Source: Zygnema cylindricum (Eukaryota > Streptophyta > Zygnematophyceae > Zygnematales > Zygnemataceae). Taken from it: a stretch of DNA of 64,000 nucleotides. Below the pieces are notes generated by a model. It was not told the DNA's origin, searched no databases, and saw nothing but the letters and a program-made list of their open reading frames with translations. Positions 1 through 64,000 of the stretch are shown here, one piece after another. Location of the stretch: assembly GCA_037447655.1 (NCBI GenBank), contig JBBHKE010000693.1:1-64000 (forward strand). Direction: 5' to 3'. How positions within the stretch are numbered: position 1 is the stretch's first letter; every line of letters starts with the position of its first letter. Made by a program: the position numbers and the translations under genes.

Positions 1-315
1 AACGTGTATATAAGACAACTAAACTTTTCAAGAAATCATCAACTAAACTCTTAAAGAAATCATTAACTTGTATTTCTTATGAGTCATTTTAAGGAGTCAC
101 AATATGCAACCTTCAGAGAGCATAAACTTGTAATTCATAATTCAATCTATTAACTAAGATCTCTCTTTCCTAAGTAAGTTATTCATATTAATCGATTTGG
201 GTTGACATTTGCAAGTTATTTTATGGCTGATGAAGCCTGAGAAGGAAGAGAAGAGTAGGAAAATAAAAGAGGAGGAGAGGAGGAGGGGAGGAGGAAAACG
301 AAAAAAAGGAGAGGA

Positions 316-342
316 GAGGAGAGAGAGAGAGAGAGAGAGAGA
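316..342. repeat. (GA)n microsatellite
   Basis: About 13 GA dinucleotides at the end of a purine-rich tract that begins near 238. No function is apparent. Confidence 0.9.
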
Positions 343-343
343 T

Positions 344-402
344 ATTAGTTTTAGGCGCTCACCATAGCCCCTAGCCGATTGTTAGGTTAGATAAACCTAG
401 AA
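344..402 (+). repeat. Short dispersed repeat, left copy (partner 7976-8035)
   Basis: This stretch (starting TTAGTTTTAGGCGCTC and ending AGATAAACCTAGAACA) closely resembles 7976-8035 in the same orientation. The two copies flank the degenerate region 403-7975 and could be the eroded ends of one old element, since split by younger LTR insertions. No internal domain was recognised, so that reading is inference. Confidence 0.5.
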
Positions 403-1375
403 CAGACACTGGGAAGGGGTGCCGTTATATGGCTCACAAGAGTTTAGAGATAGGAGAAGTAATAGATTTAAACAATAGATGAGGTAGGTTTCGGCAACTT
501 TATATGGAATTACAAGTGGTAGAAATTACAATTGTCTCTTAGACATTTCCCTATCTGAATAAAATTGGATTCTCCTCTTATAATCTGAAATGTCTCATCA
601 TTTTGATATTTGTGATCTCTTTGTACAACGTGTTTTGTATGAATAAAGTGCTAAACAACGTTGCCTAAACAACTTGCTATACTGTGTTATGTTGTGTGAG
701 AGAGATAAATCTTTACCTATGCAATGGTCTCTATTTGTACATGTGCACTCCAATGTGAATGTGAAATGTGTGCACGATGTGGTCGAATCACTAGACGCCA
801 AAATACACAATGTCAGCCGTAGGTGGCTGCGCCCAAAAATGCGTCAGTTGTGCAATAAAGTATGTATCGTGGAATTGTCTCTCGATTCCGTACAATTCGA
901 TCCTGACGTCCGTACAATATCGGCGATCTGATTTTTGTACATAATATCGGTCGAGATTGTCCAAAATCAACACTCTCACTCGAGCTCGTGTCGATATTTG
1001 CCGCACTCCTAGATTTCGTTGAATCGGTTATGGCTTGGCGCTTTGATGGTACTATACTCGTACATTGAGTACCCCGGTGAATCCAGAAAAATCCGATTTT
1101 GTTAGTACTTCAAAGATTCTGCATTGCGTAGGAAATTTGTCCGTTTGGACCACCTGTGGTCTTAAAAATCGTGGTCATTCGTTCGTGAACTGAAATGAGT
1201 CATGTGTCGTTTAAAGGAATTGCGCCATTGGTGACCTTGTCTTTTGTTATTGACTTCTCAATCGGATTACTTGGCATGTAATCCCTTTCAATCGTCAGAT
1301 TGTCAAAATCCAAGATTCGATTAATCTTGGTGAACCGGAATCGTTGATTTCACTGACGCGAAGTGAACCTATTTC
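403..1375. other. Gene-poor stretch with no recognised feature
   Basis: Frames are short and overlapping, with no conserved motif. The stretch contains several CGTACAA motifs (for example near 889 and 912), which also occur in the LTRs of this window, so it may be old LTR-like DNA. Confidence 0.4.
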
Positions 1376-1604
1376 GACGTCGCAGAGTGTTGCATGATAA
1401 GATTGTCGTTGCTTGACCAATTTACATCGTTCGGTATGTTAATTTGTGGACGCGATGATGTCGCTCAAAGTGGGTGATCGTATTTTTCGTTCGTGAAACG
1501 TCGCATGATGAAATAATCGTCGCTCGACCAATTTCGATCATTCAATGCTTAACGTGTGGCCGCGATGACTTCGCTCAAAATGTGCGACCATACTTTTGTT
1601 TGCG
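1376..1604 (+). repeat. Diverged tandem duplication, period about 116-120 bp
   Basis: Two adjacent units share, in order, an ACGTCGCA block, a TCGTCGCTCGACCAATTT-like block, GTGGNCGCGATGA, and TCGCTCAAA followed by a GACCATAC/GATCGTAT-like end. The first unit starts near 1376 and the second near 1496. Many substitutions separate them, so the duplication is old. No coding frame runs through both. Confidence 0.6.
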
Positions 1605-1978
1605 CCATCGTCGCTTGCTCACAAAGTTACATGTACACCCTTTGTCGCGTCCATATAGTGTGATGCGCTCAAGGTACACTTTACAATTAGGTTTCTCCTT
1701 TCATTTCTTGAATTTTTCTCCTCTAAATTCTTCTAAGTCCTTTTCTCTTATGTCATAGTGTAGGGTGTAATAGTTTAGACTCCCTCTATCCCTTAGCCTA
1801 CCATGACTTAGAGTATTTTCTTGACTTAGGTTTTCTTTTCCCTCAAAGTTATCTTTCAAGCTTTCTTCCTCTTATAATCACTGAAATATGAGTTTGCTAA
1901 GGGACTTAGAGTTATAGAACTTCTTCCCTTTTATCTCGACCACGCCTTCTATTGCGCATTCTAGGTGGTGACCTTCGT

Positions 1979-3631
1979 CTAGTGGAGACCCAGGGCTTCT
2001 CCCTTCTTGTCTTGCGGATACTTGAGGTAAGATTGACTTTTTTTTCCTTTTCGAGGTTCAATGGTTAAGCATCTGATCTCCCTTTCTCCTTTAGCTGAAG
2101 CCTGAGATGAGGTCGTGTTTTTTGCAGCTGTTGTTGCTGGTACAATTTGGTATTTTTTGTAGGGTCCGACTTCAAACATAAATGTTAGTTTCTCTCTTCG
2201 GACTCCTTCTAACCCACTGACGCTTTCCAATGTGATCTGTCTTTACAAGTTTTTTTCCATGGGCTGCATGACTGAGCTTCGCCCGTTGCCCGAGTGTGGG
2301 ACTTGACGAGGTTAAATGTCCTCCCAAATTTTGGTAAGTCTCCCATCTCCCTCCTTTAAAATTTTCTACTACCTAATGTATTGCTATTTAGGGTTAACAA
2401 TACCTCCTTATAGGGCCTTGGAATTTTCTTGGCCTGAAAATCTAGCATGTTGTTTCCTTGTGCAGATTTGGCCTCAATTTTTGAAAGGTTGGACACTATT
2501 TAGGAGCTCGGATCAATGTTCACTCCCACAATCGCTGCATTCTCGTTTCTATTTTGGTGAATTCCGGTGAAATTGTCCGTTTACTGTTGGCATTCTTATT
2601 TTGTGGAGATTGGAGGGTTAGTTTCATTTTTACGAGTTTTGCCGAAGTTCCTATTTTTGAGGTTTTTTCTTTCATGCAAATGTCTTCTCTCCTCCGGTTT
2701 TTTCTGTAGTAACAATTTTTGACTCCTCTTTTTCTCCTCTTTTGTTATGCAAATATCCCATTGTTTCAATTTACTTGAAGACATCCAATGTCTTCTTTGT
2801 TGGAGGTCTCGGCAAAGGATGTGAGTGCTCCAGTATTTCGCTCGCATCTCGGTTCCTCCTCGCTCGATTTCTTCGATGGTGAGTTCCCATCTCTCCCCTC
2901 ATTTGCCCTGCTCTGTCTAAGTTTATTAGTCTTAGAGCTTTTAGCATTTGAATTTGATTCAGACTTTCCCTTTTCTACAGCTACCTTGGATTTGTATCTC
3001 TAGTTGTCAGCCTCTAATCTGAATGCCTTTGTGTTAGTTTCACATTCTATTGCTCTAACATTTTTTTCAACGGTATGTTAATTTCTACTTTTGGAAATTC
3101 TAACACCTCTTTCTATGGTTTTGCAAGACCTTTGTCCTCTTCGACACTTGGGTCTTGTCCACCTTTGCGGTTTCTGATTTCGATTGATAAAGTGAACTTG
3201 GAACTCTCTGCTGGTGAGGGTAGTGTTTGATCCGTGGAGCGTTCTGTCGTCATTTTCATCTTTAGTGATGATTTGATTTCCTTGCTCTTCTTAATTTCTT
3301 TTCAGCTCTCCTTCCTTTTTTTGATGATGAGCTTTAGTTTGTTAGCATCAATATTCTTGGTGACATCTGTCATGCTTGTTGAGAATTGCACCCCAATTCC
3401 CTGCATTCCCTTTTTGCCCCTCTACGTGCTCCCATGCGTTACCATCTATGTTGGATCGGTTTTTTGACCTCCTTGTCGGTTTCCGATTTGTAAATTGACG
3501 GTTCTGCCGTGGTCGATACGATTCCCGTGGATGACCGCGTGACAGCTTACTATGGCCCTTTGGCTTTTTTTGATTTTTGAGCTCCCTATGCTTCTGCGAA
3601 CTTTGTTTCCAATAGATTGGTAAGTTTTCAC
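1979..3631 (-). pseudogene. Unidentified charged, low-complexity ORF remnants
   Basis: On the plus strand this stretch is strikingly pyrimidine-rich. On the minus strand it reads as broken frames rich in Lys, Arg, Glu and Ser, for example 1979-2230, 2596-2847 and 3446-3631. The composition suggests a disordered basic protein interrupted by many stops. No family was recognised. Similar composition at 4999-5815 and 7386-7975 suggests one old coding element cut by the LTR insertions at 3826-4998 and 5819-7385. It may equally be a non-coding pyrimidine-rich tract. Confidence 0.25.
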
Positions 3632-4021
3632 ACTTTTGCTTGTGAGGGTCTCCTTGCTATTCTCGGTTTGGGATTTTGCTTTATACCTCCAACCGCCCTA
3701 TTGCCTTTTATGCCTTTGTCTGTGATATGTCCAATTTTTGTTTTAAGCTTTCTTGTTTCTCCTTTGGACTTTTAATCATTTCCGCTTCGCTTTGTTTGTG
3801 ACTGGTCATTGAGTTTCGACCCGCTTGATATTGATATTTTTGTATTATCTAGGTTTGTATTAGGATAGAAAAAGAGCAAGGCACTCTGCCTCTAACTCCC
3901 TTCTCTTAGCCCCCACACTTGATGTAGTCATTGAAGGCTGGATAGGGAGTTACAGCCATGGCTGCTTAGGCCTTCTAGAGAGACAAGAGTAGAAATTAGT
4001 AGATTTACCAAAATAGGTATT

Positions 4022-4101
4022 TGACCGACTCAGGATTTGATCCTGACACCTACCGTAAGTCAAGTAACCTGTAGCCGTTAGCCTTATCTTATAGACTAGG
4101 A
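4022..4101 (-). other. tRNA-like module, antisense inside the copia LTR
   Basis: Read on the minus strand, a TAAGATAAGGCTAA A-box-like segment is followed about 45 nt later by GGATCAAATCC, a B-box. The B-box is flanked by complementary CAGGA/TCCTG arms that would form a T-stem. The anticodon arm is not convincing, so this is a tRNA-derived module rather than a functional tRNA gene. The same module recurs, always antisense, in the other TGTTGAA LTRs of the window. Confidence 0.55.
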
Positions 4102-4107
4102 CCAATG

Positions 4108-4110
<3 letters not shown>

Positions 4111-4151
<41 letters not shown>
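4111..4151. repeat. (AT)n microsatellite
   Basis: About 20 AT units lie immediately downstream of the tRNA-like module inside the solo LTR. Confidence 0.9.
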
Positions 4152-4154
<3 letters not shown>

Positions 4155-5087
4155 TGATAATTATTAAAGACGTGCAATAACATGAATTCATTTAACGATG
4201 CAAACAGACATGTAACATAGACACAGTTTTAATATGCGTACGGTACTTCGCTAAATAAACACCGCGCATTTGTTTCGACGGCTGCAATTGAATGTCGATC
4301 TTGATCGAACGGCCGCGAAAGATGCAAAGATCGCCGAATGAGCGCTTTGGCGTTTTTCGGTCATCGCCACGTCAAGTGACACGTGGCTCAACCACATTAG
4401 CTTGCGGCATCTCTTTAGAATACGAGAACAAATTCGGGTATGGTAGGCGTTGACATTTGCCCATGCCGTACGATAGCCGTACGGAAAGTACTTCAGTACC
4501 TGTACTTTTTTGTACGACACTGTAATCTGATTGGTGCCATTCTCTAGTAGTATAGGGTTTAGAGAGGGATTTAGGACTTAGACAATTTTGTAGGAAGACC
4601 CCTCTCTCCCGTAGAGTAATCTTGTATAAAACGCTAACTTTGGCAAGCCATAACTATCAACTCATTTGACCAAATTCATTGATTTTTTTGCTTGGGATTC
4701 AAAAGAGTCCACGCTACACAAGGGTGTATTCAGTCAAAGTGTTTTCCTACCAGGGTGGCTGCATTTTGAAGGGAAAGTCAAAGTGGGGAATGTTATTTAA
4801 AAATAATATTCTAACTTTGCATTCTGTGGTGGAACTGAGCACACAGAAAGTCTTATTTCACAGCGGGTGAAGCTGTAATAGAGTTATGATTATCAAAGGG
4901 TCAATCATTTGGGTTTATATAAACTTGGAGTCAGTAGTATCTAGATTAGCTTCTTTGGATCTGCAAATTGTGTGTGGCAATGGAGCCCATACTTGACACT
5001 CTCGATTCCGCGCTTGAATCTGGGTGTAGAGGTGGAGCTTAAGTGACCGGATCATTTTGCAACTCTCAAAATTGATGGATCTGCATA

Positions 5088-5815
5088 TTGCTGATCGCTT
5101 TGCAATTTCTTTGTGAGTTTCTATTCCCCCTCTCCTCTTTCCTTGTCCCACTCACTTTTCCGATCTCCCGCAGTGTTTTGGAGTACATGCTCTTTGTTAT
5201 ATCTAAACATAAATTTTATTTTCTTGCTCTTTGTCTAATGGCTGACTGCTTACCGTTCAAGTTTTGTTGTAGAATGCCTTAGGTCTTTGTCCATCAGTTT
5301 CCATTCGGTGCTGATTTTTTTGCCACTTTTTCTCACATCCTTTGACTGCACCCGCTTGACTTTGTTGGAGTTGTCATTCATTGTGGCTTCGCTGCCGCAA
5401 ACGTTATCCTCTCTATTTGCAACTTGTTGTCCGATTTTTGCACCCGCTGCTTGGTAAGCTACTCCTCCCAGATCTGTCGAGATCTGCTTGATTGAGATTG
5501 GGTCACAGCATCCTTCTTTTGTCGCACATTTTTGTAGAGGTTTGGATCTGCCTCGATAAGTTTGCTTGTCTCTTTGGCTGTCTCCACTCTCTGTGTGCAA
5601 GCTGCGTTATACCTCGATGAAGTTAGGCTTCTCATTGTGCTTAGTGTTAGCCTCCTCATTTTTGTGATTTGATATGACTGTCTGACCTTACCTTCTGCTT
5701 ACGTTCCACTTGTAGATGAACAGTCAGAGCCATCAACGTTTTTGTCAACTTCGGACACGTTTGCGGTGTTGGATTTGATTTCAAGCAGCACCTCCACCAC
5801 TTTGCCCACTCCCAT
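5088..5815 (-). pseudogene. Unidentified charged ORF remnant
   Basis: Minus-strand frames 5250-5600 (116 codons), 5459-5659 and 5699-5815 are rich in Lys, Glu, Ser and Thr. No domain or motif was recognised. The stretch lies between two LTR insertions and its composition matches the minus strand of 1979-3631, so it is probably part of the same broken element. Function is unknown. Confidence 0.25.
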
Positions 5816-5818
5816 TGA

Positions 5819-7385
5819 TGTCATGCATATGTCAAATAACGTGAAGATGCATGCAATATCATCAGTTGTGCTCCACTTAAACCCAAATGATGAAAATATA
5901 TTGTGAATGAAATAAGACATGAAAGAGAAAAATGAATTAATATAACAACAGGCAAGGTAGAAAAGGTAAGTTCAACGACTTAGCTGGTTATGGTTAGGTC
6001 GGTTAAGCTGATGGAAGACCACTAGGCCCCACGGTCTATTTATATTCCTTGCAAGAGTTATCTTATCGAGGATAATCTGAATTTATGCTTAAATAAAATA
6101 CTTCAAAACATAAACAACCGAGAAAAATAAATAAAAACTTAAAATGTCAATATGCCCAACACTTATGAGGTTGGAGATAACCAAACTCAAAAGATGCGCA
6201 TAAGCTAAAACGAAATAAATACACAATCACAAGAAATAAAAACAACAAAATGATTATCCCAACATGCAACTTCCACACTAATTAAAATTCAGCCATAGCC
6301 GGGAAAAGAAGTTTGTGTTGTGAGATCGCGGTCGAAATCCACTCAAAAGGACAAGGAAAGTGAAAAGAAACCGTGTAGGTCTTACCTGAAGCCGTATAGA
6401 TTAATATGTAAGGCTTTACAAGAGATTGATAATGTATCATAAACTAGACGCTTCACGCAAAGGCAGAAAATCGCCTCTAAGCTGTCCGGGCCATTTTACA
6501 AATAAAAAGATGGATGTAGAAAATCCTCAATACTGAAAATAAATAATTCCTGCACTTGAAAATTGTGTGCAGGAAATGATCTAAAATGAACTAAGTAACA
6601 AAAACTACTCTTAGCGAAAACATGCCAATCATAGTACAGCGTGCTATGTAAGTATTTGCGTCTAGTTTGGATTCAACCAATAGGAGGCCGAAATCCTTTC
6701 CCCTACGTTACAGAATCTATAACCTACGGATTTAAACCATTCCTATCTAAATGTGAATGCGTGAACCTCCAAATGGTTCACGACTTAAAATGGTCCAATC
6801 GTGTCGCTTCGTCAAAACTGATAGTCGCTTTCTTTGTCACACGCGTCAATGGTTTAGATATCACCTTTCGAAATTGTATATTTTCGCATCGACGATTGAG
6901 ATGCCCCCTCGCGTGAAATGATTCAAAATTGTCGTCGGCCTGGATTTTGGGAAATGAAAGTAGGTATGGAAGGGCCGAAGGTCTGGTCCAATATGTAGTA
7001 GCGGCAATTCCGGGTAATGTAAGTTGTACGATCGACGTAAAATAATCGAATCCACCCTCGGCGGAAATCGCGGAAGATATATATGGTACGATAAGTTTAT
7101 TTCTACCAACGTAAATTCGGAAATGAGTCGTTGGCGGAAATCTGGGAAAAATAATTAAGTACGGTCGACGTGAAACGACACGATTCACTGTCGCCGAAAA
7201 TCTCGGAAAGAATAAGTCGTACGGTACAAGTTGTCGCGGGAATCGCGGGAACTATATGTAGTATTGTACAACTCGTACACTCCAACACAACCCAAATAGC
7301 ACCCAAATACAAATTAGTGTGGCAGCTGCTCGTCATAACACCTAAATATAAACAATTAAAATGGCCGACGAGATGCAGCATGACA
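5819..7385 (-). mobile_element. Solo terminal repeat of the gypsy A family (unit A-B)
   Basis: The unit starts TGTCATGCATATG and ends GATGCAGCATGACA, giving terminal inverted repeats TGTCATGC/GCATGACA. It is almost identical to 8196-9626 over about 1.4 kb, and its first ~190 bp match 9629-9814. The flanks TTGA (5815-5818) and CTGA (7386-7389) may be a 4-bp target duplication with one change. Orientation is taken from gypsy A. It looks like the solo product left by recombination between terminal repeats. The open frames inside it (for example 6778-7188) recur in the other copies and are chance frames. Confidence 0.75.
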
Positions 7386-8110
7386 CTGATTTCGAGTTTT
7401 GCTCGTTCAACAAGGTGAGGACATTTGTGAACTGCAAAAGTGAGAGAATCAATCAACAAATCTTTGTGGCCACTGAGAAAACTAGGCCTATTGTCTTTGC
7501 TTTGTCTAATAGGTTAGAAAAATGAGTGATAAAATCTTTGATTATTGTTCCATTTTGATAGCATGTTTGGAGGATTATCTTGGATAGCTTGGTCCTTTTA
7601 GCAAAAGACAAGTTGGGTTTGATAGCATCTTCTGCATGGTTTGTGTCTGAACTGTTTTTGCTTCCTTTGACTTTCCCGTGCTTAAGGAGTCTTCTGCCTT
7701 CCTCGATATCTCTTCCATCACTTTTGACCTTATCACTTGTTTGACACGATCTGTCGTGATCTTTTATTGGCCAGAGTTTTTGGTCCTCTATCTAGGATTT
7801 GGTTTCCGATAAAACAGGTCTGATCGCTCTCTGTTTACAACCTTTGCAGCTTTCTGCAGAAATCGGAAGTGACGTCCCCTTGGACCTACTACTCGGATTC
7901 CCCTGCGTTCAACTCCTCTGCTCTAGAGACTTTAAAGACACATAGGGCACCTGTATTATAATGGAACCATAACTTATTAGTTTTATACACTCACCCTAGC
8001 CCTTTGCCGAGGTTTAGGGTAGATAAACCTAGAACATAATGTTCTACAACCACCGGTGCAGGTGGAGGATCATCAGTAGTAGTAGAAGTAGACATGATAC
8101 TCTCTCAAAA

Positions 8111-8112
<2 letters not shown>
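7386..8112. other. Degenerate sequence between two repeat copies
   Basis: Pyrimidine-rich on the plus strand and Lys/Ser-rich on the minus strand, like 1979-3631 and 5088-5815. The right end (7976-8035) is the partner of the short repeat at 344-402. No intact frame or motif was found. Confidence 0.35.

Positions 8113-8113
<1 letters not shown>

Positions 8114-8186
<73 letters not shown>
8114..8186. repeat. (AG)n microsatellite at a truncated repeat boundary
   Basis: More than 35 AG units end precisely where similarity to the gypsy A terminal repeat begins (GAGAAAAGGTAAG). In that repeat the equivalent position reads AGGTAGAAAAGGTAAG, so the microsatellite probably expanded from, or replaced, the missing B2 part. 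Confidence 0.9.
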
Positions 8187-8191
<5 letters not shown>

Positions 8192-8195
8192 AGGG

Positions 8196-9626
8196 GAGAA
8201 AAGGTAAGTTCAACGACTTAGCTGGTTATGGTTAGGTCGGTTAAGCTGATGGAAGACCACTAGGCCCCACGGTCTATTTATATTCCTTGCAAGAGTTATC
8301 TTATCGAGGATAATCTGAATTTATGCTTAAATAAAATACTTCAAAACATAAACAACCGAGAAAAATAAATAAAAACTTAAAATGTCAATATGCCCAACAC
8401 TTATGAGGTTGGAGATAACCAAACTCAAAAGATGCGCATAAGCCTAAAACGAAATAAATACACAATCACAAGAAATAAAAAACAACAAAATGATTATCCC
8501 AACATGCAACTTCCACACTAATTAAAATTCAGCCATAGCCGGGGAAAAGAAGTTTGTGTTGTGAGATCGCGGTCAAAATCCACTCAAAAGGACAAGGAAA
8601 GTGAAAGGAAATCGTGTAGGTCTTGGCCAAAGCCGTATAGATTAATATGTAAGGCTTTACAAGAGATTGATAATGTAACATAAACTAGACACTTCACGCA
8701 AAGGCAGAAAATCGCCTCTAAGCTGTCCGGGCCATTTTACAAATAAAAAGATGGATGTAGAAAATCCTCAATACTGAAAATAAATAATTCCTGCACTTGA
8801 AAATTGTGTGCAGGAAATGATCTAAAATGAACTAAGTAACAATAACTACTCTTAGCGAAAACATGCCAATCATAGTACAGCGTGCTATGTAAGTATTTGC
8901 GTCTAGTTTGGATTCAACCAATAGGAGGCCGAAATCCTTTCCCCTACGTTACAGAATCTATAACCTACGGATTTAAACCATTCCTATCTAAATGTGAATG
9001 CGTGAACCTCCAAATGGTTCACGACTTAAAATGGTCCAATCGTGTCGCTTCGTCAAAACTGATAGTCGCTTTCTTTGTCACACGCGTCAATGGTTTAGAT
9101 ATCACCTTTCGAAATTGTATATTTTCGCATCGACGATTGAGATGCCCCCTCGCGTGAAATGATTCAAAATTGTCGTCGGCCTGGATTTTGGGAAATGAAA
9201 GTAGGTATGGAAGGGCCGAAGGTCTGGTCCAATATGTAGTAGCGGCAATTCCGGGTAATGTAAGTTGTACGATCGACGTAAAATAATCGAATCCACCCTC
9301 GGCGGAAATCGCGGAAGATATATATGGTACGATAAGTTTATTTCTACCAACGTAAATTCGGAAATGAGTCGTTGGCGGAAATCTGGGAAAAATAATTAAG
9401 TACGGTCGACGTGAAACGACACGATTCACTACCGCCGCAAATCCCTGAAAGAATAAGTCGTACGGTACAAGTCGTCGCGGGAATCCCGCGAACTATATGT
9501 AGTATTGAACAACTCGTACGGTCGTGCAAAACCCAAATAGCACCCAAATACAAATTAGTGTGGCGGCTCTTCGTCCTAACACCTAAATATAAACAATTAA
9601 AATGGCCGACGTGATACGGCATCACA
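8196..9626 (-). repeat. Gypsy A terminal repeat, copy A2 (B2 end lost)
   Basis: Nearly identical to the body of 5819-7385 and clearly similar, though more diverged, to 19152-20526. The plus-strand right end GGCATCACA is an altered GCATGACA terminus. The left end is cut at the (AG)n tract, so only about 30 bp of the B2 part remain. A 2-nt spacer (TC, 9627-9628) separates it from B1. Confidence 0.75.
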
Positions 9627-9628
9627 TC

Positions 9629-9814
9629 TGTCGTGCATGTGTCAAATAACGTGAAGATGCATGCAATATCATCAGCGGTGCTCCACTTAAACCCAAATGA
9701 TGAAAATATATTATGAATGAAATAAGACATGAAAGAGAAAAATGAATAAATATAATAACAGGCAAGGTAGAAAAAGAAAGGTCAACGACTTAGCTGGTTA
9801 TAGTTATGTCGGTT
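9629..9814 (-). repeat. Gypsy A split repeat part B1
   Basis: Starts TGTCGTGCATGTGTC and matches the first ~190 bp of the solo copy at 5819. It stops at GTCGGTT, exactly where A1 (19152) resumes in the intact unit (GTCGGTT then AAGCTGATGG). B1 plus A1 therefore make one complete terminal repeat, with the whole coding interior between them and no obvious target duplication at the join. Confidence 0.75.
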
Positions 9815-10103
9815 TATTCCCCCCCCCGAGCTCTTTAGCCGACAGAGGAGGAGGCCAACTTGACTGGAAGCTCGCGACATGCATGGAAAACCAGTGACCA
9901 TCCGGAACAACCAACAATGGTGGCACCAAACACTCTATGTGAAACCCATGATTGCAATGATCACAAAGTAACATGGTAGTTTCCCCGTCCGATCGATGAC
10001 AAAAGGCACATGCCGTCGCCTCCGTATCGACATCCGCATAAGATCCAAATCTTGCGACAAATCTGGTAAGTAACATCGAGCACAATTCTTGGAGTGCTCT
10101 CAA
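9804..10103 (-). pseudogene. PHD-type zinc finger at the end of the gypsy A polyprotein
   Basis: After the integrase, a different frame encodes ACAFCHRSDGE, then LLCDHCNHGFHIECL, then PDGHW. The spacing C-x2-C, C-x2-C-x4-H-x2-C and the Trp before the last pair is that of a PHD finger, a chromatin reader that commonly binds the histone H3 tail. The two final Cys are gone (Ser-Met-His-Val in their place), so this copy has decayed. It lies in frame +1 relative to the integrase, indicating a frameshift. By analogy with chromodomains of chromoviruses it may have guided integration, which is inference. Gypsy G ends in a similar finger (30675-30790). Confidence 0.7.
9817..9830 (-). promoter_or_regulatory. 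Candidate polypurine tract of gypsy A
   Basis: The minus strand reads CTCGGGGGGGGGGAATA directly before repeat part B1. A purine run at this place is where plus-strand DNA synthesis is primed in LTR retrotransposons. It implies that reverse transcription treats B1 as the start of the 3' repeat. Confidence 0.5.
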
Positions 10104-10162
10104 AAAGTCCGTGTGTCCGCTCCTTGTAATCCCAACATTCCGTTTGGATCCACTTCGATGAT

Positions 10163-11431
10163 CTATAGGATGTGTGCAAAAGCATCAGTGTCCAAAGTGT
10201 CGAAAGATTGCTTGCAAAGATAAACATAGTCTCCCAACCGATAGGGCTTTTGTTGCAGCCTGTAACGGCAGCTTCGAGTGGTGGCAAACCGAAGGATTTC
10301 TCGATGCTGGGTAATCTGTAAGTTATCAAAACCCATGGGCATTTCACGGGCAAAAAGCAAAGCACGACGAGTGAGTTCTTCCAAAAAATTAAAGTCAGAC
10401 ATCAGCGGAAGTGGAAAGCTTGCAGCTTTCTGAATATTACGACCGAGCATCGGTTGTCGCCCAAATAAAATATAATACGGGCTGAAATTAAGAAGACTAG
10501 CGTGAATTAACATACGATTTCCCATGGTAATGTAGCCGAGGGACTCGTCCTAAACCGAAATGTGTTTCTCTAAGCAATGCTTACGCAAAGCACGCTTAAA
10601 TGTCTGGACTGCCCGTTCAGCCAGGTCATCGGCCTGGGGGTGATCGCGACTAGTACGGCGATGATCGATGAGAGCCTCATCAAGCATCTCTTGAAATTCT
10701 CCCCAAATTTTTGTACCTTGATCCATAAGGACCTCGGCTGGGGCACCGTATCTCATATAGACATGTTCCTTAAAAGCTGCAGTGGTTAACTTAGTTGTCT
10801 TGTGAGGCAGGGCTATGACTTCTACCCACTTACTTTATTTTTCGATCATAATCATGATATATTGTTTCCCTCTACGTGAGATGGGAAAAGGTCCGGCCAG
10901 ATCGATCGACCATCGATAAAACAAACCCCTAATGAGTAGAGGTTGGAGCGTAGTCCGCCAATTAGAGAAAGAAGATCGGAGACGGTCACAAGTGACACAC
11001 TTGTGTAGAATAGCAGCGACATCAGCTTGCATTCGTGGCCACCAATATCTTGCCTGAACTAGACTTAACGTCCTCTTGGTACCGTAGTGACCAAGCTCAG
11101 TGTGAATCTGCTCAATGAGAGAAAGAGGCTCAGTAGGCCGTGGAATGTGCCTATGGCTTCCGTCTGCCAACAACCGAACTAAAGATCCTCCAAGGCAAAG
11201 GTAACTTTTGGCCCTCTTTTTCACTCTGTCTTCTTCATCATAGGTAGTGCCAGACCTGAAGGTCTGGGAGGATAGGAAAAAAATTAGAGGCACATCACGC
11301 CAAGGATGTGTGGCGGGACTGGGGTTCGGAATAGAGGCCAAACAGTAAGTAAAATAAGAACCCGCTAACATGGCAGGAACCTCGTCGTCGTCGAAATCCA
11401 GTCGAACTCCGTTATCCGTTGTTTGGGGCAA
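10163..11431 (-). pseudogene. Gypsy A integrase (H2C2 finger, DDE core, C-terminal part)
   Basis: One frame with two internal stops (near 10835 and 10550). The N-terminal zinc finger reads HTELGHYGTKR ... CVTCDR (H-x4-H, C-x2-C). The DDE core has WSIDLAGPFP (first Asp), LMDQGTKIWGEFQ (second Asp) and AERAVQTFKRALRK (Glu). The C-terminal part shows the usual PYYILFGRQPML and YRLGDYVYL segments. The enzyme inserts the cDNA into chromosomes with a short target duplication. Stops make it non-functional, but all three catalytic acidic residues survive. Confidence 0.85.
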
Positions 11432-11518
11432 AGGATTTCGAGAAATCCCGTCCGCATTTAGACTAAGCAGACCGGGTCGGTGAATGATTTCAATGTCATA
11501 TTCTTGTAAAATTAAAGC

Positions 11519-11737
11519 CTATCGGGCTAGTTTCATGGAAAGCTTATCATAAGTCATCAGCAAATGCAAGGGCTGATGGTTTGTTAGAAGTGTGAAAGGT
11601 TTTCCGTACAAATATTGGCGGAAGTGAACGACTCCCCAAACCGCGGCTATACACTCTCCTTCGTAGCAACTATAATTTGATTCAGCTTGGTTATTGCTTC
11701 TACTCGCGTAAGCAACTACATATTCCTCTCCGCTCAA
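11519..11737 (-). pseudogene. Gypsy A RNase H fragment
   Basis: Typical gypsy RNase H segments are VVAYASRSNNQAESNYSCYE, then AAVWGVVHFRQYLYG, then FTLLTNHQPL. The last is normally TDHQPL, and its Asp has become Asn, removing a metal ligand. It shares a frame with the integrase. Its role was degrading the RNA template during reverse transcription. Confidence 0.8.
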
Positions 11738-11919
11738 CTATCTTTGTGTTAAGATGGCAGAGATTCCGGGTTTTCCAAAATCTGTTTGGAGACAAAAGGG
11801 GAGTTTGTGATTGGGAGGATGGAGAATAGGAGAGCTTCACAAGGTGGTTTTTTATTTTTTAAATGCGGAAATCTGATCGAGACCCCATATAAACCCGACT
11901 TCCTTCTTGAAAAGGTCGT

Positions 11920-12679
11920 TTAACGAAGATGCGATGGTGTTAAATTAGATACAAACCTGCAATGATAATTAGCAAGTCCGAGAAAGGCTCGCAGACTTGT
12001 GAGGTCAGTGGGAGCAGGCCATTTACTGATTGACTCTACCTTTTTTTCGAGAGGAGTGATCCCCACAGCCGAGATAAAATTGTCGAGGTAAGGCACTCCC
12101 TCGGCTCCAAAGGTGCATTTCGTTGGATGAGATTTTAATCCGACCTTTTTTAATTTAGTCAATACCCATTCGATGTGAGCTGCGTGCTCTTCCATAGTAG
12201 CCGAGGATGAAACATCTAGCAAACTTACAACCTCCAAGAACGGAGTCCATAACTTTTTGAAATACTCCCGGAGCATTTTTCAGTCGAAATGGCATTACAG
12301 CCCATTCCCATCTGTCGTCACTACCCCAAAAGGTAGGTTTATGCAGGTCTTTTCCTCTATCTAAATTCGATTGAATCCTTGACGGAGGTCAAGGATACTA
12401 AAACAATTTGCTCAGCCTACGTGATCAAATATTTCTTCGGCAAGAGGCATAGGATGACGATCTTGAACCGTTCTAGCATTTAGTTCACAATAATCACCAC
12501 ACATTCGACGTTCAGTAAAATTTCCTTCGGAATTCTTTTTCGAAGGCATGACAGTGGGAGCTGCAAATGTGGAGTCTGACTGATAGATTAGGCTAGCTGC
12601 CTCTAGTTCAGCACATCCCTTGTCTACCATTTAGATTAGGCTAGCTGCCTCTAGTTCAGCACATCCCTTGTCTACCATT
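11920..12679 (-). pseudogene. Gypsy A reverse transcriptase remnant
   Basis: The fingers region (12630-12412) has RMCGDYCELNARTVQDRHPMP followed by EEIFDHVG. The thumb/connection region (12276-11920) has HIEWVLTKLKKVGL, HPTKCTFG, and RAFLGLANYHCRFV. The catalytic Y-x-D-D box is eroded (LLDVSSS). Palm sequence between 12411 and 12277 is frameshifted. A 48-bp in-frame tandem duplication sits at the N-terminal edge (12584-12679). Confidence 0.8.
12584..12679 (-). repeat. 48-bp tandem duplication in the RT N-terminus
   Basis: Two perfect or near-perfect 48-bp units (12584-12631 and 12632-12679) each contain GGCTAGCTGCCTCTAGTTC and CCCTTGTCTACCATT. The period is 16 codons, so the frame would be kept. 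The near identity shows it is recent compared with the decay of the element. Confidence 0.9.
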
Positions 12680-13364
12680 TCCCACCATTTCCCATTCAGT
12701 TTCTGACAAACGATGTTTCAGTTTAAATATGGGGCGGTCATCTTCGAGATCTATCGACATCTTATAAGCGGTGTGACGACCCAAATTGTTCATAGAAAGG
12801 CAAAGGCATCAAAATTTCATAAAAATACGTTATTCAATAACTCTTGTTCGGCCTTTGTTTGATTGGTGTCGAATTTCTATTTAGGAGCATCAAGATTTCG
12901 GTTGTCATAGCTTCCATGGCTTGTGCAAAGGCCAACTGCTCATCTGCGATAAGCGTTTGACATAACTCGTGAGCTATAGGTGTCTCATAAGCTATAGGTG
13001 TCTGTTTAAGGCAATTAACCGAATGATTCCAACTACGTGTTGGAAAAGCAATACTCCAATGAGGAGTGGGTGGAATATGCATGTAACTTGTAGATTCGAC
13101 CGCCATGTATGCGGGAATAGACCAGGACATATAGCTAGGGTTAAAAAAATCGTAGATAGAGATCTATGGGACTAGTGGAATTGGAGAAGGAAATAGGAAA
13201 AATTGAAATGTTTTCCCTTGGAGAGTGGGACGGAAAGGTTTTCTTAGTGATGCATTCCCCTCCCCCCAGCTGGTTGAGACGGATGTGTCTGAGAGTGGCG
13301 ACCAGCTGCAAACCCAAGACCTAAAACAAAAGATAAAGACTGAGGGTCTATGACACGACCTAAT

Positions 13365-14399
13365 AATGTGCATCTTTAAAGTTCTGTAAGACTAGGAGCG
13401 GCTGTAGTGCTTGTGTCAAATAGCATGATGCAGCTATAGTGCTCGGAATGAAATGCATGAGGTGTTCTCGTTCCGTACAGATGGGCTCTTCAAGCTCACC
13501 GGTATGAATGTTTTGGAGCATGCCATGACCGTCATTACAGAATGCATGTGAATGTGGGTAAGAAACTAAGGTGTAAGCATCTTGAGAGGTTCACCTAAGA
13601 CATTGACATTGAAATTAGGGGGACACTCCTTTTGAATGCAAGGCTACACCTTATGGAAAGGAAGAAGGGCATCCTGAATATCTGTAGGAGGAGGATGAAC
13701 TAACAAGTTGGCCTCACGGAGTCCACCAATATCGATCAAGTTTGTCCATTTGGAGCGAACCCGGTGTGCTAATGAACGATAGCGAGCAGCGTCAATAATA
13801 AGAGGCGGACCAATTAATTGTTCGATCCGTTGATAATCAACCAAAACTGTAGGTCTTTGATCATTATAGGCTGCGACATTTTCCAAGATATACCCCATAG
13901 GATGATCTAAAGTTTGTAAAAAATGCAAGATGCGAACCAATTCAAAAAATAATTTGGTGTGGGGATCGGCTAGTCTGAGACCTTTCCCGGCCCGAGACAT
14001 TCCCTGGCACTCCCATCAGCTAAGAACTAGATGGATTAAACCAATCTCTAGTAAGTGATGGTTGCTCACAATCCGATTGTCTTGTGGGAGGGAAGTATGC
14101 ATATGCTCGTATGCAGATTTTGGTTACGAATGCGGGTATTGGGAATGCAACAAATTATAATGATGTAATTGTGCTTTCCGTGCTAGCAGATCAATCTCAA
14201 CCGAATAATAAAATCTGGTTAATAATCCATTCTGCAAACATGCAAGGAGGGAAGTGCCTATTCTAGCAAAAAGGTCCAAAATCACCAATCCATTTGGATG
14301 AGGTTTCAATTGGACCGGATTCCAATTAATGGGAAGAAACCCAAAAGAGTCTGTATGGACTGGAATTGTAGGAGAGACCGGAGAAAGTGGAATTGACAA
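13365..14399 (-). pseudogene. Cytosine-5 DNA methyltransferase domain, DNMT3-like, in gypsy A
   Basis: A single minus-strand frame with stops near 14124 and 14016 and again downstream of 13644. The methyltransferase motifs appear in order. Motif I is LVILDLFARIGTSLLACL (SAM binding, with Gly to Arg in the FxGxG core). Motif IV is WECQGMSRAGKGL, where the catalytic Cys (codon 14007-14009) is kept but the preceding Pro is Glu. Motif VI is MGYILENV. Motif VIII is IIDAARYRSLAHRVRSKWTN, whose AHRVR core resembles DNMT3 SAAHRAR rather than DNMT1. A later GELEEPICTERE segment fits motif IX/X. The motif order is not permuted, which argues against plant DRM. It lies between protease and RT. The role is presumably de novo methylation of DNA, perhaps of the element's own copies; this copy is inactive. 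Confidence 0.85.
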
Positions 14400-14663
14400 G
14401 GTTTGGTTATAGATTCGGTCAAATTCCCTCGAATCTATAAGGAAACCTGGGTCACCGAAAATTTATGGTAAGTAAGAACTTTCGGGCAGAATTTCTTCTC
14501 ATGACAATGAATGAAATATTTCGGCCCCCACTAAATTCCTTGAAAATATAGGCATGGATGTGGCCGAATTTGCCTGATTTTGCGTTCCGGGAAGTGAGTG
14601 GGCCTTTAAGAAAATGTTTGATCATGCATGTCAACTCCACCCCCTACACGAAATATAACGTCC

Positions 14664-15975
14664 TTGTTGTCCTTGGCCTATTTAAGCCATGGATTACTCT
14701 TGGAAAACACCCACATACTACCCCAAAACAGTTGTGTTTCAGACAACACCGATTACTCCACAATATACAAAAAGCACCTCAAACTGCACCAGTATGCAGT
14801 ATGTACTCGACAGTATAACCTCCTAAAGTTATAGCCTGATCCACAAATGACTCGACAGTATAACCTCCTAAAGTTATAGCCTGATCCACAAATGAATCCA
14901 AAAGATATGAGCTCCAGAGTTTCCCAAAAACAACTGACAGCTTATCAAACTAACCAATTAGATCTCTCACATAATTCTACAAAAACAGCAGCACAGAATG
15001 AAACTGCACAACCATATATTTTCTATATCATAGAACATACTCACAAACTTTCATGTCAAGATATCAATCAAAACAGTCTGCCATTACATTGATAAACTCA
15101 ACTGATGCTGAAAAATAAACTAAGTCCTACATTTTATACTCACATAGCTATCTCCAGAGCCTTTCACTAATCAAGGTACTACACGTGTAACTAAGTAGTG
15201 TACCCTAATGAAGTCACTGACGCCAACGGTATGTCTACTATACCGGAAGAACATCTAAAACCCTAATTGTAACTTTTATCCTATTTCACTAATGTAACAC
15301 TAAAAACTAATTCACTACATACAAATTAGTGTTGTTTCAGATATTTACAGATACTGGCCGTACATACATTGTGCCACTTGCTTAGTCAGCAGTTGGCGAA
15401 TCCGTCAAAATTACTGTAAGCGTCCGTACTAGTCAATTCCGAATTCACGGATCATCGTAAGATGTAAAGTAGATCTTCGCGATGGACGATACGCGTCCAA
15501 ATCGTTAGCTGTGGTCCAATTTCAAATTGACGCTTAGTCAGCATGGTTCACATAAGTCCAGCTGACTGTTGTTGTGCGGAACGAAGCACCTAGGTGCGTA
15601 CGGCGAGATTTGTCACTTGTGGCTCCGCGCGAATCGCTTTCGTCAACACGATTCGAATCAACGTTCCATACTGAATCCGTACAGTCAATTTACCAGATAC
15701 CCAGTCCAAACTTCATCCGTTCGATTCTGCGAATCCGCTCGTTCGATGCTAGAAATGTGTATGTGAGTATCGGCGACTTTCCATAATACTTGCAAATTCC
15801 TCATCTCCTGATGCGTGTCTTTATAGGAGTACGGTACACTCTTTTGTCCTTATACTATTGTAACTCTATTAGGGGTCATTACTAAAGTGTGTATACCAAA
15901 AATTATTCTAAGTACTAATCCCTCTCTCACTCACCTATTTACTGAGTACTAAAGTTTTCAAATCACAAAAGACTT
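14664..15975 (-). mobile_element. Solo LTR M (TGTTGTT family) inserted in gypsy A
   Basis: A perfect 5-bp target duplication GTCCT flanks it (14659-14663 and 15976-15980). The plus-strand left end TGTTGTCCTTGGCC and the following segment match, in reverse, the 3' part of the LTR at 46742-47688 (AACACAGCTGT, ATGCAGTAT, GTAATCCATGG). The right end resembles the 5' end of LTR L but is degenerate (AAGTC instead of TG). A TATA-like CTATAAAGAC occurs on the minus strand near 15817-15827. Removing it would rejoin the end of the gypsy protease (Leu-Ile-Gly) with downstream pol. Confidence 0.75.
14805..14894. repeat. 45-bp tandem duplication inside LTR M
   Basis: ACTCGACAGTATAACCTCC begins at 14805 and again at 14850, and both units end with CTGATCCACAAATG. 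They are virtually identical, so the event is young and occurred within the LTR. Confidence 0.9.
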
Positions 15976-16279
15976 GTCCTATTAGGCATTCATAGTCACT
16001 ACATTTAATGACCAAAGCGTGAACCGAGATCTCAGCAAAGTCTGTGGCCTTTACGTTCTAGAACTTGAGAACGAGCGGTTCCTTAGTGATTCCTAGGACC
16101 GGCTCAGTTGTACCCGCTGATGTTAAGAAGCCAGTAAAAGTGGTCTGAAGCTTGTTCGGAGTTAGACCAAGCTTGAGTGCAAAGCTAGAGCCCAATATCA
16201 CCGGCTTTGCACCCGTATCCATGAGAGGCAGGGAAGGGGCTATACCATTGATCAACAATGTACCCTTCCCGTTATCCAA
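15976..16279 (-). pseudogene. Gypsy A aspartic protease
   Basis: The frame 16279-16058 encodes GTLLINGIAPSLPLMDTGAK, where DTG is the catalytic triad of retropepsins, followed by KLGLTPNKLQTTFTGF. The similarity continues past the stop at 16058 (ALVIKCSDYECLIG) up to the LTR insertion at 15976. The protease would release Gag and the Pol enzymes. The active-site triplet is intact although the frame is broken. Confidence 0.8.
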
Positions 16280-16434
16280 AAAACTGATGTGAGGATCGAG
16301 GGAATTTTGCTCCTCTATGGAAATAGGCTAAGTAGCAGCAAGATTTCTGTGTAGCTGAAGTGCTTGTAACTCGGCAGCTGCAGCTGAGCTATCGGAGGTA
16401 AAGGAGATAGGTGAGATTTTTGATGAGTCGGAAA

Positions 16435-18137
16435 TCATAGTGGATAGAATGCATAAGCGTTTTTTACGCGGTGTGCTTCATGTATGGTTCGATCCACTAT
16501 GTTGAGAGCTTCAACCGCGATGGCTGAAGCGGTTTCGGGCAAGGGAGGAGAAGGTTCTTTCGTAAATGACAACGAAATACGTGTGTTAGGAGTTTTACCG
16601 TCACGGCTGTGATCGATCGAACCTTTATCGAACGTAGCTTCTCGTTGTTGGACGGTGGAATCTCGTAAGATTCGACCTACCAACGTGGGCATGTGTACAA
16701 CGGTGCGAGCCGTGCCTGTAAATTGTGGTTTCATTTGAGTCATGAAGGCTGCGAACTGTTCCTTCATCATAGCCGCCATTTGCTCTTGTATTTCCAAACG
16801 CTCTCTCTCTCTATTCGGGATATCTTAGGTGGAATAGTGTCCTTCTCCTGTACTTTAACCTGTTGAACCGGTTTTGCAGATCGAGCGGGAATGCCACCAC
16901 TCTAAATTTGGTTATGATAGGAAAATATCGCGTTCTTTATATGACAACGTTGGACATAATGTCCGGTTTGTTTGCAATGTGTACAGGTGGCAGTTTTGTC
17001 TAGACATATTCGGGCATCATGCCTTGTCTTCCCACATCAAAAAACATAATCGGTTTCCAAGAGCAACAGGTGGGGTTCCCATGGCCGGGATTTTAGGAGG
17101 CCGGTTGTAAGGACGCGGATTATTCCATGGTGGAAAAATCGATTCTTTCGGGACCGCTTTAGGAGGGTCATGAGCTTCCACCAACAATTTTGTATTTCGT
17201 ATTCCACGGCATGCTGGGCGGCTTGGTCGAAAGTGAACTTCAAGCAGTAGGTTTGAGTCAGGTGACTCTAGATAAATTTTTTAGACTGACTCGGAAATTG
17301 TCCTTCAAATTTTTAGACAGCTTCAGCATCCGACATTTAGTTTGGCAATGCTTCACGAAAAGCTTCCATACGAGCACGCATGGCAAGGGCAGTCTCTCAT
17401 GACTTCCGTTCGAAGTTCATTAACTCACGAACTAGGTCAAGGTTTTGAATACGGTATTCCGCTTGCAACATTTCAAACATGACAGAGAGCGGATCCAATA
17501 TAAGGATCGTCATCGCTAGTCGTGGTGGGATTCCAGCACGTGCAGCTATAGCGAGTTGCTGAGGTATTTCCGCAACTGCTGCTGTAATACTATCACCGTT
17601 GAGATCAAGGACTTCCGGAATAGCCCGTCGGTAGGGAATTTTTGGTTATCCTATAATAGCAGGACTCCCAGCGAAAGCTGGAGAAAACTGTGTCATCGCA
17701 AGTACACAATCATACTTGCGGGAATAAAGAGTAAAGGCTGAACCGCGAAGGTAACTGCCTAAAAGAGGGAAAGTGGCCTGTAGGTCAAACGAATCTTCGT
17801 ACCGAAATGCAAGATCACGCATTTCAGTATCGAATAACATTCGGAAATGGGATAAGGTCATGGTGTCCTTCATTCTTGAAAAACAAAAATGAAGCCGACC
17901 CCTTCCCTCGGATGTGGAAGCCATTTCCAATAATGAAATGATTTTGGCTAATAATGAATTTGTAATTTGCGGAAACCAAAAATTTAATGAATTGGAATCC
18001 GACGCGTCAAGGGAATCGTGGTCCGATTCTTTCTCGAAAAATGTGGAAGAGACTGATGATAAGGAAGATACTGAGGTGAGAGAAGATTGAATCGAAAGGG
18101 AAATTTGACCCGAGATATTCGAGAAAGGATGGTCCAA
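16435..18137 (-). pseudogene. Gypsy A Gag with CCHC zinc knuckle
   Basis: The N-terminal part 18137-17646 carries a retrotransposon Gag-like stretch (SFDLQATFPLLGSYLRGSAF). The middle is frameshifted but readable (CLKFTFDQAAQHAVEYEIQN near 17240). A perfect zinc knuckle CTHCKQTGHYVQRC (C-x2-C-x4-H-x4-C) lies at the complement of 16943-16985. The C-terminal frame 16797-16435 starts with a helical MEIQEQMAAMMKEQFAAFM. Gag forms the particle and the knuckle binds RNA. Confidence 0.7.
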
Positions 18138-18313
18138 AAGACTAGGTAAATCTGATGGTCTTGATTTTGTACGTCAAAACAAGGCCGACGATCGCGTGGT
18201 TCCGAAAGGATAATCAAGGTTATCCCAATCGGTGGGCATAAAAATGATAAAACCAAATGACGACCGGATAACAAAATCGATCCATACGAGGTGCTTGAAA
18301 TGCCAGGCCACAC

Positions 18314-19036
18314 CCTTCACTCGTCGAATCAGCCAATCAATCAGTATTAGGGCCTCGATGGCCAGATCTATCAGTAAACCGTATTATCAAAACCTTCTAC
18401 CGTGCAAACAAAGGGACAAGGCCGAAGGGCCAGATCTATAAAGGCAAATAACTTACTATCCAAGCACTCACAAGTGCAGATCTAAAGCGGCACAATCCAC
18501 AAAAGAGCTAACCAATCCCTCCAACGGCAAGATCTATGGAAGAAATTCCACACCAGGCAAAGCAAACTCAGCCAAGGCCACTCAGGGCCAGATAGCAAGT
18601 ATGGAAAGCTGGACAAATGTAATACTCAATACAAGTGGATTAACACTAATCCACTCTAGACACGATCCCTCTAAACGATCAACCGACTACCTTAGCACGC
18701 GCTTGTACCTGCAAGGCATCGTGATACTTTCATAACACTCTTAACAATCTCGTGATTGCCAAGGGTGAACTGCGGATGTTTGCTACAACCCAAGTTTTGC
18801 AGAGCTCCCAAAAACGGATCCGATCCACTTACTGGTGAAGTATGTCACAAGGTGAGAACCGATGCCCTTTGTATTAACAAAAATAAGGGAGGAAACAAAA
18901 ACCAAATCCCTAAGTTAGTGTAGTATATCGTTGGCCGAAAATTGGCCAATGTGATAACAACGTCCACTAACAAACAAATGGTGATTCAAAAAAAATGTAA
19001 AGCTAGTTATAGATTTTTGTAGAAATGTATCTATAA

Positions 19037-19068
<32 letters not shown>

Positions 19069-19151
19069 TTGTTTTAACATAAGAAAACTGAAATTGAAAT
19101 ATAATAAACAAGAGAGGGAAGAAAAGAGACAATTTTCAATAGCAGGAATAC
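18314..19151. other. 5' untranslated stretch of gypsy A
   Basis: Between repeat part A1 and gag there is about 0.8 kb without a credible frame. It includes an AT-repeat at 19037-19069. No standard tRNA 3'-end primer-binding site beginning TGG was seen directly after A1, where the minus strand reads GTATTCCTGCTATTG. Confidence 0.5.
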
Positions 19152-20526
19152 TAAGCCGATGGATGACCACTAGGCCCCACGGTCTATTTATATTCCTTGC
19201 AGAAGTAACCTTTTCAAGGATAATCCGGATTTATACGTAAATAAAACAAATCGCATAAACAACCGTGAAAGATAAACAAAACTTAAAATGACGATATGTC
19301 CGACACTTATGAGGTTTGAGATAACCAAACTCAAAAGATGCGCATAAGCCAAATAGAAATAATAACACAATCACCAGAAATAAAAACAACAAAACGATAA
19401 TCCCAACATGCAACTTCCACACTAATTAAAGTTCAACCACAGCCAGGGAAAGAAGTTCGTGAGAACGCGGTCGAAATCCACTCAAAAGGACGAGAAAAGT
19501 GAAGGGAAACCGTGTAGGTCTTGGCCGAAGATGTATAGATTAATATGTAAGGCTTTACAAGATATTGATAATGTAATGGAAAATTAGAGGCTTCACGCAA
19601 AGGCAGAAATTCGCCTTTAAGCTGTCTGGACAATTTTACAAATAAAAAGGTGGTTTCATAAAATCCTCAATATTGAAAACAAATAATTCTTGGACTTGAA
19701 AATTGTGTGCAGGAAATGATCTAAAATCAACTAAGTAACAAAAACTTTGCCTAGCAAAATCAGGCCAATCAGAGTACAACGTGCTATGTAAGTATTTGCG
19801 TCTAGTTTGGATTCAGCCAATAGGATGCCGAAATCTGATGCCCTACGTTACAGAATCTATAACCTACGGATTAAAGCCCTTCCTATCTAGATGTGAATGC
19901 GTGAACCTCCAATTGGTTCACGACTTAAAATAGTCCAATCACGTCGCTTTGTCAGAACTGACAGTCGCTTTGTCTGTCACACGGGTTAACGGTCTAGATG
20001 TCACCTTTCAAAATTGTATATTTTCGCATCGATGATCGAGATGCTCCCTCACGTAAAATGATTCAAAATTGTCGTCGACCACGATTTCGGGAAATGAAAG
20101 TAGGTACGGTAGGACCAAAGGTACGGTCCAATTTGTAGTCGCGGGAATTCCGGTTAATGTAAGTCGTATGGTCGACGTAAAATAATCGAATCCACCGTCG
20201 GCGGAAATCGGGAAAGATATATATGGTACGGTAAGTTTATTTGTACCAACGTAAATTCAAAAATGAGTCGTCGGCGGAAAATCCGGGAAAAATAAATAAG
20301 TACAGTCGAAGTGAAACGGCACGATTCACTGTCGCCGGAAATCTCGGAAAGAATAAGTCGTACAGTACAAGTCGTCACGGGAATTTCGAGAAGTACATGT
20401 AGTACAATGCAAGTTGTACGGTCCTGCGAAACCCAAATTACACCCAAATATAAATTAGTGTGGCTATTGCACGTACTAACACTTTAATTTAAACAATTTA
20501 AATGGCCGACGAGATGCGGCATGACA
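19152..20526 (-). repeat. Gypsy A split repeat part A1
   Basis: Similar throughout to 8225-9626 and to the solo copy (shared blocks GACCACTAGGCCCCACGG, TATTTATATTCCTTGC, AGGCTTTACAAGA, GCGTCTAGTTTGGATTCA) and ends GATGCGGCATGACA. The similarity begins at TAAGCCGATGG, the exact complement of where B1 stops. Sequence after 20526 is copia coding sequence, so this is the outer end of the element. Confidence 0.75.
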
Positions 20527-21613
20527 CTTCATCACGGATTGTGTCAAGCTGTCGCGCTGAGGCTCAAAGGGAACCTTGGAGGGGGTTCTTTCGGAGGGAA
20601 GAAGAAAGCAATTGTGGTCACAAAATTGACAAGAGAGACCGAGGACGAGTCCTTTGAGGAAGAGGATGGGGATTTTCTTCTTGAGAAGAGTTTGCAGGAG
20701 AAAGTGATCCCTCAAGAACTGAAGTGTGCTCTCGGAGTAATTCGGGAAGCTCCACAAGAAGGATGGATAATCGACTTAGGTGCATCCATGCATATGTGCC
20801 ATGATAAGCATCTATTTACTAAGATAAGAATGATCCCTATTGTAGAGATAAAGTATGGGGATGGGAGAGTGGTTACTAAAGATCTAGTGGGATCAAAAGA
20901 TGTGAAAGTCTTTGTGGAGGGTAAGACATCTATACTCACCTTATCAAATGTAATTTACATTCCTCAACTGAGTAAAAATCTTGTCTCTACCTCTGTGTTA
21001 GATGACAAAGAGTTTGATACTTTCACTAGAAAGGGAGTGTTTACAACTAAGTATGGGGATGAAGTCTATTTCATGGCAGATAAGGAAAGCCAAGGAATTT
21101 TTAGGCTTAACTTGAGTAATAAAAAGAAGAATGCTTATTATGTTGGTGTTCCAAAGTTTACGATTTAACATAAGCGGTTGGGGCATGTGCATTTTGATAG
21201 GCTGAGGGAATTGAAAAAGCTTGGTGTAGTAGAAGGCATTCAGTTTGGGGATAATTAAATGGTGGATGATTGCAGTGGCTGTGCTCAAGGTAAGGCTCAC
21301 AGACTTCCCTTTCCCAAAGCCATCACATATAGGGGTGAGAAAGTACTAGATTTGGTACCTGGTCTCTAGGAGCCGAAAAGTACTGCTGTCGGAGGGAAGA
21401 GTTTATATTTACAATAGCGATACTAGTCTAGATACTCTGAGTCTACTACAAAATCAAATTGAAACACCAACTTACTTCAAAGAATATAAAGCTTGGAGTG
21501 AGAAGTTGTATAGAACCCCCATTAAGAGAATAAGGAGTGATAATGGGGGAGAATATACCTCTATCCAGTTTGAAGAATACCTGAGAGATGAGGGAGTTCA
21601 GTACCAGAATATC
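20527..21613 (+). pseudogene. Copia B protease, GAG-pre-integrase and integrase N-part
   Basis: The 20521-21168 frame contains EGWIIDLGASMHMC, where copia proteases have DSGAS (here Ser is replaced by Leu), then IVEIKYGDGR and IYIPQLSKNLVSTSVL. After a stop (TGG to TAA at Trp of the WHKRLGH motif) the GAG-pre-integrase finger follows: RLGHVHFDRL ... DDCSGCAQGKAHRLPFP. The integrase core is broken by stops, but SDNGGEYTSIQFEEYL is readable near 21537-21590. The frame stops at the hAT insertion (21614). Confidence 0.8.
21606..21613 (+). repeat. 8-bp target site duplication, left copy
   Basis: AGAATATC here and again at 22486-22493, flanking the element 21614-22485. Confidence 0.9.
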
Positions 21614-22485
21614 TAGTGTTGTGTGTCGGTAAAAAACTTATCGCGATAACACCGATACTGATAGTTATCGGTTATCGAACGGTGAGAGATTCCGATATAT
21701 TGGTCAAGGACCAACAAATTCCATATCGGCGATAACTTAAAAAATATATAGTATGCATACAATATCACTTTATAACATACTGTATTATTTTATTGATTTT
21801 ATACAGCGTGGCATGCCACGTATAAAAATATGTGCCGTTACCGTTTAGCTGCAATTTATTACGGACAACGCAGCATATAAACGTTGGCCGGTTAACTGAA
21901 CAAAAATTTTACAGCGATGTACGTAATTTTACCAAAAATTGGTGAACATGGAACTGTAAAAAGACGGCGCACACAAAAGTACAACGGACGCAAAATAATA
22001 TTCTGCGTGCCGCCAAAATCGAACAGACGACTTGGAATGAGAAAACAAGAGCGGACGGCCAGCGTGAGCGCCAGCATCCGGAATGGCTCTTTTGGCAGCT
22101 TATGCCAAAAAAGCTGACAGAGTGACACGTGGCAGGTCCCCAGTGGATCTCAAGGAATAAAAGGACAAAGCCATGGTGTCGGATGTGAAAGGTACATCAT
22201 TTTTACTGGATCCGTACGTCCGGAGAATGAGACGTACAGTTTTCGTAAGTCTGGAGAATAAGACGTACAGTTGAGTGCACAGGCCGTACATTTATCTGTA
22301 CGATCCGTACAGTTATCGCCGATAACTATCGTTATCGGCATTATCGCCGATAAGTACCCGATATTATCGGCTACTTATCGGCGATAAGACCGATTGCGAT
22401 ATATCGTACCAATATATCGATTATCGGATACCCGAAAAAAGGCCCATATCGGTTATCGGCAAATCCTTACCGATACACAACACTA
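21614..22485. mobile_element. Non-autonomous hAT-type DNA transposon (872 bp)
   Basis: The ends are TAGTGTTGTGTGTCGGTAA and its inverse TTACCGATACACAACACTA, near-perfect terminal inverted repeats with one mismatch in about 19. The flanking 8-bp duplication and a TAGNG-type terminus are diagnostic of the hAT superfamily. Subterminal regions are crowded with inverted and direct copies of TTATCGG/CCGATAA, as expected for transposase binding sites. The longest frame is about 78 codons and not transposase-like, so the element depends on a partner in trans. Precise removal would close the copia integrase frame. Confidence 0.85.
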
Positions 22486-22493
22486 AGAATATC
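22486..22493 (+). repeat. 8-bp target site duplication, right copy
   Basis: AGAATATC, identical to 21606-21613. Confidence 0.9.
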
Positions 22494-23072
22494 GTACCAT
22501 ATAACCCAAAACAAAATAAGGTAGCTGAGAGGTTGAACCAAACACTAAGATATAGTGTGTGCATTATGTTGGCCGACTATAAAATAGGAAAGAAATTTTG
22601 GGCAAAAGCCATGAACTGTGCCAACTACATAAACAATAGAATACTTACCTCAGCCATAAAAGGAATGACACCTTATGAGAGATGGGTTGGAAGGAAACCA
22701 GATATCTCTCACCTTAAAGTATTCGGTAGCCAAGTTTACAGTCTTGACACGGATAGGAAAAACTAGAAACTAGATGCTAAGGGAAAACCTAGATACTTTG
22801 TAGGATATGGTGAGGATGTTAAGGGATGTAGAGTGTATGACTTAGCTAAGAAAGATATCATTTTGGTCAAACATCTAGTTGTCATTGACGAAGGGAAGTC
22901 ATTTGACCCCTTCAAATATACCAAAAAGATTAGAATAAGATTTGAGTCCGAAAGTGAGGAGAACTTGGTAGCTCTTGAAAGGGACATGAGTGAAACAATG
23001 AGTGCAGATTCAGGGGAGATCCAACATACAACAGAACCATCGGAAAGCTCACATATTCCTATGGAATTCTAA
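22494..23072 (+). pseudogene. Copia B integrase C-part
   Basis: Reads PYNPKQNKVAERLNQTL, which includes the catalytic Glu of the DDE triad, then FWAKAMNCANYINNRI, TPYERWVGRKPDISHLKVFG and the C-terminal FVGYGEDVKGCRVYDL segment. A stop at 22766 and further stops downstream break it. It continues the integrase interrupted at 21613. Confidence 0.85.
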
Positions 23073-23299
23073 GAGACAAAAGAGGAGGAAGCGGAACCTG
23101 GCTCCATGGATAGGGGAGCTAATGAGACAATAAGACGAAATTGAAGACTTCCCTCCATTCTAGCTTCTGAGTTTGAGGGAGGGAGAAAGAGCAACAAAAA
23201 GGATAAAAGAAAAATAGGCCGCTCATAAGGTAACTAAGCTACCTCACCCAGATGAGCCTCAGTCTTACTCGGAGGCAGTCTTACTCGGAGGTAGTGAAC

Positions 23300-24289
23300 A
23301 GTCCTGAGAAAGGCTGATGGATTAGAGCCATAAATGATGAGATGGCCTCCATCATGGAAGCAAATACTCGGGAACTAGCGGACTGTCCTTCGGACAAAAA
23401 ATCGATAGGCTCTAAATGGGTGTTTAAACTAAAAGTGAACCCAAATAATATCATTGAGAGATATATAGCTTGGTTGGTAGCAAACAGGTTCACCCAAAAG
23501 AAGGGGATTGAGTATGAGGAGACTTTTTCCCCAGTTGTTCCGTTCCCTTCAATAAGGATCCTCCTCAGTCTGGCGGCATTGGAAGACATGGAAATATACC
23601 AGATGGACATTAAGACCGCCTTCCTTAATGGTTAGAGGAAGAAATTTTCATGCGGCAACAAGAAGGGTTCGTGGAGGAAGGAGAAGAGAGTAAGGTCAGC
23701 ATGCTCTTTATATGGGCTGAAACTGGCTCTCCGACAGTAGAATAAGAAACTAGATGAGTTTCTCACCGGTTTGGGATATACCCGGATCAGCTCTAACCAC
23801 TCTATCTATATGTTTGAAGATGAGAATGGTGTGATTTTTATTGCAATTTAAATGGATGATTTGTTGGTGTTAAGTATGTCTTTGGAAAAGATCAATAAGT
23901 TAAAGAAATATCTTAGAAGCAGATTTGATATGAAGGATCTAGGAGGGGCAAGATATATTTTGGGAATTCAAATGGAGAGAGATAGGGGGAAAAGGATCAT
24001 TAGACTTACTGAGAAAGAAGCAATAGGTAGCATGCTTGAGAAATTCCAGATAGAAAAGGCAAACAGTTAAACAACTCCCATGGACTTGAAGAAAGTAAAT
24101 GATGGAAGTGTAGAAGGAGGAGTGATAACTTTAGATGATCAAAAAAGTATAGAAGAGAGAGATTTTATGAAGTCTATTCCCTACATGCAGGTTGTAAGAA
24201 GTCTAATATACTTTATGAAGTGTACCAAGCCGGACATAGTGGCAGCAGTTGGAGTACTGAGTAGGAGTCATAATGATCCTAGAAAATGA
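23300..24289 (+). pseudogene. Copia B reverse transcriptase
   Basis: Frames 23342-23635 and 23852-24289 show EMASIMEANTRELADCP, GSKWVFKLKVNPN, EETFSPVVPFPSIRILLSL and YQMDIKTAFLNG, then MDDLLVLSMSLEKINKLK and RYILGIQMERDRGKR. The YVDD box has become stop-Met-Asp-Asp, so the catalytic centre is destroyed. A frameshift follows 23635. Confidence 0.85.
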
Positions 24290-24313
24290 GACTGAGAGGC
24301 AGCCAAGAGAGTC

Positions 24314-24850
24314 ATGAGATATCTGGTGGGAACAAGGGATTTATGGTTGCATTTGGGAGGGAAGCTCACTAACATCACCACTTGGAGTGATGCCAGTTAT
24401 GGGGATGCACCTATGAGAAGATGCACTTCTGTATATGTGTTCTATGTGGGGGAAGGTGCTCGCTGTTGGAGCAGCAAGCAACAAAAGGTGGTTGCTCAGT
24501 CTACTATGGAGGTTGAATATATGGCCTCTTGTTCTGCTGTGAAAGAGTAAATGTGGGTCAAGTCCTTGTTGCAAGAACTGGGGTAAATGAAGGAGAGAGT
24601 GCATGAAGTATTTTGTGATAATCAAGTTGCCATTGCAATTGCAGCTAATCCAAAACATCATTTCAAAGCTAAGCATATAGACATAAGATTGAGTGTTGTA
24701 AGAGAAAAAGTTGAGAATAAGATTGTATATCTTGTATGTAGATCTGATGTGGAAATGGTGGCTAAAATGATGACAAAGCCAGTGTCTTCTCCCAAGTTAA
24801 TATACTGTAGAGAAAAGTGTGGACTAAAACAGATGTTAAAGTTAAACTAG
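24314..24850 (+). pseudogene. Copia B RNase H
   Basis: MRYLVGTRDLWLHLGG, ITTWSDASYGDAPMRR, CWSSKQQKVVAQSTMEVEYM, then VFCDNQVAIAIAANPKHHFK and KHIDIRLSVVREKVE are standard copia RNase H segments. Two stops (24550 and 24586) interrupt it. It ends 13 bp before the 3' LTR. Confidence 0.85.
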
Positions 24851-24863
24851 AAAATAAAGAGAG
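24851..24863 (+). promoter_or_regulatory. Polypurine tract of copia B
   Basis: AAAATAAAGAGAG directly precedes TGTTGAA of the 3' LTR. Equivalent purine runs (AAGGGGAG) precede the 3' LTRs of elements C, H and I. Confidence 0.65.
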
Positions 24864-25857
24864 TGTTGAAATTACTAGATTTATAGGGTATTTTCTAGGT
24901 CTAAATAGATCAGTATGCTAAGAAAAGAAAAGGGCGGACAGCCTGCCTCCACCTCCTCTCTCTAGCCCCCATACTTCTTCTAGTCACTAAAGAATAGAGA
25001 GGGTGGGTGCGCCATGGCTGCCTTAGCTCCAAAGGCAGGACTAAAGAGTGACATACGTCACTCTCATCAAAAGGTTGAGTCTGGTATGACTCGATCCTCC
25101 GACGAGCAGAGTGAGGTGTAGCCGTCACCTCTAACCAGTCAGTCGTAGAAGTCCGATACAATACATGGGGTGTGATATCTATTTAAACGTTGTATAAAGG
25201 ATCGAATTCAGTTAACGGAATTACGGATGGAATGCATAGAGATCCGTAAGTTCACGGTACAACACGTCACACACGAATTAATTGAAACGAACATTTGTTT
25301 CGACGGCTAATACTGAAAGCCGGTTTTTATCCTACGGCACGTAACATCGCTGAGATCTCGGAATGACCACTTTGGCGGTTTTCAGGCATGCCATGACTTG
25401 GTGCCACGTGGTTGGATGACATTGGGACGCAAAAATCCATGGAAGCATAAGGACGAATCATATGGAGACAAGTGTCCACCCAATGGCATTGCTATACACA
25501 AGCCTTACAAAAAGTACATCGGCCGTAGTACCTTTTTGTACTTTACGGTCATATGATTAGTTCATACATTAGTAGATAGGAGCTACGAGAGGGGTTTTAG
25601 GACTTAGGATGGTAGATATGCACCTCTCCCTTTGAGAGTTTTATATAAACTTGGCATCTTTGCCAACTCATAACTTATCGGCTGGTTGGCCGTTTTTAGT
25701 GATTCTTTTTAATAGAAACTCAAGGGAGTCCAGGCTGCACAAGGGTGCAGTCAAATTGTCAATTTTTGTGCTTGGGAAGCACTGGTTGTGGCTGAGAGTG
25801 GGTTAGTTAAAAACTATCTAGAGGCTTCCTAAATTATATAGTCCAATGGAGGATACA
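24864..25857 (+). mobile_element. 3' LTR of copia B
   Basis: Starts TGTTGAAATTACTAG right after the polypurine tract. It has a TATATAAA box near 25651-25660 and ends around CAATGGAGGATACA, where the TGTTGAA family normally reads CAATGGAGCCCATA. The 3' boundary is approximate because no target duplication partner is available. Confidence 0.7.
25071..25148 (-). other. tRNA-like module, antisense in copia B LTR
   Basis: The minus strand reads CTGACTGGTTAGAGGTGACG (A-box-like) and, about 45 nt on, GGATCGAGTCATACCAG (B-box-like). The position within the LTR matches that in the other LTRs of the family. Confidence 0.5.
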
Positions 25858-26497
25858 TGATTGTAACTACACCCTCGGCAATTGTTTTTTAGTATTAGAT
25901 CTTGGATGCTAGAACATGTTAATAAATATAGATGAAGCTGCCACCTGCAATAATGAGTCTTCAACAGTCAATGTGAGTCTTCAACCGTTTATCCTTTGTT
26001 TGCGACAGTTTGATCATAAAATGGTAGTAGATTAGAAGTTATCGGTTCTTTTCAAAAAGTACATATTTGGACACGGCCCATGCCCGTATAAAGGGCATGA
26101 TGATACATACGACACCATATGACAAGAATCGAGATGATTTAGTGCCGATTCGTTCCTCAATATTGCGTCAATCTTTGTGTTGTTTAAGGTTGCGTCTAAA
26201 AATATCCATACAGACATCAAAATTAGAACAATAATACTTAGGGCACTTTCCCATGTGTTAAAGTTACATTTATTTTCTGTCGTTTTCCTCCATAACTTAG
26301 AAAAAAACGTGAAAATTTGCAACCGTACCAAAAAATTGAAATTACCACCGTATAAGTTGCGTTACTTTGAAACTTTGTAGTTGCGTTGCCTTCAAACTTT
26401 ATATGTACTGCAGTTTGTCGTCTAGCCCGATGCAGTTTATCATATGGCACGTTTCGACTCACTTTCGAGTCCTTTCAACTCATCTTCAAAACCTTGT
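25858..26497. other. Unassigned spacer
   Basis: AT-rich sequence without a recognised domain, RNA or repeat. Small overlapping frames on both strands look like chance. Confidence 0.4.
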
Positions 26498-27414
26498 TGA
26501 AATTTTGTTGGCTCCGTTGCCCCACACTATGCACAGTTCACAAGTAGCCACTAGGATAGCATCAACCCACTTTGGTTTCCCCAATAATAACTGCCGTTAT
26601 TGCAAGCAATAACTCTGACCAACTTCACCCTAGTGAAGGCAGGACTCCCTTGATTCAGGTGCAAAAAGAATTAATGAATTTGCTCCCTTGAGCAATTCGA
26701 TATCAATGGTCAAATATGACCTTTATAGTTACAAGCTCTCTTAAAGAGAGGTGGCTATATTTTACTAAGTCTTAGTCTGCCTACTCTCACCTACCTACTA
26801 CTAAACCCTAGACCACCTACTACTAAACCCTAGACCAATAAGAAGATTGTATAGTACGAGAAGGTACATTGGTCGATGTACTTCTTGTACGACCATTGTA
26901 CGACAAGGCCTTACAAGTGACGCTTGTCAGATTAGGAGCCATGGTTCCTCCTCCTATCTTCTCTTGTGTCCAATATATGCCACCACGTGTCAACGCGTGA
27001 CGATATCTCCGAAAGCCGCCAAAAGTTCATTCCGAGTTAGCGGCTGGGACGATGTCCGTCTGATCAAATATATTTACACAATTCGATTCGCTTCCGTGCG
27101 CATTCGGTTCACAAGTGCTCCATTCAATGGATTTATGGCTAGGTAAATGTTCATTCATTTATCAAACCCCATATATTTAACAATTCACCAAATACTTAAT
27201 GGATAAGGCGGCATGCTATTTCGTGTAAGACCTTAGATCAATTCCGGGCCAGTCCAACATTTTGGTCAAGTGACTACTGGCTGTCAAGTGTCTACTGGCT
27301 GTCTGAGCCTATCTGACATGTAGCCATGGCCTTTTCTCTCTCTCTCTCTAAGAATCTACGACAACTTAAGTAACAAAAAAAAAAGAGATAAGATATAAAT
27401 TACCTTTTTCAACA
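26498..27414 (-). mobile_element. 3' LTR of copia H
   Basis: In minus orientation it starts TGTTGAAAAAGG after the purine run AAATATGGGGAG and ends AACAAAATTTCA. It closely matches 55507-56402, sharing ACAAGTAGCCACTAG, GGTTTCCCCAATAATAACT and TTGCTC-x-TTGAGCAATT. Confidence 0.85.
27190..27256 (+). other. tRNA-like module, antisense in the H 3' LTR
   Basis: TTAATGGATAAGGCGGCATG (A-box-like) is followed by TTAGATCAATTCCGGG (weak B-box). It is on the strand opposite to the LTR. Confidence 0.4.
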
Positions 27415-27645
27415 CTCCCCATATTTTTTAGCTCTCTCTTTCTCTCAATCCACTACCATTTTTGCAATAAATTAACTTTGGTGAGGGAACTGCCTTGGTC
27501 ATCATATCGGCAAGCAGTTCCCTATCCGGTTTGTACACAAGTTTGATGATTTCTTATCAACTTTTTCTCTCACAAAGCTAAGCCTTATGTCCATATGTTT
27601 GGCTTTAAAATGATCCTTGCGATTGGCAGCAATTGCAATTGCTAC

Positions 27646-28324
27646 CTAGTTATCACAGAAAGTGTTTTGCACTCTATTTTTTATAAATCCCAATTCTCGT
27701 AACAAATATTTCACCCACATTAATTCTTTCACAGCTGTGCATGATGCCATATACTCTGCCTCCATTGTAGACTGATTGACAACTTTTTGTTGTTTGTTGC
27801 TCCTGCAACATACACCCAACTCAATTTGCAAAACATATCCAAAAGTTGACCTTGTGAGTGGCACAAATTCATAACTAGCATCACTCCAAATGGTGATGTC
27901 AGTATTCTCCCCTCCCAAATTTAAGCATAATTTCCTTGTTCCCACAAGATATCTCATTACCCTCTTAGTTGCCACCCAATATTTTTTCCTATGATTATTT
28001 AAACTTCTTCTAACAACTCTAATAGCAGTCGTTATATGCTTACGTTTACAATTCATAAAGTAGATCAAGTTTCATACAGTTTGTCTGTAGGGAATATTTT
28101 GCATAATTTTCTCTATAGGGAAATCAGACTACCGGTGCAAAGGTCTCCTCATAATCAATTCCTTCCTTTTGAGTGTATCCCTTTGTTACCAACCTAGCCT
28201 TGTACATTTGTATGGAACTATCTGGGTTCAATTTTATTTTGAAAACCCATTTACAACTGATATGTTTTGTATTCGGGGGACAATCTACTAACTCCCATGT
28301 GTTTGCCTCCATTGTAGAACTCAT
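27646..28324 (-). pseudogene. Copia H reverse transcriptase start and RNase H
   Basis: 28324-28124 encodes [33 protein letters not shown] and [17 protein letters not shown] (RT fingers). 28068-27646 encodes the RNase H (MRYLVGTRKLCLNLGGEN, ITIWSDASYEFVPLTRST, SNKQQKVVNQSTMEAEYMAS). The catalytic palm of RT between them is deleted: the sequence passes from APVV to a few residues before MIYFMNC. This copy therefore could not reverse-transcribe even before the nested insertion. Confidence 0.85.
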
Positions 28325-28889
28325 TTCCTCATTAATATTTGTTGTCTATCTATCCCTTTCCAAGCTATTTATGGCTTCCAAATATGTTTTAGATCCTTCC
28401 AGAAAGGACTGCTTGGTTAACTTATTGTTGGCCATCCTCTCTTAAATTTGTTTGATGTTTCTCTGTCCTCCCTCAAATTTTGATGACAGTATTAAGGGCA
28501 TCCTCTGATTCGGTTTGGGCATATCATCATCTTTCCTATCTGCCGACTTTGGCTCATTTTCACTTTCATTTTGAAGTGGAGCCTCATGCGTCTCCTCCAC
28601 TTTCTTATCATCTGAATTTCGTTTAAATTCATTTATTTCCTTGTGTGCTTCCTCAATTAGTTCAAGGTTAGAATGAAAATCTAGATCCGGGACTATCCTG
28701 AGTTTATTTTCATGGTGTATTTCAACGGATATAGGGATTTTACTTCATCTACAAGTACAATATGTTTGGCTAATATCATATCTTCTTTCTTTAGATCATA
28801 CACTCGGTACCATTTGCTATCTTCATCATATCCGACCAAGTATCTAGGCTTTCCTCTTCCTTCTAACTTCCACTTTGTTTTGTCATTAT
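28325..28889 (-). pseudogene. Copia H integrase C-terminal part and linker
   Basis: Minus strand from 28885: NDKTKWKLEGRGKPRYLVGY, DSKWYRVYDLKKEDMILAKH, then a Glu/Ser-rich linker with stops leading to the RT. It continues directly the integrase at 54323-54570, from which it is separated by element G. Confidence 0.75.
28886..28889 (+). repeat. 4-bp target duplication of element G, left
   Basis: TTAT, repeated at 54319-54322, flanks TGTCAAG...CTTGACA. Confidence 0.65.
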
Positions 28890-30343
28890 TGTCAAGTGTG
28901 CCTGAGTAATGTGAGGGAAGGGCCCAAATCCCGGAGTCGTCGGCATCGGAGTCCTACAAATAACCCCCAAATATGAATGCTTCCCAGAATGATGATCATG
29001 CCCACTGCTGCCCACATCCCTCCTATAGATATGTATGCAAAATAGGAGAGACGCTCCGACAACGAATAGGGATGAGTGCAAAAGTTATCCCCTCCCTTTT
29101 CCTTCCCCCCCCATGGCCGGGGAAAGGGATTTGGGTCTCGGTAGTTGGCTGATATCCCAATTTAGTACTACCTCTACGAGAAGCTAATCGCACTTGATCC
29201 CTCAAAACCCACTGTCTTGATCAAGGGGTTTACAAAATACTCCGGGATGGTCACTCCAGAGCAAAGAGAACTCTAGATGAAGACACAAATGCACCACCAT
29301 GTAGAAATATATAGGTAATAGGATTGGCTCTCCAAATTTAACAATATCACCTAGCCTTAGAAAAGAGAATAAAAGAAATATAATGTGAAATATAGCAAAG
29401 AAAGCTTAACATATCCCAGCAATAAACGATGACAACAAGTGAAAGGGGATCCCTCTCCCGATAATATCTTAAATAGGTATGGTGCTCCTAGAACCTCCAG
29501 TGTTTGCAGCTCGGAACGGACCAGACTCTTCTCGGTTTCAAACAGCAAAAAGTCCAAAAATCACCCAAAAAACAAATAGTGCCAACTACCCACCCGGAAA
29601 GTGATTCCCAAAAAAGACATATCCAAAACCAAGATGGCAATAGAGTCAAACAGAACAAAGATTCTCCAAAAAAAGTTTTTTTTGAATTTTTGAGGGTTTT
29701 CACAGGAGAGAGTACTGAGAAAGCAAACTGTCTCCTTCGACCCCAAGTGCCTTATACATCAGAGTTTGTCAAATTGCATGTCCAAAAGTCAAAGCTACGC
29801 TATTAACCAATGAGCAGCGGCAAGTAAGTGTAATGAAACTGACATAGGACAAAATATTTTGTACTACACTCGGGGCAAATAGTTTTGCTCCGAACTGCGG
29901 CTAGATCCGCGGCCGGAAGTAATTATTTGGTCCACTATTATAAGACAAAGTCTTGAAAATGACACTAACTTGCCAAACTTTGACCTAACGTAATTAATGG
30001 ACAAAAAGTCACCTGAGCCTGAGCTAAATTCCTATTAACCGCTAATAGCATAATCCAGATGCAAATTTGGAAAGTTACGTGGCAATCCACAATGTACCCC
30101 CTACGGAGGATGTCGAAAACTGCTCCCTTGTAACGGAATTGCAATCTTTAAAACGGTAGAACTTTGTCATTCGGCATCCATAAGACGAGAAATACAGTGC
30201 GTTCTGCTCGGTTTAGGAAATACAAGGATCTCGTCCAGCTTGGTGCACTCACTCCTCCTTACTCTGAAGACAGTACAGGGTAAAAATGGCCTGAAAATCC
30301 TTGGTGATATACAGGTGTACCTGAAAAACACACGAGCTTGACA
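28890..30343 (-). repeat. Gypsy G complete terminal repeat A2B2
   Basis: Runs from TGTCAAGTGTGCC to CGAGCTTGACA. The part 28890-29163 matches 30346-30630 (B1) and the part 29164-30343 matches 53137-54318 (A1). It ends with 7-bp inverted repeats TGTCAAG/CTTGACA. Confidence 0.85.
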
Positions 30344-30345
30344 GC

Positions 30346-30630
30346 TATCAAACGTGCATGAGTAACGTGAGGTAAGGGCCCACAACCAGGAGTCGTCGGC
30401 ATCAGAGTCCTACAAATAACCATCAAATGTGAATGCTTCCCAGAATGATGATCATACCCACTACTGCTCACATCCCTCCCATAAATATGCATGCAAAATA
30501 GGAGAGACGCTTGGACAAGGAACACGGATGAGTGCAAGGGAAGGCAAAAGTTATCCCCTCCCCTTTCTTTCCCCCCTCCTTGGCCGCGGAAAGAGATTTG
30601 GGTCTCGGCGGTTGGCTGATATCCCAATTT
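30346..30630 (-). repeat. Gypsy G split repeat part B1
   Basis: Matches 28890-29163 (shared GAGTCGTCGGCATC, GAATGCTTCCCAGAATGATG, GGTTGGCTGATATCCCAATT). It ends at AATTT, which is exactly where part A begins in the complete repeat. It is separated from A2 by 2 nt (GC, 30344-30345). Confidence 0.85.
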
Positions 30631-30643
30631 CTTCCCCTCTTAG
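30631..30643 (-). promoter_or_regulatory. Candidate polypurine tract of gypsy G
   Basis: The minus strand reads CTAAGAGGGGAAG immediately before repeat part B1. This is the position where plus-strand priming would start in an LTR element. Confidence 0.55.
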
Positions 30644-30674
30644 TCAACCGTGACAAAGACATAAAATTACCCGC

Positions 30675-30790
30675 CCCATTCGCAGTTCCCACAGAACCAA
30701 GTATTGGAGGATAGAGAACGTGTCTCCCAAGAGGATGGGAGACACGCTGAATGCGAACACTAACCACACTGATTGCAAACGAATAAGTCG
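30675..30790 (-). pseudogene. PHD-type zinc finger remnant at the end of the gypsy G polyprotein
   Basis: Minus strand: LFVCNQCG, an in-frame stop, CSHSACLPSSWE, then NTWFCGNCEWGG and the terminal stop. The spacing C-x2-C-x4-H-x2-C and W-x-C-x2-C is the second half of a PHD finger. The first Cys pair is not visible. This complements the finger of gypsy A, which keeps the first pairs but has lost the last one. Both elements therefore descend from ancestors with a PHD finger after the integrase. Confidence 0.6.
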
Positions 30791-31600
30791 TGGAGTAGGG
30801 AGTACTGATTGGAATCGGATGAACAAGAAAGAGGATCAGCAAAGTAAATTAAGTTAAAAGTAGGTTCGTCCTCCAGTCCCTGAAGATGGCAAGGGGCCAC
30901 ATTGATCTGATTCTCTTTAATTCTTCGTCCATCTTTTCCCTCTAATGTAAGAACCTTGTTATTGGAAACTTTGACCACTTTCAAAATTACTTGTCCGACA
31001 GAAATATCCAGTTTGTCTTTCTTTTGTTGTATCCGGTATACAAAGTCTGTTAGCATAAATCATCGGGGACGTGGCACATAATTCTCGCTCACGCGCAGAG
31101 CATACCAAAACTGACCCATGGCAAGAGGCATCTCTGGGTGACATATCTTTGCTTTGTCGACGATCAGCTTTTCAACTGTTCCCTTGTCATCCATCTCCGG
31201 AGCACCACCGCTTGGGCCGATGCAGCCTCGAAAGGATGGGATGCCGTCAAATAAAATAAAGTAAGAACTATAGGAAATGAGAAAAGCCTGCTTGCAAAAT
31301 CTGTAACCCATAGCAATCCAGGGCACCCTCTTGTCTCACTCCCCCATATCATTTTCAACTACATATTTTCGTAGTGACCGCTTCACTGCCTATACGGACC
31401 TTTCGTCCAAACCGTCAGCTTGCGGGTGGTCACGCTTGGTCGGCCGATGGTTGACAAGGCATGTTTCTAAGAGGTTGGTAAATTCTTCGGCAAATTTGCA
31501 GCCTTCGTCAGTTCGAACTTCTGCAAGCGACGCGAATTGGGCTATAACACTTTTTAAAAAGGCATTTGCAATTGCCTATGACTCGTTCTGGGGCCAAACC
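30790..31600 (-). pseudogene. Gypsy G integrase, core end and C-terminal part
   Basis: From the break near 31600 the minus strand reads AIANAFLKSVIAQFASLAEV, RTDEGCKFAEEF (second catalytic Asp), DHPQADGLDERSVQAVKRSL (catalytic Glu), PWIAMGYRFCKQ, FILFDGIPSF, and YRIQQKKDKLDISVGQVILK with a following GRRIKENQINVAP. The first Asp and the H2C2 finger are missing through the deletion at LTR F. A frameshift separates 31060 from 31056. Confidence 0.75.
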
Positions 31601-31706
31601 ACATATCATGCAAAAAGCTAAGCAAAGCTAGGCCAATGAACAATCATTTGATATGCATCCTCCATTTAACATACATGCATACACAGATGGAATCATTCAT
31701 CCGCAC

Positions 31707-31711
31707 ACAGA
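31707..31711 (+). repeat. 5-bp target duplication of copia C, left
   Basis: ACAGA, repeated at 37249-37253. Confidence 0.85.
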
Positions 31712-32809
31712 TGAAATTCTATGGGCTCCATTGCCCACAGAATTAGCAGATCCAAAAGAAGCTAATCTAGATAATGTCGACTCCAAGTTGATATTAACCC
31801 AAATGAATGATCCCTTGATAATCAAAACCCCAATACAACTTCACCCCTGTGAAGGTAAGACCTTGTGTGTGCTCAGTTCCACCACAGAATGCAAAGCTTG
31901 AATATGTGTTTTGGACAGTATTCCCCACTTTGACTTTCCCACTAAATAAGTGCCACCCTGACACGAAAAAACCTCTAACCGACTACACCGCTGTGTAGCC
32001 TATACTCCTCTGATTTCGCAGCAAAAAGAATCACTGAATTTGCTCATACGAGCATTAAGTTCTGGCTGGTCAAAGATGACATTTATAGTTACAAGCTATT
32101 TTAGAGAGAGGTACCGAAATATCACTAAATCTTAGTCTGCCTACTCATGACTACCTACTACTAAACCCTAGTCCAATAGGAACACTATATAGTACAAGAA
32201 GGTACAATGGGCGATGTACTTATTGTACGGCCATTGTACGACATGGTCTACAAGGTGACATTTGCCAAATCGGGAGCCATGGTTTCTCCTCCCATCTTCT
32301 CCGGTGTCAAATAATGTGGCGCCACGTGGCACCGCGTGACGCTATCCCCAAAGGACACCGTAAGATTATTGCGGGTGGCAGCTGTAATGGTGGTTGTCCG
32401 ATCAGTTGTATTTATAGGGCTTCGATTCGCTTCCGTGCATGAATTGATTAATGCGCGTTTTCGTTAGTCTGCTGCGAATTAGTCCTTTGAATCAATAGGT
32501 AAATATGCGTGAAACATTCCACGTGTATCGTTTTGTTAGTGACATAATGGATAAGACGTTGGTCTATTTAGCAGCCTACAGACCCCGGTTCACATCTGGC
32601 CAGGGGTAGTATTTTGCTAAAACTAGTAAAATACTTTCTAGTTCATTCTGCCTCCTTCTAAATGATGCGGCAACCATGGCGTGCCTTTAGTCCTCTCTTT
32701 CTCTCTCTTCACATTCAAACTAAAATATAGAAGTGAACTATTAGTCACCTCTTTTCAACACTCTATTTATTTTTCCAATACAGACCTAGAAAATACATAA
32801 ATTTCAACA
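31712..32809 (-). mobile_element. 3' LTR of copia C
   Basis: In minus orientation, TGTTGAAATTTATG to CCATAGAATTTCA. Nearly identical to the 5' LTR 34782-37248 once insertion D is removed. Confidence 0.9.
32536..32609 (+). other. tRNA-like module, antisense in copia C LTR
   Basis: GTGACATAATGGATAAGACG (A-box region), TTGGTCT, CAGACC and CCGGTTCACATCTGGCC (B-box with T-stem) give a near-complete tRNA outline including an anticodon stem GGTCT/AGACC. It is the best preserved of these modules. The second copy, in the 5' LTR, is cut by insertion D exactly in the presumptive anticodon loop (35635-35639). Confidence 0.6.
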
Positions 32810-32838
32810 CTCCCCTTATTTTCTAGTCTACTTTCTTT

Positions 32839-34824
32839 TCAACTCCCACTAAACACAAGTTTTTTTTTTTTCCTCTTTTTCTTTTTCTTCTTTCTTTTCT
32901 CCTCATAAAAATCTGAGTGAATACCCTTGTATTTAAAGAAGTGTATTAGATGAACTGAAATAATAATTACATCACACATTTTATTTTGCATGCCATTTTT
33001 CAAAAATCCGAGAAAATACATTATCCACCTCATTTCTTTTCCATCCTTACTAAATCTAATTTCCATCTTGCAATTCAAATAGCCAGCCCTATCTCCAATC
33101 TGCAACACACACCTAGATGCTAACCCTCTTACAGGCACACCTTCATAAATGCCATCACTCCCATTAGTGATGTCAAACCCATTACCCCCCAAATTTTCCC
33201 AAAAAACAAGTGTCCCCACCAAGTTCCTCATAAGATCTACGTCTTCCATACTCGTATTTTTATCCACGATACTCACCCCATTTTCTGAACTTTCCTCACT
33301 CCCTCCCATGGAATTCTTTCCGCTATCACTTTTTATTTTTATTCCCAATAAATAATTCTCCTCCCCTAAACCTTTCATTAAATATTCCTCTTCTCCCCTA
33401 TCTTTTAAAACCCCCTCTATATTTACTTCTCCCCTTTCCTTGAAAGCCGTTGAAGTCTCCGTTTCCGACCAGTTTTCTGTTTCCAAAATATATATTAAAT
33501 TATCATCATTATTTTTATTTTTCCCTTTTTCAATTATAGATTCTAGATCTCACTTTCTATACTCCTTGACATCCACATCATGTCTAACTCCTTTAAGTAT
33601 CTCCCTTCCCTTTACTTCCCTTATACCTCCAAAAGCATGCTGTTGCTTTCGTGGAATTTCTGTGTACTTTTCTCTCTTCTCCATTCTACCAATGTGGAGA
33701 AGCTCTAAGATTTCTTTATCCTCTTTTTGCTCTTCCCTTTCTTCCTCCTCATCCACATTCCAACTTCTAAGTTCTTCCAAACAAGGGCATTCCTCCATAT
33801 AATGACCCGGTTCCCAACAAAAGAAGCAATCACCCTTTTTCAAAGCTCCCCTTTCTTTTCCTCTCCCTCTCTTTCCACCAAAGTTTTGATAATGATTACC
33901 TTCGTCTTTCTTCCTCTCCTCACGCTTCCGCTCGTCACCGCCGTTCTTCTCATCACGCTTCCGCCAATCACCACCAGCTTTAAATGTATTCACCCTGTCA
34001 CTTCCCTTGCGAAGCTCCAAAGTGCTTTCCCTCACAAGAATTATCCCCACGGTAAAGCTCCAAGTCCATGAGGAGCCACCCAATGCCTGCATACGATTAA
34101 TGATGTTTTCATACTCATCTGGGAGTTTCATGAGTAGTGTATTAATCTTTCTCTCCTCAGATTCTACATATCCCGCACTAGCAAGCTCAACATATAACAT
34201 AGCAATATCATTGCAACACTCTATCATGTTACCGCCTTTATAAACATAGGCCTCTATTTCTTGTTCTACTAACTGTTGCCTCTATATAGTCTCACTCTTA
34301 TAAATCTGACTTAGTGTTTCCCAAATTTCTGAAGACTTCGTTAGATTTAAAAGAGTAATAGCTATAGACTTAGACACGTATCTAAGTATGAGATGTTTTG
34401 CTATAGTGTTTTTGTATTCCCATATTTTCTTGTCAATTTCTTCAGTTTTTAGTTCAGTTATAACCCCCACAAGTGGAACCGTAGCCAATAGCCTAGCTCC
34501 CCTCACCATAGGTGTCCCTTTATCCTTCTCTCCTATATCCCCATCCACAGAAAGGTTTTTCCTTTCACATTTCGTTGCATCTGAACTTATGTTGATATTT
34601 TGGGCAGCCTCAGATGGTTCTCCATAGTAAGCTCCTCCAAAGCTAGGTGGCGGACATGTCACTTGTCCCGAAACAATTCCCCATAAGTGCTTCTCGAAAA
34701 GCAATCCCTCCATTTTAAACTCCCAATAAGTGAAGTCAGTTCCATCGAACATAGGCACCCTAGATGGTGGGCCCATAACCTGAAATTCTATGGGCTCCAT
34801 TGCCCATAGAATTCGTAGATCCAA
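32839..34824 (-). pseudogene. Fused Gag/RNase H frame of copia C
   Basis: A single frame of about 660 codons with only two stops (near 34282 and 33550). Order: Gag start FQVMGPPSRVPMFDGTDF (encoded across the primer-binding site), a UBN2-like Gag middle (AKHLILRYVSKSIAITLLNL, EIWETLSQIYKSE), a perfect zinc knuckle CFFCWEPGHYMEEC (complement of 33787-33828), and the first residues of the protease region (HAFGGIREV). It then jumps to a compressed Glu/Gly-rich RT-end/RNase H remnant (YLLGIKIKSDSG, MRNLVGTLVFWENLGG, ITNGSDGIYEGVPVRG). It ends in a poly-Lys tail. There is no catalytic RT or integrase. The first Met (34824) and a second (34800) both lie inside the 5' LTR. Confidence 0.75.
34767..34781 (-). 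promoter_or_regulatory. Primer-binding site of copia C (half initiator tRNA-Met type)
   Basis: The minus strand reads GGTTATGGGCCCACC directly after the 5' LTR terminus TTTCA. This is complementary to the anticodon arm of plant-type initiator tRNA-Met (GGTGGGCCCATAACC), not to a tRNA 3' end. Confidence 0.8.
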
Positions 34825-37248
34825 AAAAAACTAATCTAGATAGTGCCGACTCCAAGTTGATATCAACCTAAATGAATGATCCCTTGATAATCAAAACCCC
34901 AATACAACTTCATCCCTGTGAAGATAAGACCTTGTGTGTGCTCAGTTCCACCACAGAATGCAAAGCTTGAATATGTGTTTTGGACAGTATTCCCCACTTT
35001 GACTTTCCCACTGAATAAGTGCCACCCTAACACACAAAAACCTCTAACCGACTACACCCTGGTGGAGCCTAGACTCCCCTGAGTCCGCAGCAAAAAAAAA
35101 TCATTGAACTTGCTCACACGAGCATAGTTATGGCTGGTCAAAGATGACCTTTATAGTTACAAGCTCTTTTAGAGAGGGGTACCGAAATATCACTAAGTCT
35201 TAGTCTGCCTACTCATGACTACCTACTACTAAACCCTAGTCCAATAGGAACACTATATAGTACAAGAAGGTACGATGGGCGATGTACTTATTGTACGACC
35301 ATTGTACGACATGGTCTACAAGGTGACATGTGCCAAATCGGGAGCCATGGTTCCTCCTCCCATCCTTTCCGGTGTCAAATAATGTGGCGCCACGTGGCAC
35401 CGCGTGACGCTATCCCAAAAGGCCACTGAAAGCTTATTGTGGGTGGCTGTTGTAATGGTGGTCGTCTGATCAGTTGTATTTATAGGGTTTCGATTCGCTT
35501 CCATGAATGAATTAATTAATGCGCGTTTTCATTAGTCTGCTGCGAATTAGTCATTTGAATCAATAGTTAAATATGCTTGAAACGTTCCACGTGTATCGTT
35601 TTGTTAGTGACATAATGGATAAAACGTTGGTCTATTTAGTGTTTTCTTTGGTCTAAAATAGACCGCAGAAGCAACCCAAACTATCATGCAAAAAGCTAAG
35701 CGAAGCTAGGCCAATGAATAATCATTTGAAATGCATCCTCCATTTAACATACAATAACATTTAGGGTTTCATGAAATAATCAACATAAATAAACCCTATG
35801 ACATCATCTAAGGTTTGATGGAATAATCGACATAAACAAACCCTAGGACAAATGCATAAACAATGCATATCAAACATATATAAAATAACATAAATAAATA
35901 ATAAAACAAATGCATCACACATAAACAAGAGTATAATCAAAGTATAATCAAATAATCATTATACCATTCAAAGCGCATGACCTAATCGACAACCCTAAAT
36001 TACTACATCTTTGGTCCCCACTTTACTAACCAGCATTGATGATTAATTCCTAACAAAGCTCATTCCTATATATACACTTGTGAGTTGTCAATGAATTGCT
36101 ACATGTCAAAATAGCCAACGTACCTTCCACTAAGTAGTATTACATAATGAGAAACTATTACGACAAATAATCCTAACTGTAAGTGTACACCTGAAAGTCA
36201 ACCAATCATAAGCGTAAACTTGTTGGCAAGTACGACAACACACAATTTAAACTACCGAAACCCTAAATGATCATCTAAATAAAAGCTGTCATAATCAATA
36301 CTAAATTATTATTACACATACGACAAAACAATGTTATTTCAAATATTTTCACCGACGCGTTCGCAAAATACGCGTCATAAGCGACAACTCACTTAGTCAC
36401 TTGTAGATAGATCCACGTAGTGAACCGACATCGCATATGTACGGTCCACTAGATAATGTGTCATAAAAAACAATGTGGTCTCTTAAAAATATCGGCAGAC
36501 GCCGTTCGCCCTCCACGTGTACCATGACCAACTTGCCGAAATCAATTCGTACGATCCAAATCCTGTCCGTACCGAAATCACGTACTTCGTCATAAATGCG
36601 CCTTGTCGCATTTAAGGTACACGTCATTTTCGATAAATGTATGTCGTAAATAAAGTACACCTAATAGTACACCTGTCCAATATAGATTCTATTTACCATG
36701 GCGTAATTTCCATAAATCTCGCGCGCCAAATTTAAAGTACACCTGTCGCATTATGTTTTGTACGTGCGACGTACCATTTTATCTTCGTTGATTATCTCAT
36801 GTCGGATCGCTTTGCGATCCGCCGTCCATTTCCTCTCACATTTCGTGCCACTCAATTACTCCATTAAATTTACTCGTTCATTTAATTCCCCCAATCCGCA
36901 AATCCTTTCAAACCTCCACAGTATATCGCGTAAATGCGTACGCACGAAACATCGCGTACGCACGAAACGCCGTGTTCGCACGAAACTAACTTTTCAAAAA
37001 CAACATTTAGCAGCCTACAGACCCCGGTTCACATCCGGCCAGGGGTAGTATTTTGCTAAAACTAGTAAAATACTTTCTTATTCATTCTGCCTCCTTCTAA
37101 ATGATGCTGCAACCATGGCGTGCCTTTGGTCCTCTCTTTCTCTCTCTTTACATTCAAACTAAAATATAGAAGTGAACTATTTGTCACCTCTTTTCAACAC
37201 TCTGTTTATTTTTCCAATAGAGCCTTAGAAATTATATAAATTTCAACA
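34782..37248 (-). mobile_element. 5' LTR of copia C, split by solo LTR D
   Basis: 34782-35639 plus 37006-37248 together match the 3' LTR at 31712-32809. The interruption carries its own 5-bp duplication TTTAG. Confidence 0.9.
35640..37005 (-). mobile_element. Solo LTR D (TGTTGTT family)
   Basis: Ends TGTTTTCTTTGG and AAAAACAACA with a perfect TSD TTTAG (35635-35639, 37006-37010). Strongly similar to E (51305-52699) and F. In minus orientation its first 100 bp resemble the 5' end of the Gag-only copia LTR (AAAAGTTAGTTTCGTGCG). It contains the hairpin GGATCGC-TTT-GCGATCC (36804-36820). Confidence 0.9.
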
Positions 37249-38561
37249 ACAGACGGAGCAAGCATGCATACATAGACGCATGAAATCATCTAGAGTTTCA
37301 TGGAATGGAAGCTTTAGTATATCTCCATCATCATAACAAACCCTAAGAAAATGCATGACATAACAAACACAACTAAGGTTTGATGGAGTAATCAATATAA
37401 ACAAACCCTATGACAAATGCATTAACGATGCATAACAAACAAGCATATAAATAATAACACATGAATGCATCACAGATAAACAAATGTATAATCAAATAAT
37501 CAATTTATCACTCAAAGTGCATGACCTAATCGACAACCCTAAAATACTATATCTTTGGTCCTCACTTTACTAACCTGCATTGATGATTAATTCCTAACAA
37601 AGCTCATTCCTATATATACACTTGTGAGCTGTCAACGAATCACTAAGTGTCAAAATAACCAACGTAAATTATGTAACTATCATCAAGTCTTATTTAACCA
37701 TAATAAACTGCTACTAAGAATAAGCTAATCGTAAGCGTACATTTGAGAGTCAAGCAATCATAAGCGTACACTTGTCTACAAGTACGACACATAAACACAC
37801 ACAATTTAGAGTTTCCAAACCATAAATGATTACGTAAATAAAAACTGTCATAATAAACACTAATTTATTAATACAAATAAGACAAACCAATGTTGTTCCA
37901 AATATTTACAAGTACACACAATCGCACAGAATCGTATGTTGAGTCATGTTGAGTCACTCAAGGTAACTCTTTGATTTTCGTCAAAGAATATAGGACGTCC
38001 AAAACATACATCTTGTGATTTGACGCGATTTCCCGTTCCCACAACTTGAAATATTACGGCGGCCTTTGTCCGCCGTCCGTACCTATTATTCGGCACCCTT
38101 GATGTCGCACCACGTGGTCCCAAAGTCCACTTGACGAAATGACGTCAAACCATCCAAATTTGTCCGTACCACAATTACGTCCTTCGCCATAAATGACGCA
38201 TGTCAAATCTAACGTCCACTTGCAAAAGAAGACGTTTCGTACCGACGGCGTCCTTTTTAATAAATGTCGCCTGTCACATTTTGTTTCGTACGTGCGACGT
38301 ATAATTATATACACTTCGAATTTCAAACATCGGATCGCTTCGTGATCCGCCGTCCATTTCACTTACGCAAACCGTACTTTTACATATGTTTGTTCGCGTC
38401 ACTCAATTAGTACTTTTGTACGTCTCAACCAATCAATGGAACCATGCGAACCTCTACGCTACCCTTGGTGAACATGTACGCACTAAAATCCGTGTACACA
38501 CTAAACATCCCAAACGCACGAAACGACTAGTACGCACGAAACTAAATCTTCAAAATCAACA

Positions 38562-39743
38562 GTTACTGTTATAATTCCCTTCCGCTCTGTTGTTGCTCTG
38601 GCTGGCGTAGGCCACCACATATTCAGCTCCGGCATCATCGACTTGAGCCAAAACCGCTCTTAATCCAAACCTGCTCCAATCAGTGTAAAGGAGAAAAGGC
38701 CTTTAGTGATCAGGCATCTGGAGCACAAGGTGTTGCTTTATAGCATCCTTGAATAACACGAAGGTGATACGTTGTTCTTCAACCCACTGCCATTCTTGGT
38801 CCTTCCACAATACCTAGTTGAGGGGTTGAGCGTGACTACTGAACTCGGGGACAAACTGCCTATAGTAGTTTGCCAGACCCAAAAAGGTGCGAAGGGCCGA
38901 GATGTCCTACGGTGGGGGAAGAGCGTGAAGGGGTGCCACCTTGACCATATGAGGACCCACAGTCCCATGAGTCACCACATGTTTGAGGTAGATGATCTTG
39001 TGTACCCCAAAAATACCTTTGCCCGGGTGACATTTCAAGCCCCCTACTTCGAGTGCCCGGGGAATAATCTGGACATGCTCGAGGTGTTCCTCAAAAGTCT
39101 TTGAGAATATGATAACGTCATCAATTTAGCACCAGGCACAATCGATTCCTAGGAGCGCTTTGTCCATTGCCCGTTGGAATTTGGTCGGTGCATTAGTGAG
39201 CCCGAATGGCATGTAAATCAATTCATAAAGTCGGGAACTAGCCCAAATTGCGGCTCTCTCACTGTGCTTCGGTTCCATGGCAATCTGGTGGAAACCGTTC
39301 TTAATGTCCCGATTGGAGTAAATAGTGGCGCCAGCAAGAGAGTCAAATATCTCTTCCGGGGTCGGCATCAGATACCGGTCAAAGATGATGGCTGTGCTCA
39401 GTATCCTATAATCTCCACACATCCGGAAATCTACAGTCTTCCCGGACGAGTCCTTCTTTGGAGGGAGAAGCGTCGGGGAGGCGAACCCATGAAATCTTGT
39501 GCTTTCCTAAACTAATCCGACTTCCACCAAAGTCTGGACTTTCGCCGTAATGAATTCTTTCTCCTTGAAGCTAAGAGGATACTGCTTCTGCCAAACAGTA
39601 GTCGTCTCGTCGATCAAATCGATTCGGAAAGGTGTTTTTTTGTAAATACCGACATCTGTTTCTGACCATGAGAACACCTGATTGTTTTTGGCCAACAACT
39701 CGAAAAGCCGCGCCTTCTGCTGAGGGTCGAACTGCTCCCCCAA
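38562..39743 (-). pseudogene. Gypsy G reverse transcriptase and RNase H
   Basis: 39743-39507 shows RLFELLAKNNQVFSWSETDV and a DLIDETTTVWQKQYPLS segment. 39422-39126 shows MCGDYRILSTAIIFDRYLMP, IYSNRDIKNGFHQIAMEP and MPFGLTNAPTKFQRAMDKAL. The active-site box reads stop-IDDVIIFSK (Tyr codon mutated to a stop). FLGLANYYRQFV follows in another frame. RNase H segments LLYTDWSRFGLRAVLAQ and VVAYASQSNNRAEGNYNS run into LTR F at 38561. Several frameshifts are present. Confidence 0.8.
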
Positions 39744-40249
39744 GTGCTTTCTATTTTTCCCGGCTCAACGGCAGCCCCAGCTTTTGTCGGTCTCCCCCAG
39801 AGTTTAATGTCAAATTCCAACCCTATTGGTGGATCTGCATGTACCCCTCCGGCTAAGACACTACTGCTGACAACTTCCGCTAAGCTATCGTCATCTAAGC
39901 CGTCGCTCCCGCCCCCCACTAGAAAAACCTACGGCGATGAAATGTGATTTTTTCTCCTTTCTCTTTCTCCCTCAAGCTGCAAAGTTGCCTGCATAGCAAA
40001 CAACCGAGGAGCTTGAAGTTAAATAGCCCTTGATTTCGGGGACTTGAGACTAGAAAAGGCGAGAGCATGCTTGAGCACCCATGTAATCGAATTCAAATCC
40101 ATACTTTGTCCAATTAGGCTGCACCTGTGAAGGTCTGAAATACCTAGTGTTGTCGTGGTGCCTTTATGAAATCCCATTGTTGCTTCCTATTTTGCAATTA
40201 TTGGTGTTGTCCAGAGTCCCGCGTTACTGTCAAAAATCATTCTTGCTGC

Positions 40250-41042
40250 TCATTTTTTATAAGCCTCACTGTAAGGAAAAGAGACCAAAGTCGGGAATGC
40301 TTTCCTTGGGAATCCCGGTTTGTTGCACCGAAAGACAAAGGAGCGGTCGCGTTGAGTCACACGGGTGGCCATTCTCCCTTCCCCAGGTATTTGCTGCACA
40401 TAATTTTGCGGGTCAGAGATATTCTTCTCCAACAATAAGTGGAGGACTAGAATCGAGATCATATTGGTCGAATATGCCCTGACTCTGTGAGGCTGGGATC
40501 CCATCTGGGCGGCGTCAAAAACCAAGGGAGCTCCTAAAATATGGGTTACGTGATTCCAAGTGTCCGCAACTTGTTTTCGTTTATCATCTCCCGGGTGGAT
40601 ATTTTCCAGAACGTACCCCATTGTTGTGTCCTGGAGCTATTAAAGCCACGAGATTAATTCGATCAACCTGTAAAATGTTCCAATTTTGCGGTCTTGATGC
40701 CCTTTTCCTTTTCATGCTAAAGAGTATCTCGACAAAGCCATCCTGCCATCACAAGATCTATTTTTTCCAAACCGGTTAGATGGTGTTTCAGGATGTTTAT
40801 ATATTCTGCGGAAGACTCCGTTGAGCTTTAGAAAAGGCAAACACTGGAAGCTGCTGAGGATATAGGGTGTGAAGTCGTTGAAGGCGGTGTTCGTTGACAG
40901 CGTGTGCCTCTGGTGATATCTCCACGAGTGTATATGACTCTACCCGATATCCTGTTTTTAGAACAGCCTCTAAATCCGAACTGATTCCAGAAAATAAAAA
41001 TAAGATTCGGAGTTCGGAATCTGGGACTGTCAATGACACCAC
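40250..41042 (-). pseudogene. Cytosine-5 DNA methyltransferase domain in gypsy G
   Basis: Motif I is LRILFLFSGISSDLEAVL, where the second Gly of FxGxG is replaced by Ser; YTLVEISPEAHAVNEHRL follows (the acidic residue of motif II/III). Motif IV, after a frame change, is DLVMAGWLCRDTL, with the catalytic Cys (codon 40732-40734) kept and PCQ altered to LCR. Motif VI is MGYVLENIHPG. Motif VIII is VFDAAQMGSQPHRVRAYSTN. The order and spacing match the domain of gypsy A, but the two differ strongly in sequence, so they represent diverged lineages of methyltransferase-carrying elements. It sits between protease and RT. At least two frameshifts and several stops make it inactive. Confidence 0.82.
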
Positions 41043-41459
41043 CTGTCGGTTGAATTCCTTGTTACCGGACCTGGTTTTGGAAGCATCACACAGGGGTGTA
41101 AAGATGACTTATTTTATTGGTAAAGCCGAAAAAGTCTGATCCACTCCCCGCCGGAGTTTCGCCACCAGTAATAATCTATTCTTGTATTTCTCTTTCCACC
41201 GCTTGGAAATGGAGAATTGCTAAATTTCTTCGGCTATATTTGTTGAACTGCCAAATAGTTCCGTCGGAGAGTATGTAGTATACACCGAGTAGCAACTAGA
41301 CACCGGGACATTTGTCTTCCCTCGATTCCATAAATCCAAAGGAACCACCACTTTGGTTCCTTCGAGATTTCTAGGGTCTCGAACGGTACACTATTATTTC
41401 CACACGCTCAAACTCATATTTAGTCTGTTCGAAGTAGCCATTCCCAACAAAATTTCGAA

Positions 41460-41915
41460 TTAAGTCCCTTCCACCACTAAAAAGGGAAGCTCAATTTTCA
41501 CCCGTTGGCCTCCGTCATCAGAAAACTCGATTTCCATGGCCTTGATAATCCCATGGACGGGTTGACTGCCGCTGCTTACGGTGCTTATGCAAATATTGCT
41601 TGGGTAGATTTCGGGTCGGAGTTCCTTTGGCATTTTTTGCAAAGCGGAGGTGGTGATGAGATTGGGGAGCGCTCCAGTGTCGACTTCAATGTCCTGGTAT
41701 CCTCCATGCCCGTTGAGCTTGAAGTTTCTTGTTCGGTTCAGTATAAGAGACAATGAAAAGGCTTTGTTGTCCCTATCCACAATAGGGGTTTTCGGATCTG
41801 TGGATAAAAAGACCGATGGTGGCGAAGTGGCCCTGTCGACCCTCTTTTTCCAGAGTGGATTTCTTCTCCCAATGCCGAATGAGGATTTCTTCGGGCAAGT
41901 TGTGGGAGGATGCAA
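41460..41915 (-). pseudogene. Gypsy G aspartic protease
   Basis: NFKLNGHGGYQDIEVDTGAL contains the DTG catalytic triplet. KMPKELRPEIYP, IIKAMEIEFSDDGGQRVKIE and LPFLVVEGT follow, the expected flap and C-terminal strand of a retropepsin. The frame is open for 151 codons. A short Gag-derived segment precedes the domain. Confidence 0.8.
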
Positions 41916-41999
41916 GAGTCTTTACGTGGGTGAGGGCGTATGGCATGAGGTGATAAACTACCATGATAGTCGGTTTGGAGGAAAAAAGGGTAGTTTTTG

Positions 42000-43932
42000 G
42001 TGAAGATGGGAGTGAATCCTGTTCCTGCGGATCCTGATCATGTCCTTTGTTCTTATCATTCTCAAAGCTAGAATTTGGAATTGACGGAGTTTGAAGAGTG
42101 TAATTTTCCGAGCGTTCTGTCATCTATCTTTTAAACAAGTCCTCATTGACCTTTTTCTCTTGTTCCAGTGACTCCTTTTCCTGTTGTTGTTTCTCGCTCT
42201 GGCAGTTCTCGAAATCGGGAGGCAAATTAGGTTTGGGAGGAAAGGATGGCAGATGAGTGGGTTTGATTCCGAGGCCAATGTCGTTATTAAGCAATACTAC
42301 CCGGGGAGTAAAGGACAAAGGACCGATAGCTTACCGGTTGTGGTCCCTCTAACCTATTCTGTGCTTGTCGTGTCTTTGCATGGAGATGGAATTGCAGAGT
42401 TGGCGGCTGCTATCTCTCACAACAACATTCCAAGTTTAGGACACGAAAGTTCAGGCATGGTGGGCATTTGGGGGTTCCAAATCCCAGCCTAATAAGTCAT
42501 CATCATTAACACCCGCTGTGCTTTGAAGCTCAAGATGTGCGAGCTTTTGTAACAACTCATGTTTATGTTTTTGGAGTCGTTGTGGTGCCGTGAGCGAAGC
42601 AGGCCGAGAAGATGATCCCAAGCGAAGGGCATCCAACTCGGCAGCCATTCGGGTAAGTTGGTGATTATACTGTTGGATGATGAATTTCTGTGTAAGTCTT
42701 GTTGTAGCCACCGGTGTTCGCTCCGGTTCCTCTCGAGTAAGCGGAACTTGGTGCCCCCAAGGGAAGAGGAGTTGAAGTAGGAGAGGGTTAACGACAATTT
42801 CTCTTTCTCCAGTTAATAGGGCGAACTACATCATTTCTTTAGGTACTCCATTCTTTTAGAAACATTGCGTTTCTTTATGCCCGAGGAAGCGGCAAGCCTT
42901 GCATTTTGTTCCTTCTGAGGTGTATTTACTGCGGATTTTATTTGAGATTTGGGCATCATCAAACTTTGGAAGTTTGATTGATTTGTCGCAGCAGGGATTG
43001 CGACATTTTGGCCGTTTCTCCTCGGGGAGTCGGACGATAAGTGTCCATGGTTACAGGCGTCTTCTCTCCCCCCCCTTCCGCTTTAAGCCTTTCTTGTTGC
43101 TTCCAGGTCCTTTTTGCACATTCTTTCTCCCATTGTTTTAGCTTTAAGGTCAGCTCCGGTATAAGTTTCCGTGTGTAGTGCTTCAACCCATGGCCTATTT
43201 GTTGACAATTTAGGCTATTGTAAAGAAAAACACTTTCGTCTGCTCCCATTGCCGATTGTGACCCGCTGTCAGCCACTTGCTTCCCTTTGAGATTTCGCAA
43301 AGCTTAAAGTTCAACCTTTTCCTCCTTACTCAAGAAGGTCTTCCCGGCCAATCCTCCAAAATTTTCGCGGGCCTTGTGAGTCACAACCTTCTCCCTTGCC
43401 TCACTGTGGACAAAGTGATTATACAACTTTATCGCCATCAGCGAAATGTCCTTAGCGGAGGGATTAATGTCGTGAATTGCCTATCCGGCAAACTAATTAC
43501 CCAGATCAGTCTGCTCTTTTGGCCCGAAGCGATGAAATATTTGGTTGTCATCGCCGGAAGATCAATAGTGGAAAGCTTTGTTTTCTAACAAAGACTGGAG
43601 AGTCGGTTAAAAAGGGTCTACGGAAGATTGTTCTTCAAACAGCAGAATTCCGTGAATTCCTTGATCGCAGACTCATGCTTCTAGGTGTAGAGGAACCTCC
43701 AGATATTCAGCAGAGTAGTACAAGGGTTGGGGTTGGCAACCATGCAAGTTGCCACCCAGGCCGCCTGAATGGCTTGTAGCTACTAAACATAGACGCTTCC
43801 TTGGGCTTGGAGTTTCATGTCATCTATGAAGGTAGCAATCACACGTGTTGCAGCAGCTACAGCAAAGTCAACCTCCTCTTGTAGAACAGCAACGTCAAGA
43901 GCAAGATCTGAGATCTTGATGTTGGGAGCCAT
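42000..43932 (-). pseudogene. Gypsy G Gag with CCHC zinc knuckle
   Basis: The start is placed at 43932 (MAPNIKISDLALDVAVLQEE, a helical N-terminus). Stops occur after about 50 codons and again downstream. Residual frames 43300-42959, 42711-42451 and 42318-42124 are charged and helical. A perfect zinc knuckle CKACRFLGHKETQC lies at the complement of 42863-42903, and a damaged second one (CQQIGHGLKH) near 43200. Length and order suit a gypsy Gag. Confidence 0.65.
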
Positions 43933-44351
43933 CAAGAGTGGTTGTCACTTTTTGTAATCCGCCAACTCCCCTCAGAAAAGTAGTTGACCATCATTGGGAA
44001 AAAGGTTGTTTCAAAATCATCCAAAATGGCTCCTCCCCTGTATTTGTTGATCTCGGATTGTGTCAAAGATTTCCACAACAATTCAAAATCTGAAAATGCG
44101 ATCCCCGAGCTATCTCCGGTAAAGATCCGGATGTCCCCTATTTTTTTTTCCTCTACAAAATTTGTGAATTATGAATAGGAGGGCCAAGTGGTACTGACAA
44201 ACTAAGAAAGCGAGATGACTCCTATGTCCTCTTCCTAGGGACCGAGACCGTCTCCTCCTCCGATAAAAGATGCTGCCAAGAGAGGTATGGATCCCCCTCT
44301 CACAGAGGAAGTACCAGCTCTTGAAATTTTTGTTGGGGGAAGGGTGTTCCC

Positions 44352-45089
44352 TGTTGTTCTGAGACAAGTGTTGGTACTGAAGATGAAGAAGATGCAGCAG
44401 TAGTCATCGTAGAACAAATCAAGAGAGGAAGCTTCCACAAATACCGATGGCTGAACAGCAACTTTGACAGACTATAACTTTCAGAAAAACGCTCCAAACG
44501 TCCTGAAAATTTGCCACAATGTAGATTACATACAAAGAAACACACACACAAAATTTCAATCAATTCCGCTCACAAATCTGTGAGATATGTAGAAATGAAA
44601 TTACATAAAACTGAGTGTACAGTTTTCATATCATTTGTTCCTAAAAATCAAATTCACTAAGTCCTACTTTTATACACCGAAACTACACTAATCTGTACAG
44701 AGGCATTCCAGCCGTACATCTAACATTCTATCACAAATATTTACACCGAAGTTCAGACAACGTAAAGTGATAATGATCTAGTCACGCCTCGTCACTATTT
44801 GTTGGCGGCGGCTGTCAGCGGTCTGATTAGAGGATTTGGCACCGTAGAATTGACTTCACGAAGTCTAGTGATCTTGCCGAATTTCCGTACGTCCACGGAG
44901 GACATACTCACGCATTCTCCCAAGTGACGACACGTGTCCCAAGTGTGAATGAACCGTGAACTCCCAACTTCACTGTCACACTAATTTCGGTAAGTACTGA
45001 ACCAAACTCAACCAAAAATAGCTGAAGTCCTGAACAGCTCTCTCTCACAGCTGAGGCATAAAGAGGACTAAAGCTTTCTAAAAACAACA
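44352..45089 (-). mobile_element. Solo LTR L (TGTTGTT family)
   Basis: Ends TGTTGTTCTGAG and AAAAACAACA, with a perfect 5-bp duplication TTCCC (44347-44351 and 45090-45094). It is shorter than D and E and lacks the GGATCGC hairpin. It interrupts the leader/5' ORF of gypsy G. Confidence 0.85.
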
Positions 45090-45094
45090 TTCCC

Positions 45095-46741
45095 AACTCC
45101 TCCTCTATATCCAGGAGAGTATTGTTCTTCCCTGGGAACTTGCACCACCGATGGGATGTGGAGGCGAGGTTAGATCAAATAAGGTTTTGGGGAATTGGTG
45201 GTGGCGGAGAAGGGGACGACTAGAGGCTTTGAGGAGAAGGTGTCTGTCTCTAGAATGGTGTCTGTCTCCTAGGTCGCCTTCGAGAGGGCTCGGGAGGAGT
45301 TCTTGAATTGGAGGAAGGGGAATGTCGGTGGGGAGGTGAGTAGACGTCGTGTTTGTAGGGTAAGAGAGGCGGATCCGGTGACCCACGGACTGCTGCAGCG
45401 CGAGAAAAGGATGAAGTGGGAGAGGAGTTAGGAACGTCCCGAGGCTCTGTTGTAGGATCTGGGGAGAGAGAAGATGGAGGAGGAGAAGATGGGAGATCTT
45501 GGGATATTTCGAGAGATGGTGATGGGGGTGTTGACGGCCTCAAGGGAATGTGAATCCTCTTATCCGGTCGTAACTCCACCAACGCCTCCATAGCAAAAGG
45601 AACCTCCATCGAGACAAAGACAGGCTCTTCCCGGGGAAGAAAAACAAACTCAGGAGGTAAATCTCCACCCAAACTCTTCATGCTAGCTTCAATGTTTTCC
45701 CCCCCTTCCAGATGAAGAGGAGGCTCTCGGCTGGTTTTTGAGGAAGGAACTTCGGGCTGGGTGCTTGCAAGAGGAGAAGTCCATTGAGCGCGCACTTTGG
45801 GATGCGGCTCTATCCTTAGTGTAGGAGGAATCTGCCCACTGAAAATCCCACTAGATCTACGCCTAGTTTCTTGAATAAGTTTCAATTCCTGTTCCTATAA
45901 CTTTCGCATTTCTACCTCTAAGGTTTCCCAATCTACCGTGACGGGTCCGACCCCCGCCGTAGACTTTGCACTGGGATTTTAGAACTTCCACTAGATCCTT
46001 GGCCTTTTCCACTACTTTAGTAAGATTCGTTATCCCCATCCCCGAAATTACATTAGGTCTGGTCTGCCACCCACCCTCAACGAAATCTTTTGGTCCCATA
46101 CCCGGTACCTTTGGATCAATCGGTTCACATCGCCAAAGCCTTTCGACAAGGCGGACAAGAATTGCCGTAGGAGAAGGTCTCTCAGTTAAGGCTAACACAG
46201 GAGTTGGGGACGTCTCCTCTTTGGGAAGAGGTGGGAATCTCCTCTTACTCTCCCTGTGGTCAAACCTCTTTCCCCTCAATGGATCTTTAGCTTCCCTTCA
46301 CTTCTCCTCTACGAGGCCTCGAGGAGGGTTGTCCCCGAGAGGGTCTGCTGGTTGTTGTATCTTGAGAGGAAGATGGAGGAGGACGAGAATAGGTAACTCT
46401 TTGTGACCAGTCCGGCACCGACAGATAAGAGTTGCTTTTCAAAGAACTGCTCAAAATCTCCACCACCCCTCTCACGAGTCTAACCACTCTAACTCTATCT
46501 GTCCGAGCCACTCTTTGCACCAACTCCTTCTTCATCTTCAGCTCATGGAGGTCGTAAAGGGTAAGGAGTTCTTTACAACCTGGGCGACGTGGATCTGTCA
46601 AAACCGTGTGGTCAATGTGGATCTCGGCCCGAGGAATCTTGGATCTGGTGTGAAGCCCGACCTCCGGCAGAGGACCCATATGGGGCTCCCTCTGCGCTTG
46701 CCGCTTTAGCCTGGCTCTGGGAGCCACTCGGTTCCTTTCCG
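45095..46741 (-). pseudogene. Pro/Ser-rich ORF near the 5' end of gypsy G
   Basis: Three consecutive minus-strand frames (46727-46287, 46279-45863, 45885-45250) overlap or nearly abut, consistent with one ORF broken by two frameshifts. The first part has a coiled, basic ELKMKKELVQRVARTDRVRV stretch. The middle has a hydrophobic ITNLTKVVEKAKDLVEVLKS helix. The last is strongly Pro/Ser/Arg-rich. The 5' end lies at 52764-53136, beyond the Gag-only copia insertion. The product was not recognised. It has no counterpart in gypsy A, and could be an extra structural ORF or a captured host fragment. Confidence 0.4.
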
Positions 46742-47688
46742 TGTTGTTTTGAAAAGTCAGTTTCGTGCGTAACTGCTAATTGGATTTAATATGGAAGTTT
46801 GAATAGATTCACGGATTGGGAGAGCGAACGGATTGATAATTAAAGTTAAGTAAAAGACTCATTGAATGGTGTGAACAAGTAATGACAAATGGACGGCGGA
46901 TCGCGAAGCGATCCGATGTAAAATAAACGGAATGTTGAAATAGGCGCCGCCGGTACGGAGCAGCTGCGACGCAGCTAAGTCAACGCAGTTGCGGCTATTT
47001 TATGATCCGTACGGAAAGCGCAGCCATCGCAGCTAGCGCAACTACGGATAGATTTCAAGTAATGATGAATAAACGATAGTGGTAGCTTAGTGGTTGCTTA
47101 GTGGTAGCTTAGTCTCTGACATACGAAGAGTACGGTGTAAATATTATGTACAACAAAGGTTTGTCCTTTTGACTAGTTAGGTTATTAGAGTAGATACAGT
47201 ACGGCTGGTATGCCTCCGTACTCTGAGTATAACTTGCAGGACTTAGATTATTTTATGTATCGCAGTCAAGTTAATCAAAGTAATGGCAAACTGTATTCTG
47301 CATCTTTGACCTGTTGGTGTGATCACTCAGATTGGTGCTTTCATGTGAAACTTTGTGGAGTTATTTTATGATATAGAATATATATGTGTGTGAAGTTTCA
47401 TTTTATTCCAGTATCTTTGTAAGATTCTGTGAACAGTCTAAGTAGCTAGTTTGTGAAGCTGTCAACTACTTCTGGGAAACTCTGTAGCCTATATCTTTTA
47501 GATGCCTTGGTGGATTTGGCTGTAACTTTGGGAGTTTATAGTGTATATGGTATACTGCATATTGGTGCAGTTTGAGACCATTTTGTTTAGTGTGGAGTAA
47601 TCTGTGCTGTCTGAAACACAGCTGTTTTTGAGGTAGTCTGTGGGTGTTTCCGTGAGTAATCCATGGCTGAAATAGGCTATGGACAACA
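46742..47688 (+). mobile_element. 5' LTR of the Gag-only copia
   Basis: TGTTGTTTTGAAAAG to GGCTATGGACAACA. The 3' copy is nearly identical by eye. It contains the hairpin GGATCGCGAAGCGATCC (46898-46914). The gag start codon (47663) lies inside it. Confidence 0.9.
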
Positions 47689-48553
47689 GGTTATGGGCCC
47701 ACACCCATGGCTACCTATATTTGATGGATCAAAATATCACTACTGGAAGTGTGCGCTTGAGAGCTACTTTGAGATGATGGAGCTAATGGATGTGGTGGAC
47801 GGTACCTTGGCCGAAACATCAAATGAATGGAAAAGGAAAAATCATGAGTGTCTAAGGGTTATCAAGAACTCCTTGACTGAGGATTTGGTAATGTCATACC
47901 TAAGTTTTAAAAGGGCAGCTGAATTATGGAAGAGCTTAGAATGTATGTATGCAAAGACGTCTTTATATCATTGGCTTTGTAGTGTTACCAAAATAGTTGA
48001 ACACAAATATGTAGGATGTAGTATGGAGAAACACTGTATTGACTTACAAGTATTATTTGCAGAAAATGATTTGGCAGGAGGAAACTTTACAGATGCTCAA
48101 CAAGCTATCTTGTTAATGAGAAGTCTACCTAATGAATATAAGAGTGCACTAGATCGATTGACTTTAATTGATAAAAATGATTGGAGCATAACTGTTGCTA
48201 GACGAGTCATTCTAGATGTAGAGGTAAATAGAAAGGGTTTATCAAGTGAAAGGAATATAAAGGAATCTAAGTCTCAGTTTCAGAAATTTAAAGGTAATAG
48301 TGAGTTCGGAGATCGGCCAAAGAATTATTTTTACTGTAATGATTTAGGACATACCTTCAGGGTATGTCCATCGTATAAAAGTGCATGTGTTACAGGGAAT
48401 TTCAGAGATGGATGGGACAACTCCCTAGTTCGAACCCCAACGAGAAAGGAATCAAGTGCTTTCCTGAGTGAGGGACAAGACTCGACGAATGACAAAAGGC
48501 ATACACTGTGTGTTGACGAATTTATGTATTTATCGACCTTCTGTGGTGTTTAG
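47663..48553 (+). CDS. gag: Copia Gag, intact
   Basis: A 296-codon open frame. The start MAEIGYGQQVMGPHPWLPIF begins 26 nt inside the 5' LTR and reads through the primer-binding site. A UBN2-type Gag core follows: YHYWKCALESYFEMMELMDV, LVMSYLSFKRAAELWKSLEC and NDLAGGNFTDAQQAILLMRS with LPNEYKSALDRL. The zinc knuckle region is YFYCNDLGHTFRVC, in which the first Cys is Tyr, so metal binding may be weakened. It would assemble particles and package RNA, perhaps borrowing enzymes from a complete copia such as H or I. It is the only large undamaged coding frame in the window. Confidence 0.85.
   Translation: MAEIGYGQQVMGPHPWLPIFDGSKYHYWKCALESYFEMMELMDVVDGTLAETSNEWKRKNHECLRVIKNSLTEDLVMSYLSFKRAAELWKSLECMYAKTSLYHWLCSVTKIVEHKYVGCSMEKHCIDLQVLFAENDLAGGNFTDAQQAILLMRSLPNEYKSALDRLTLIDKNDWSITVARRVILDVEVNRKGLSSERNIKESKSQFQKFKGNSEFGDRPKNYFYCNDLGHTFRVCPSYKSACVTGNFRDGWDNSLVRTPTRKESSAFLSEGQDSTNDKRHTLCVDEFMYLSTFCGV
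47689..47703 (+). promoter_or_regulatory. Primer-binding site, half initiator tRNA-Met type
   Basis: GGTTATGGGCCCACACC directly follows the LTR end ACAACA. The first 14 nt are complementary to the anticodon arm of initiator tRNA-Met. The same junction, ACAACA then GGTTATGGGCCCA, is known from Drosophila copia. Confidence 0.85.
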
Positions 48554-48744
48554 AATGGAGTAAAGGAGGAGGTGACAGAAAAGGATTCAGTGTCTGCCCC
48601 TTTTCCAGACATCAGATTGGTGAGTAACAAAGAGTTACAGAGGAAGAGTTGTTTGAAGTAAGAGAAACTAGAGGAAGTGTAGGTCACTTGGAAGTGGAAG
48701 CCGAAAAATACTTACACATAAGGAATTAGGAATGAGGTTATAAT

Positions 48745-49323
48745 GTGGAAACTGGTGGAAGGAGTTATGTCACCAAAGATAGTGTGGTGAAGGACGAAAG
48801 AGAGAAAGACACGATTTCTGTGACCTTATCAGATGAAAAATCTGTGAGTGAAAATTGCTTACAAGAAAGTTTGTTAACTAAAGTAAGAGGAGTTGAAGGA
48901 AGTGATGGACACTTAGAAGCAGAAACTAGAAATAAGGTGGCCGTGAAAATTGGTGAACTAGGAGAAAAACAAAGAAAAACTGTTCAGAAAATTGGAGTGA
49001 GAAAAGTAGTTTGTGAGAGTGAAAAATGTAATAGAAATGCAAAAGTTAAAAGAGTGCAGCAGAAAAGAAGAAGAATCACAATTAAAATTTCTCAGATGAA
49101 TGAAGTTGATGGAAGTAGCAAATCTATGGAGAAAAATATAAAGGTGAAACAGAAAACTAGTATTTTTGACATTAAACGAGTAGAAAATTGTGACAGAAAT
49201 GCAAACCTTCACACAAGACAAAAGGTCATGAAGAGAACAAAAAGAAGATGTAATATTCAAAGGATCAAGGGTAGAAGAAAACATGCTCAGAAAGTGATCA
49301 AGATAAGAGAGCGGGAGAAATGA
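48745..49323 (+). CDS. Basic ORF downstream of copia Gag
   Basis: 192 codons, very rich in Lys, Arg, Glu and Val (for example VQQKRRRITIKISQMNEVDG and RTKRRCNIQRIKGRRKHAQK). It follows Gag after about 190 bp of stop-containing, similarly charged sequence (KEEVTEKDSVSAPFPDIRLV), so it may be the tail of a once longer Gag-Pol-linker frame. No protease, integrase or RT motif is visible. It could be a nucleic-acid-binding remnant, or a frame left open by low-complexity composition. Confidence 0.4.
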   Translation: METGGRSYVTKDSVVKDEREKDTISVTLSDEKSVSENCLQESLLTKVRGVEGSDGHLEAETRNKVAVKIGELGEKQRKTVQKIGVRKVVCESEKCNRNAKVKRVQQKRRRITIKISQMNEVDGSSKSMEKNIKVKQKTSIFDIKRVENCDRNANLHTRQKVMKRTKRRCNIQRIKGRRKHAQKVIKIREREK

Positions 49324-49946
49324 TTTTCTGGAGTACATCTTTGAAGAATGTGAATTTAGAGAAATCTTAAATTTGGAAAAACTTATATTACAGGCATGTC
49401 TTATAAAGACAACTTCGTTTGGCATTCGATTTGTTTTTGGTAGGATTTTAAATTTGTAAACTTCCATGTTGAGTTAGTTGAAAAGGAAAAAAAAAAATTA
49501 TTTATGTTTTTTTTTTTTAAGACGAAGGAGGTAGTGGAAGCAATGACTTGTTCCGGAAGGAAAATTTTGAAAGACATGGCAGAGCGTAGCGAAAGCAGTG
49601 GAGAATCATCGGAAGAATTTCGCGTCAAGAACAGTGACACAGCATAGCCGCGCAGCGAAAGGAGTAGTGGTGTATGACACTTACACGCTGTTTTTTTTTT
49701 ATTCCACGTGCATGCAACTAAATATTCAGGGGTTATGCATTTATGGCGTAAGGGGAGCTATTACAGGACAATTTTTGCAAGAAGGCAGCAAGCAACTGGG
49801 ATTTGGCAGAGGGCAACAGGAGCAATGGCGACGTCGGCATAGCACTGGTGATGTGTTGTTTATGCTAAATTTATGGTGATGTGTTGTTTATGCTAGATTT
49901 ATCGTATGATGAACAGTGGAGGTTGATACACAATTTTGAATATTTA

Positions 49947-50041
<95 letters not shown>

Positions 50042-50195
50042 TATTCTCTTGTTTATCCATTAGGGTAGAAACATTTGCGTACAGCATGGACTAATGAGTC
50101 TAAAGCTTTAGGGGAGTGTAGAATTTGAAAGCTTTAGTCTCAGTTGATGAGGCTATGAGGAGGAAGTTAAAGGTGAAAAAGATCAGCAGTTAGGA
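49324..50195. other. Non-coding 3' part of the Gag-only copia
   Basis: A-rich sequence with a T-run and no credible frame. It includes the AT repeat at 49947-50032. Confidence 0.5.
49947..50032. repeat. (TA)n microsatellite
   Basis: More than 40 TA units with one ATAAATA interruption. The open frame across it (Ile-Tyr repeats) is an artefact. Confidence 0.95.
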
Positions 50196-50380
50196 CTGCG
50201 ATGTCAAACTAGCGTAGCGTAGCAGCATAGCAATACATGTTGCACTTTGTATTCACACTGCGCTGCGATGTCAAACTAGCACAGCGTAGCAACATAGCAG
50301 TACACGCTGCACTTTGTATTCATACTGCGCTGCGATGTCAAACTAGCGCAGCGTAGCAACATAGCATTACACGTTGCATA
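50196..50380 (+). repeat. 67-bp tandem repeat, about 2.7 copies
   Basis: CTGCGATGTCAAACTAGC starts at 50196, 50263 and 50330. Each unit continues with GCGTAGCAACATAGCA and a TGCACTTTGTATTC block. It ends about 36 bp before the polypurine tract, so it occupies the 3' end of the internal region. Confidence 0.9.
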
Positions 50381-50416
50381 TTTTTCTGGGTGCACGAAAC
50401 TAAATTTTCGGGGGAG

Positions 50417-51304
50417 TGTTATTTTGAAAAGTCAGTTTCGTGCGTAACTGCTAATTGGATTTAATATGGAAGTTTGAATAGATTCACGGATTGGGGGAGC
50501 GAACGGATTGATAATTAAAGTTAAGTAAAAGACTCATTGAATGGTGTGAACAAGCAATGACAAATGGACGGCGGATCGCGAAGCGATCCGATGTAAAATA
50601 AACGGAATGTTGAAATAGGCGCCACCGGTACGGAGCAGCTGCGACGCAGCTAAGTTAACGCTGTTGCGGCTATTTTATGATCCGTACGGAAAGCGCAACC
50701 AGCGCAGCTAGCGCAACTACGGATAGATTTCAAGTAATGATGAATAAACGATAGTGGTAGCTTAGTGGTTGCTTAGTGGTCGTTTAGTCTCTGACATACG
50801 AAGAGTACAGTGTAAATATTAGGTACAACAGAGGTTTGTCCTTTTGACTAGTTAGGTTATTAGAGTAGATACAGTACGGCTGGTATGCCTCCGTACTCTG
50901 AGTATAACTTGCAGGACTTAGATTATTTTATGTATCGCAAGCAAGTTAATCAAAGTAATGGCAAACTGTTTTCTGCATCTTTGACCTGTTGGTGTGATCA
51001 CTCAGATTGGTGCTTTCATGTGAAACTTTGTGGAGTTATTCTATGATATAGAATCTATATTTGTGTGAAGTTTCATTGTATTCCAGTATCTTTGTAAGAT
51101 TCTGTGAACAGTCTAAGTAGCTAGTTTGTGAAGCTGTCAGCTACTTTTGGGAAACTCTGTAGCCTATATCTTTTAGATGCCTTGGTGGATTTGGCTGTAA
51201 CTTTTGGAGTTTATAGTGTATACGGTATACTGCATATTGGTGCAGTTTGAGACCATTTTGTTTAGTGTGGAGTAATCTGTGCTGTCTGAAACACAGCTGT
51301 TTTT
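50417..51304 (+). mobile_element. 3' LTR of the Gag-only copia, first part
   Basis: Starts TGTTATTTTGAAAAG after GGGGGAG and matches 46742-47625. It continues at 52700-52763 (TTTTTGAGGTAGTCTG to GGACAACA) after solo LTR E. The hairpin is at 50573-50589. Confidence 0.9.
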
Positions 51305-52699
51305 TGTTGTTCTTTGGTCTAAAATAGACCGCAGAAGCCACCCAAACTATCATGCAAAAAGCTAAGCAAAAATAGGTCGACGAACAATCATTTGAAATGC
51401 ATCCTCCATTTAACATACAACAACATTTAGGGTTTCATGGAATAATCAACATAAATAAACCCTATGACAACATCTAAGGTTTGATGGAATAATCGACATA
51501 AACAAACCCTATGACAACATCTAAGGTTTGATGGAATAATCGACATAAACAAACCCTAGGACAAATGCATTAACAATGCAAAACATATATAAAATAGCAT
51601 AAATAAATAATAAAAACAAATGCATTTCACATAAACAAAAGTATAATCAAAGTATAATTAAATAATCATTATATCATTCAAAGTGCATGACCTAATCGGC
51701 AACCCTAAAAGTCTACATCTTCGGTCCCCACTTTACTAACCAGCATTGATGATTTTTCTAATGAAGCTCAAATCTATATATACACTTGTGAGCTGTTAAC
51801 AAATCACTAAGTGTCAAAATAACCAACGTAAATTACGTAACTGTCATTAAATCAAACTAATCGTAAGCGTACACCTGAAAGTCAAGCAATCGTAAGCGTA
51901 CACTTGTCTGCAAATACGACACATAAAGACACACAATTAAACTGTCGATATCCTCATTGATCACCTAAAATATAACTATTTTAATCAACACTAAAATATT
52001 AATTCACGTAAGACAAAACAATGTTGTTTCAAATATTTATACCGACGCATCCAAAAATCCGCGTCATAAGTGACAACTTGCTTAGTCACTTGTCGATAAG
52101 TCCACGTAGTGAACCGACATCGCATATGTACGGTCCACTAGATAATGCGTCATTAAAGATAATGAGATCCCTTGAAAATATCGGTAGACGACATTCGCCC
52201 TCCACGTGTACCATGACCATTTTGCCGAAATCAATTCGTACGATCCAATTCTGTCCGTACCGAAATCACGTACTTCGTCATAAATGTGCCTTGTCGCATT
52301 TAAGGTACACGTCATTTTCGATAAATGCATGTCGCAATAAGCGACAACTTAAAGTACACCTGTCAAATACGACGCTCCGTACCGGCGGCGTCCCATGTAA
52401 TAAATGTCACCTGTCGCATTATGTTTCGTACGTGCGACGTACAATTTTACGATTTTACATACTTCGAATATCATACATCGGATCGTTTCGCGATCCGCCG
52501 TCCATTTCACTTTTGTATTCCGTATTATTCGTACGCTTCTTCGCGTCACTCAATTTTGTAATTTACGTCACTTTAAATTCATTCGTACAATTACCCCCCA
52601 ATCCATAAATCCTTTCGAACCTCCACAGTATATCAGATAATTACATACGCACGCAAACATGCGTGCGCACATACGAAACTTAATCTTCCAAAAAAAACA
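51305..52699 (-). mobile_element. Solo LTR E (TGTTGTT family)
   Basis: TGTTGTTCTTTGG to CCAAAAAAAACA, flanked by TTTTT (51300-51304, 52700-52704). It is similar to D and F over its whole length, including the repeated TAAACAAACCCTATGACA segments near 51490-51555 and a hairpin at 52480-52496 (one mismatch in the stem). Confidence 0.9.
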
Positions 52700-52763
52700 T
52701 TTTTGAGGTAGTCTGTGGGTGTTTCCGTGAGTAATCCATGGCTGAAATAGGCTATGGACAACA

Positions 52764-53136
52764 TTCTGGGGCCTGAGCCCGGGCTTCTTTCCTTACCTTA
52801 GCATAGACCCTAGCGGCCGCCGCCAAGGAATGGTAATGTTTGGGAGTCAGACTGAGAGGAGGAGGAGAAGAAGCACCAGCCGGCTCTTTGGCTGGTAAAT
52901 CAAAGACAATCTCCATGGGTTTAGACTTCTCGGACCTCTAAGACTATCCCTCTTGTACGGGCCTCTCGTGCCTACCTTGCTCTCCATATCCATGATCCAA
53001 CGTCGATCCTCCCTCCAAGATGACAAAGGCAACGAGAGAAATAGTAATGAATGTCACTAGAGCTCACTTCCAAAAAGAGAGCTTCCAAAGTTAAAGCTCT
53101 TATCCCCTCTAATCCAAGCAGACAGGGTGCTTTTTC
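52764..53136 (-). pseudogene. 5' end of the gypsy G Pro-rich ORF
   Basis: The minus strand reads a short Pro/Ala stretch (IVFDLPAKEPAGASSPPPLS, SLAAAARVYAKVRKEARAQA) that continues across the Gag-only copia insertion into 46741-45095. Nothing upstream in this segment looks like a standard primer-binding site; the minus strand directly after repeat part A1 begins GAAAAAGCACCC. Confidence 0.4.
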
Positions 53137-54318
53137 AGTACTATACTTCCTCTACGAGAAGTCAATCGCACTTGTTCCCTCAAAACCCACTGTCATGATC
53201 AAGGGGGTTTCAGTTTACTCCGGGATGGTCACTCCAAAGGAAAGAGAAATATAGATGAAGACACAAATGCACCACCACGTAGAAATATATAGGTAATAAG
53301 ATTGGCTTTCCAGATTTAACAATATCACCTTGCCCTAGAAAAGAGAATAAAAGAAAGAGAATGTGAAATACAGCAAAGCAAGCTTAACATACCCCAGCAA
53401 TAAACGATAACAACGAGAGAAAGGCAATCCCTCTCTCGATGGTATAGTAAATATGTATGATGCTCCTTTAACCTGCGGTGTCCTCAGCTCGGAACCGACA
53501 AGACTCTTCTCAGTTTCAAACAGCAAAAAGTCAAAAAATCACCCAAAAAGCAGATAGTGCCAACTACCCACCCGGAAAGTGATTCCCACAAAAGACAGAT
53601 CCAAAACCAAGATGGCAATAGAGTCAAACAGAACAAAGATTCTCCAAAAAAAGGTTTGTTGGAATTTTTGAGGGTTTTCACAGGAGAGAGTACTGAGAAA
53701 GCAAACTGTCTCCTTCGACCCCAAGTGCCTTATACATCAAAGTTTGTCAAATTGCAGGTCCAAAAGTCAAAGCTACGCTATTAACCAATGAGCGGCAAGC
53801 AAGTGTAATGAAACAGACATAAGACAAAATATTTTGTACTACACTCGGGGCAAATAGTTTTGCTCCGAAATGCGGCTAGATTCGCGGCAAGAAGTAATTA
53901 TTTGGTCCACTATTATAAGACAAAGTCTTGAAAATGACACTAACTTGCCAAACTTTGACCTAACGTAATTAATGGACAAAAAGTCACCTGAGCCTGAGCT
54001 AAATTCCTATTAACGGCTAATAGCATAATCCAGATGCAAATTTGGAAAGTTACGTGGCAATCCACAATGTACCCCCTACGGAGGATGTCGGAAACTGCTC
54101 CCATGTAACGGAATTGCAATCTTTGAAACGGTAGAAATTGGTCATTTGGCCTCCCTTGGACGCAAAATAATGTGCGTTCCGCTCAATTTAGGAAATACAA
54201 GGATCTCGCCCGGTTTGGTATACTCACTCTTCCGTACTCTTAAGACAATACAGGGTAAAAAGGGCCCGAAAATCCTTGGTGATATACAGATGTTCCTGAA
54301 AAGCACACGAGCTTGACA
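53137..54318 (-). repeat. Gypsy G split repeat part A1
   Basis: Matches 29164-30343 along its length, with 29560-30110 and 53540-54090 especially close. It begins AGTACTA, the exact point where B1 stops, and ends CGAGCTTGACA, followed by the TTAT duplication. Confidence 0.85.
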
Positions 54319-54322
54319 TTAT

Positions 54323-55506
54323 CCAAGCTTAACACTTGACGTCCAAACACTCTCAAATTTGACAATTGTGGCTTTCTGCCGGTCCACTTTTCATATGGAG
54401 TTTCCAAGTTAAAATCATATTTTTAATGAAGTTTGCACAATTCATAGTTTTCGCCCGAAACCGAAAGCTTATCCTCTTATCGATTAGCATACTTCTTGAC
54501 ATATCTAGACCTGTCGTCAATGATGGTCAACATATACCTTTTCCCTCCGTGTGAAAAATATCTCGCCTATCCTCACACATCTGTGTCTACTAGCTCCAAG
54601 ACCTTCTCTCCCCTATAAGTGGCAGCCTTTGGGAAAGAAAGTCTATGCATCTTCCCTTGTGCACAACCACTATAATCATCTACCATTTCATATTCCTTAA
54701 ACTTTATCCCATCCTCTATTCCCTTGGTCATTATTTCTTTTAATATATCCAGATGCACATGTCTAAGTCTCTTATGCCACAACATAAGATCATTTACACA
54801 AGAGTAGATGGCACCTTTCTTTTCATTGTGAGTACAATTCTGAACATTCCTTGGCTACCCTTTTCATCTATGAAATACACCTCACCATCGAAACTAACAG
54901 TGAACCGTCCTTTTTTAGTTCTTGTGAAAAAAATCTTTCTCATCTAAGACAACTGTAGAGATCAGATTTTTGCCAAGTTGTGGTTTATATAGCATATTTG
55001 GAAGAGTGACATTGGAGACTTTCCTTTCAACTAGGACATTTACATCCATTGATCCTACAAAGTTTGTAGTCACAATTCTACCATCCCCATCTTCTATCTC
55101 AACAGTGGGGATCTTCCTCAATTTTTCCTCAATTAAACTATTTTTTGTCTTTGCACATATGCATAAATGCTCTCGAATCGATGATCCACCATTCCTCCGA
55201 GGGTTCCTTCTTACCTCCAAATGCACATTTTTGTTTATTTCGTATTTCCTCGTGATTATCTCCTTTTTTATTTCAAATAAGCTCCTCCATCTCCTATTTG
55301 TTGTTGTTTTTAACTCGCCAATATTTGATACTTAATTTTTCCAATCTGGTGCAATCAACCATATAATGTTCGGTGTCTTGCAAAAGTGACAAACGCCTGT
55401 CTTTAGAGCTCCTATTTCTTCTTCATTCGGTTTTCCTCCTCCTTTTCCCTTCTATATAACACTTGAATTTTCTTTTATGGCCACCCTAGGTGGTGGGCAC
55501 ATAACA
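54323..55506 (-). pseudogene. Copia H protease, GAG-pre-integrase and integrase front
   Basis: 55226-54915 carries the protease region (IPTVEIEDGDGRIVTTNFVG, KPQLGKNLISTVVLDEKDFF). The DSGAS centre is replaced by a damaged GGSSIREHLCICA stretch. 54785-54573 is MLWHKRLRHVHLDILKEI ... DDYSGCAQGKMHRLSFPKA, the GAG-pre-integrase finger. YMLTIIDDRSRYVKKYAN (first integrase Asp) and TPYEKWTGRKPQLSNLRVFG follow, with part of the core deleted. Gag is reduced to fragments near 55240-55500. Confidence 0.8.
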
Positions 55507-56402
55507 TGAAATTTTGTGGGCTCCGTTGCCCCACAGAATGCATAGTGTACAAGTAGCCACTAGAATAACATCAACCCACTTTGGTTTCCCCAATAATAAC
55601 TCCAACCCTACCAAGTAATGACTTTAACCAGCATCACTTTTTTGAGGACAAGACTCTTTTGAGTCCAACGCAAAAAGAATCATTGAATTTGCTCACTTGA
55701 GCAATTAGATAGGTCTGGTCAAAGATGACCTTTATAGTTACAAGCTCTCTTCGAGAGAGGTACCTAAATTTCACTAAGTCTTGGTCTGTCTACTCACGGC
55801 TACATACTACTAAACCATAGTCCAATAGGAACAGTGTTTATCATTAGAAGGTATAATGGTCGATGTACTTATTGTACGCAAATTGTACAACGTGGCCTTC
55901 AAGGTGACCCTTGTTAAATCGAGAGTCATGGTTCCTCCTCCCATCTTCTCCAGTGTCCAATAATGTGGCGCCACGTGGCATCGCGTGACGCTATCTCCAA
56001 AGGCCTCCAAAAATGCATTCCGGGTGGCGACTGCAACGTCGGCCGTCTGATCAAATGTATTTACATGGTTTGGATTCGCGTCCGTGCATGAATTGTTTCA
56101 AATGCGGCTCGTCGTCAGTGTTGGTGTGAATTAGTTGTTACGTCACTGTTTAATTACTTATCAAACCTCATAGGTGTATCGTTTGTTTACGACTTAATTG
56201 TTAAGGTGTACGCCTACATGGAATCCGTATGTTAGAGGTTCAAATCCGGATCACATCATCATTTTGGTAACATGCTCTCTACTTCAGCTTGCCACTTTTT
56301 GAATAAGGCGGCAACCATGGCGTGTCTTTGATCCTCTCTCTCCCTCTCTCTCTTTAGAGTTTAAATAAAATAGAGACAAGATATATATTAACTTTTTCAA
56401 CA
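55507..56402 (-). mobile_element. 5' LTR of copia H
   Basis: Minus orientation, TGTTGAAAAAGTTAAT to CACAAAATTTCA. The following primer-binding site is altered to TGTTATGTGCCCACC. It pairs with 26498-27414. Confidence 0.85.
56189..56255 (+). other. tRNA-like module, antisense in the H 5' LTR
   Basis: ACGACTTAATTGTTAAGGTG (A-box-like) and GGTTCAAATCCGG (near-consensus B-box), 34 nt apart. It is on the strand opposite to the LTR. Confidence 0.5.
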
Positions 56403-56559
56403 GGCAATACCTTATTTCTCAAAAGAGCAAATGAAAAAATTATTTTTACGTCTAACTTAGAAAAGACATGCCTTCACACGGGTGAAGCTTGTCAGAGCAC
56501 TTGTCTGACCGTGTGGCTTATATTTGATTTGAAATTCATTGGGGCAAACATTATATTAG

Positions 56560-57560
56560 ATGGTTTTTATAAGCTGGACATTTTGTGGGCTAATGGAGGT
56601 CACAAAATTACAAGTTACAGGCCCACCCTCTAGGGTGCCCATTTTCAATGGAACGAGATTCATATACTGGGAAACCATGATGAGGGATGCAATATTTAAA
56701 AAATGGCTATGGGGCATTTTGAGTGGTCGTGTGCAACGGTTATCTACAAATCTAGGAGTTCGACCAAGGTTTGGAGGAGCTCAATCCTCAAGAGGATCTG
56801 TGGAGGCAGTGGTGATACATGAAGTTAGAGAAAACATCGTGTTGAACAAAGGGAAGGAGAAGGGGAAGGAAAAACTCACACTGCAAGCTACTGCATTGGT
56901 ACCATTAGTGGCTATTCAAAAAACCGAGGCAAATGATACTAAAATCTGGGACTTCAACATCACAGTGGCAACACATTTTATTCTCGTGCGTCTCACTCAA
57001 GCTGTTGCTACACCTCACCTTTATGTGGCCAAGGCGGCCAATCTGCGGGAGGCTCTTGTAAATATTCTAAAAGTGGTACGATTTAGCAGCAGAAGCTGGC
57101 TGATCAGAAGGTGCAAGCATATGTTTACAAAGGAGGAAATATGCTTGATATTTGCAATAACTTGTCTGAATTATTTATAGAGTTCGACAGTGTTGGAAAC
57201 ATGAGACGGAGAAAGAAAAGATGAATACTTTGCTAATGAAACTGCTAGATGATTATGAGAACATTGTTAACATGGTTCATGATTAGCCACATCATCGATG
57301 GATTAGGAACTGCGTTGTTGGGATGATTTTGGTCCGGGAAAGCACCGTTGAGATTCGGAGAGGAAGAAAGAGTGGTCAAGCCTTGGCTGATGGAACTGAC
57401 TAGAAGAATCGAGATTCAAAAAAACCATATGGGAACTTTGGAGGAGGAGCGAGAGGAAATTAATTGGATAGAACCAGATCTAGGCCTCCTAAGGGGCTAT
57501 GCCATTTTTGTAAGAAGTCGGAACACTATATGGGAGAGTGTACTAAATTGACGAAGATTA
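56560..57560 (+). pseudogene. gag: Copia I Gag with CCHC knuckle
   Basis: MEVTKLQVTGPPSRVPIFNG starts at 56593, within the LTR tail, and reads through a degenerate primer-binding site (AAGTTACAGGCCCACC). A Gag middle (IWDFNITVATHFILVRLTQA) follows, then, after a frameshift near 57180, a perfect knuckle CHFCKKSEHYMGEC near 57500. The knuckle is in a different frame from the start. Confidence 0.7.
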
Positions 57561-57679
57561 GACTTAAGGAGGGGTAGACTTGTAGATCAGCCGACGGAAA
57601 GAAGAATGCACTTCTGACAACACAAAAAATTGGAGAGGATTCACATAAAGATGATGGAGAACTCTTTCTCAACGAGGAA

Positions 57680-59300
57680 TTGGAGGTGAAAACCAAGACA
57701 GAGATTCAAAAGAAGCAGAAGTGTGCCTTCGGCGGAGTGAAAGAAGCTCCTGAAGAAGGTTGGATCATTAACTCAAGTGCCTCTATGCATATGTGTAGAG
57801 AGATACATATGTTTACCAAAATGAAAAAGATCCCTACTATAGAGGTAAAGTATGGGGATGGGAAAATAGTGAACACTAGGTTAGTGGGATTTGTGGATCT
57901 AAAAGTCTTAGTTGAAGAAATCTTAGTTGAAGGTAAGATATCCATAGTCACTTTCTCCGATGTCATTTTTATCCCACAGTTGAACAAGAATCTTATCTTT
58001 AAGTCGGTCGTAAATGATAAGGGTTTTGAGACTATTACTAAGAAAAGAGTCTTTGTTGTTAGCTATGAGGATGAAGTATATTTCACAGCTGAAAAAGGAA
58101 GCCAATGAATGTTTAAGCTGAATTTGGGTAATGAAAAGACAAGGGTTTACTATGCCGATGTAAATGACTTAATGACATGGCATAAAAGATTGGGGCATGT
58201 GCATCTAGATAGATTGAACGAAATGAAAAAAATTGGAGTAGTTGAGGGAATTCACTCAGGAAATGCAAAGACCTCAGATGACTGTAGTGGATGTGCTCAA
58301 AGAAAGGCCCATAGATTACCTTTCCCAAAAATTGCAACCTATATAGGTGAAAAGGTCCTAGATCTAGTAAGAAGGGCCCATAGATTACCTTTCCCAAAAA
58401 CCGCAACCTATATAGGTGAAAAGGTCCTAGATCTAGTTCATAATGACAGATGGGGACCGACCAAAGTGCCATCAGTTAGAGGGAAAAGATTTATGTTTAC
58501 TATTATAAATGATAGGTCTAGGTATTCTAGAGTATATTTCTTGAAAAATAAATTTGAGGCACCGACTTATTTTAAAGGTATAAAGCGTGGAATGTGAATC
58601 TTTATGAGACCACTGTAAAAAGAGTGAGTGATAATAGGGGGGAATACACCTCTAATCAGTTTGAGGATTTTTTTGAAAGAGGAAAGGGTTCAATACTAAA
58701 AGATTGTTCAGAAAAATTCGGAACAAACCGGTGAAGCCGAGAGACTAAATCAGACATTAATTAATAGTACCTTTATTATGCTATCAGATAAAAAAATAAA
58801 AAAACATATCTAGCAGAAGCTATCAACTGTGCAAATTACCTAAAGAATAGAGTCTTTACCTCGACATTGAAAGGTCAAACACCTTATGAAAGATGGACCG
58901 GGAGAAAACCAGATATCTCAAACTTAAATGTGTTCGAAAGTCAATTTTTAAATCTAAACGCTGAAAAATCTGATTAGAAGTTAGATGCAAGGAGAGAGTC
59001 GAGGTACTTACTTAGATATGATGAAAATGTAAAGAGATATGGAGTGTATGATCTTGGAAAAAAAATATTGTCCTAGTAAAACACTTAGTTGTTATGGATG
59101 AAGGAAAGTCAATAAATCCTTTTAAATATACTAAACCAATCAGAATTAGAATTAAATCCAAAATGAGTTATATTCGGATTCTCTTAACTAAACTTCGGTT
59201 CAGCGGGACTTTGCTGATGAAGAGAAAAATCTGACCGAGAATCACTTTCTCGTAGAGCCACAATTTCCAGTTCAAATCGAGGAAGAGAACAAGGAAAGAC
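57680..59300 (+). pseudogene. Copia I protease and integrase
   Basis: 57680-58108: EGWIINSSASMHMCREIHMF, where the catalytic DSG is NSS, so the protease is dead by active-site change; IPTIEVKYGDGKIV and IFIPQLNKNLIF follow. 58109-58597: WHKRLGHVHLDRLNEM and DDCSGCAQRKAHRLPFPK (GAG-pre-integrase), then FTIINDRSRYSRVYFLKN (first catalytic Asp). A 69-bp in-frame tandem duplication repeats AHRLPFPK ... EKVLDLV. The integrase rest up to 59300 is frameshifted (TPYERWTGRKPDISNLNVFE). Confidence 0.8.
58307..58444 (+). repeat. 69-bp in-frame tandem duplication in copia I integrase
   Basis: GCCCATAGATTACCTTTCCC starts at 58307 and again at 58376. The units differ by only a few bases, and 23 codons are duplicated without shifting the frame. 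Confidence 0.9.
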
Positions 59301-59489
59301 AGGAAGTTGATGATTAACATCCCGAGATGGACTCTACGGATGAGGAGAAGATGAAGTCATTCGGAGAAATCTGAGATAACCCTCCATTCCGGCTTTTGAT
59401 TTTGAAAAAGGGAGGAGAAACAGCAAGAGACCTCAAGAAAGACAAGTGAACAACAAGGTAACTACACTGTCACATTTAAATGAACCCTA

Positions 59490-60330
59490 AACTTATTTGG
59501 AAGCAATTAATAGTCCGCAACAGAGTAGATGGATGACACCCATTAATAATGAGGTGACTTCCATTATGGAAACAAACACGTGGGAGCTGGTGGATTGTCT
59601 CTCGATTAGAAATTTGATTGGATGCAAATGGGTGTTTAAGTTGAAACTCAACCCAGATAACACTATCGCGCACTATCGAGCAGTACAAATCGAGCAGTAC
59701 AAGGCCAGATTAATGGCCAAAGGGTTCACACAATCGAGCAGTACAAATCGAGCAGTACAATGCCAGATTAATGGCCAAATGGTTCACACAGAAAGAAGGG
59801 ATCGATTATGAGAAGACCTTTGCTCCGGTTATTAGATTTCCCTCTGTCCGGATTTTACTTAGTCTGGAGGCAGCGAAAGACGTGGAAGTGCACCAAATGG
59901 ACATAAAAACCGCTTTCTTACACGGAAAATTAGAAAAAGCGATCTACATGCGACAGGCGGAGGGGTTTGTGGAGAAAGAGGAAGAAAGTAAGGTGTGCAG
60001 ATTGATGAAGTCTCTTTATGGACTAAAGCAGGCTTCGCGACGATGGAACAAGAAGTTGGATGCGTTTTTGAAACATTTTGGATATATCTGATTCAACTCA
60101 GATCATTCAATCTATCTTTTTGAGGATGAAGAAGGTATAATTTTCATTGCAATCTATGTTGATGATTTGTTTGTTTTAAGTAAATCAATGGAGAAAAATA
60201 ATGGACTAAAAGGGATTTAAAGAATAGATTTTAAATAAAAGATTTGTGGGAAGCAAAATATATCTTGGAAATTTAGATTGAGAGGTATACAGAGAAGAAA
60301 AAATAATTAGACTAACTCAAAAAGAGGCAA
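59490..60330 (+). pseudogene. Copia I reverse transcriptase
   Basis: [73 protein letters not shown] and LMKSLYGLKQASRRWNKKLD are standard. The catalytic IAIYVDDLFVLSKS is intact (near 60147-60190). A 58-bp tandem duplication (59678-59793) shifts the frame, and a stop follows HFGYI at 60091. Confidence 0.85.
59678..59793 (+). repeat. 58-bp tandem duplication with internal 14-bp repeat, frameshifting
   Basis: GAGCAGTACAAATC starts at 59678 and 59736, and within each unit GAGCAGTACAA is itself doubled. 58 is not a multiple of three, so the event breaks the RT frame. Confidence 0.9.
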
Positions 60331-60338
60331 CCAAAAAC

Positions 60339-61153
60339 ATGCTTGAAAAATATCAAATGGATAAATCAAATAGTTGTACGACTCTAATGGATTTAACAAA
60401 GGGAAATGAGGGGAGTTTAGAAGAGGGAGTTGTGATTTTGGATGATGCGTTAGGACTAGAGAAAAAAGAGTTTATGCAAAATATTCTTTATAAACAAGTT
60501 ATCGGTAGCTTGATCTATCTTATCAACTGTGCCTGTTTTGATATAGCGGCAGCTATAGGAATATTAAGTAGAAGTTTGAATGATCTTAGGAAGAAAGATA
60601 AGGAAGAAGCTAAGAGGGTAATGCGGTACTTGATAGGAACGAGAGATCTACGGTAGAATTTCGAAGGGGGGGTAATACTGACATCACCACTTGAAGTGAT
60701 GCCACTTATGGGGATGCTCCAATGAGGAGGTGTACATCTGGGTACATGTTGCATGTTGGGAATGGGGCTTACTGTTGGAGCAGCAAACAACCAAAGGTCG
60801 TTGCTCATCCCACAATGAAGATTGAGTACATGGCCTCTTGCTCTGCTGTAAAACAATCAATGTGGGTGAAATCCTCGCTCCAAGAGCTTAGATTTATGAA
60901 TTGTGGTGTTCAGAATGTATTATGTGATAATCAGGCTGCAATTGCCATTGCAGCCAATGCAAAACATCATTTTAAAGCAAAGCATTTGGATGTGAGACTA
61001 AGCGTTGAAAGAAAAAAAGTTGAGAATAAAATAATAAAATTTGGATATAAACCAGATGGAGAAATGGTTGCACATATCATGACAAAACTTGTCCCATCTC
61101 CAAATCTGATATTTTGCAGAAAAAAATGTGGATTTAAAGAAAAAACAGACTAA
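60339..61153 (+). pseudogene. Copia I RNase H and RT connection
   Basis: 60339-60656 holds the connection (IGSLIYLINCACFDIAAAIG, VMRYLIGTRDLR). 60722-61153 holds the RNase H end (YCWSSKQPKVVAHPTMKIEY, NVLCDNQAAIAIAANAKHHF, KHLDVRLSVERKKVE). A stop and frameshift near 60656-60700 remove the first catalytic part. Confidence 0.85.
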
Positions 61154-61166
61154 AAAATAAGGGGAG

Positions 61167-61745
61167 TGTTGAAAAATGTATTTCCTAGTCATCTGTCTTA
61201 TACGCCACTCTAAGTCTATATACTCGTTGCATTCACAGAGACTTAGGCAGCCATGGTTGTTTTCACGCAGTCAAGGAAGAATCCATGGTTGTTTTCACGC
61301 AAACATGTGCCTCTAACAATAGGATTTCATCCTAGTCCCTTCAGGATCACCACCAAACAGATAAATGTCAGCCTTATCCGTTAGGTCTTGATAAAACGTT
61401 AAATGTAGCACGTGTAATTTATATTTAATAATAGCACGTATCTACATACTCCATTTCACGGATAACGAAACGAAACGACGTTGAATTTAAACAGAAGCGA
61501 TTAAATGTCGACTTCAGATCGGACGGCTCATAGTGGAGTCGACGCACCATAGTGGTCATTTGGCCATTTGTGAGTCAATTTCCGCGAATGACACCTGGCA
61601 ATCCATAAGTGGAAGGCGGATATTACGGGAAGAGCGACCATGGCTCAACAATAGACGTCAACAGGACGGCCATACCGTACCATGGACATATAAGAAGTAC
61701 CGCGGCAGTTGTACTTGTTGTACTTTATAATCTTGTGATTGGTTA
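61167..61745 (+). mobile_element. 3' LTR of copia I, truncated
   Basis: Starts TGTTGAAAAATGTATTTCC after AAGGGGAG and follows the copia B LTR order as far as a TTGTACTTTATAATC block. It then switches to an inverted LTR fragment. Confidence 0.7.
61318..61390 (-). other. tRNA-like module, antisense in copia I LTR
   Basis: The minus strand reads CCTAACGGATAAGGCTGACA (A-box-like) and ACTAGGATGAAATCCTATTG (B-box with complementary flanks). Confidence 0.5.
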
Positions 61746-61964
61746 AGTACACTAGAAGTAGATGGTTACATGGCGTTCCAAGCGACGATTGATCCGAAGC
61801 AATGGTTCCTCCTACCGTCTTCTCCGATGTCCAATGGTATACTGACACGTGGCATCCCAAGACGTCTTCTCTGAAAGCCGCCAAAATGTCCATTCGGAGT
61901 TGGCTTTTGGAGCGATTGCCGTCATAGTCGAGATATACATCTTGTACAATGTTTCGCGTCTATG
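61746..61964 (-). mobile_element. Inverted copia LTR fragment
   Basis: GGTTCCTCCTACCGTCTTCTCC, then CCAATGGTATACTGACACGTGGC and AAGCCGCCAAAA match 55930-56020 of the minus-oriented H LTR. The LTR orientation therefore flips inside this segment, indicating an inversion or template-switch junction near 61745. Confidence 0.6.
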
Positions 61965-62867
61965 TGTTGAAAAGAGGTAATTAATAGCTCACTTCTCTAT
62001 TTTAGTTAGAATCAAAAAAGAGAGAGAGAGAGGATCAAAGACAAGCCGTGATTGCCATCTTATTTAAAAGGTGGCACATTGAAGTACAGGGCATTTTACT
62101 AAAACGTCGCTTTGGACAAGATTTGAACATGCGACCTACAAATTTCATATGGTCTGACGCCTAAACCATTTAGTCGTGGACGAAACCATTCACTCATCAA
62201 GTTTAAAATGTACTTTAATCTTGACAAGTCGACTAATTTATACCAAATTGACGAAGAGGCGCACGTGAAACAATTCATGCATGAAAGCAAATCCGAATAG
62301 TGTAAATATATTTGATCGATATGCCATCGTTGCAGCCGCCACTCGGAATGAGATTTTGACGGCCTTTGGAGATAGCGTCACGCCATGCCACGTGGCCCCA
62401 CATTATTGGATACCGGGGAAGATAGGAGGAGGGAACCACAACTCCCGATTTGACAGGCGTCACCTTGAAGGCCATGTCGTACAATGGTCGTATAATAAGT
62501 ACTTCGTCCACTATACCTTTTTGGACTATACAGTGTTCCTATTGGACTAGGGTTTATTAGTAGGTAGCCCTCAGTAGGCGGATCACGACTTAGTGAAATT
62601 TAGGTACCTCTCTTTAGGAGAGCTTGTAACTATAATGATCATCTTTGACAAGCCATTACTTACTGCTCCGAAGAGCAAATTTAGTGATTCGTTTTGCGTT
62701 CGGCTCAAGGGAAGGGGAAGTCGGGTCCTCACAGGGGTGAGGGTGGTCAAAATACTTGTGTGCCAGGGTGGCACTTATTCATTCGGAAAGAAGAAGGGGC
62801 ATATATTATCATAGAGCCTTTACATAGGCTGAATATTCTGTGGGTCAATGGAGACCACATAATTGCA
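61965..62867 (+). mobile_element. Solo LTR J (TGTTGAA copia family)
   Basis: TGTTGAAAAGAGGTAATTAA to ACCACATAATTGCA, flanked by perfect CTATG (61960-61964, 62868-62872). The order of blocks matches the H and C LTRs in forward orientation, ending TCTGTGGGTCAATGGAGACC. Confidence 0.9.
62108..62190 (-). other. tRNA-like module, antisense in LTR J
   Basis: The minus strand reads CGACTAAATGGTTTAGGCGT (A-box-like), then GGTCGCATGTTCAAATCTTG (B-box region). This resembles a tRNA D-loop and T-arm with a variable part between. Confidence 0.55.
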
Positions 62868-62872
62868 CTATG

Positions 62873-64000
62873 CATGACGTCGTAATATGAACAAAAATAA
62901 ACAACAGAAATCTAGAAAAATGTATAGATAGCGTGATTTCGATGGCCCTTGTGAATAATCTAATTCTTCACAAAATAGCAAAGCATATTTGTATACTGTG
63001 GTGTCTCGTACGAGATTTGGTTGAAGCCAAAGAAATTGAGTTTTTGCACCTCTTGCCTTTGGAGGAGGCCGCGGATATGCATTAAGGGTAACTTGACTTA
63101 AGAACTCTACTAAGTTTTTGCTTACATTCTTTTGCTTTTGCATTTTGTGTATATTTTCTGCGATCATTTTTGTATCGATATTCTAAGTTTGACATAACAA
63201 TATGAAATTGTTAAAATTAGGATGCTCACCACTAATAAGTTATTGTACGGTCATACTTTCGTTACTTTAAGGGTCGAGTTACATCATACAAAAAGCGAGC
63301 TATTGGACAAAATTTTGTACTCCACCGTACCACGTTGTACCATTTTCTAGTGTGTTTTTGAAAAACAACCTTACATAAGATGCGATTATGATTCTCGTAA
63401 GGGTCTTCACGAAAACTTTAGTTGTTCGATTATATTTTGGTCGTCATCCGCGAAGCAATCGCTCCATCCGGCTCTGTAATGGGCAAACCACCTAAGGAAG
63501 GTGAGGACTCCATCAAAGAACGGGTAAATTCACTACGACTTCATAACGTAGACTCGCGCGACACAAACTACCACAAATAATTTCACAAGTCGCAAAAGAC
63601 ACGTTGCTTCTAAAAAGATGGATGCCAATCCACCAAAATGAAACACAATCTTTACCAAAAAACAACCCCGTCACGCATCTTTTGTCTTTGGTTAAACCTT
63701 GTGGTTTCTCCCGCTTCTAGTTTTCGTTTTGAAAAGAATAAGGGCATGTTCCCATGTAGCGGAAACTTAGAACTTGCTACTTTTGTTTTTAGTGAAGATT
63801 CATTATAGTACTTTTTAAGGTATTCCTATGTTTGGCAACGAAATCGTTACTTTAAATTGTGACAGATGTAGATGTAATTTGTAATGGTTGTTGACGACAA
63901 AAAAGCTCGCGACAATTGATGACGTTTACAAAATATCGACGATTGTAGAATTGAAGTTTCTTATGACATTGTAGATGTCTAGGGTTTGTGATATTTTGAC
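62873..64000. other. Unassigned right flank
   Basis: No recognised coding domain, RNA or repeat. A 99-codon minus-strand frame (62868-63167) starts inside the LTR J target duplication and has no motif, so it is treated as chance. Confidence 0.4.

Follow-up and report, generated by a model that had tools for sequence, protein, structure and literature searches.

Split terminal repeats in a Ty3/gypsy family of Zygnema cylindricum are consistent with integration from two-LTR circles

How does a gypsy element come to carry its terminal repeat in two pieces, distributed around its coding interior? The question is raised by E1, a gypsy element on the minus strand at 28890..54318 of a 64,000-nt stretch of Zygnema cylindricum DNA (the window). 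Using blastn of the window against itself and reading of the sequence, we obtained the order A1-interior-B1-GC-A2-B2, the arrangement that a first-pass annotation had proposed. A1, the 5' part of the split repeat (53144..54318), starts TGTCAAG, has a TATA-like box at 53734, and matches A2 (29166..30343) over 1178 columns at 91.6%; base counts gave 96 differences in 1175 sites. B2 (28890..29163, ending CTTGACA) matches B1 (30346..30630) at 85.5% between 28892-29163 and 30348-30630, with 30 differences in 272 sites. The part A first annotated before the interior (53137-54318) is there, but its border was misplaced: homology stops at 53144 and a primer binding site follows (53142-53116). A polypurine tract (30631..30641) directly precedes B1, and a 2-nt spacer, GC (30344..30345), lies at the B1/A2 border within the near-palindrome CTTGACA-GC-TGTCAAG, of which the B1 arm here reads TTTGATA; both features had been anticipated.

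The outer ends of E1 are TG and CA, with a 7-bp exact inverted terminus (A starts TGTCAAG, B2 ends CTTGACA) and a 4-bp target duplication outside, again as first described. TTAT on the plus strand (ATAA on the minus strand) is found at 54319..54322 (copy 1) and 28886..28889 (copy 2). When the flanks are joined with a single TTAT, they give one continuous host Copia Pol frame (Pfam RVT_2 2.4e-16, SH3_retrovirus 1.2e-8 and gag_pre-integrs 8.7e-9). Within the element, two bases, CT, separate A2 (30343-29166) from B2 (29163-28890). Reading of the sequence at this A/B break found no target duplication there, as had been claimed.

The interior of E1 is decayed. A gag/protease region (41463..46297) was assigned by position from several broken open reading frames, with a similar reading by eye in genomic copy L054; among the pieces tried there was no Pfam match at 0.01. 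Between the protease position and the reverse transcriptase (RT) lies a putative C5 cytosine methyltransferase remnant in three frames (40100..41108). Its pieces by themselves gave no Pfam match, and a PDB sequence search gave chance-level matches or none. The assignment rests on motif order by eye, on tblastn (34% and 42% to the second element, E2) and on Pfam DNA_methylase in relatives, at 7.2e-6 in E2 (over the cut-off) and 4.1e-4 in L054 (under the cut-off). Gypsy RT pieces follow at 38910..39764 (RVT_1 9.8e-11), and then nested Copia-type DNA (31595..38570, borders approximate; LTR pair 31712-32571/34781-35639; Retrotran_gag_2 3.7e-7). The second half of a DDE integrase (core piece plus C-terminal part) is at 30763..31575; its core piece is 47% to E2 10777-10607 by tblastn, and the E1 integrase pieces had no Pfam match. 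A C-terminal PHD-like finger of Pol with one interrupting stop (30670..30870; Pfam PHD 0.023, under the cut-off, on a 30-aa half) precedes the final Pol stop codon at 30667-30669, about 25 nt before the polypurine tract. RNase H and the first integrase half were not found in E1 (a tblastn query with the E2 frame 10838-11518 matched only itself); nested Copia-type DNA lies there. The DDE integrase named in the first-pass annotation is correct for the family, whereas in E1 itself the second half was seen. Two long direct-repeat pairs occur inside 30631-53136 (46741/50416 and 31712/34781), and both enclose Copia-type gag genes (Retrotran_gag_2 1.1e-15 and 3.7e-7); no independent gypsy LTR pair was found in that interval. 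Protein database searches returned no homologue, and a scan of viral contigs with two protein pieces returned no relative.

A diverged second element, E2, occupies 8.2-20.5 kb of the window, also on the minus strand, and has a split-repeat layout like that of E1. A1' (19152..20526) is 86% to A2' and is followed by a primer binding site (19129..19149). The coding region contains C5 cytosine methyltransferase pieces (13647..14462), with the Pfam match on 13647-14015, while piece 14127-14462 has no Pfam match and matches the E1 methyltransferase piece by tblastn. RT and RNase H (11522..12630; RVT_1 0.0022, under the cut-off; RT_RNaseH 2e-20; RT 45% to E1 by tblastn) are followed by the zinc-binding domain and core of an integrase (10553..11518) and a PHD finger (9888..10010; Pfam PHD 4.7e-10). 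By sequence and blastn, we then found a polypurine tract (9815..9827), B1' (9629..9814), a 2-nt spacer, GA (9627..9628), A2' (8242..9626) and B2' (8194..8241), of which the first ~49 bp precede a CT repeat, the outer end being lost. The Pfam order RVT_1, RT_RNaseH, Integrase_H2C2, rve was found in E2, and pieces of the genomic copies L054 and L057 show it too. For the integrase domains of E2 and of the genomic-copy pieces, the values were 6e-16 and 9.4e-16 for H2C2, and 9.1e-6 (under the cut-off) and 1.7e-12 for rve. This is the Ty3/gypsy Pol order PR-RT-RNase H-integrase with a DDE core, PR being placed by position alone.

To collect further copies, as had been suggested, we searched the Z. 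cylindricum genome (353 Mb). For the E1 family, the best 40 of 1410 candidate A copies (those closest to the window copies) were scored, and from these 38 copies beyond those of the window were read: 18 had A followed by interior, 17 had B before A and three were solo or cut. In the same 38, target-A-interior was seen 17 times, B-A-B 14 times and B-A-interior never. For the E2 family, where the best 40 of 726 candidates were scored on the same basis, the 10 full-length rows read comprised four A1-type, two A2-type and four solo A-B copies, again with no B-A-interior. In 13 downstream genomic stretches, the 3' end of the element was reached in four (L049, L054, L057 and L058) and in none of the other nine. 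Among these best-scored copies the split layout recurs, so E1 is no one-off. Neither of the two results that the first-pass annotation had named as refuting its reading, copies of ordinary structure or a separate gypsy LTR pair within 30631-53136, was thus met among the copies read and in the window.

These counts bear on whether an ordinary A-B LTR element was rearranged once, through a nested insertion in a tandem LTR pair, two deletions or an assembly error. Taken as one unit, A-B does have the TG..CA ends of a textbook LTR as well as a target duplication, and it also occurs solo. However, in not one of the 48 further copies read in the two families do A and B stand side by side just ahead of the interior, as complete LTRs on both sides would require; copies of the A1 and A2 types are found repeatedly, on many contigs; the A/B break has no target duplication; and a polypurine tract and primer site adjoin the break in both families. 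We therefore regard a single rearrangement as extremely unlikely. Origin of the A/B ends by two accidental deletions was rejected from the second family, and a foreign element nested in an A-B LTR, already judged a poor explanation in the first-pass annotation, was rejected from the lack of a duplication at the break and the recurrence of the layout.

Of the 12 insertions that could be tested, 10 have exact 4-bp duplications immediately outside outer A and outer B. Those of C2051 and C2157 require substituted B2 ends (CTCGTTA and CTCAACA, respectively). No matching duplication is present at the C1003 solo copy (TACG/TGAT), and at a solo A3-B3 unit in the window (5819..7385, minus strand, with 8-bp exact inverted termini) the flanks agree at three of four bases (TCAG/TCAA). 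The count leaves out E2 and also L010/L011, L032/L054 and L040/L058, because in these pairs the outer B end is missing or beyond the stretch. Between B and A the spacer was 2 nt in all 16 loci measured of the 17 with B before A, and in both A2-type copies of the E2 family. It is kept inside the element and absent at the outer A and B ends.

Elements mobilised by a tyrosine recombinase (DIRS/PAT/Ngaro) should be without target site duplications, and a circular intermediate is assumed for PAT, Toc, Kangaroo and Ngaro. Like E1 and E2, these four have split direct repeats, A1-B1-A2-B2, the PAT layout being identical (PMC4157794). Nevertheless, it is very unlikely that E1 is such an element with an overlooked recombinase. 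In the pieces scanned, which come from decayed copies, Pfam gave H2C2 and rve and no phage-integrase domain; PAT, Toc, Kangaroo and Ngaro encode a tyrosine recombinase, whereas the E1 and E2 families have DDE integrase domains and the 4-bp duplications counted above.

Where does reverse transcription place the ends of the LTR? The primer binding site of E1 lies directly behind A1 (53116..53142) and is complementary at 23 of 27 positions to a segment within A1 itself (53689..53715; A1 positions 604-630), placed 19-45 nt downstream of where the TATA-like box begins. This score was reached by 0/1000 shuffles against A1 and 1/1000 against A2. The E2 primer site can pair at 19/21 positions with A2' of the same element and with the adjacent A3 (0/1000 shuffles); against A1' of E2 the match is only 11/11 (12/1000 shuffles). 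Control zones gave 0/200. In 16 of 18 genomic copies the best match falls at one site of A: 12 score at least 11, up to 24/24, and four match weakly, with scores of 9-10 near the shuffle mean of 8. L019 and L031 have no self-primer match, and L046 breaks the A/T-number pairing. The TATA-like box, present in 13 of the 18, would place the RNA start within A1. The polypurine tract directly before B1 is PPT-like AAGAGGGGAAG, and a G-rich purine tract stands at the same position before B in the 11 inspected loci of the 14 B-A-B. Primer site and polypurine tract thus bound B-A, so reverse transcription would treat B-A as the LTR and the integration ends lie inside it. In Tf1/sushi-type gypsy elements, the RNA 5' end is complementary to a primer site that immediately follows the LTR, as it would be here given the presumed RNA start; Tf1 has an 11-nt primer and ordinary LTR ends, whereas the self-primer of the E1 and E2 families measures about 22 nt and their integration ends lie within the LTR.

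We also considered a leader role for B, together with a tRNA-type primer site (TTGGGATATCAGCC, which we take to resemble an initiator-Met primer site). This was rejected, as in all ten insertions with an exact duplication B stops where the duplication begins. With up to two mismatches allowed, the initiator-Met 12-mer is absent from the whole window, the sequence behind the Copia LTRs included, and is thus a weak yardstick for such a site.

The reading that we consider best, and probable, is that E1, despite its decay, is a normal member of a Ty3/gypsy family with the integrated form A1-interior-B1-NN-A2-B2, produced when a two-LTR circle closed by end joining is opened by the DDE integrase. 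In the sense of reverse transcription the LTR would be B-A and transcription would begin inside A1. Minus-strand synthesis would be primed, in the manner of yeast Tf1, by the folding of the first ~22 nt of the RNA onto the primer site directly behind A, and the polypurine tract directly before B would prime the plus strand. The product would be a linear B-A-interior-B-A, whose ends, presumably the real cDNA ends, the cell would join to give a two-LTR circle. The integrase would ignore the LTR ends and cut one of the two internal CA-NN-TG near-palindromes, dropping the 2-nt spacer, and insertion would make the 4-bp target duplication. The palindrome left uncut would persist in the integrated copy as B1-NN-A2, and A2|B2 would be the new joint between the LTR ends. 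That the layout equals a circle opened at a palindrome had been noted at first sight; the outer duplications, the spacer confined to the inner junction and the primer site and polypurine tract bounding B-A support that idea, with the free circle as a presumed intermediate.

The A2|B2 joint adds to this support. Its length varies among copies, from 8 to 27 nt between anchors at 13 loci (without L038, L039 and L044, where the anchors failed), and one joint contains a PPT-like G run. By contrast, the distance from A1 to the primer site is 10 nt in 16 of 17. Alternatively, there may be no closed circle: prolonged strand-displacement synthesis, a read-through RNA or a concatemer could yield a linear B-A-interior-B-A-B, from which integrase trims both palindromes. 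Known LTR elements as a rule take a linear route, and such a route would explain the outer ends, spacer and target duplications equally well. The variable joints, including that with the G run, nonetheless look more like the joining of completed LTR ends than like uninterrupted copying, and we consider the linear route unlikely, though deserving of some weight.

Whether DDE integrases make natural use of LTR circles is an old question. Two-LTR circles have been termed dead-end products, although their palindromic junctions can be cut in vitro by retroviral integrases; with HIV-1 integrase the palindrome is cut mostly to 4-base overhangs, and a role in cells is described as unproven (PMC1905944). 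The proposed route would resemble these retroviral junctions (HIV-1, and PFV-1 by citation therein) in the internal cleavage of a palindromic CA..TG by a DDE integrase (PMC1905944). We propose that, unlike the retroviral dead-end circles, the heritable form of E1-type elements bears the mark of the circle route. On balance we favour, somewhat more cautiously, a gypsy lineage that regularly integrates two-LTR circles through a DDE integrase that cuts within the LTR, at a palindromic attachment site, that inherits split repeats as a result and whose RNA acts as its own primer through its 5' end. If true, this lineage would depend on a pathway regarded as a dead end in retroviruses, and split repeats would be convergent, a footprint of circle integration whatever the recombinase. 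The integrated copies would record the route at base level, as a joined junction of variable length, a cut site with 2 nt lost and a 4-bp duplication, and an uncut site with 2 nt kept. With many copies in one genome, the route can be tested by sequence and by circle sequencing.

The layout itself is less novel than the first-pass annotation implied. In KnitGypsy-Dnmt3 of Klebsormidium nitens, published in 2018, the ORF for an LTR Gypsy Pol also includes a cytosine methyltransferase, and its repeat layout is described as 'the same as that of a DIRS retrotransposon' (de Mendoza et al. 2018, PMC5890265). The main text of that paper makes no mention of circles, a palindrome, self-priming, primer binding, the target site or PHD. 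By these described features E1 and E2 are alike with KnitGypsy-Dnmt3, having a cytosine methyltransferase inside gypsy Pol and A-coding-B-A-B repeats. A layout already known from one alga is thereby joined by copies that may show its origin, and split repeats would be separated from tyrosine recombinases. The methyltransferase-carrying gypsy elements gain one host and two families.

Comparison of the window with itself by blastn placed the repeats of E1, the split-repeat gypsy element at 28890..54318, where the first-pass annotation had put them. In element order, all on the minus strand, A1 (54318-53144) is followed by the interior, B1 (30630-30346), a GC spacer, A2 (30343-29166), the dinucleotide CT and finally B2 (29163-28890). 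TGTCAAG opens A, CTTGACA closes B2 and TTAT (plus strand) adjoins E1 at each outer end, which bears out the inverted termini and target duplications claimed earlier; no target duplication marks the point where A and B part, again as claimed. The flanks (Pfam RVT_2, SH3_retrovirus, gag_pre-integrs and Pol_BBD) joined through a single TTAT restore an uninterrupted Copia Pol frame, that of the gene hit by the insertion. A1 to B2 is therefore a single inserted unit. Of 1175 A sites, 96 distinguish A1 from A2; of 272 B sites, 30 distinguish B1 from B2. The divergence between A1 (53144-54318) and A2 (29166-30343) is uneven: the 600 sites at 200-799 hold 20 of the differences and the remaining 575 sites hold 76 (p about 1e-6 by chi-square), a pattern suggestive of chimeric copies or of a promoter part homogenised by gene conversion.

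The E1 interior carries gypsy Pol pieces on the same (minus) strand as the repeats: a reverse transcriptase (Pfam RVT_1, 9.8e-11), an integrase represented by its second half (47% identity by tblastn to the core of E2, the second element described below) and a C-terminal PHD-like finger (Pfam PHD 0.023, under the cut-off, on a 30-aa half). The finger ends in a stop codon some 25 nt upstream of the polypurine tract. C5 cytosine methyltransferase remnants, in three frames, sit between the protease position and the reverse transcriptase; they were identified by eye from motif order and have no Pfam match themselves. In E1, tblastn with E2 pieces recovered neither RNase H nor the initial half of the integrase. 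Nested DNA, in two complexes that have long direct repeats and Copia-type gag, makes up about 13 of the 22.5 kb of interior. A 64-bp stretch is 100% identical between 47625-47688 and 52700-52763; one copy borders a nested Copia LTR on its inner side and the other lies 1.4 kb past the opposite LTR, hinting at a second, related insertion at this spot.

A second methyltransferase-carrying gypsy element, E2, and an adjoining solo A-B unit occupy window 5819-20526. Relatives of the E1 pieces lie at 14342-10607 (minus strand; 34-47% identity, tblastn), with Pfam matches to DNA_methylase (7.2e-6, over the cut-off), RT_RNaseH (2e-20), Integrase_H2C2 (6e-16) and PHD (4.7e-10), and to the integrase core (rve, 9.1e-6) under the cut-off. 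On the minus strand, A1' (20526-19152) precedes the interior; B1' (9814-9629) comes just behind a polypurine tract and is followed by a GA spacer and A2' (9626-8242); only the first ~49 bp of B2' remain before a CT repeat, its outer end being lost. The solo A3-B3 unit (7385-5819, minus) has 8-bp exact inverted termini. The repeats of the E1 and E2 families have no mutual blastn match, yet their layout is identical. Genomic loci L054/L057 match RVT_1 (2.4e-12), RT_RNaseH (2e-17), Integrase_H2C2 (9.4e-16) and rve (1.7e-12), with DNA_methylase (4.1e-4) and PHD (0.0086) under the cut-off. The first-pass attribution of a DDE integrase is correct for the family.

The layout recurs in the host genome. 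We searched the assembly (352,776,454 bases, 2689 contigs) for A; scoring the best 40 of 1410 candidates gave 41 matches, of which two were in the window, one was a small piece within another locus and 38 were fetched. Among these 38, 17 read target-A-interior, one 5'-cut A-interior, 14 B-A-B and three B-A with a cut or unclear 3' side (including L027, with just 160 bp of B at 71%); the single cases were target-A then the start of B, 5'-cut A-B, and target-A-gap. For the E2 family, the best 40 of 726 candidates were scored and 10 full-length matches chosen, each end being read: four were target-A-interior, two B-A-B and four solo A-B units (L060/L061, L070/L071, L076-L079), the counterpart of solo LTRs. 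Ordinary LTR-interior-LTR copies were sought as counter-evidence, and the order B-A-interior occurred in 0/38 further A copies (best 40 of 1410) and 0/10 chosen E2-family copies. The units at L028 are in tandem or nested, with another incomplete B and the beginning of an A coming soon after a B-A-B.

The stretch just behind A1 shows complementarity to A of the same element. In E1 the match is 23/27, a score reached by 0/1000 dinucleotide shuffles against A1 and 1/1000 against A2; in E2 it is 19/21 to A2' and A3 (0/1000), and just 11/11 to its own A1' (12/1000). Neither primer zone exceeds the shuffle level against the other family's A, and 0/200 control zones attain primer-site scores. The best match falls at A 608-634 in 15/18 genomic loci and at the corresponding place in the 5'-cut L046; 12 of these 16 score at least 11, L015, L017, L023 and L040 are weak (9-10), and L019 and L031 depart from the pattern. 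Matches are perfect in L029 (24/24), L032 (22/22) and L021 (21/21). Five A in the site accompany five T in the repeat in L021 and L029, and four accompany four in L010, L032, L035 and L036; this pairing is broken in L046. E2-family copies match the window A2' segment at 22, 21, 20 and 16 of 23 positions. In 12/18 copies, plus L046, the segment is preceded by a TATA-like box that begins at 583-585, some 23 nt ahead of it. Judged from sequence, this is the geometry of a putatively self-primed element. At the other end of the interior, B1 is preceded by a purine tract in both families, which bears out the first-pass annotation for E1. The primer site behind A and the purine tract before B1 therefore mark B-A as the putative LTR as far as reverse transcription is concerned, yet the integration ends lie inside B-A.

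Twelve insertions were testable for duplications outside the outer A and outer B, and 10 had an exact 4-bp target duplication (chance about 1 in 256 per insertion): E1 (ATAA), C1255 (AGGG), C2051 (GGGG; B2 end read as CTCGTTA), C2157 (ATGT; B2 end CTCAACA), C814 (CATG), C1673 (CTAC), C1949 (GGCG), C1031 (ACAA; A1 to B2 about 32 kb), C2264 (AGGC) and C2496 (AGAT). The window solo A3-B3 unit (flanks agreeing at just 3/4) and C1003 (TACG/TGAT) had no exact duplication. The C814 copy (L037 and L057) is A1-interior-B1 only, so that either B1 recombined with B2 or a one-LTR circle integrated directly; that at C1673 (L013) is internally deleted, with 380 bp of leader between A and B.

The B-to-A spacer was 2 nt in the 16 measured of 17 loci where B precedes A (10 of them with GC) and in both A2-type copies of the E2 family. 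It is missing at the outer element ends, as expected if integrase cleavage falls just behind CA on each strand. The A2|B2 joint between fixed anchors varied across 13 loci (L030, L042 and 11 in which B precedes A; anchoring failed for L038, L039 and L044), at 8, 9, 9, 10, 10, 11 (five times), 12, 12 and 27 nt; the A1|primer-site border was 10 nt in 16/17 and 9 nt in one. The 27-nt joint, L016, contains a long polypurine tract-like G run, as though that tract had ended up there during joining. The variable A|B joints and constant B-NN-A spacing fit a route in which the LTR ends (A|B) would be joined by end joining, the joint being newly made each cycle, and the integrase would then cleave the internal palindrome after CA on both strands. 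Joints, spacer and duplications largely support the circular intermediate opened at an internal palindrome proposed in the first-pass annotation; the circle itself we infer.

In Klebsormidium nitens, KnitGypsy-Dnmt3 carries a methyltransferase within gypsy Pol and, per a figure legend, DIRS-type repeats; the main text of that paper makes no mention of circular forms, palindromes, self-priming, primer binding or target sites (PMC5890265). It shares with the Zygnema elements both the methyltransferase in gypsy Pol and the split-repeat architecture. The architecture is thus already published for one alga, and the mechanism evidence is apparently new, within a narrow literature search. We know of no self-priming, PHD finger or integration marks, as described here for the Zygnema elements, in KnitGypsy-Dnmt3.

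In the same host genome, NAC transcription factor domains (PF02365) gave 11 matches on 6 contigs, with 0/14 control genomes matching; given where such domains occur, this points to a streptophyte host. Scores were almost the same for some pairs of contigs, as would be seen where an assembly is partly haplotype-duplicated.
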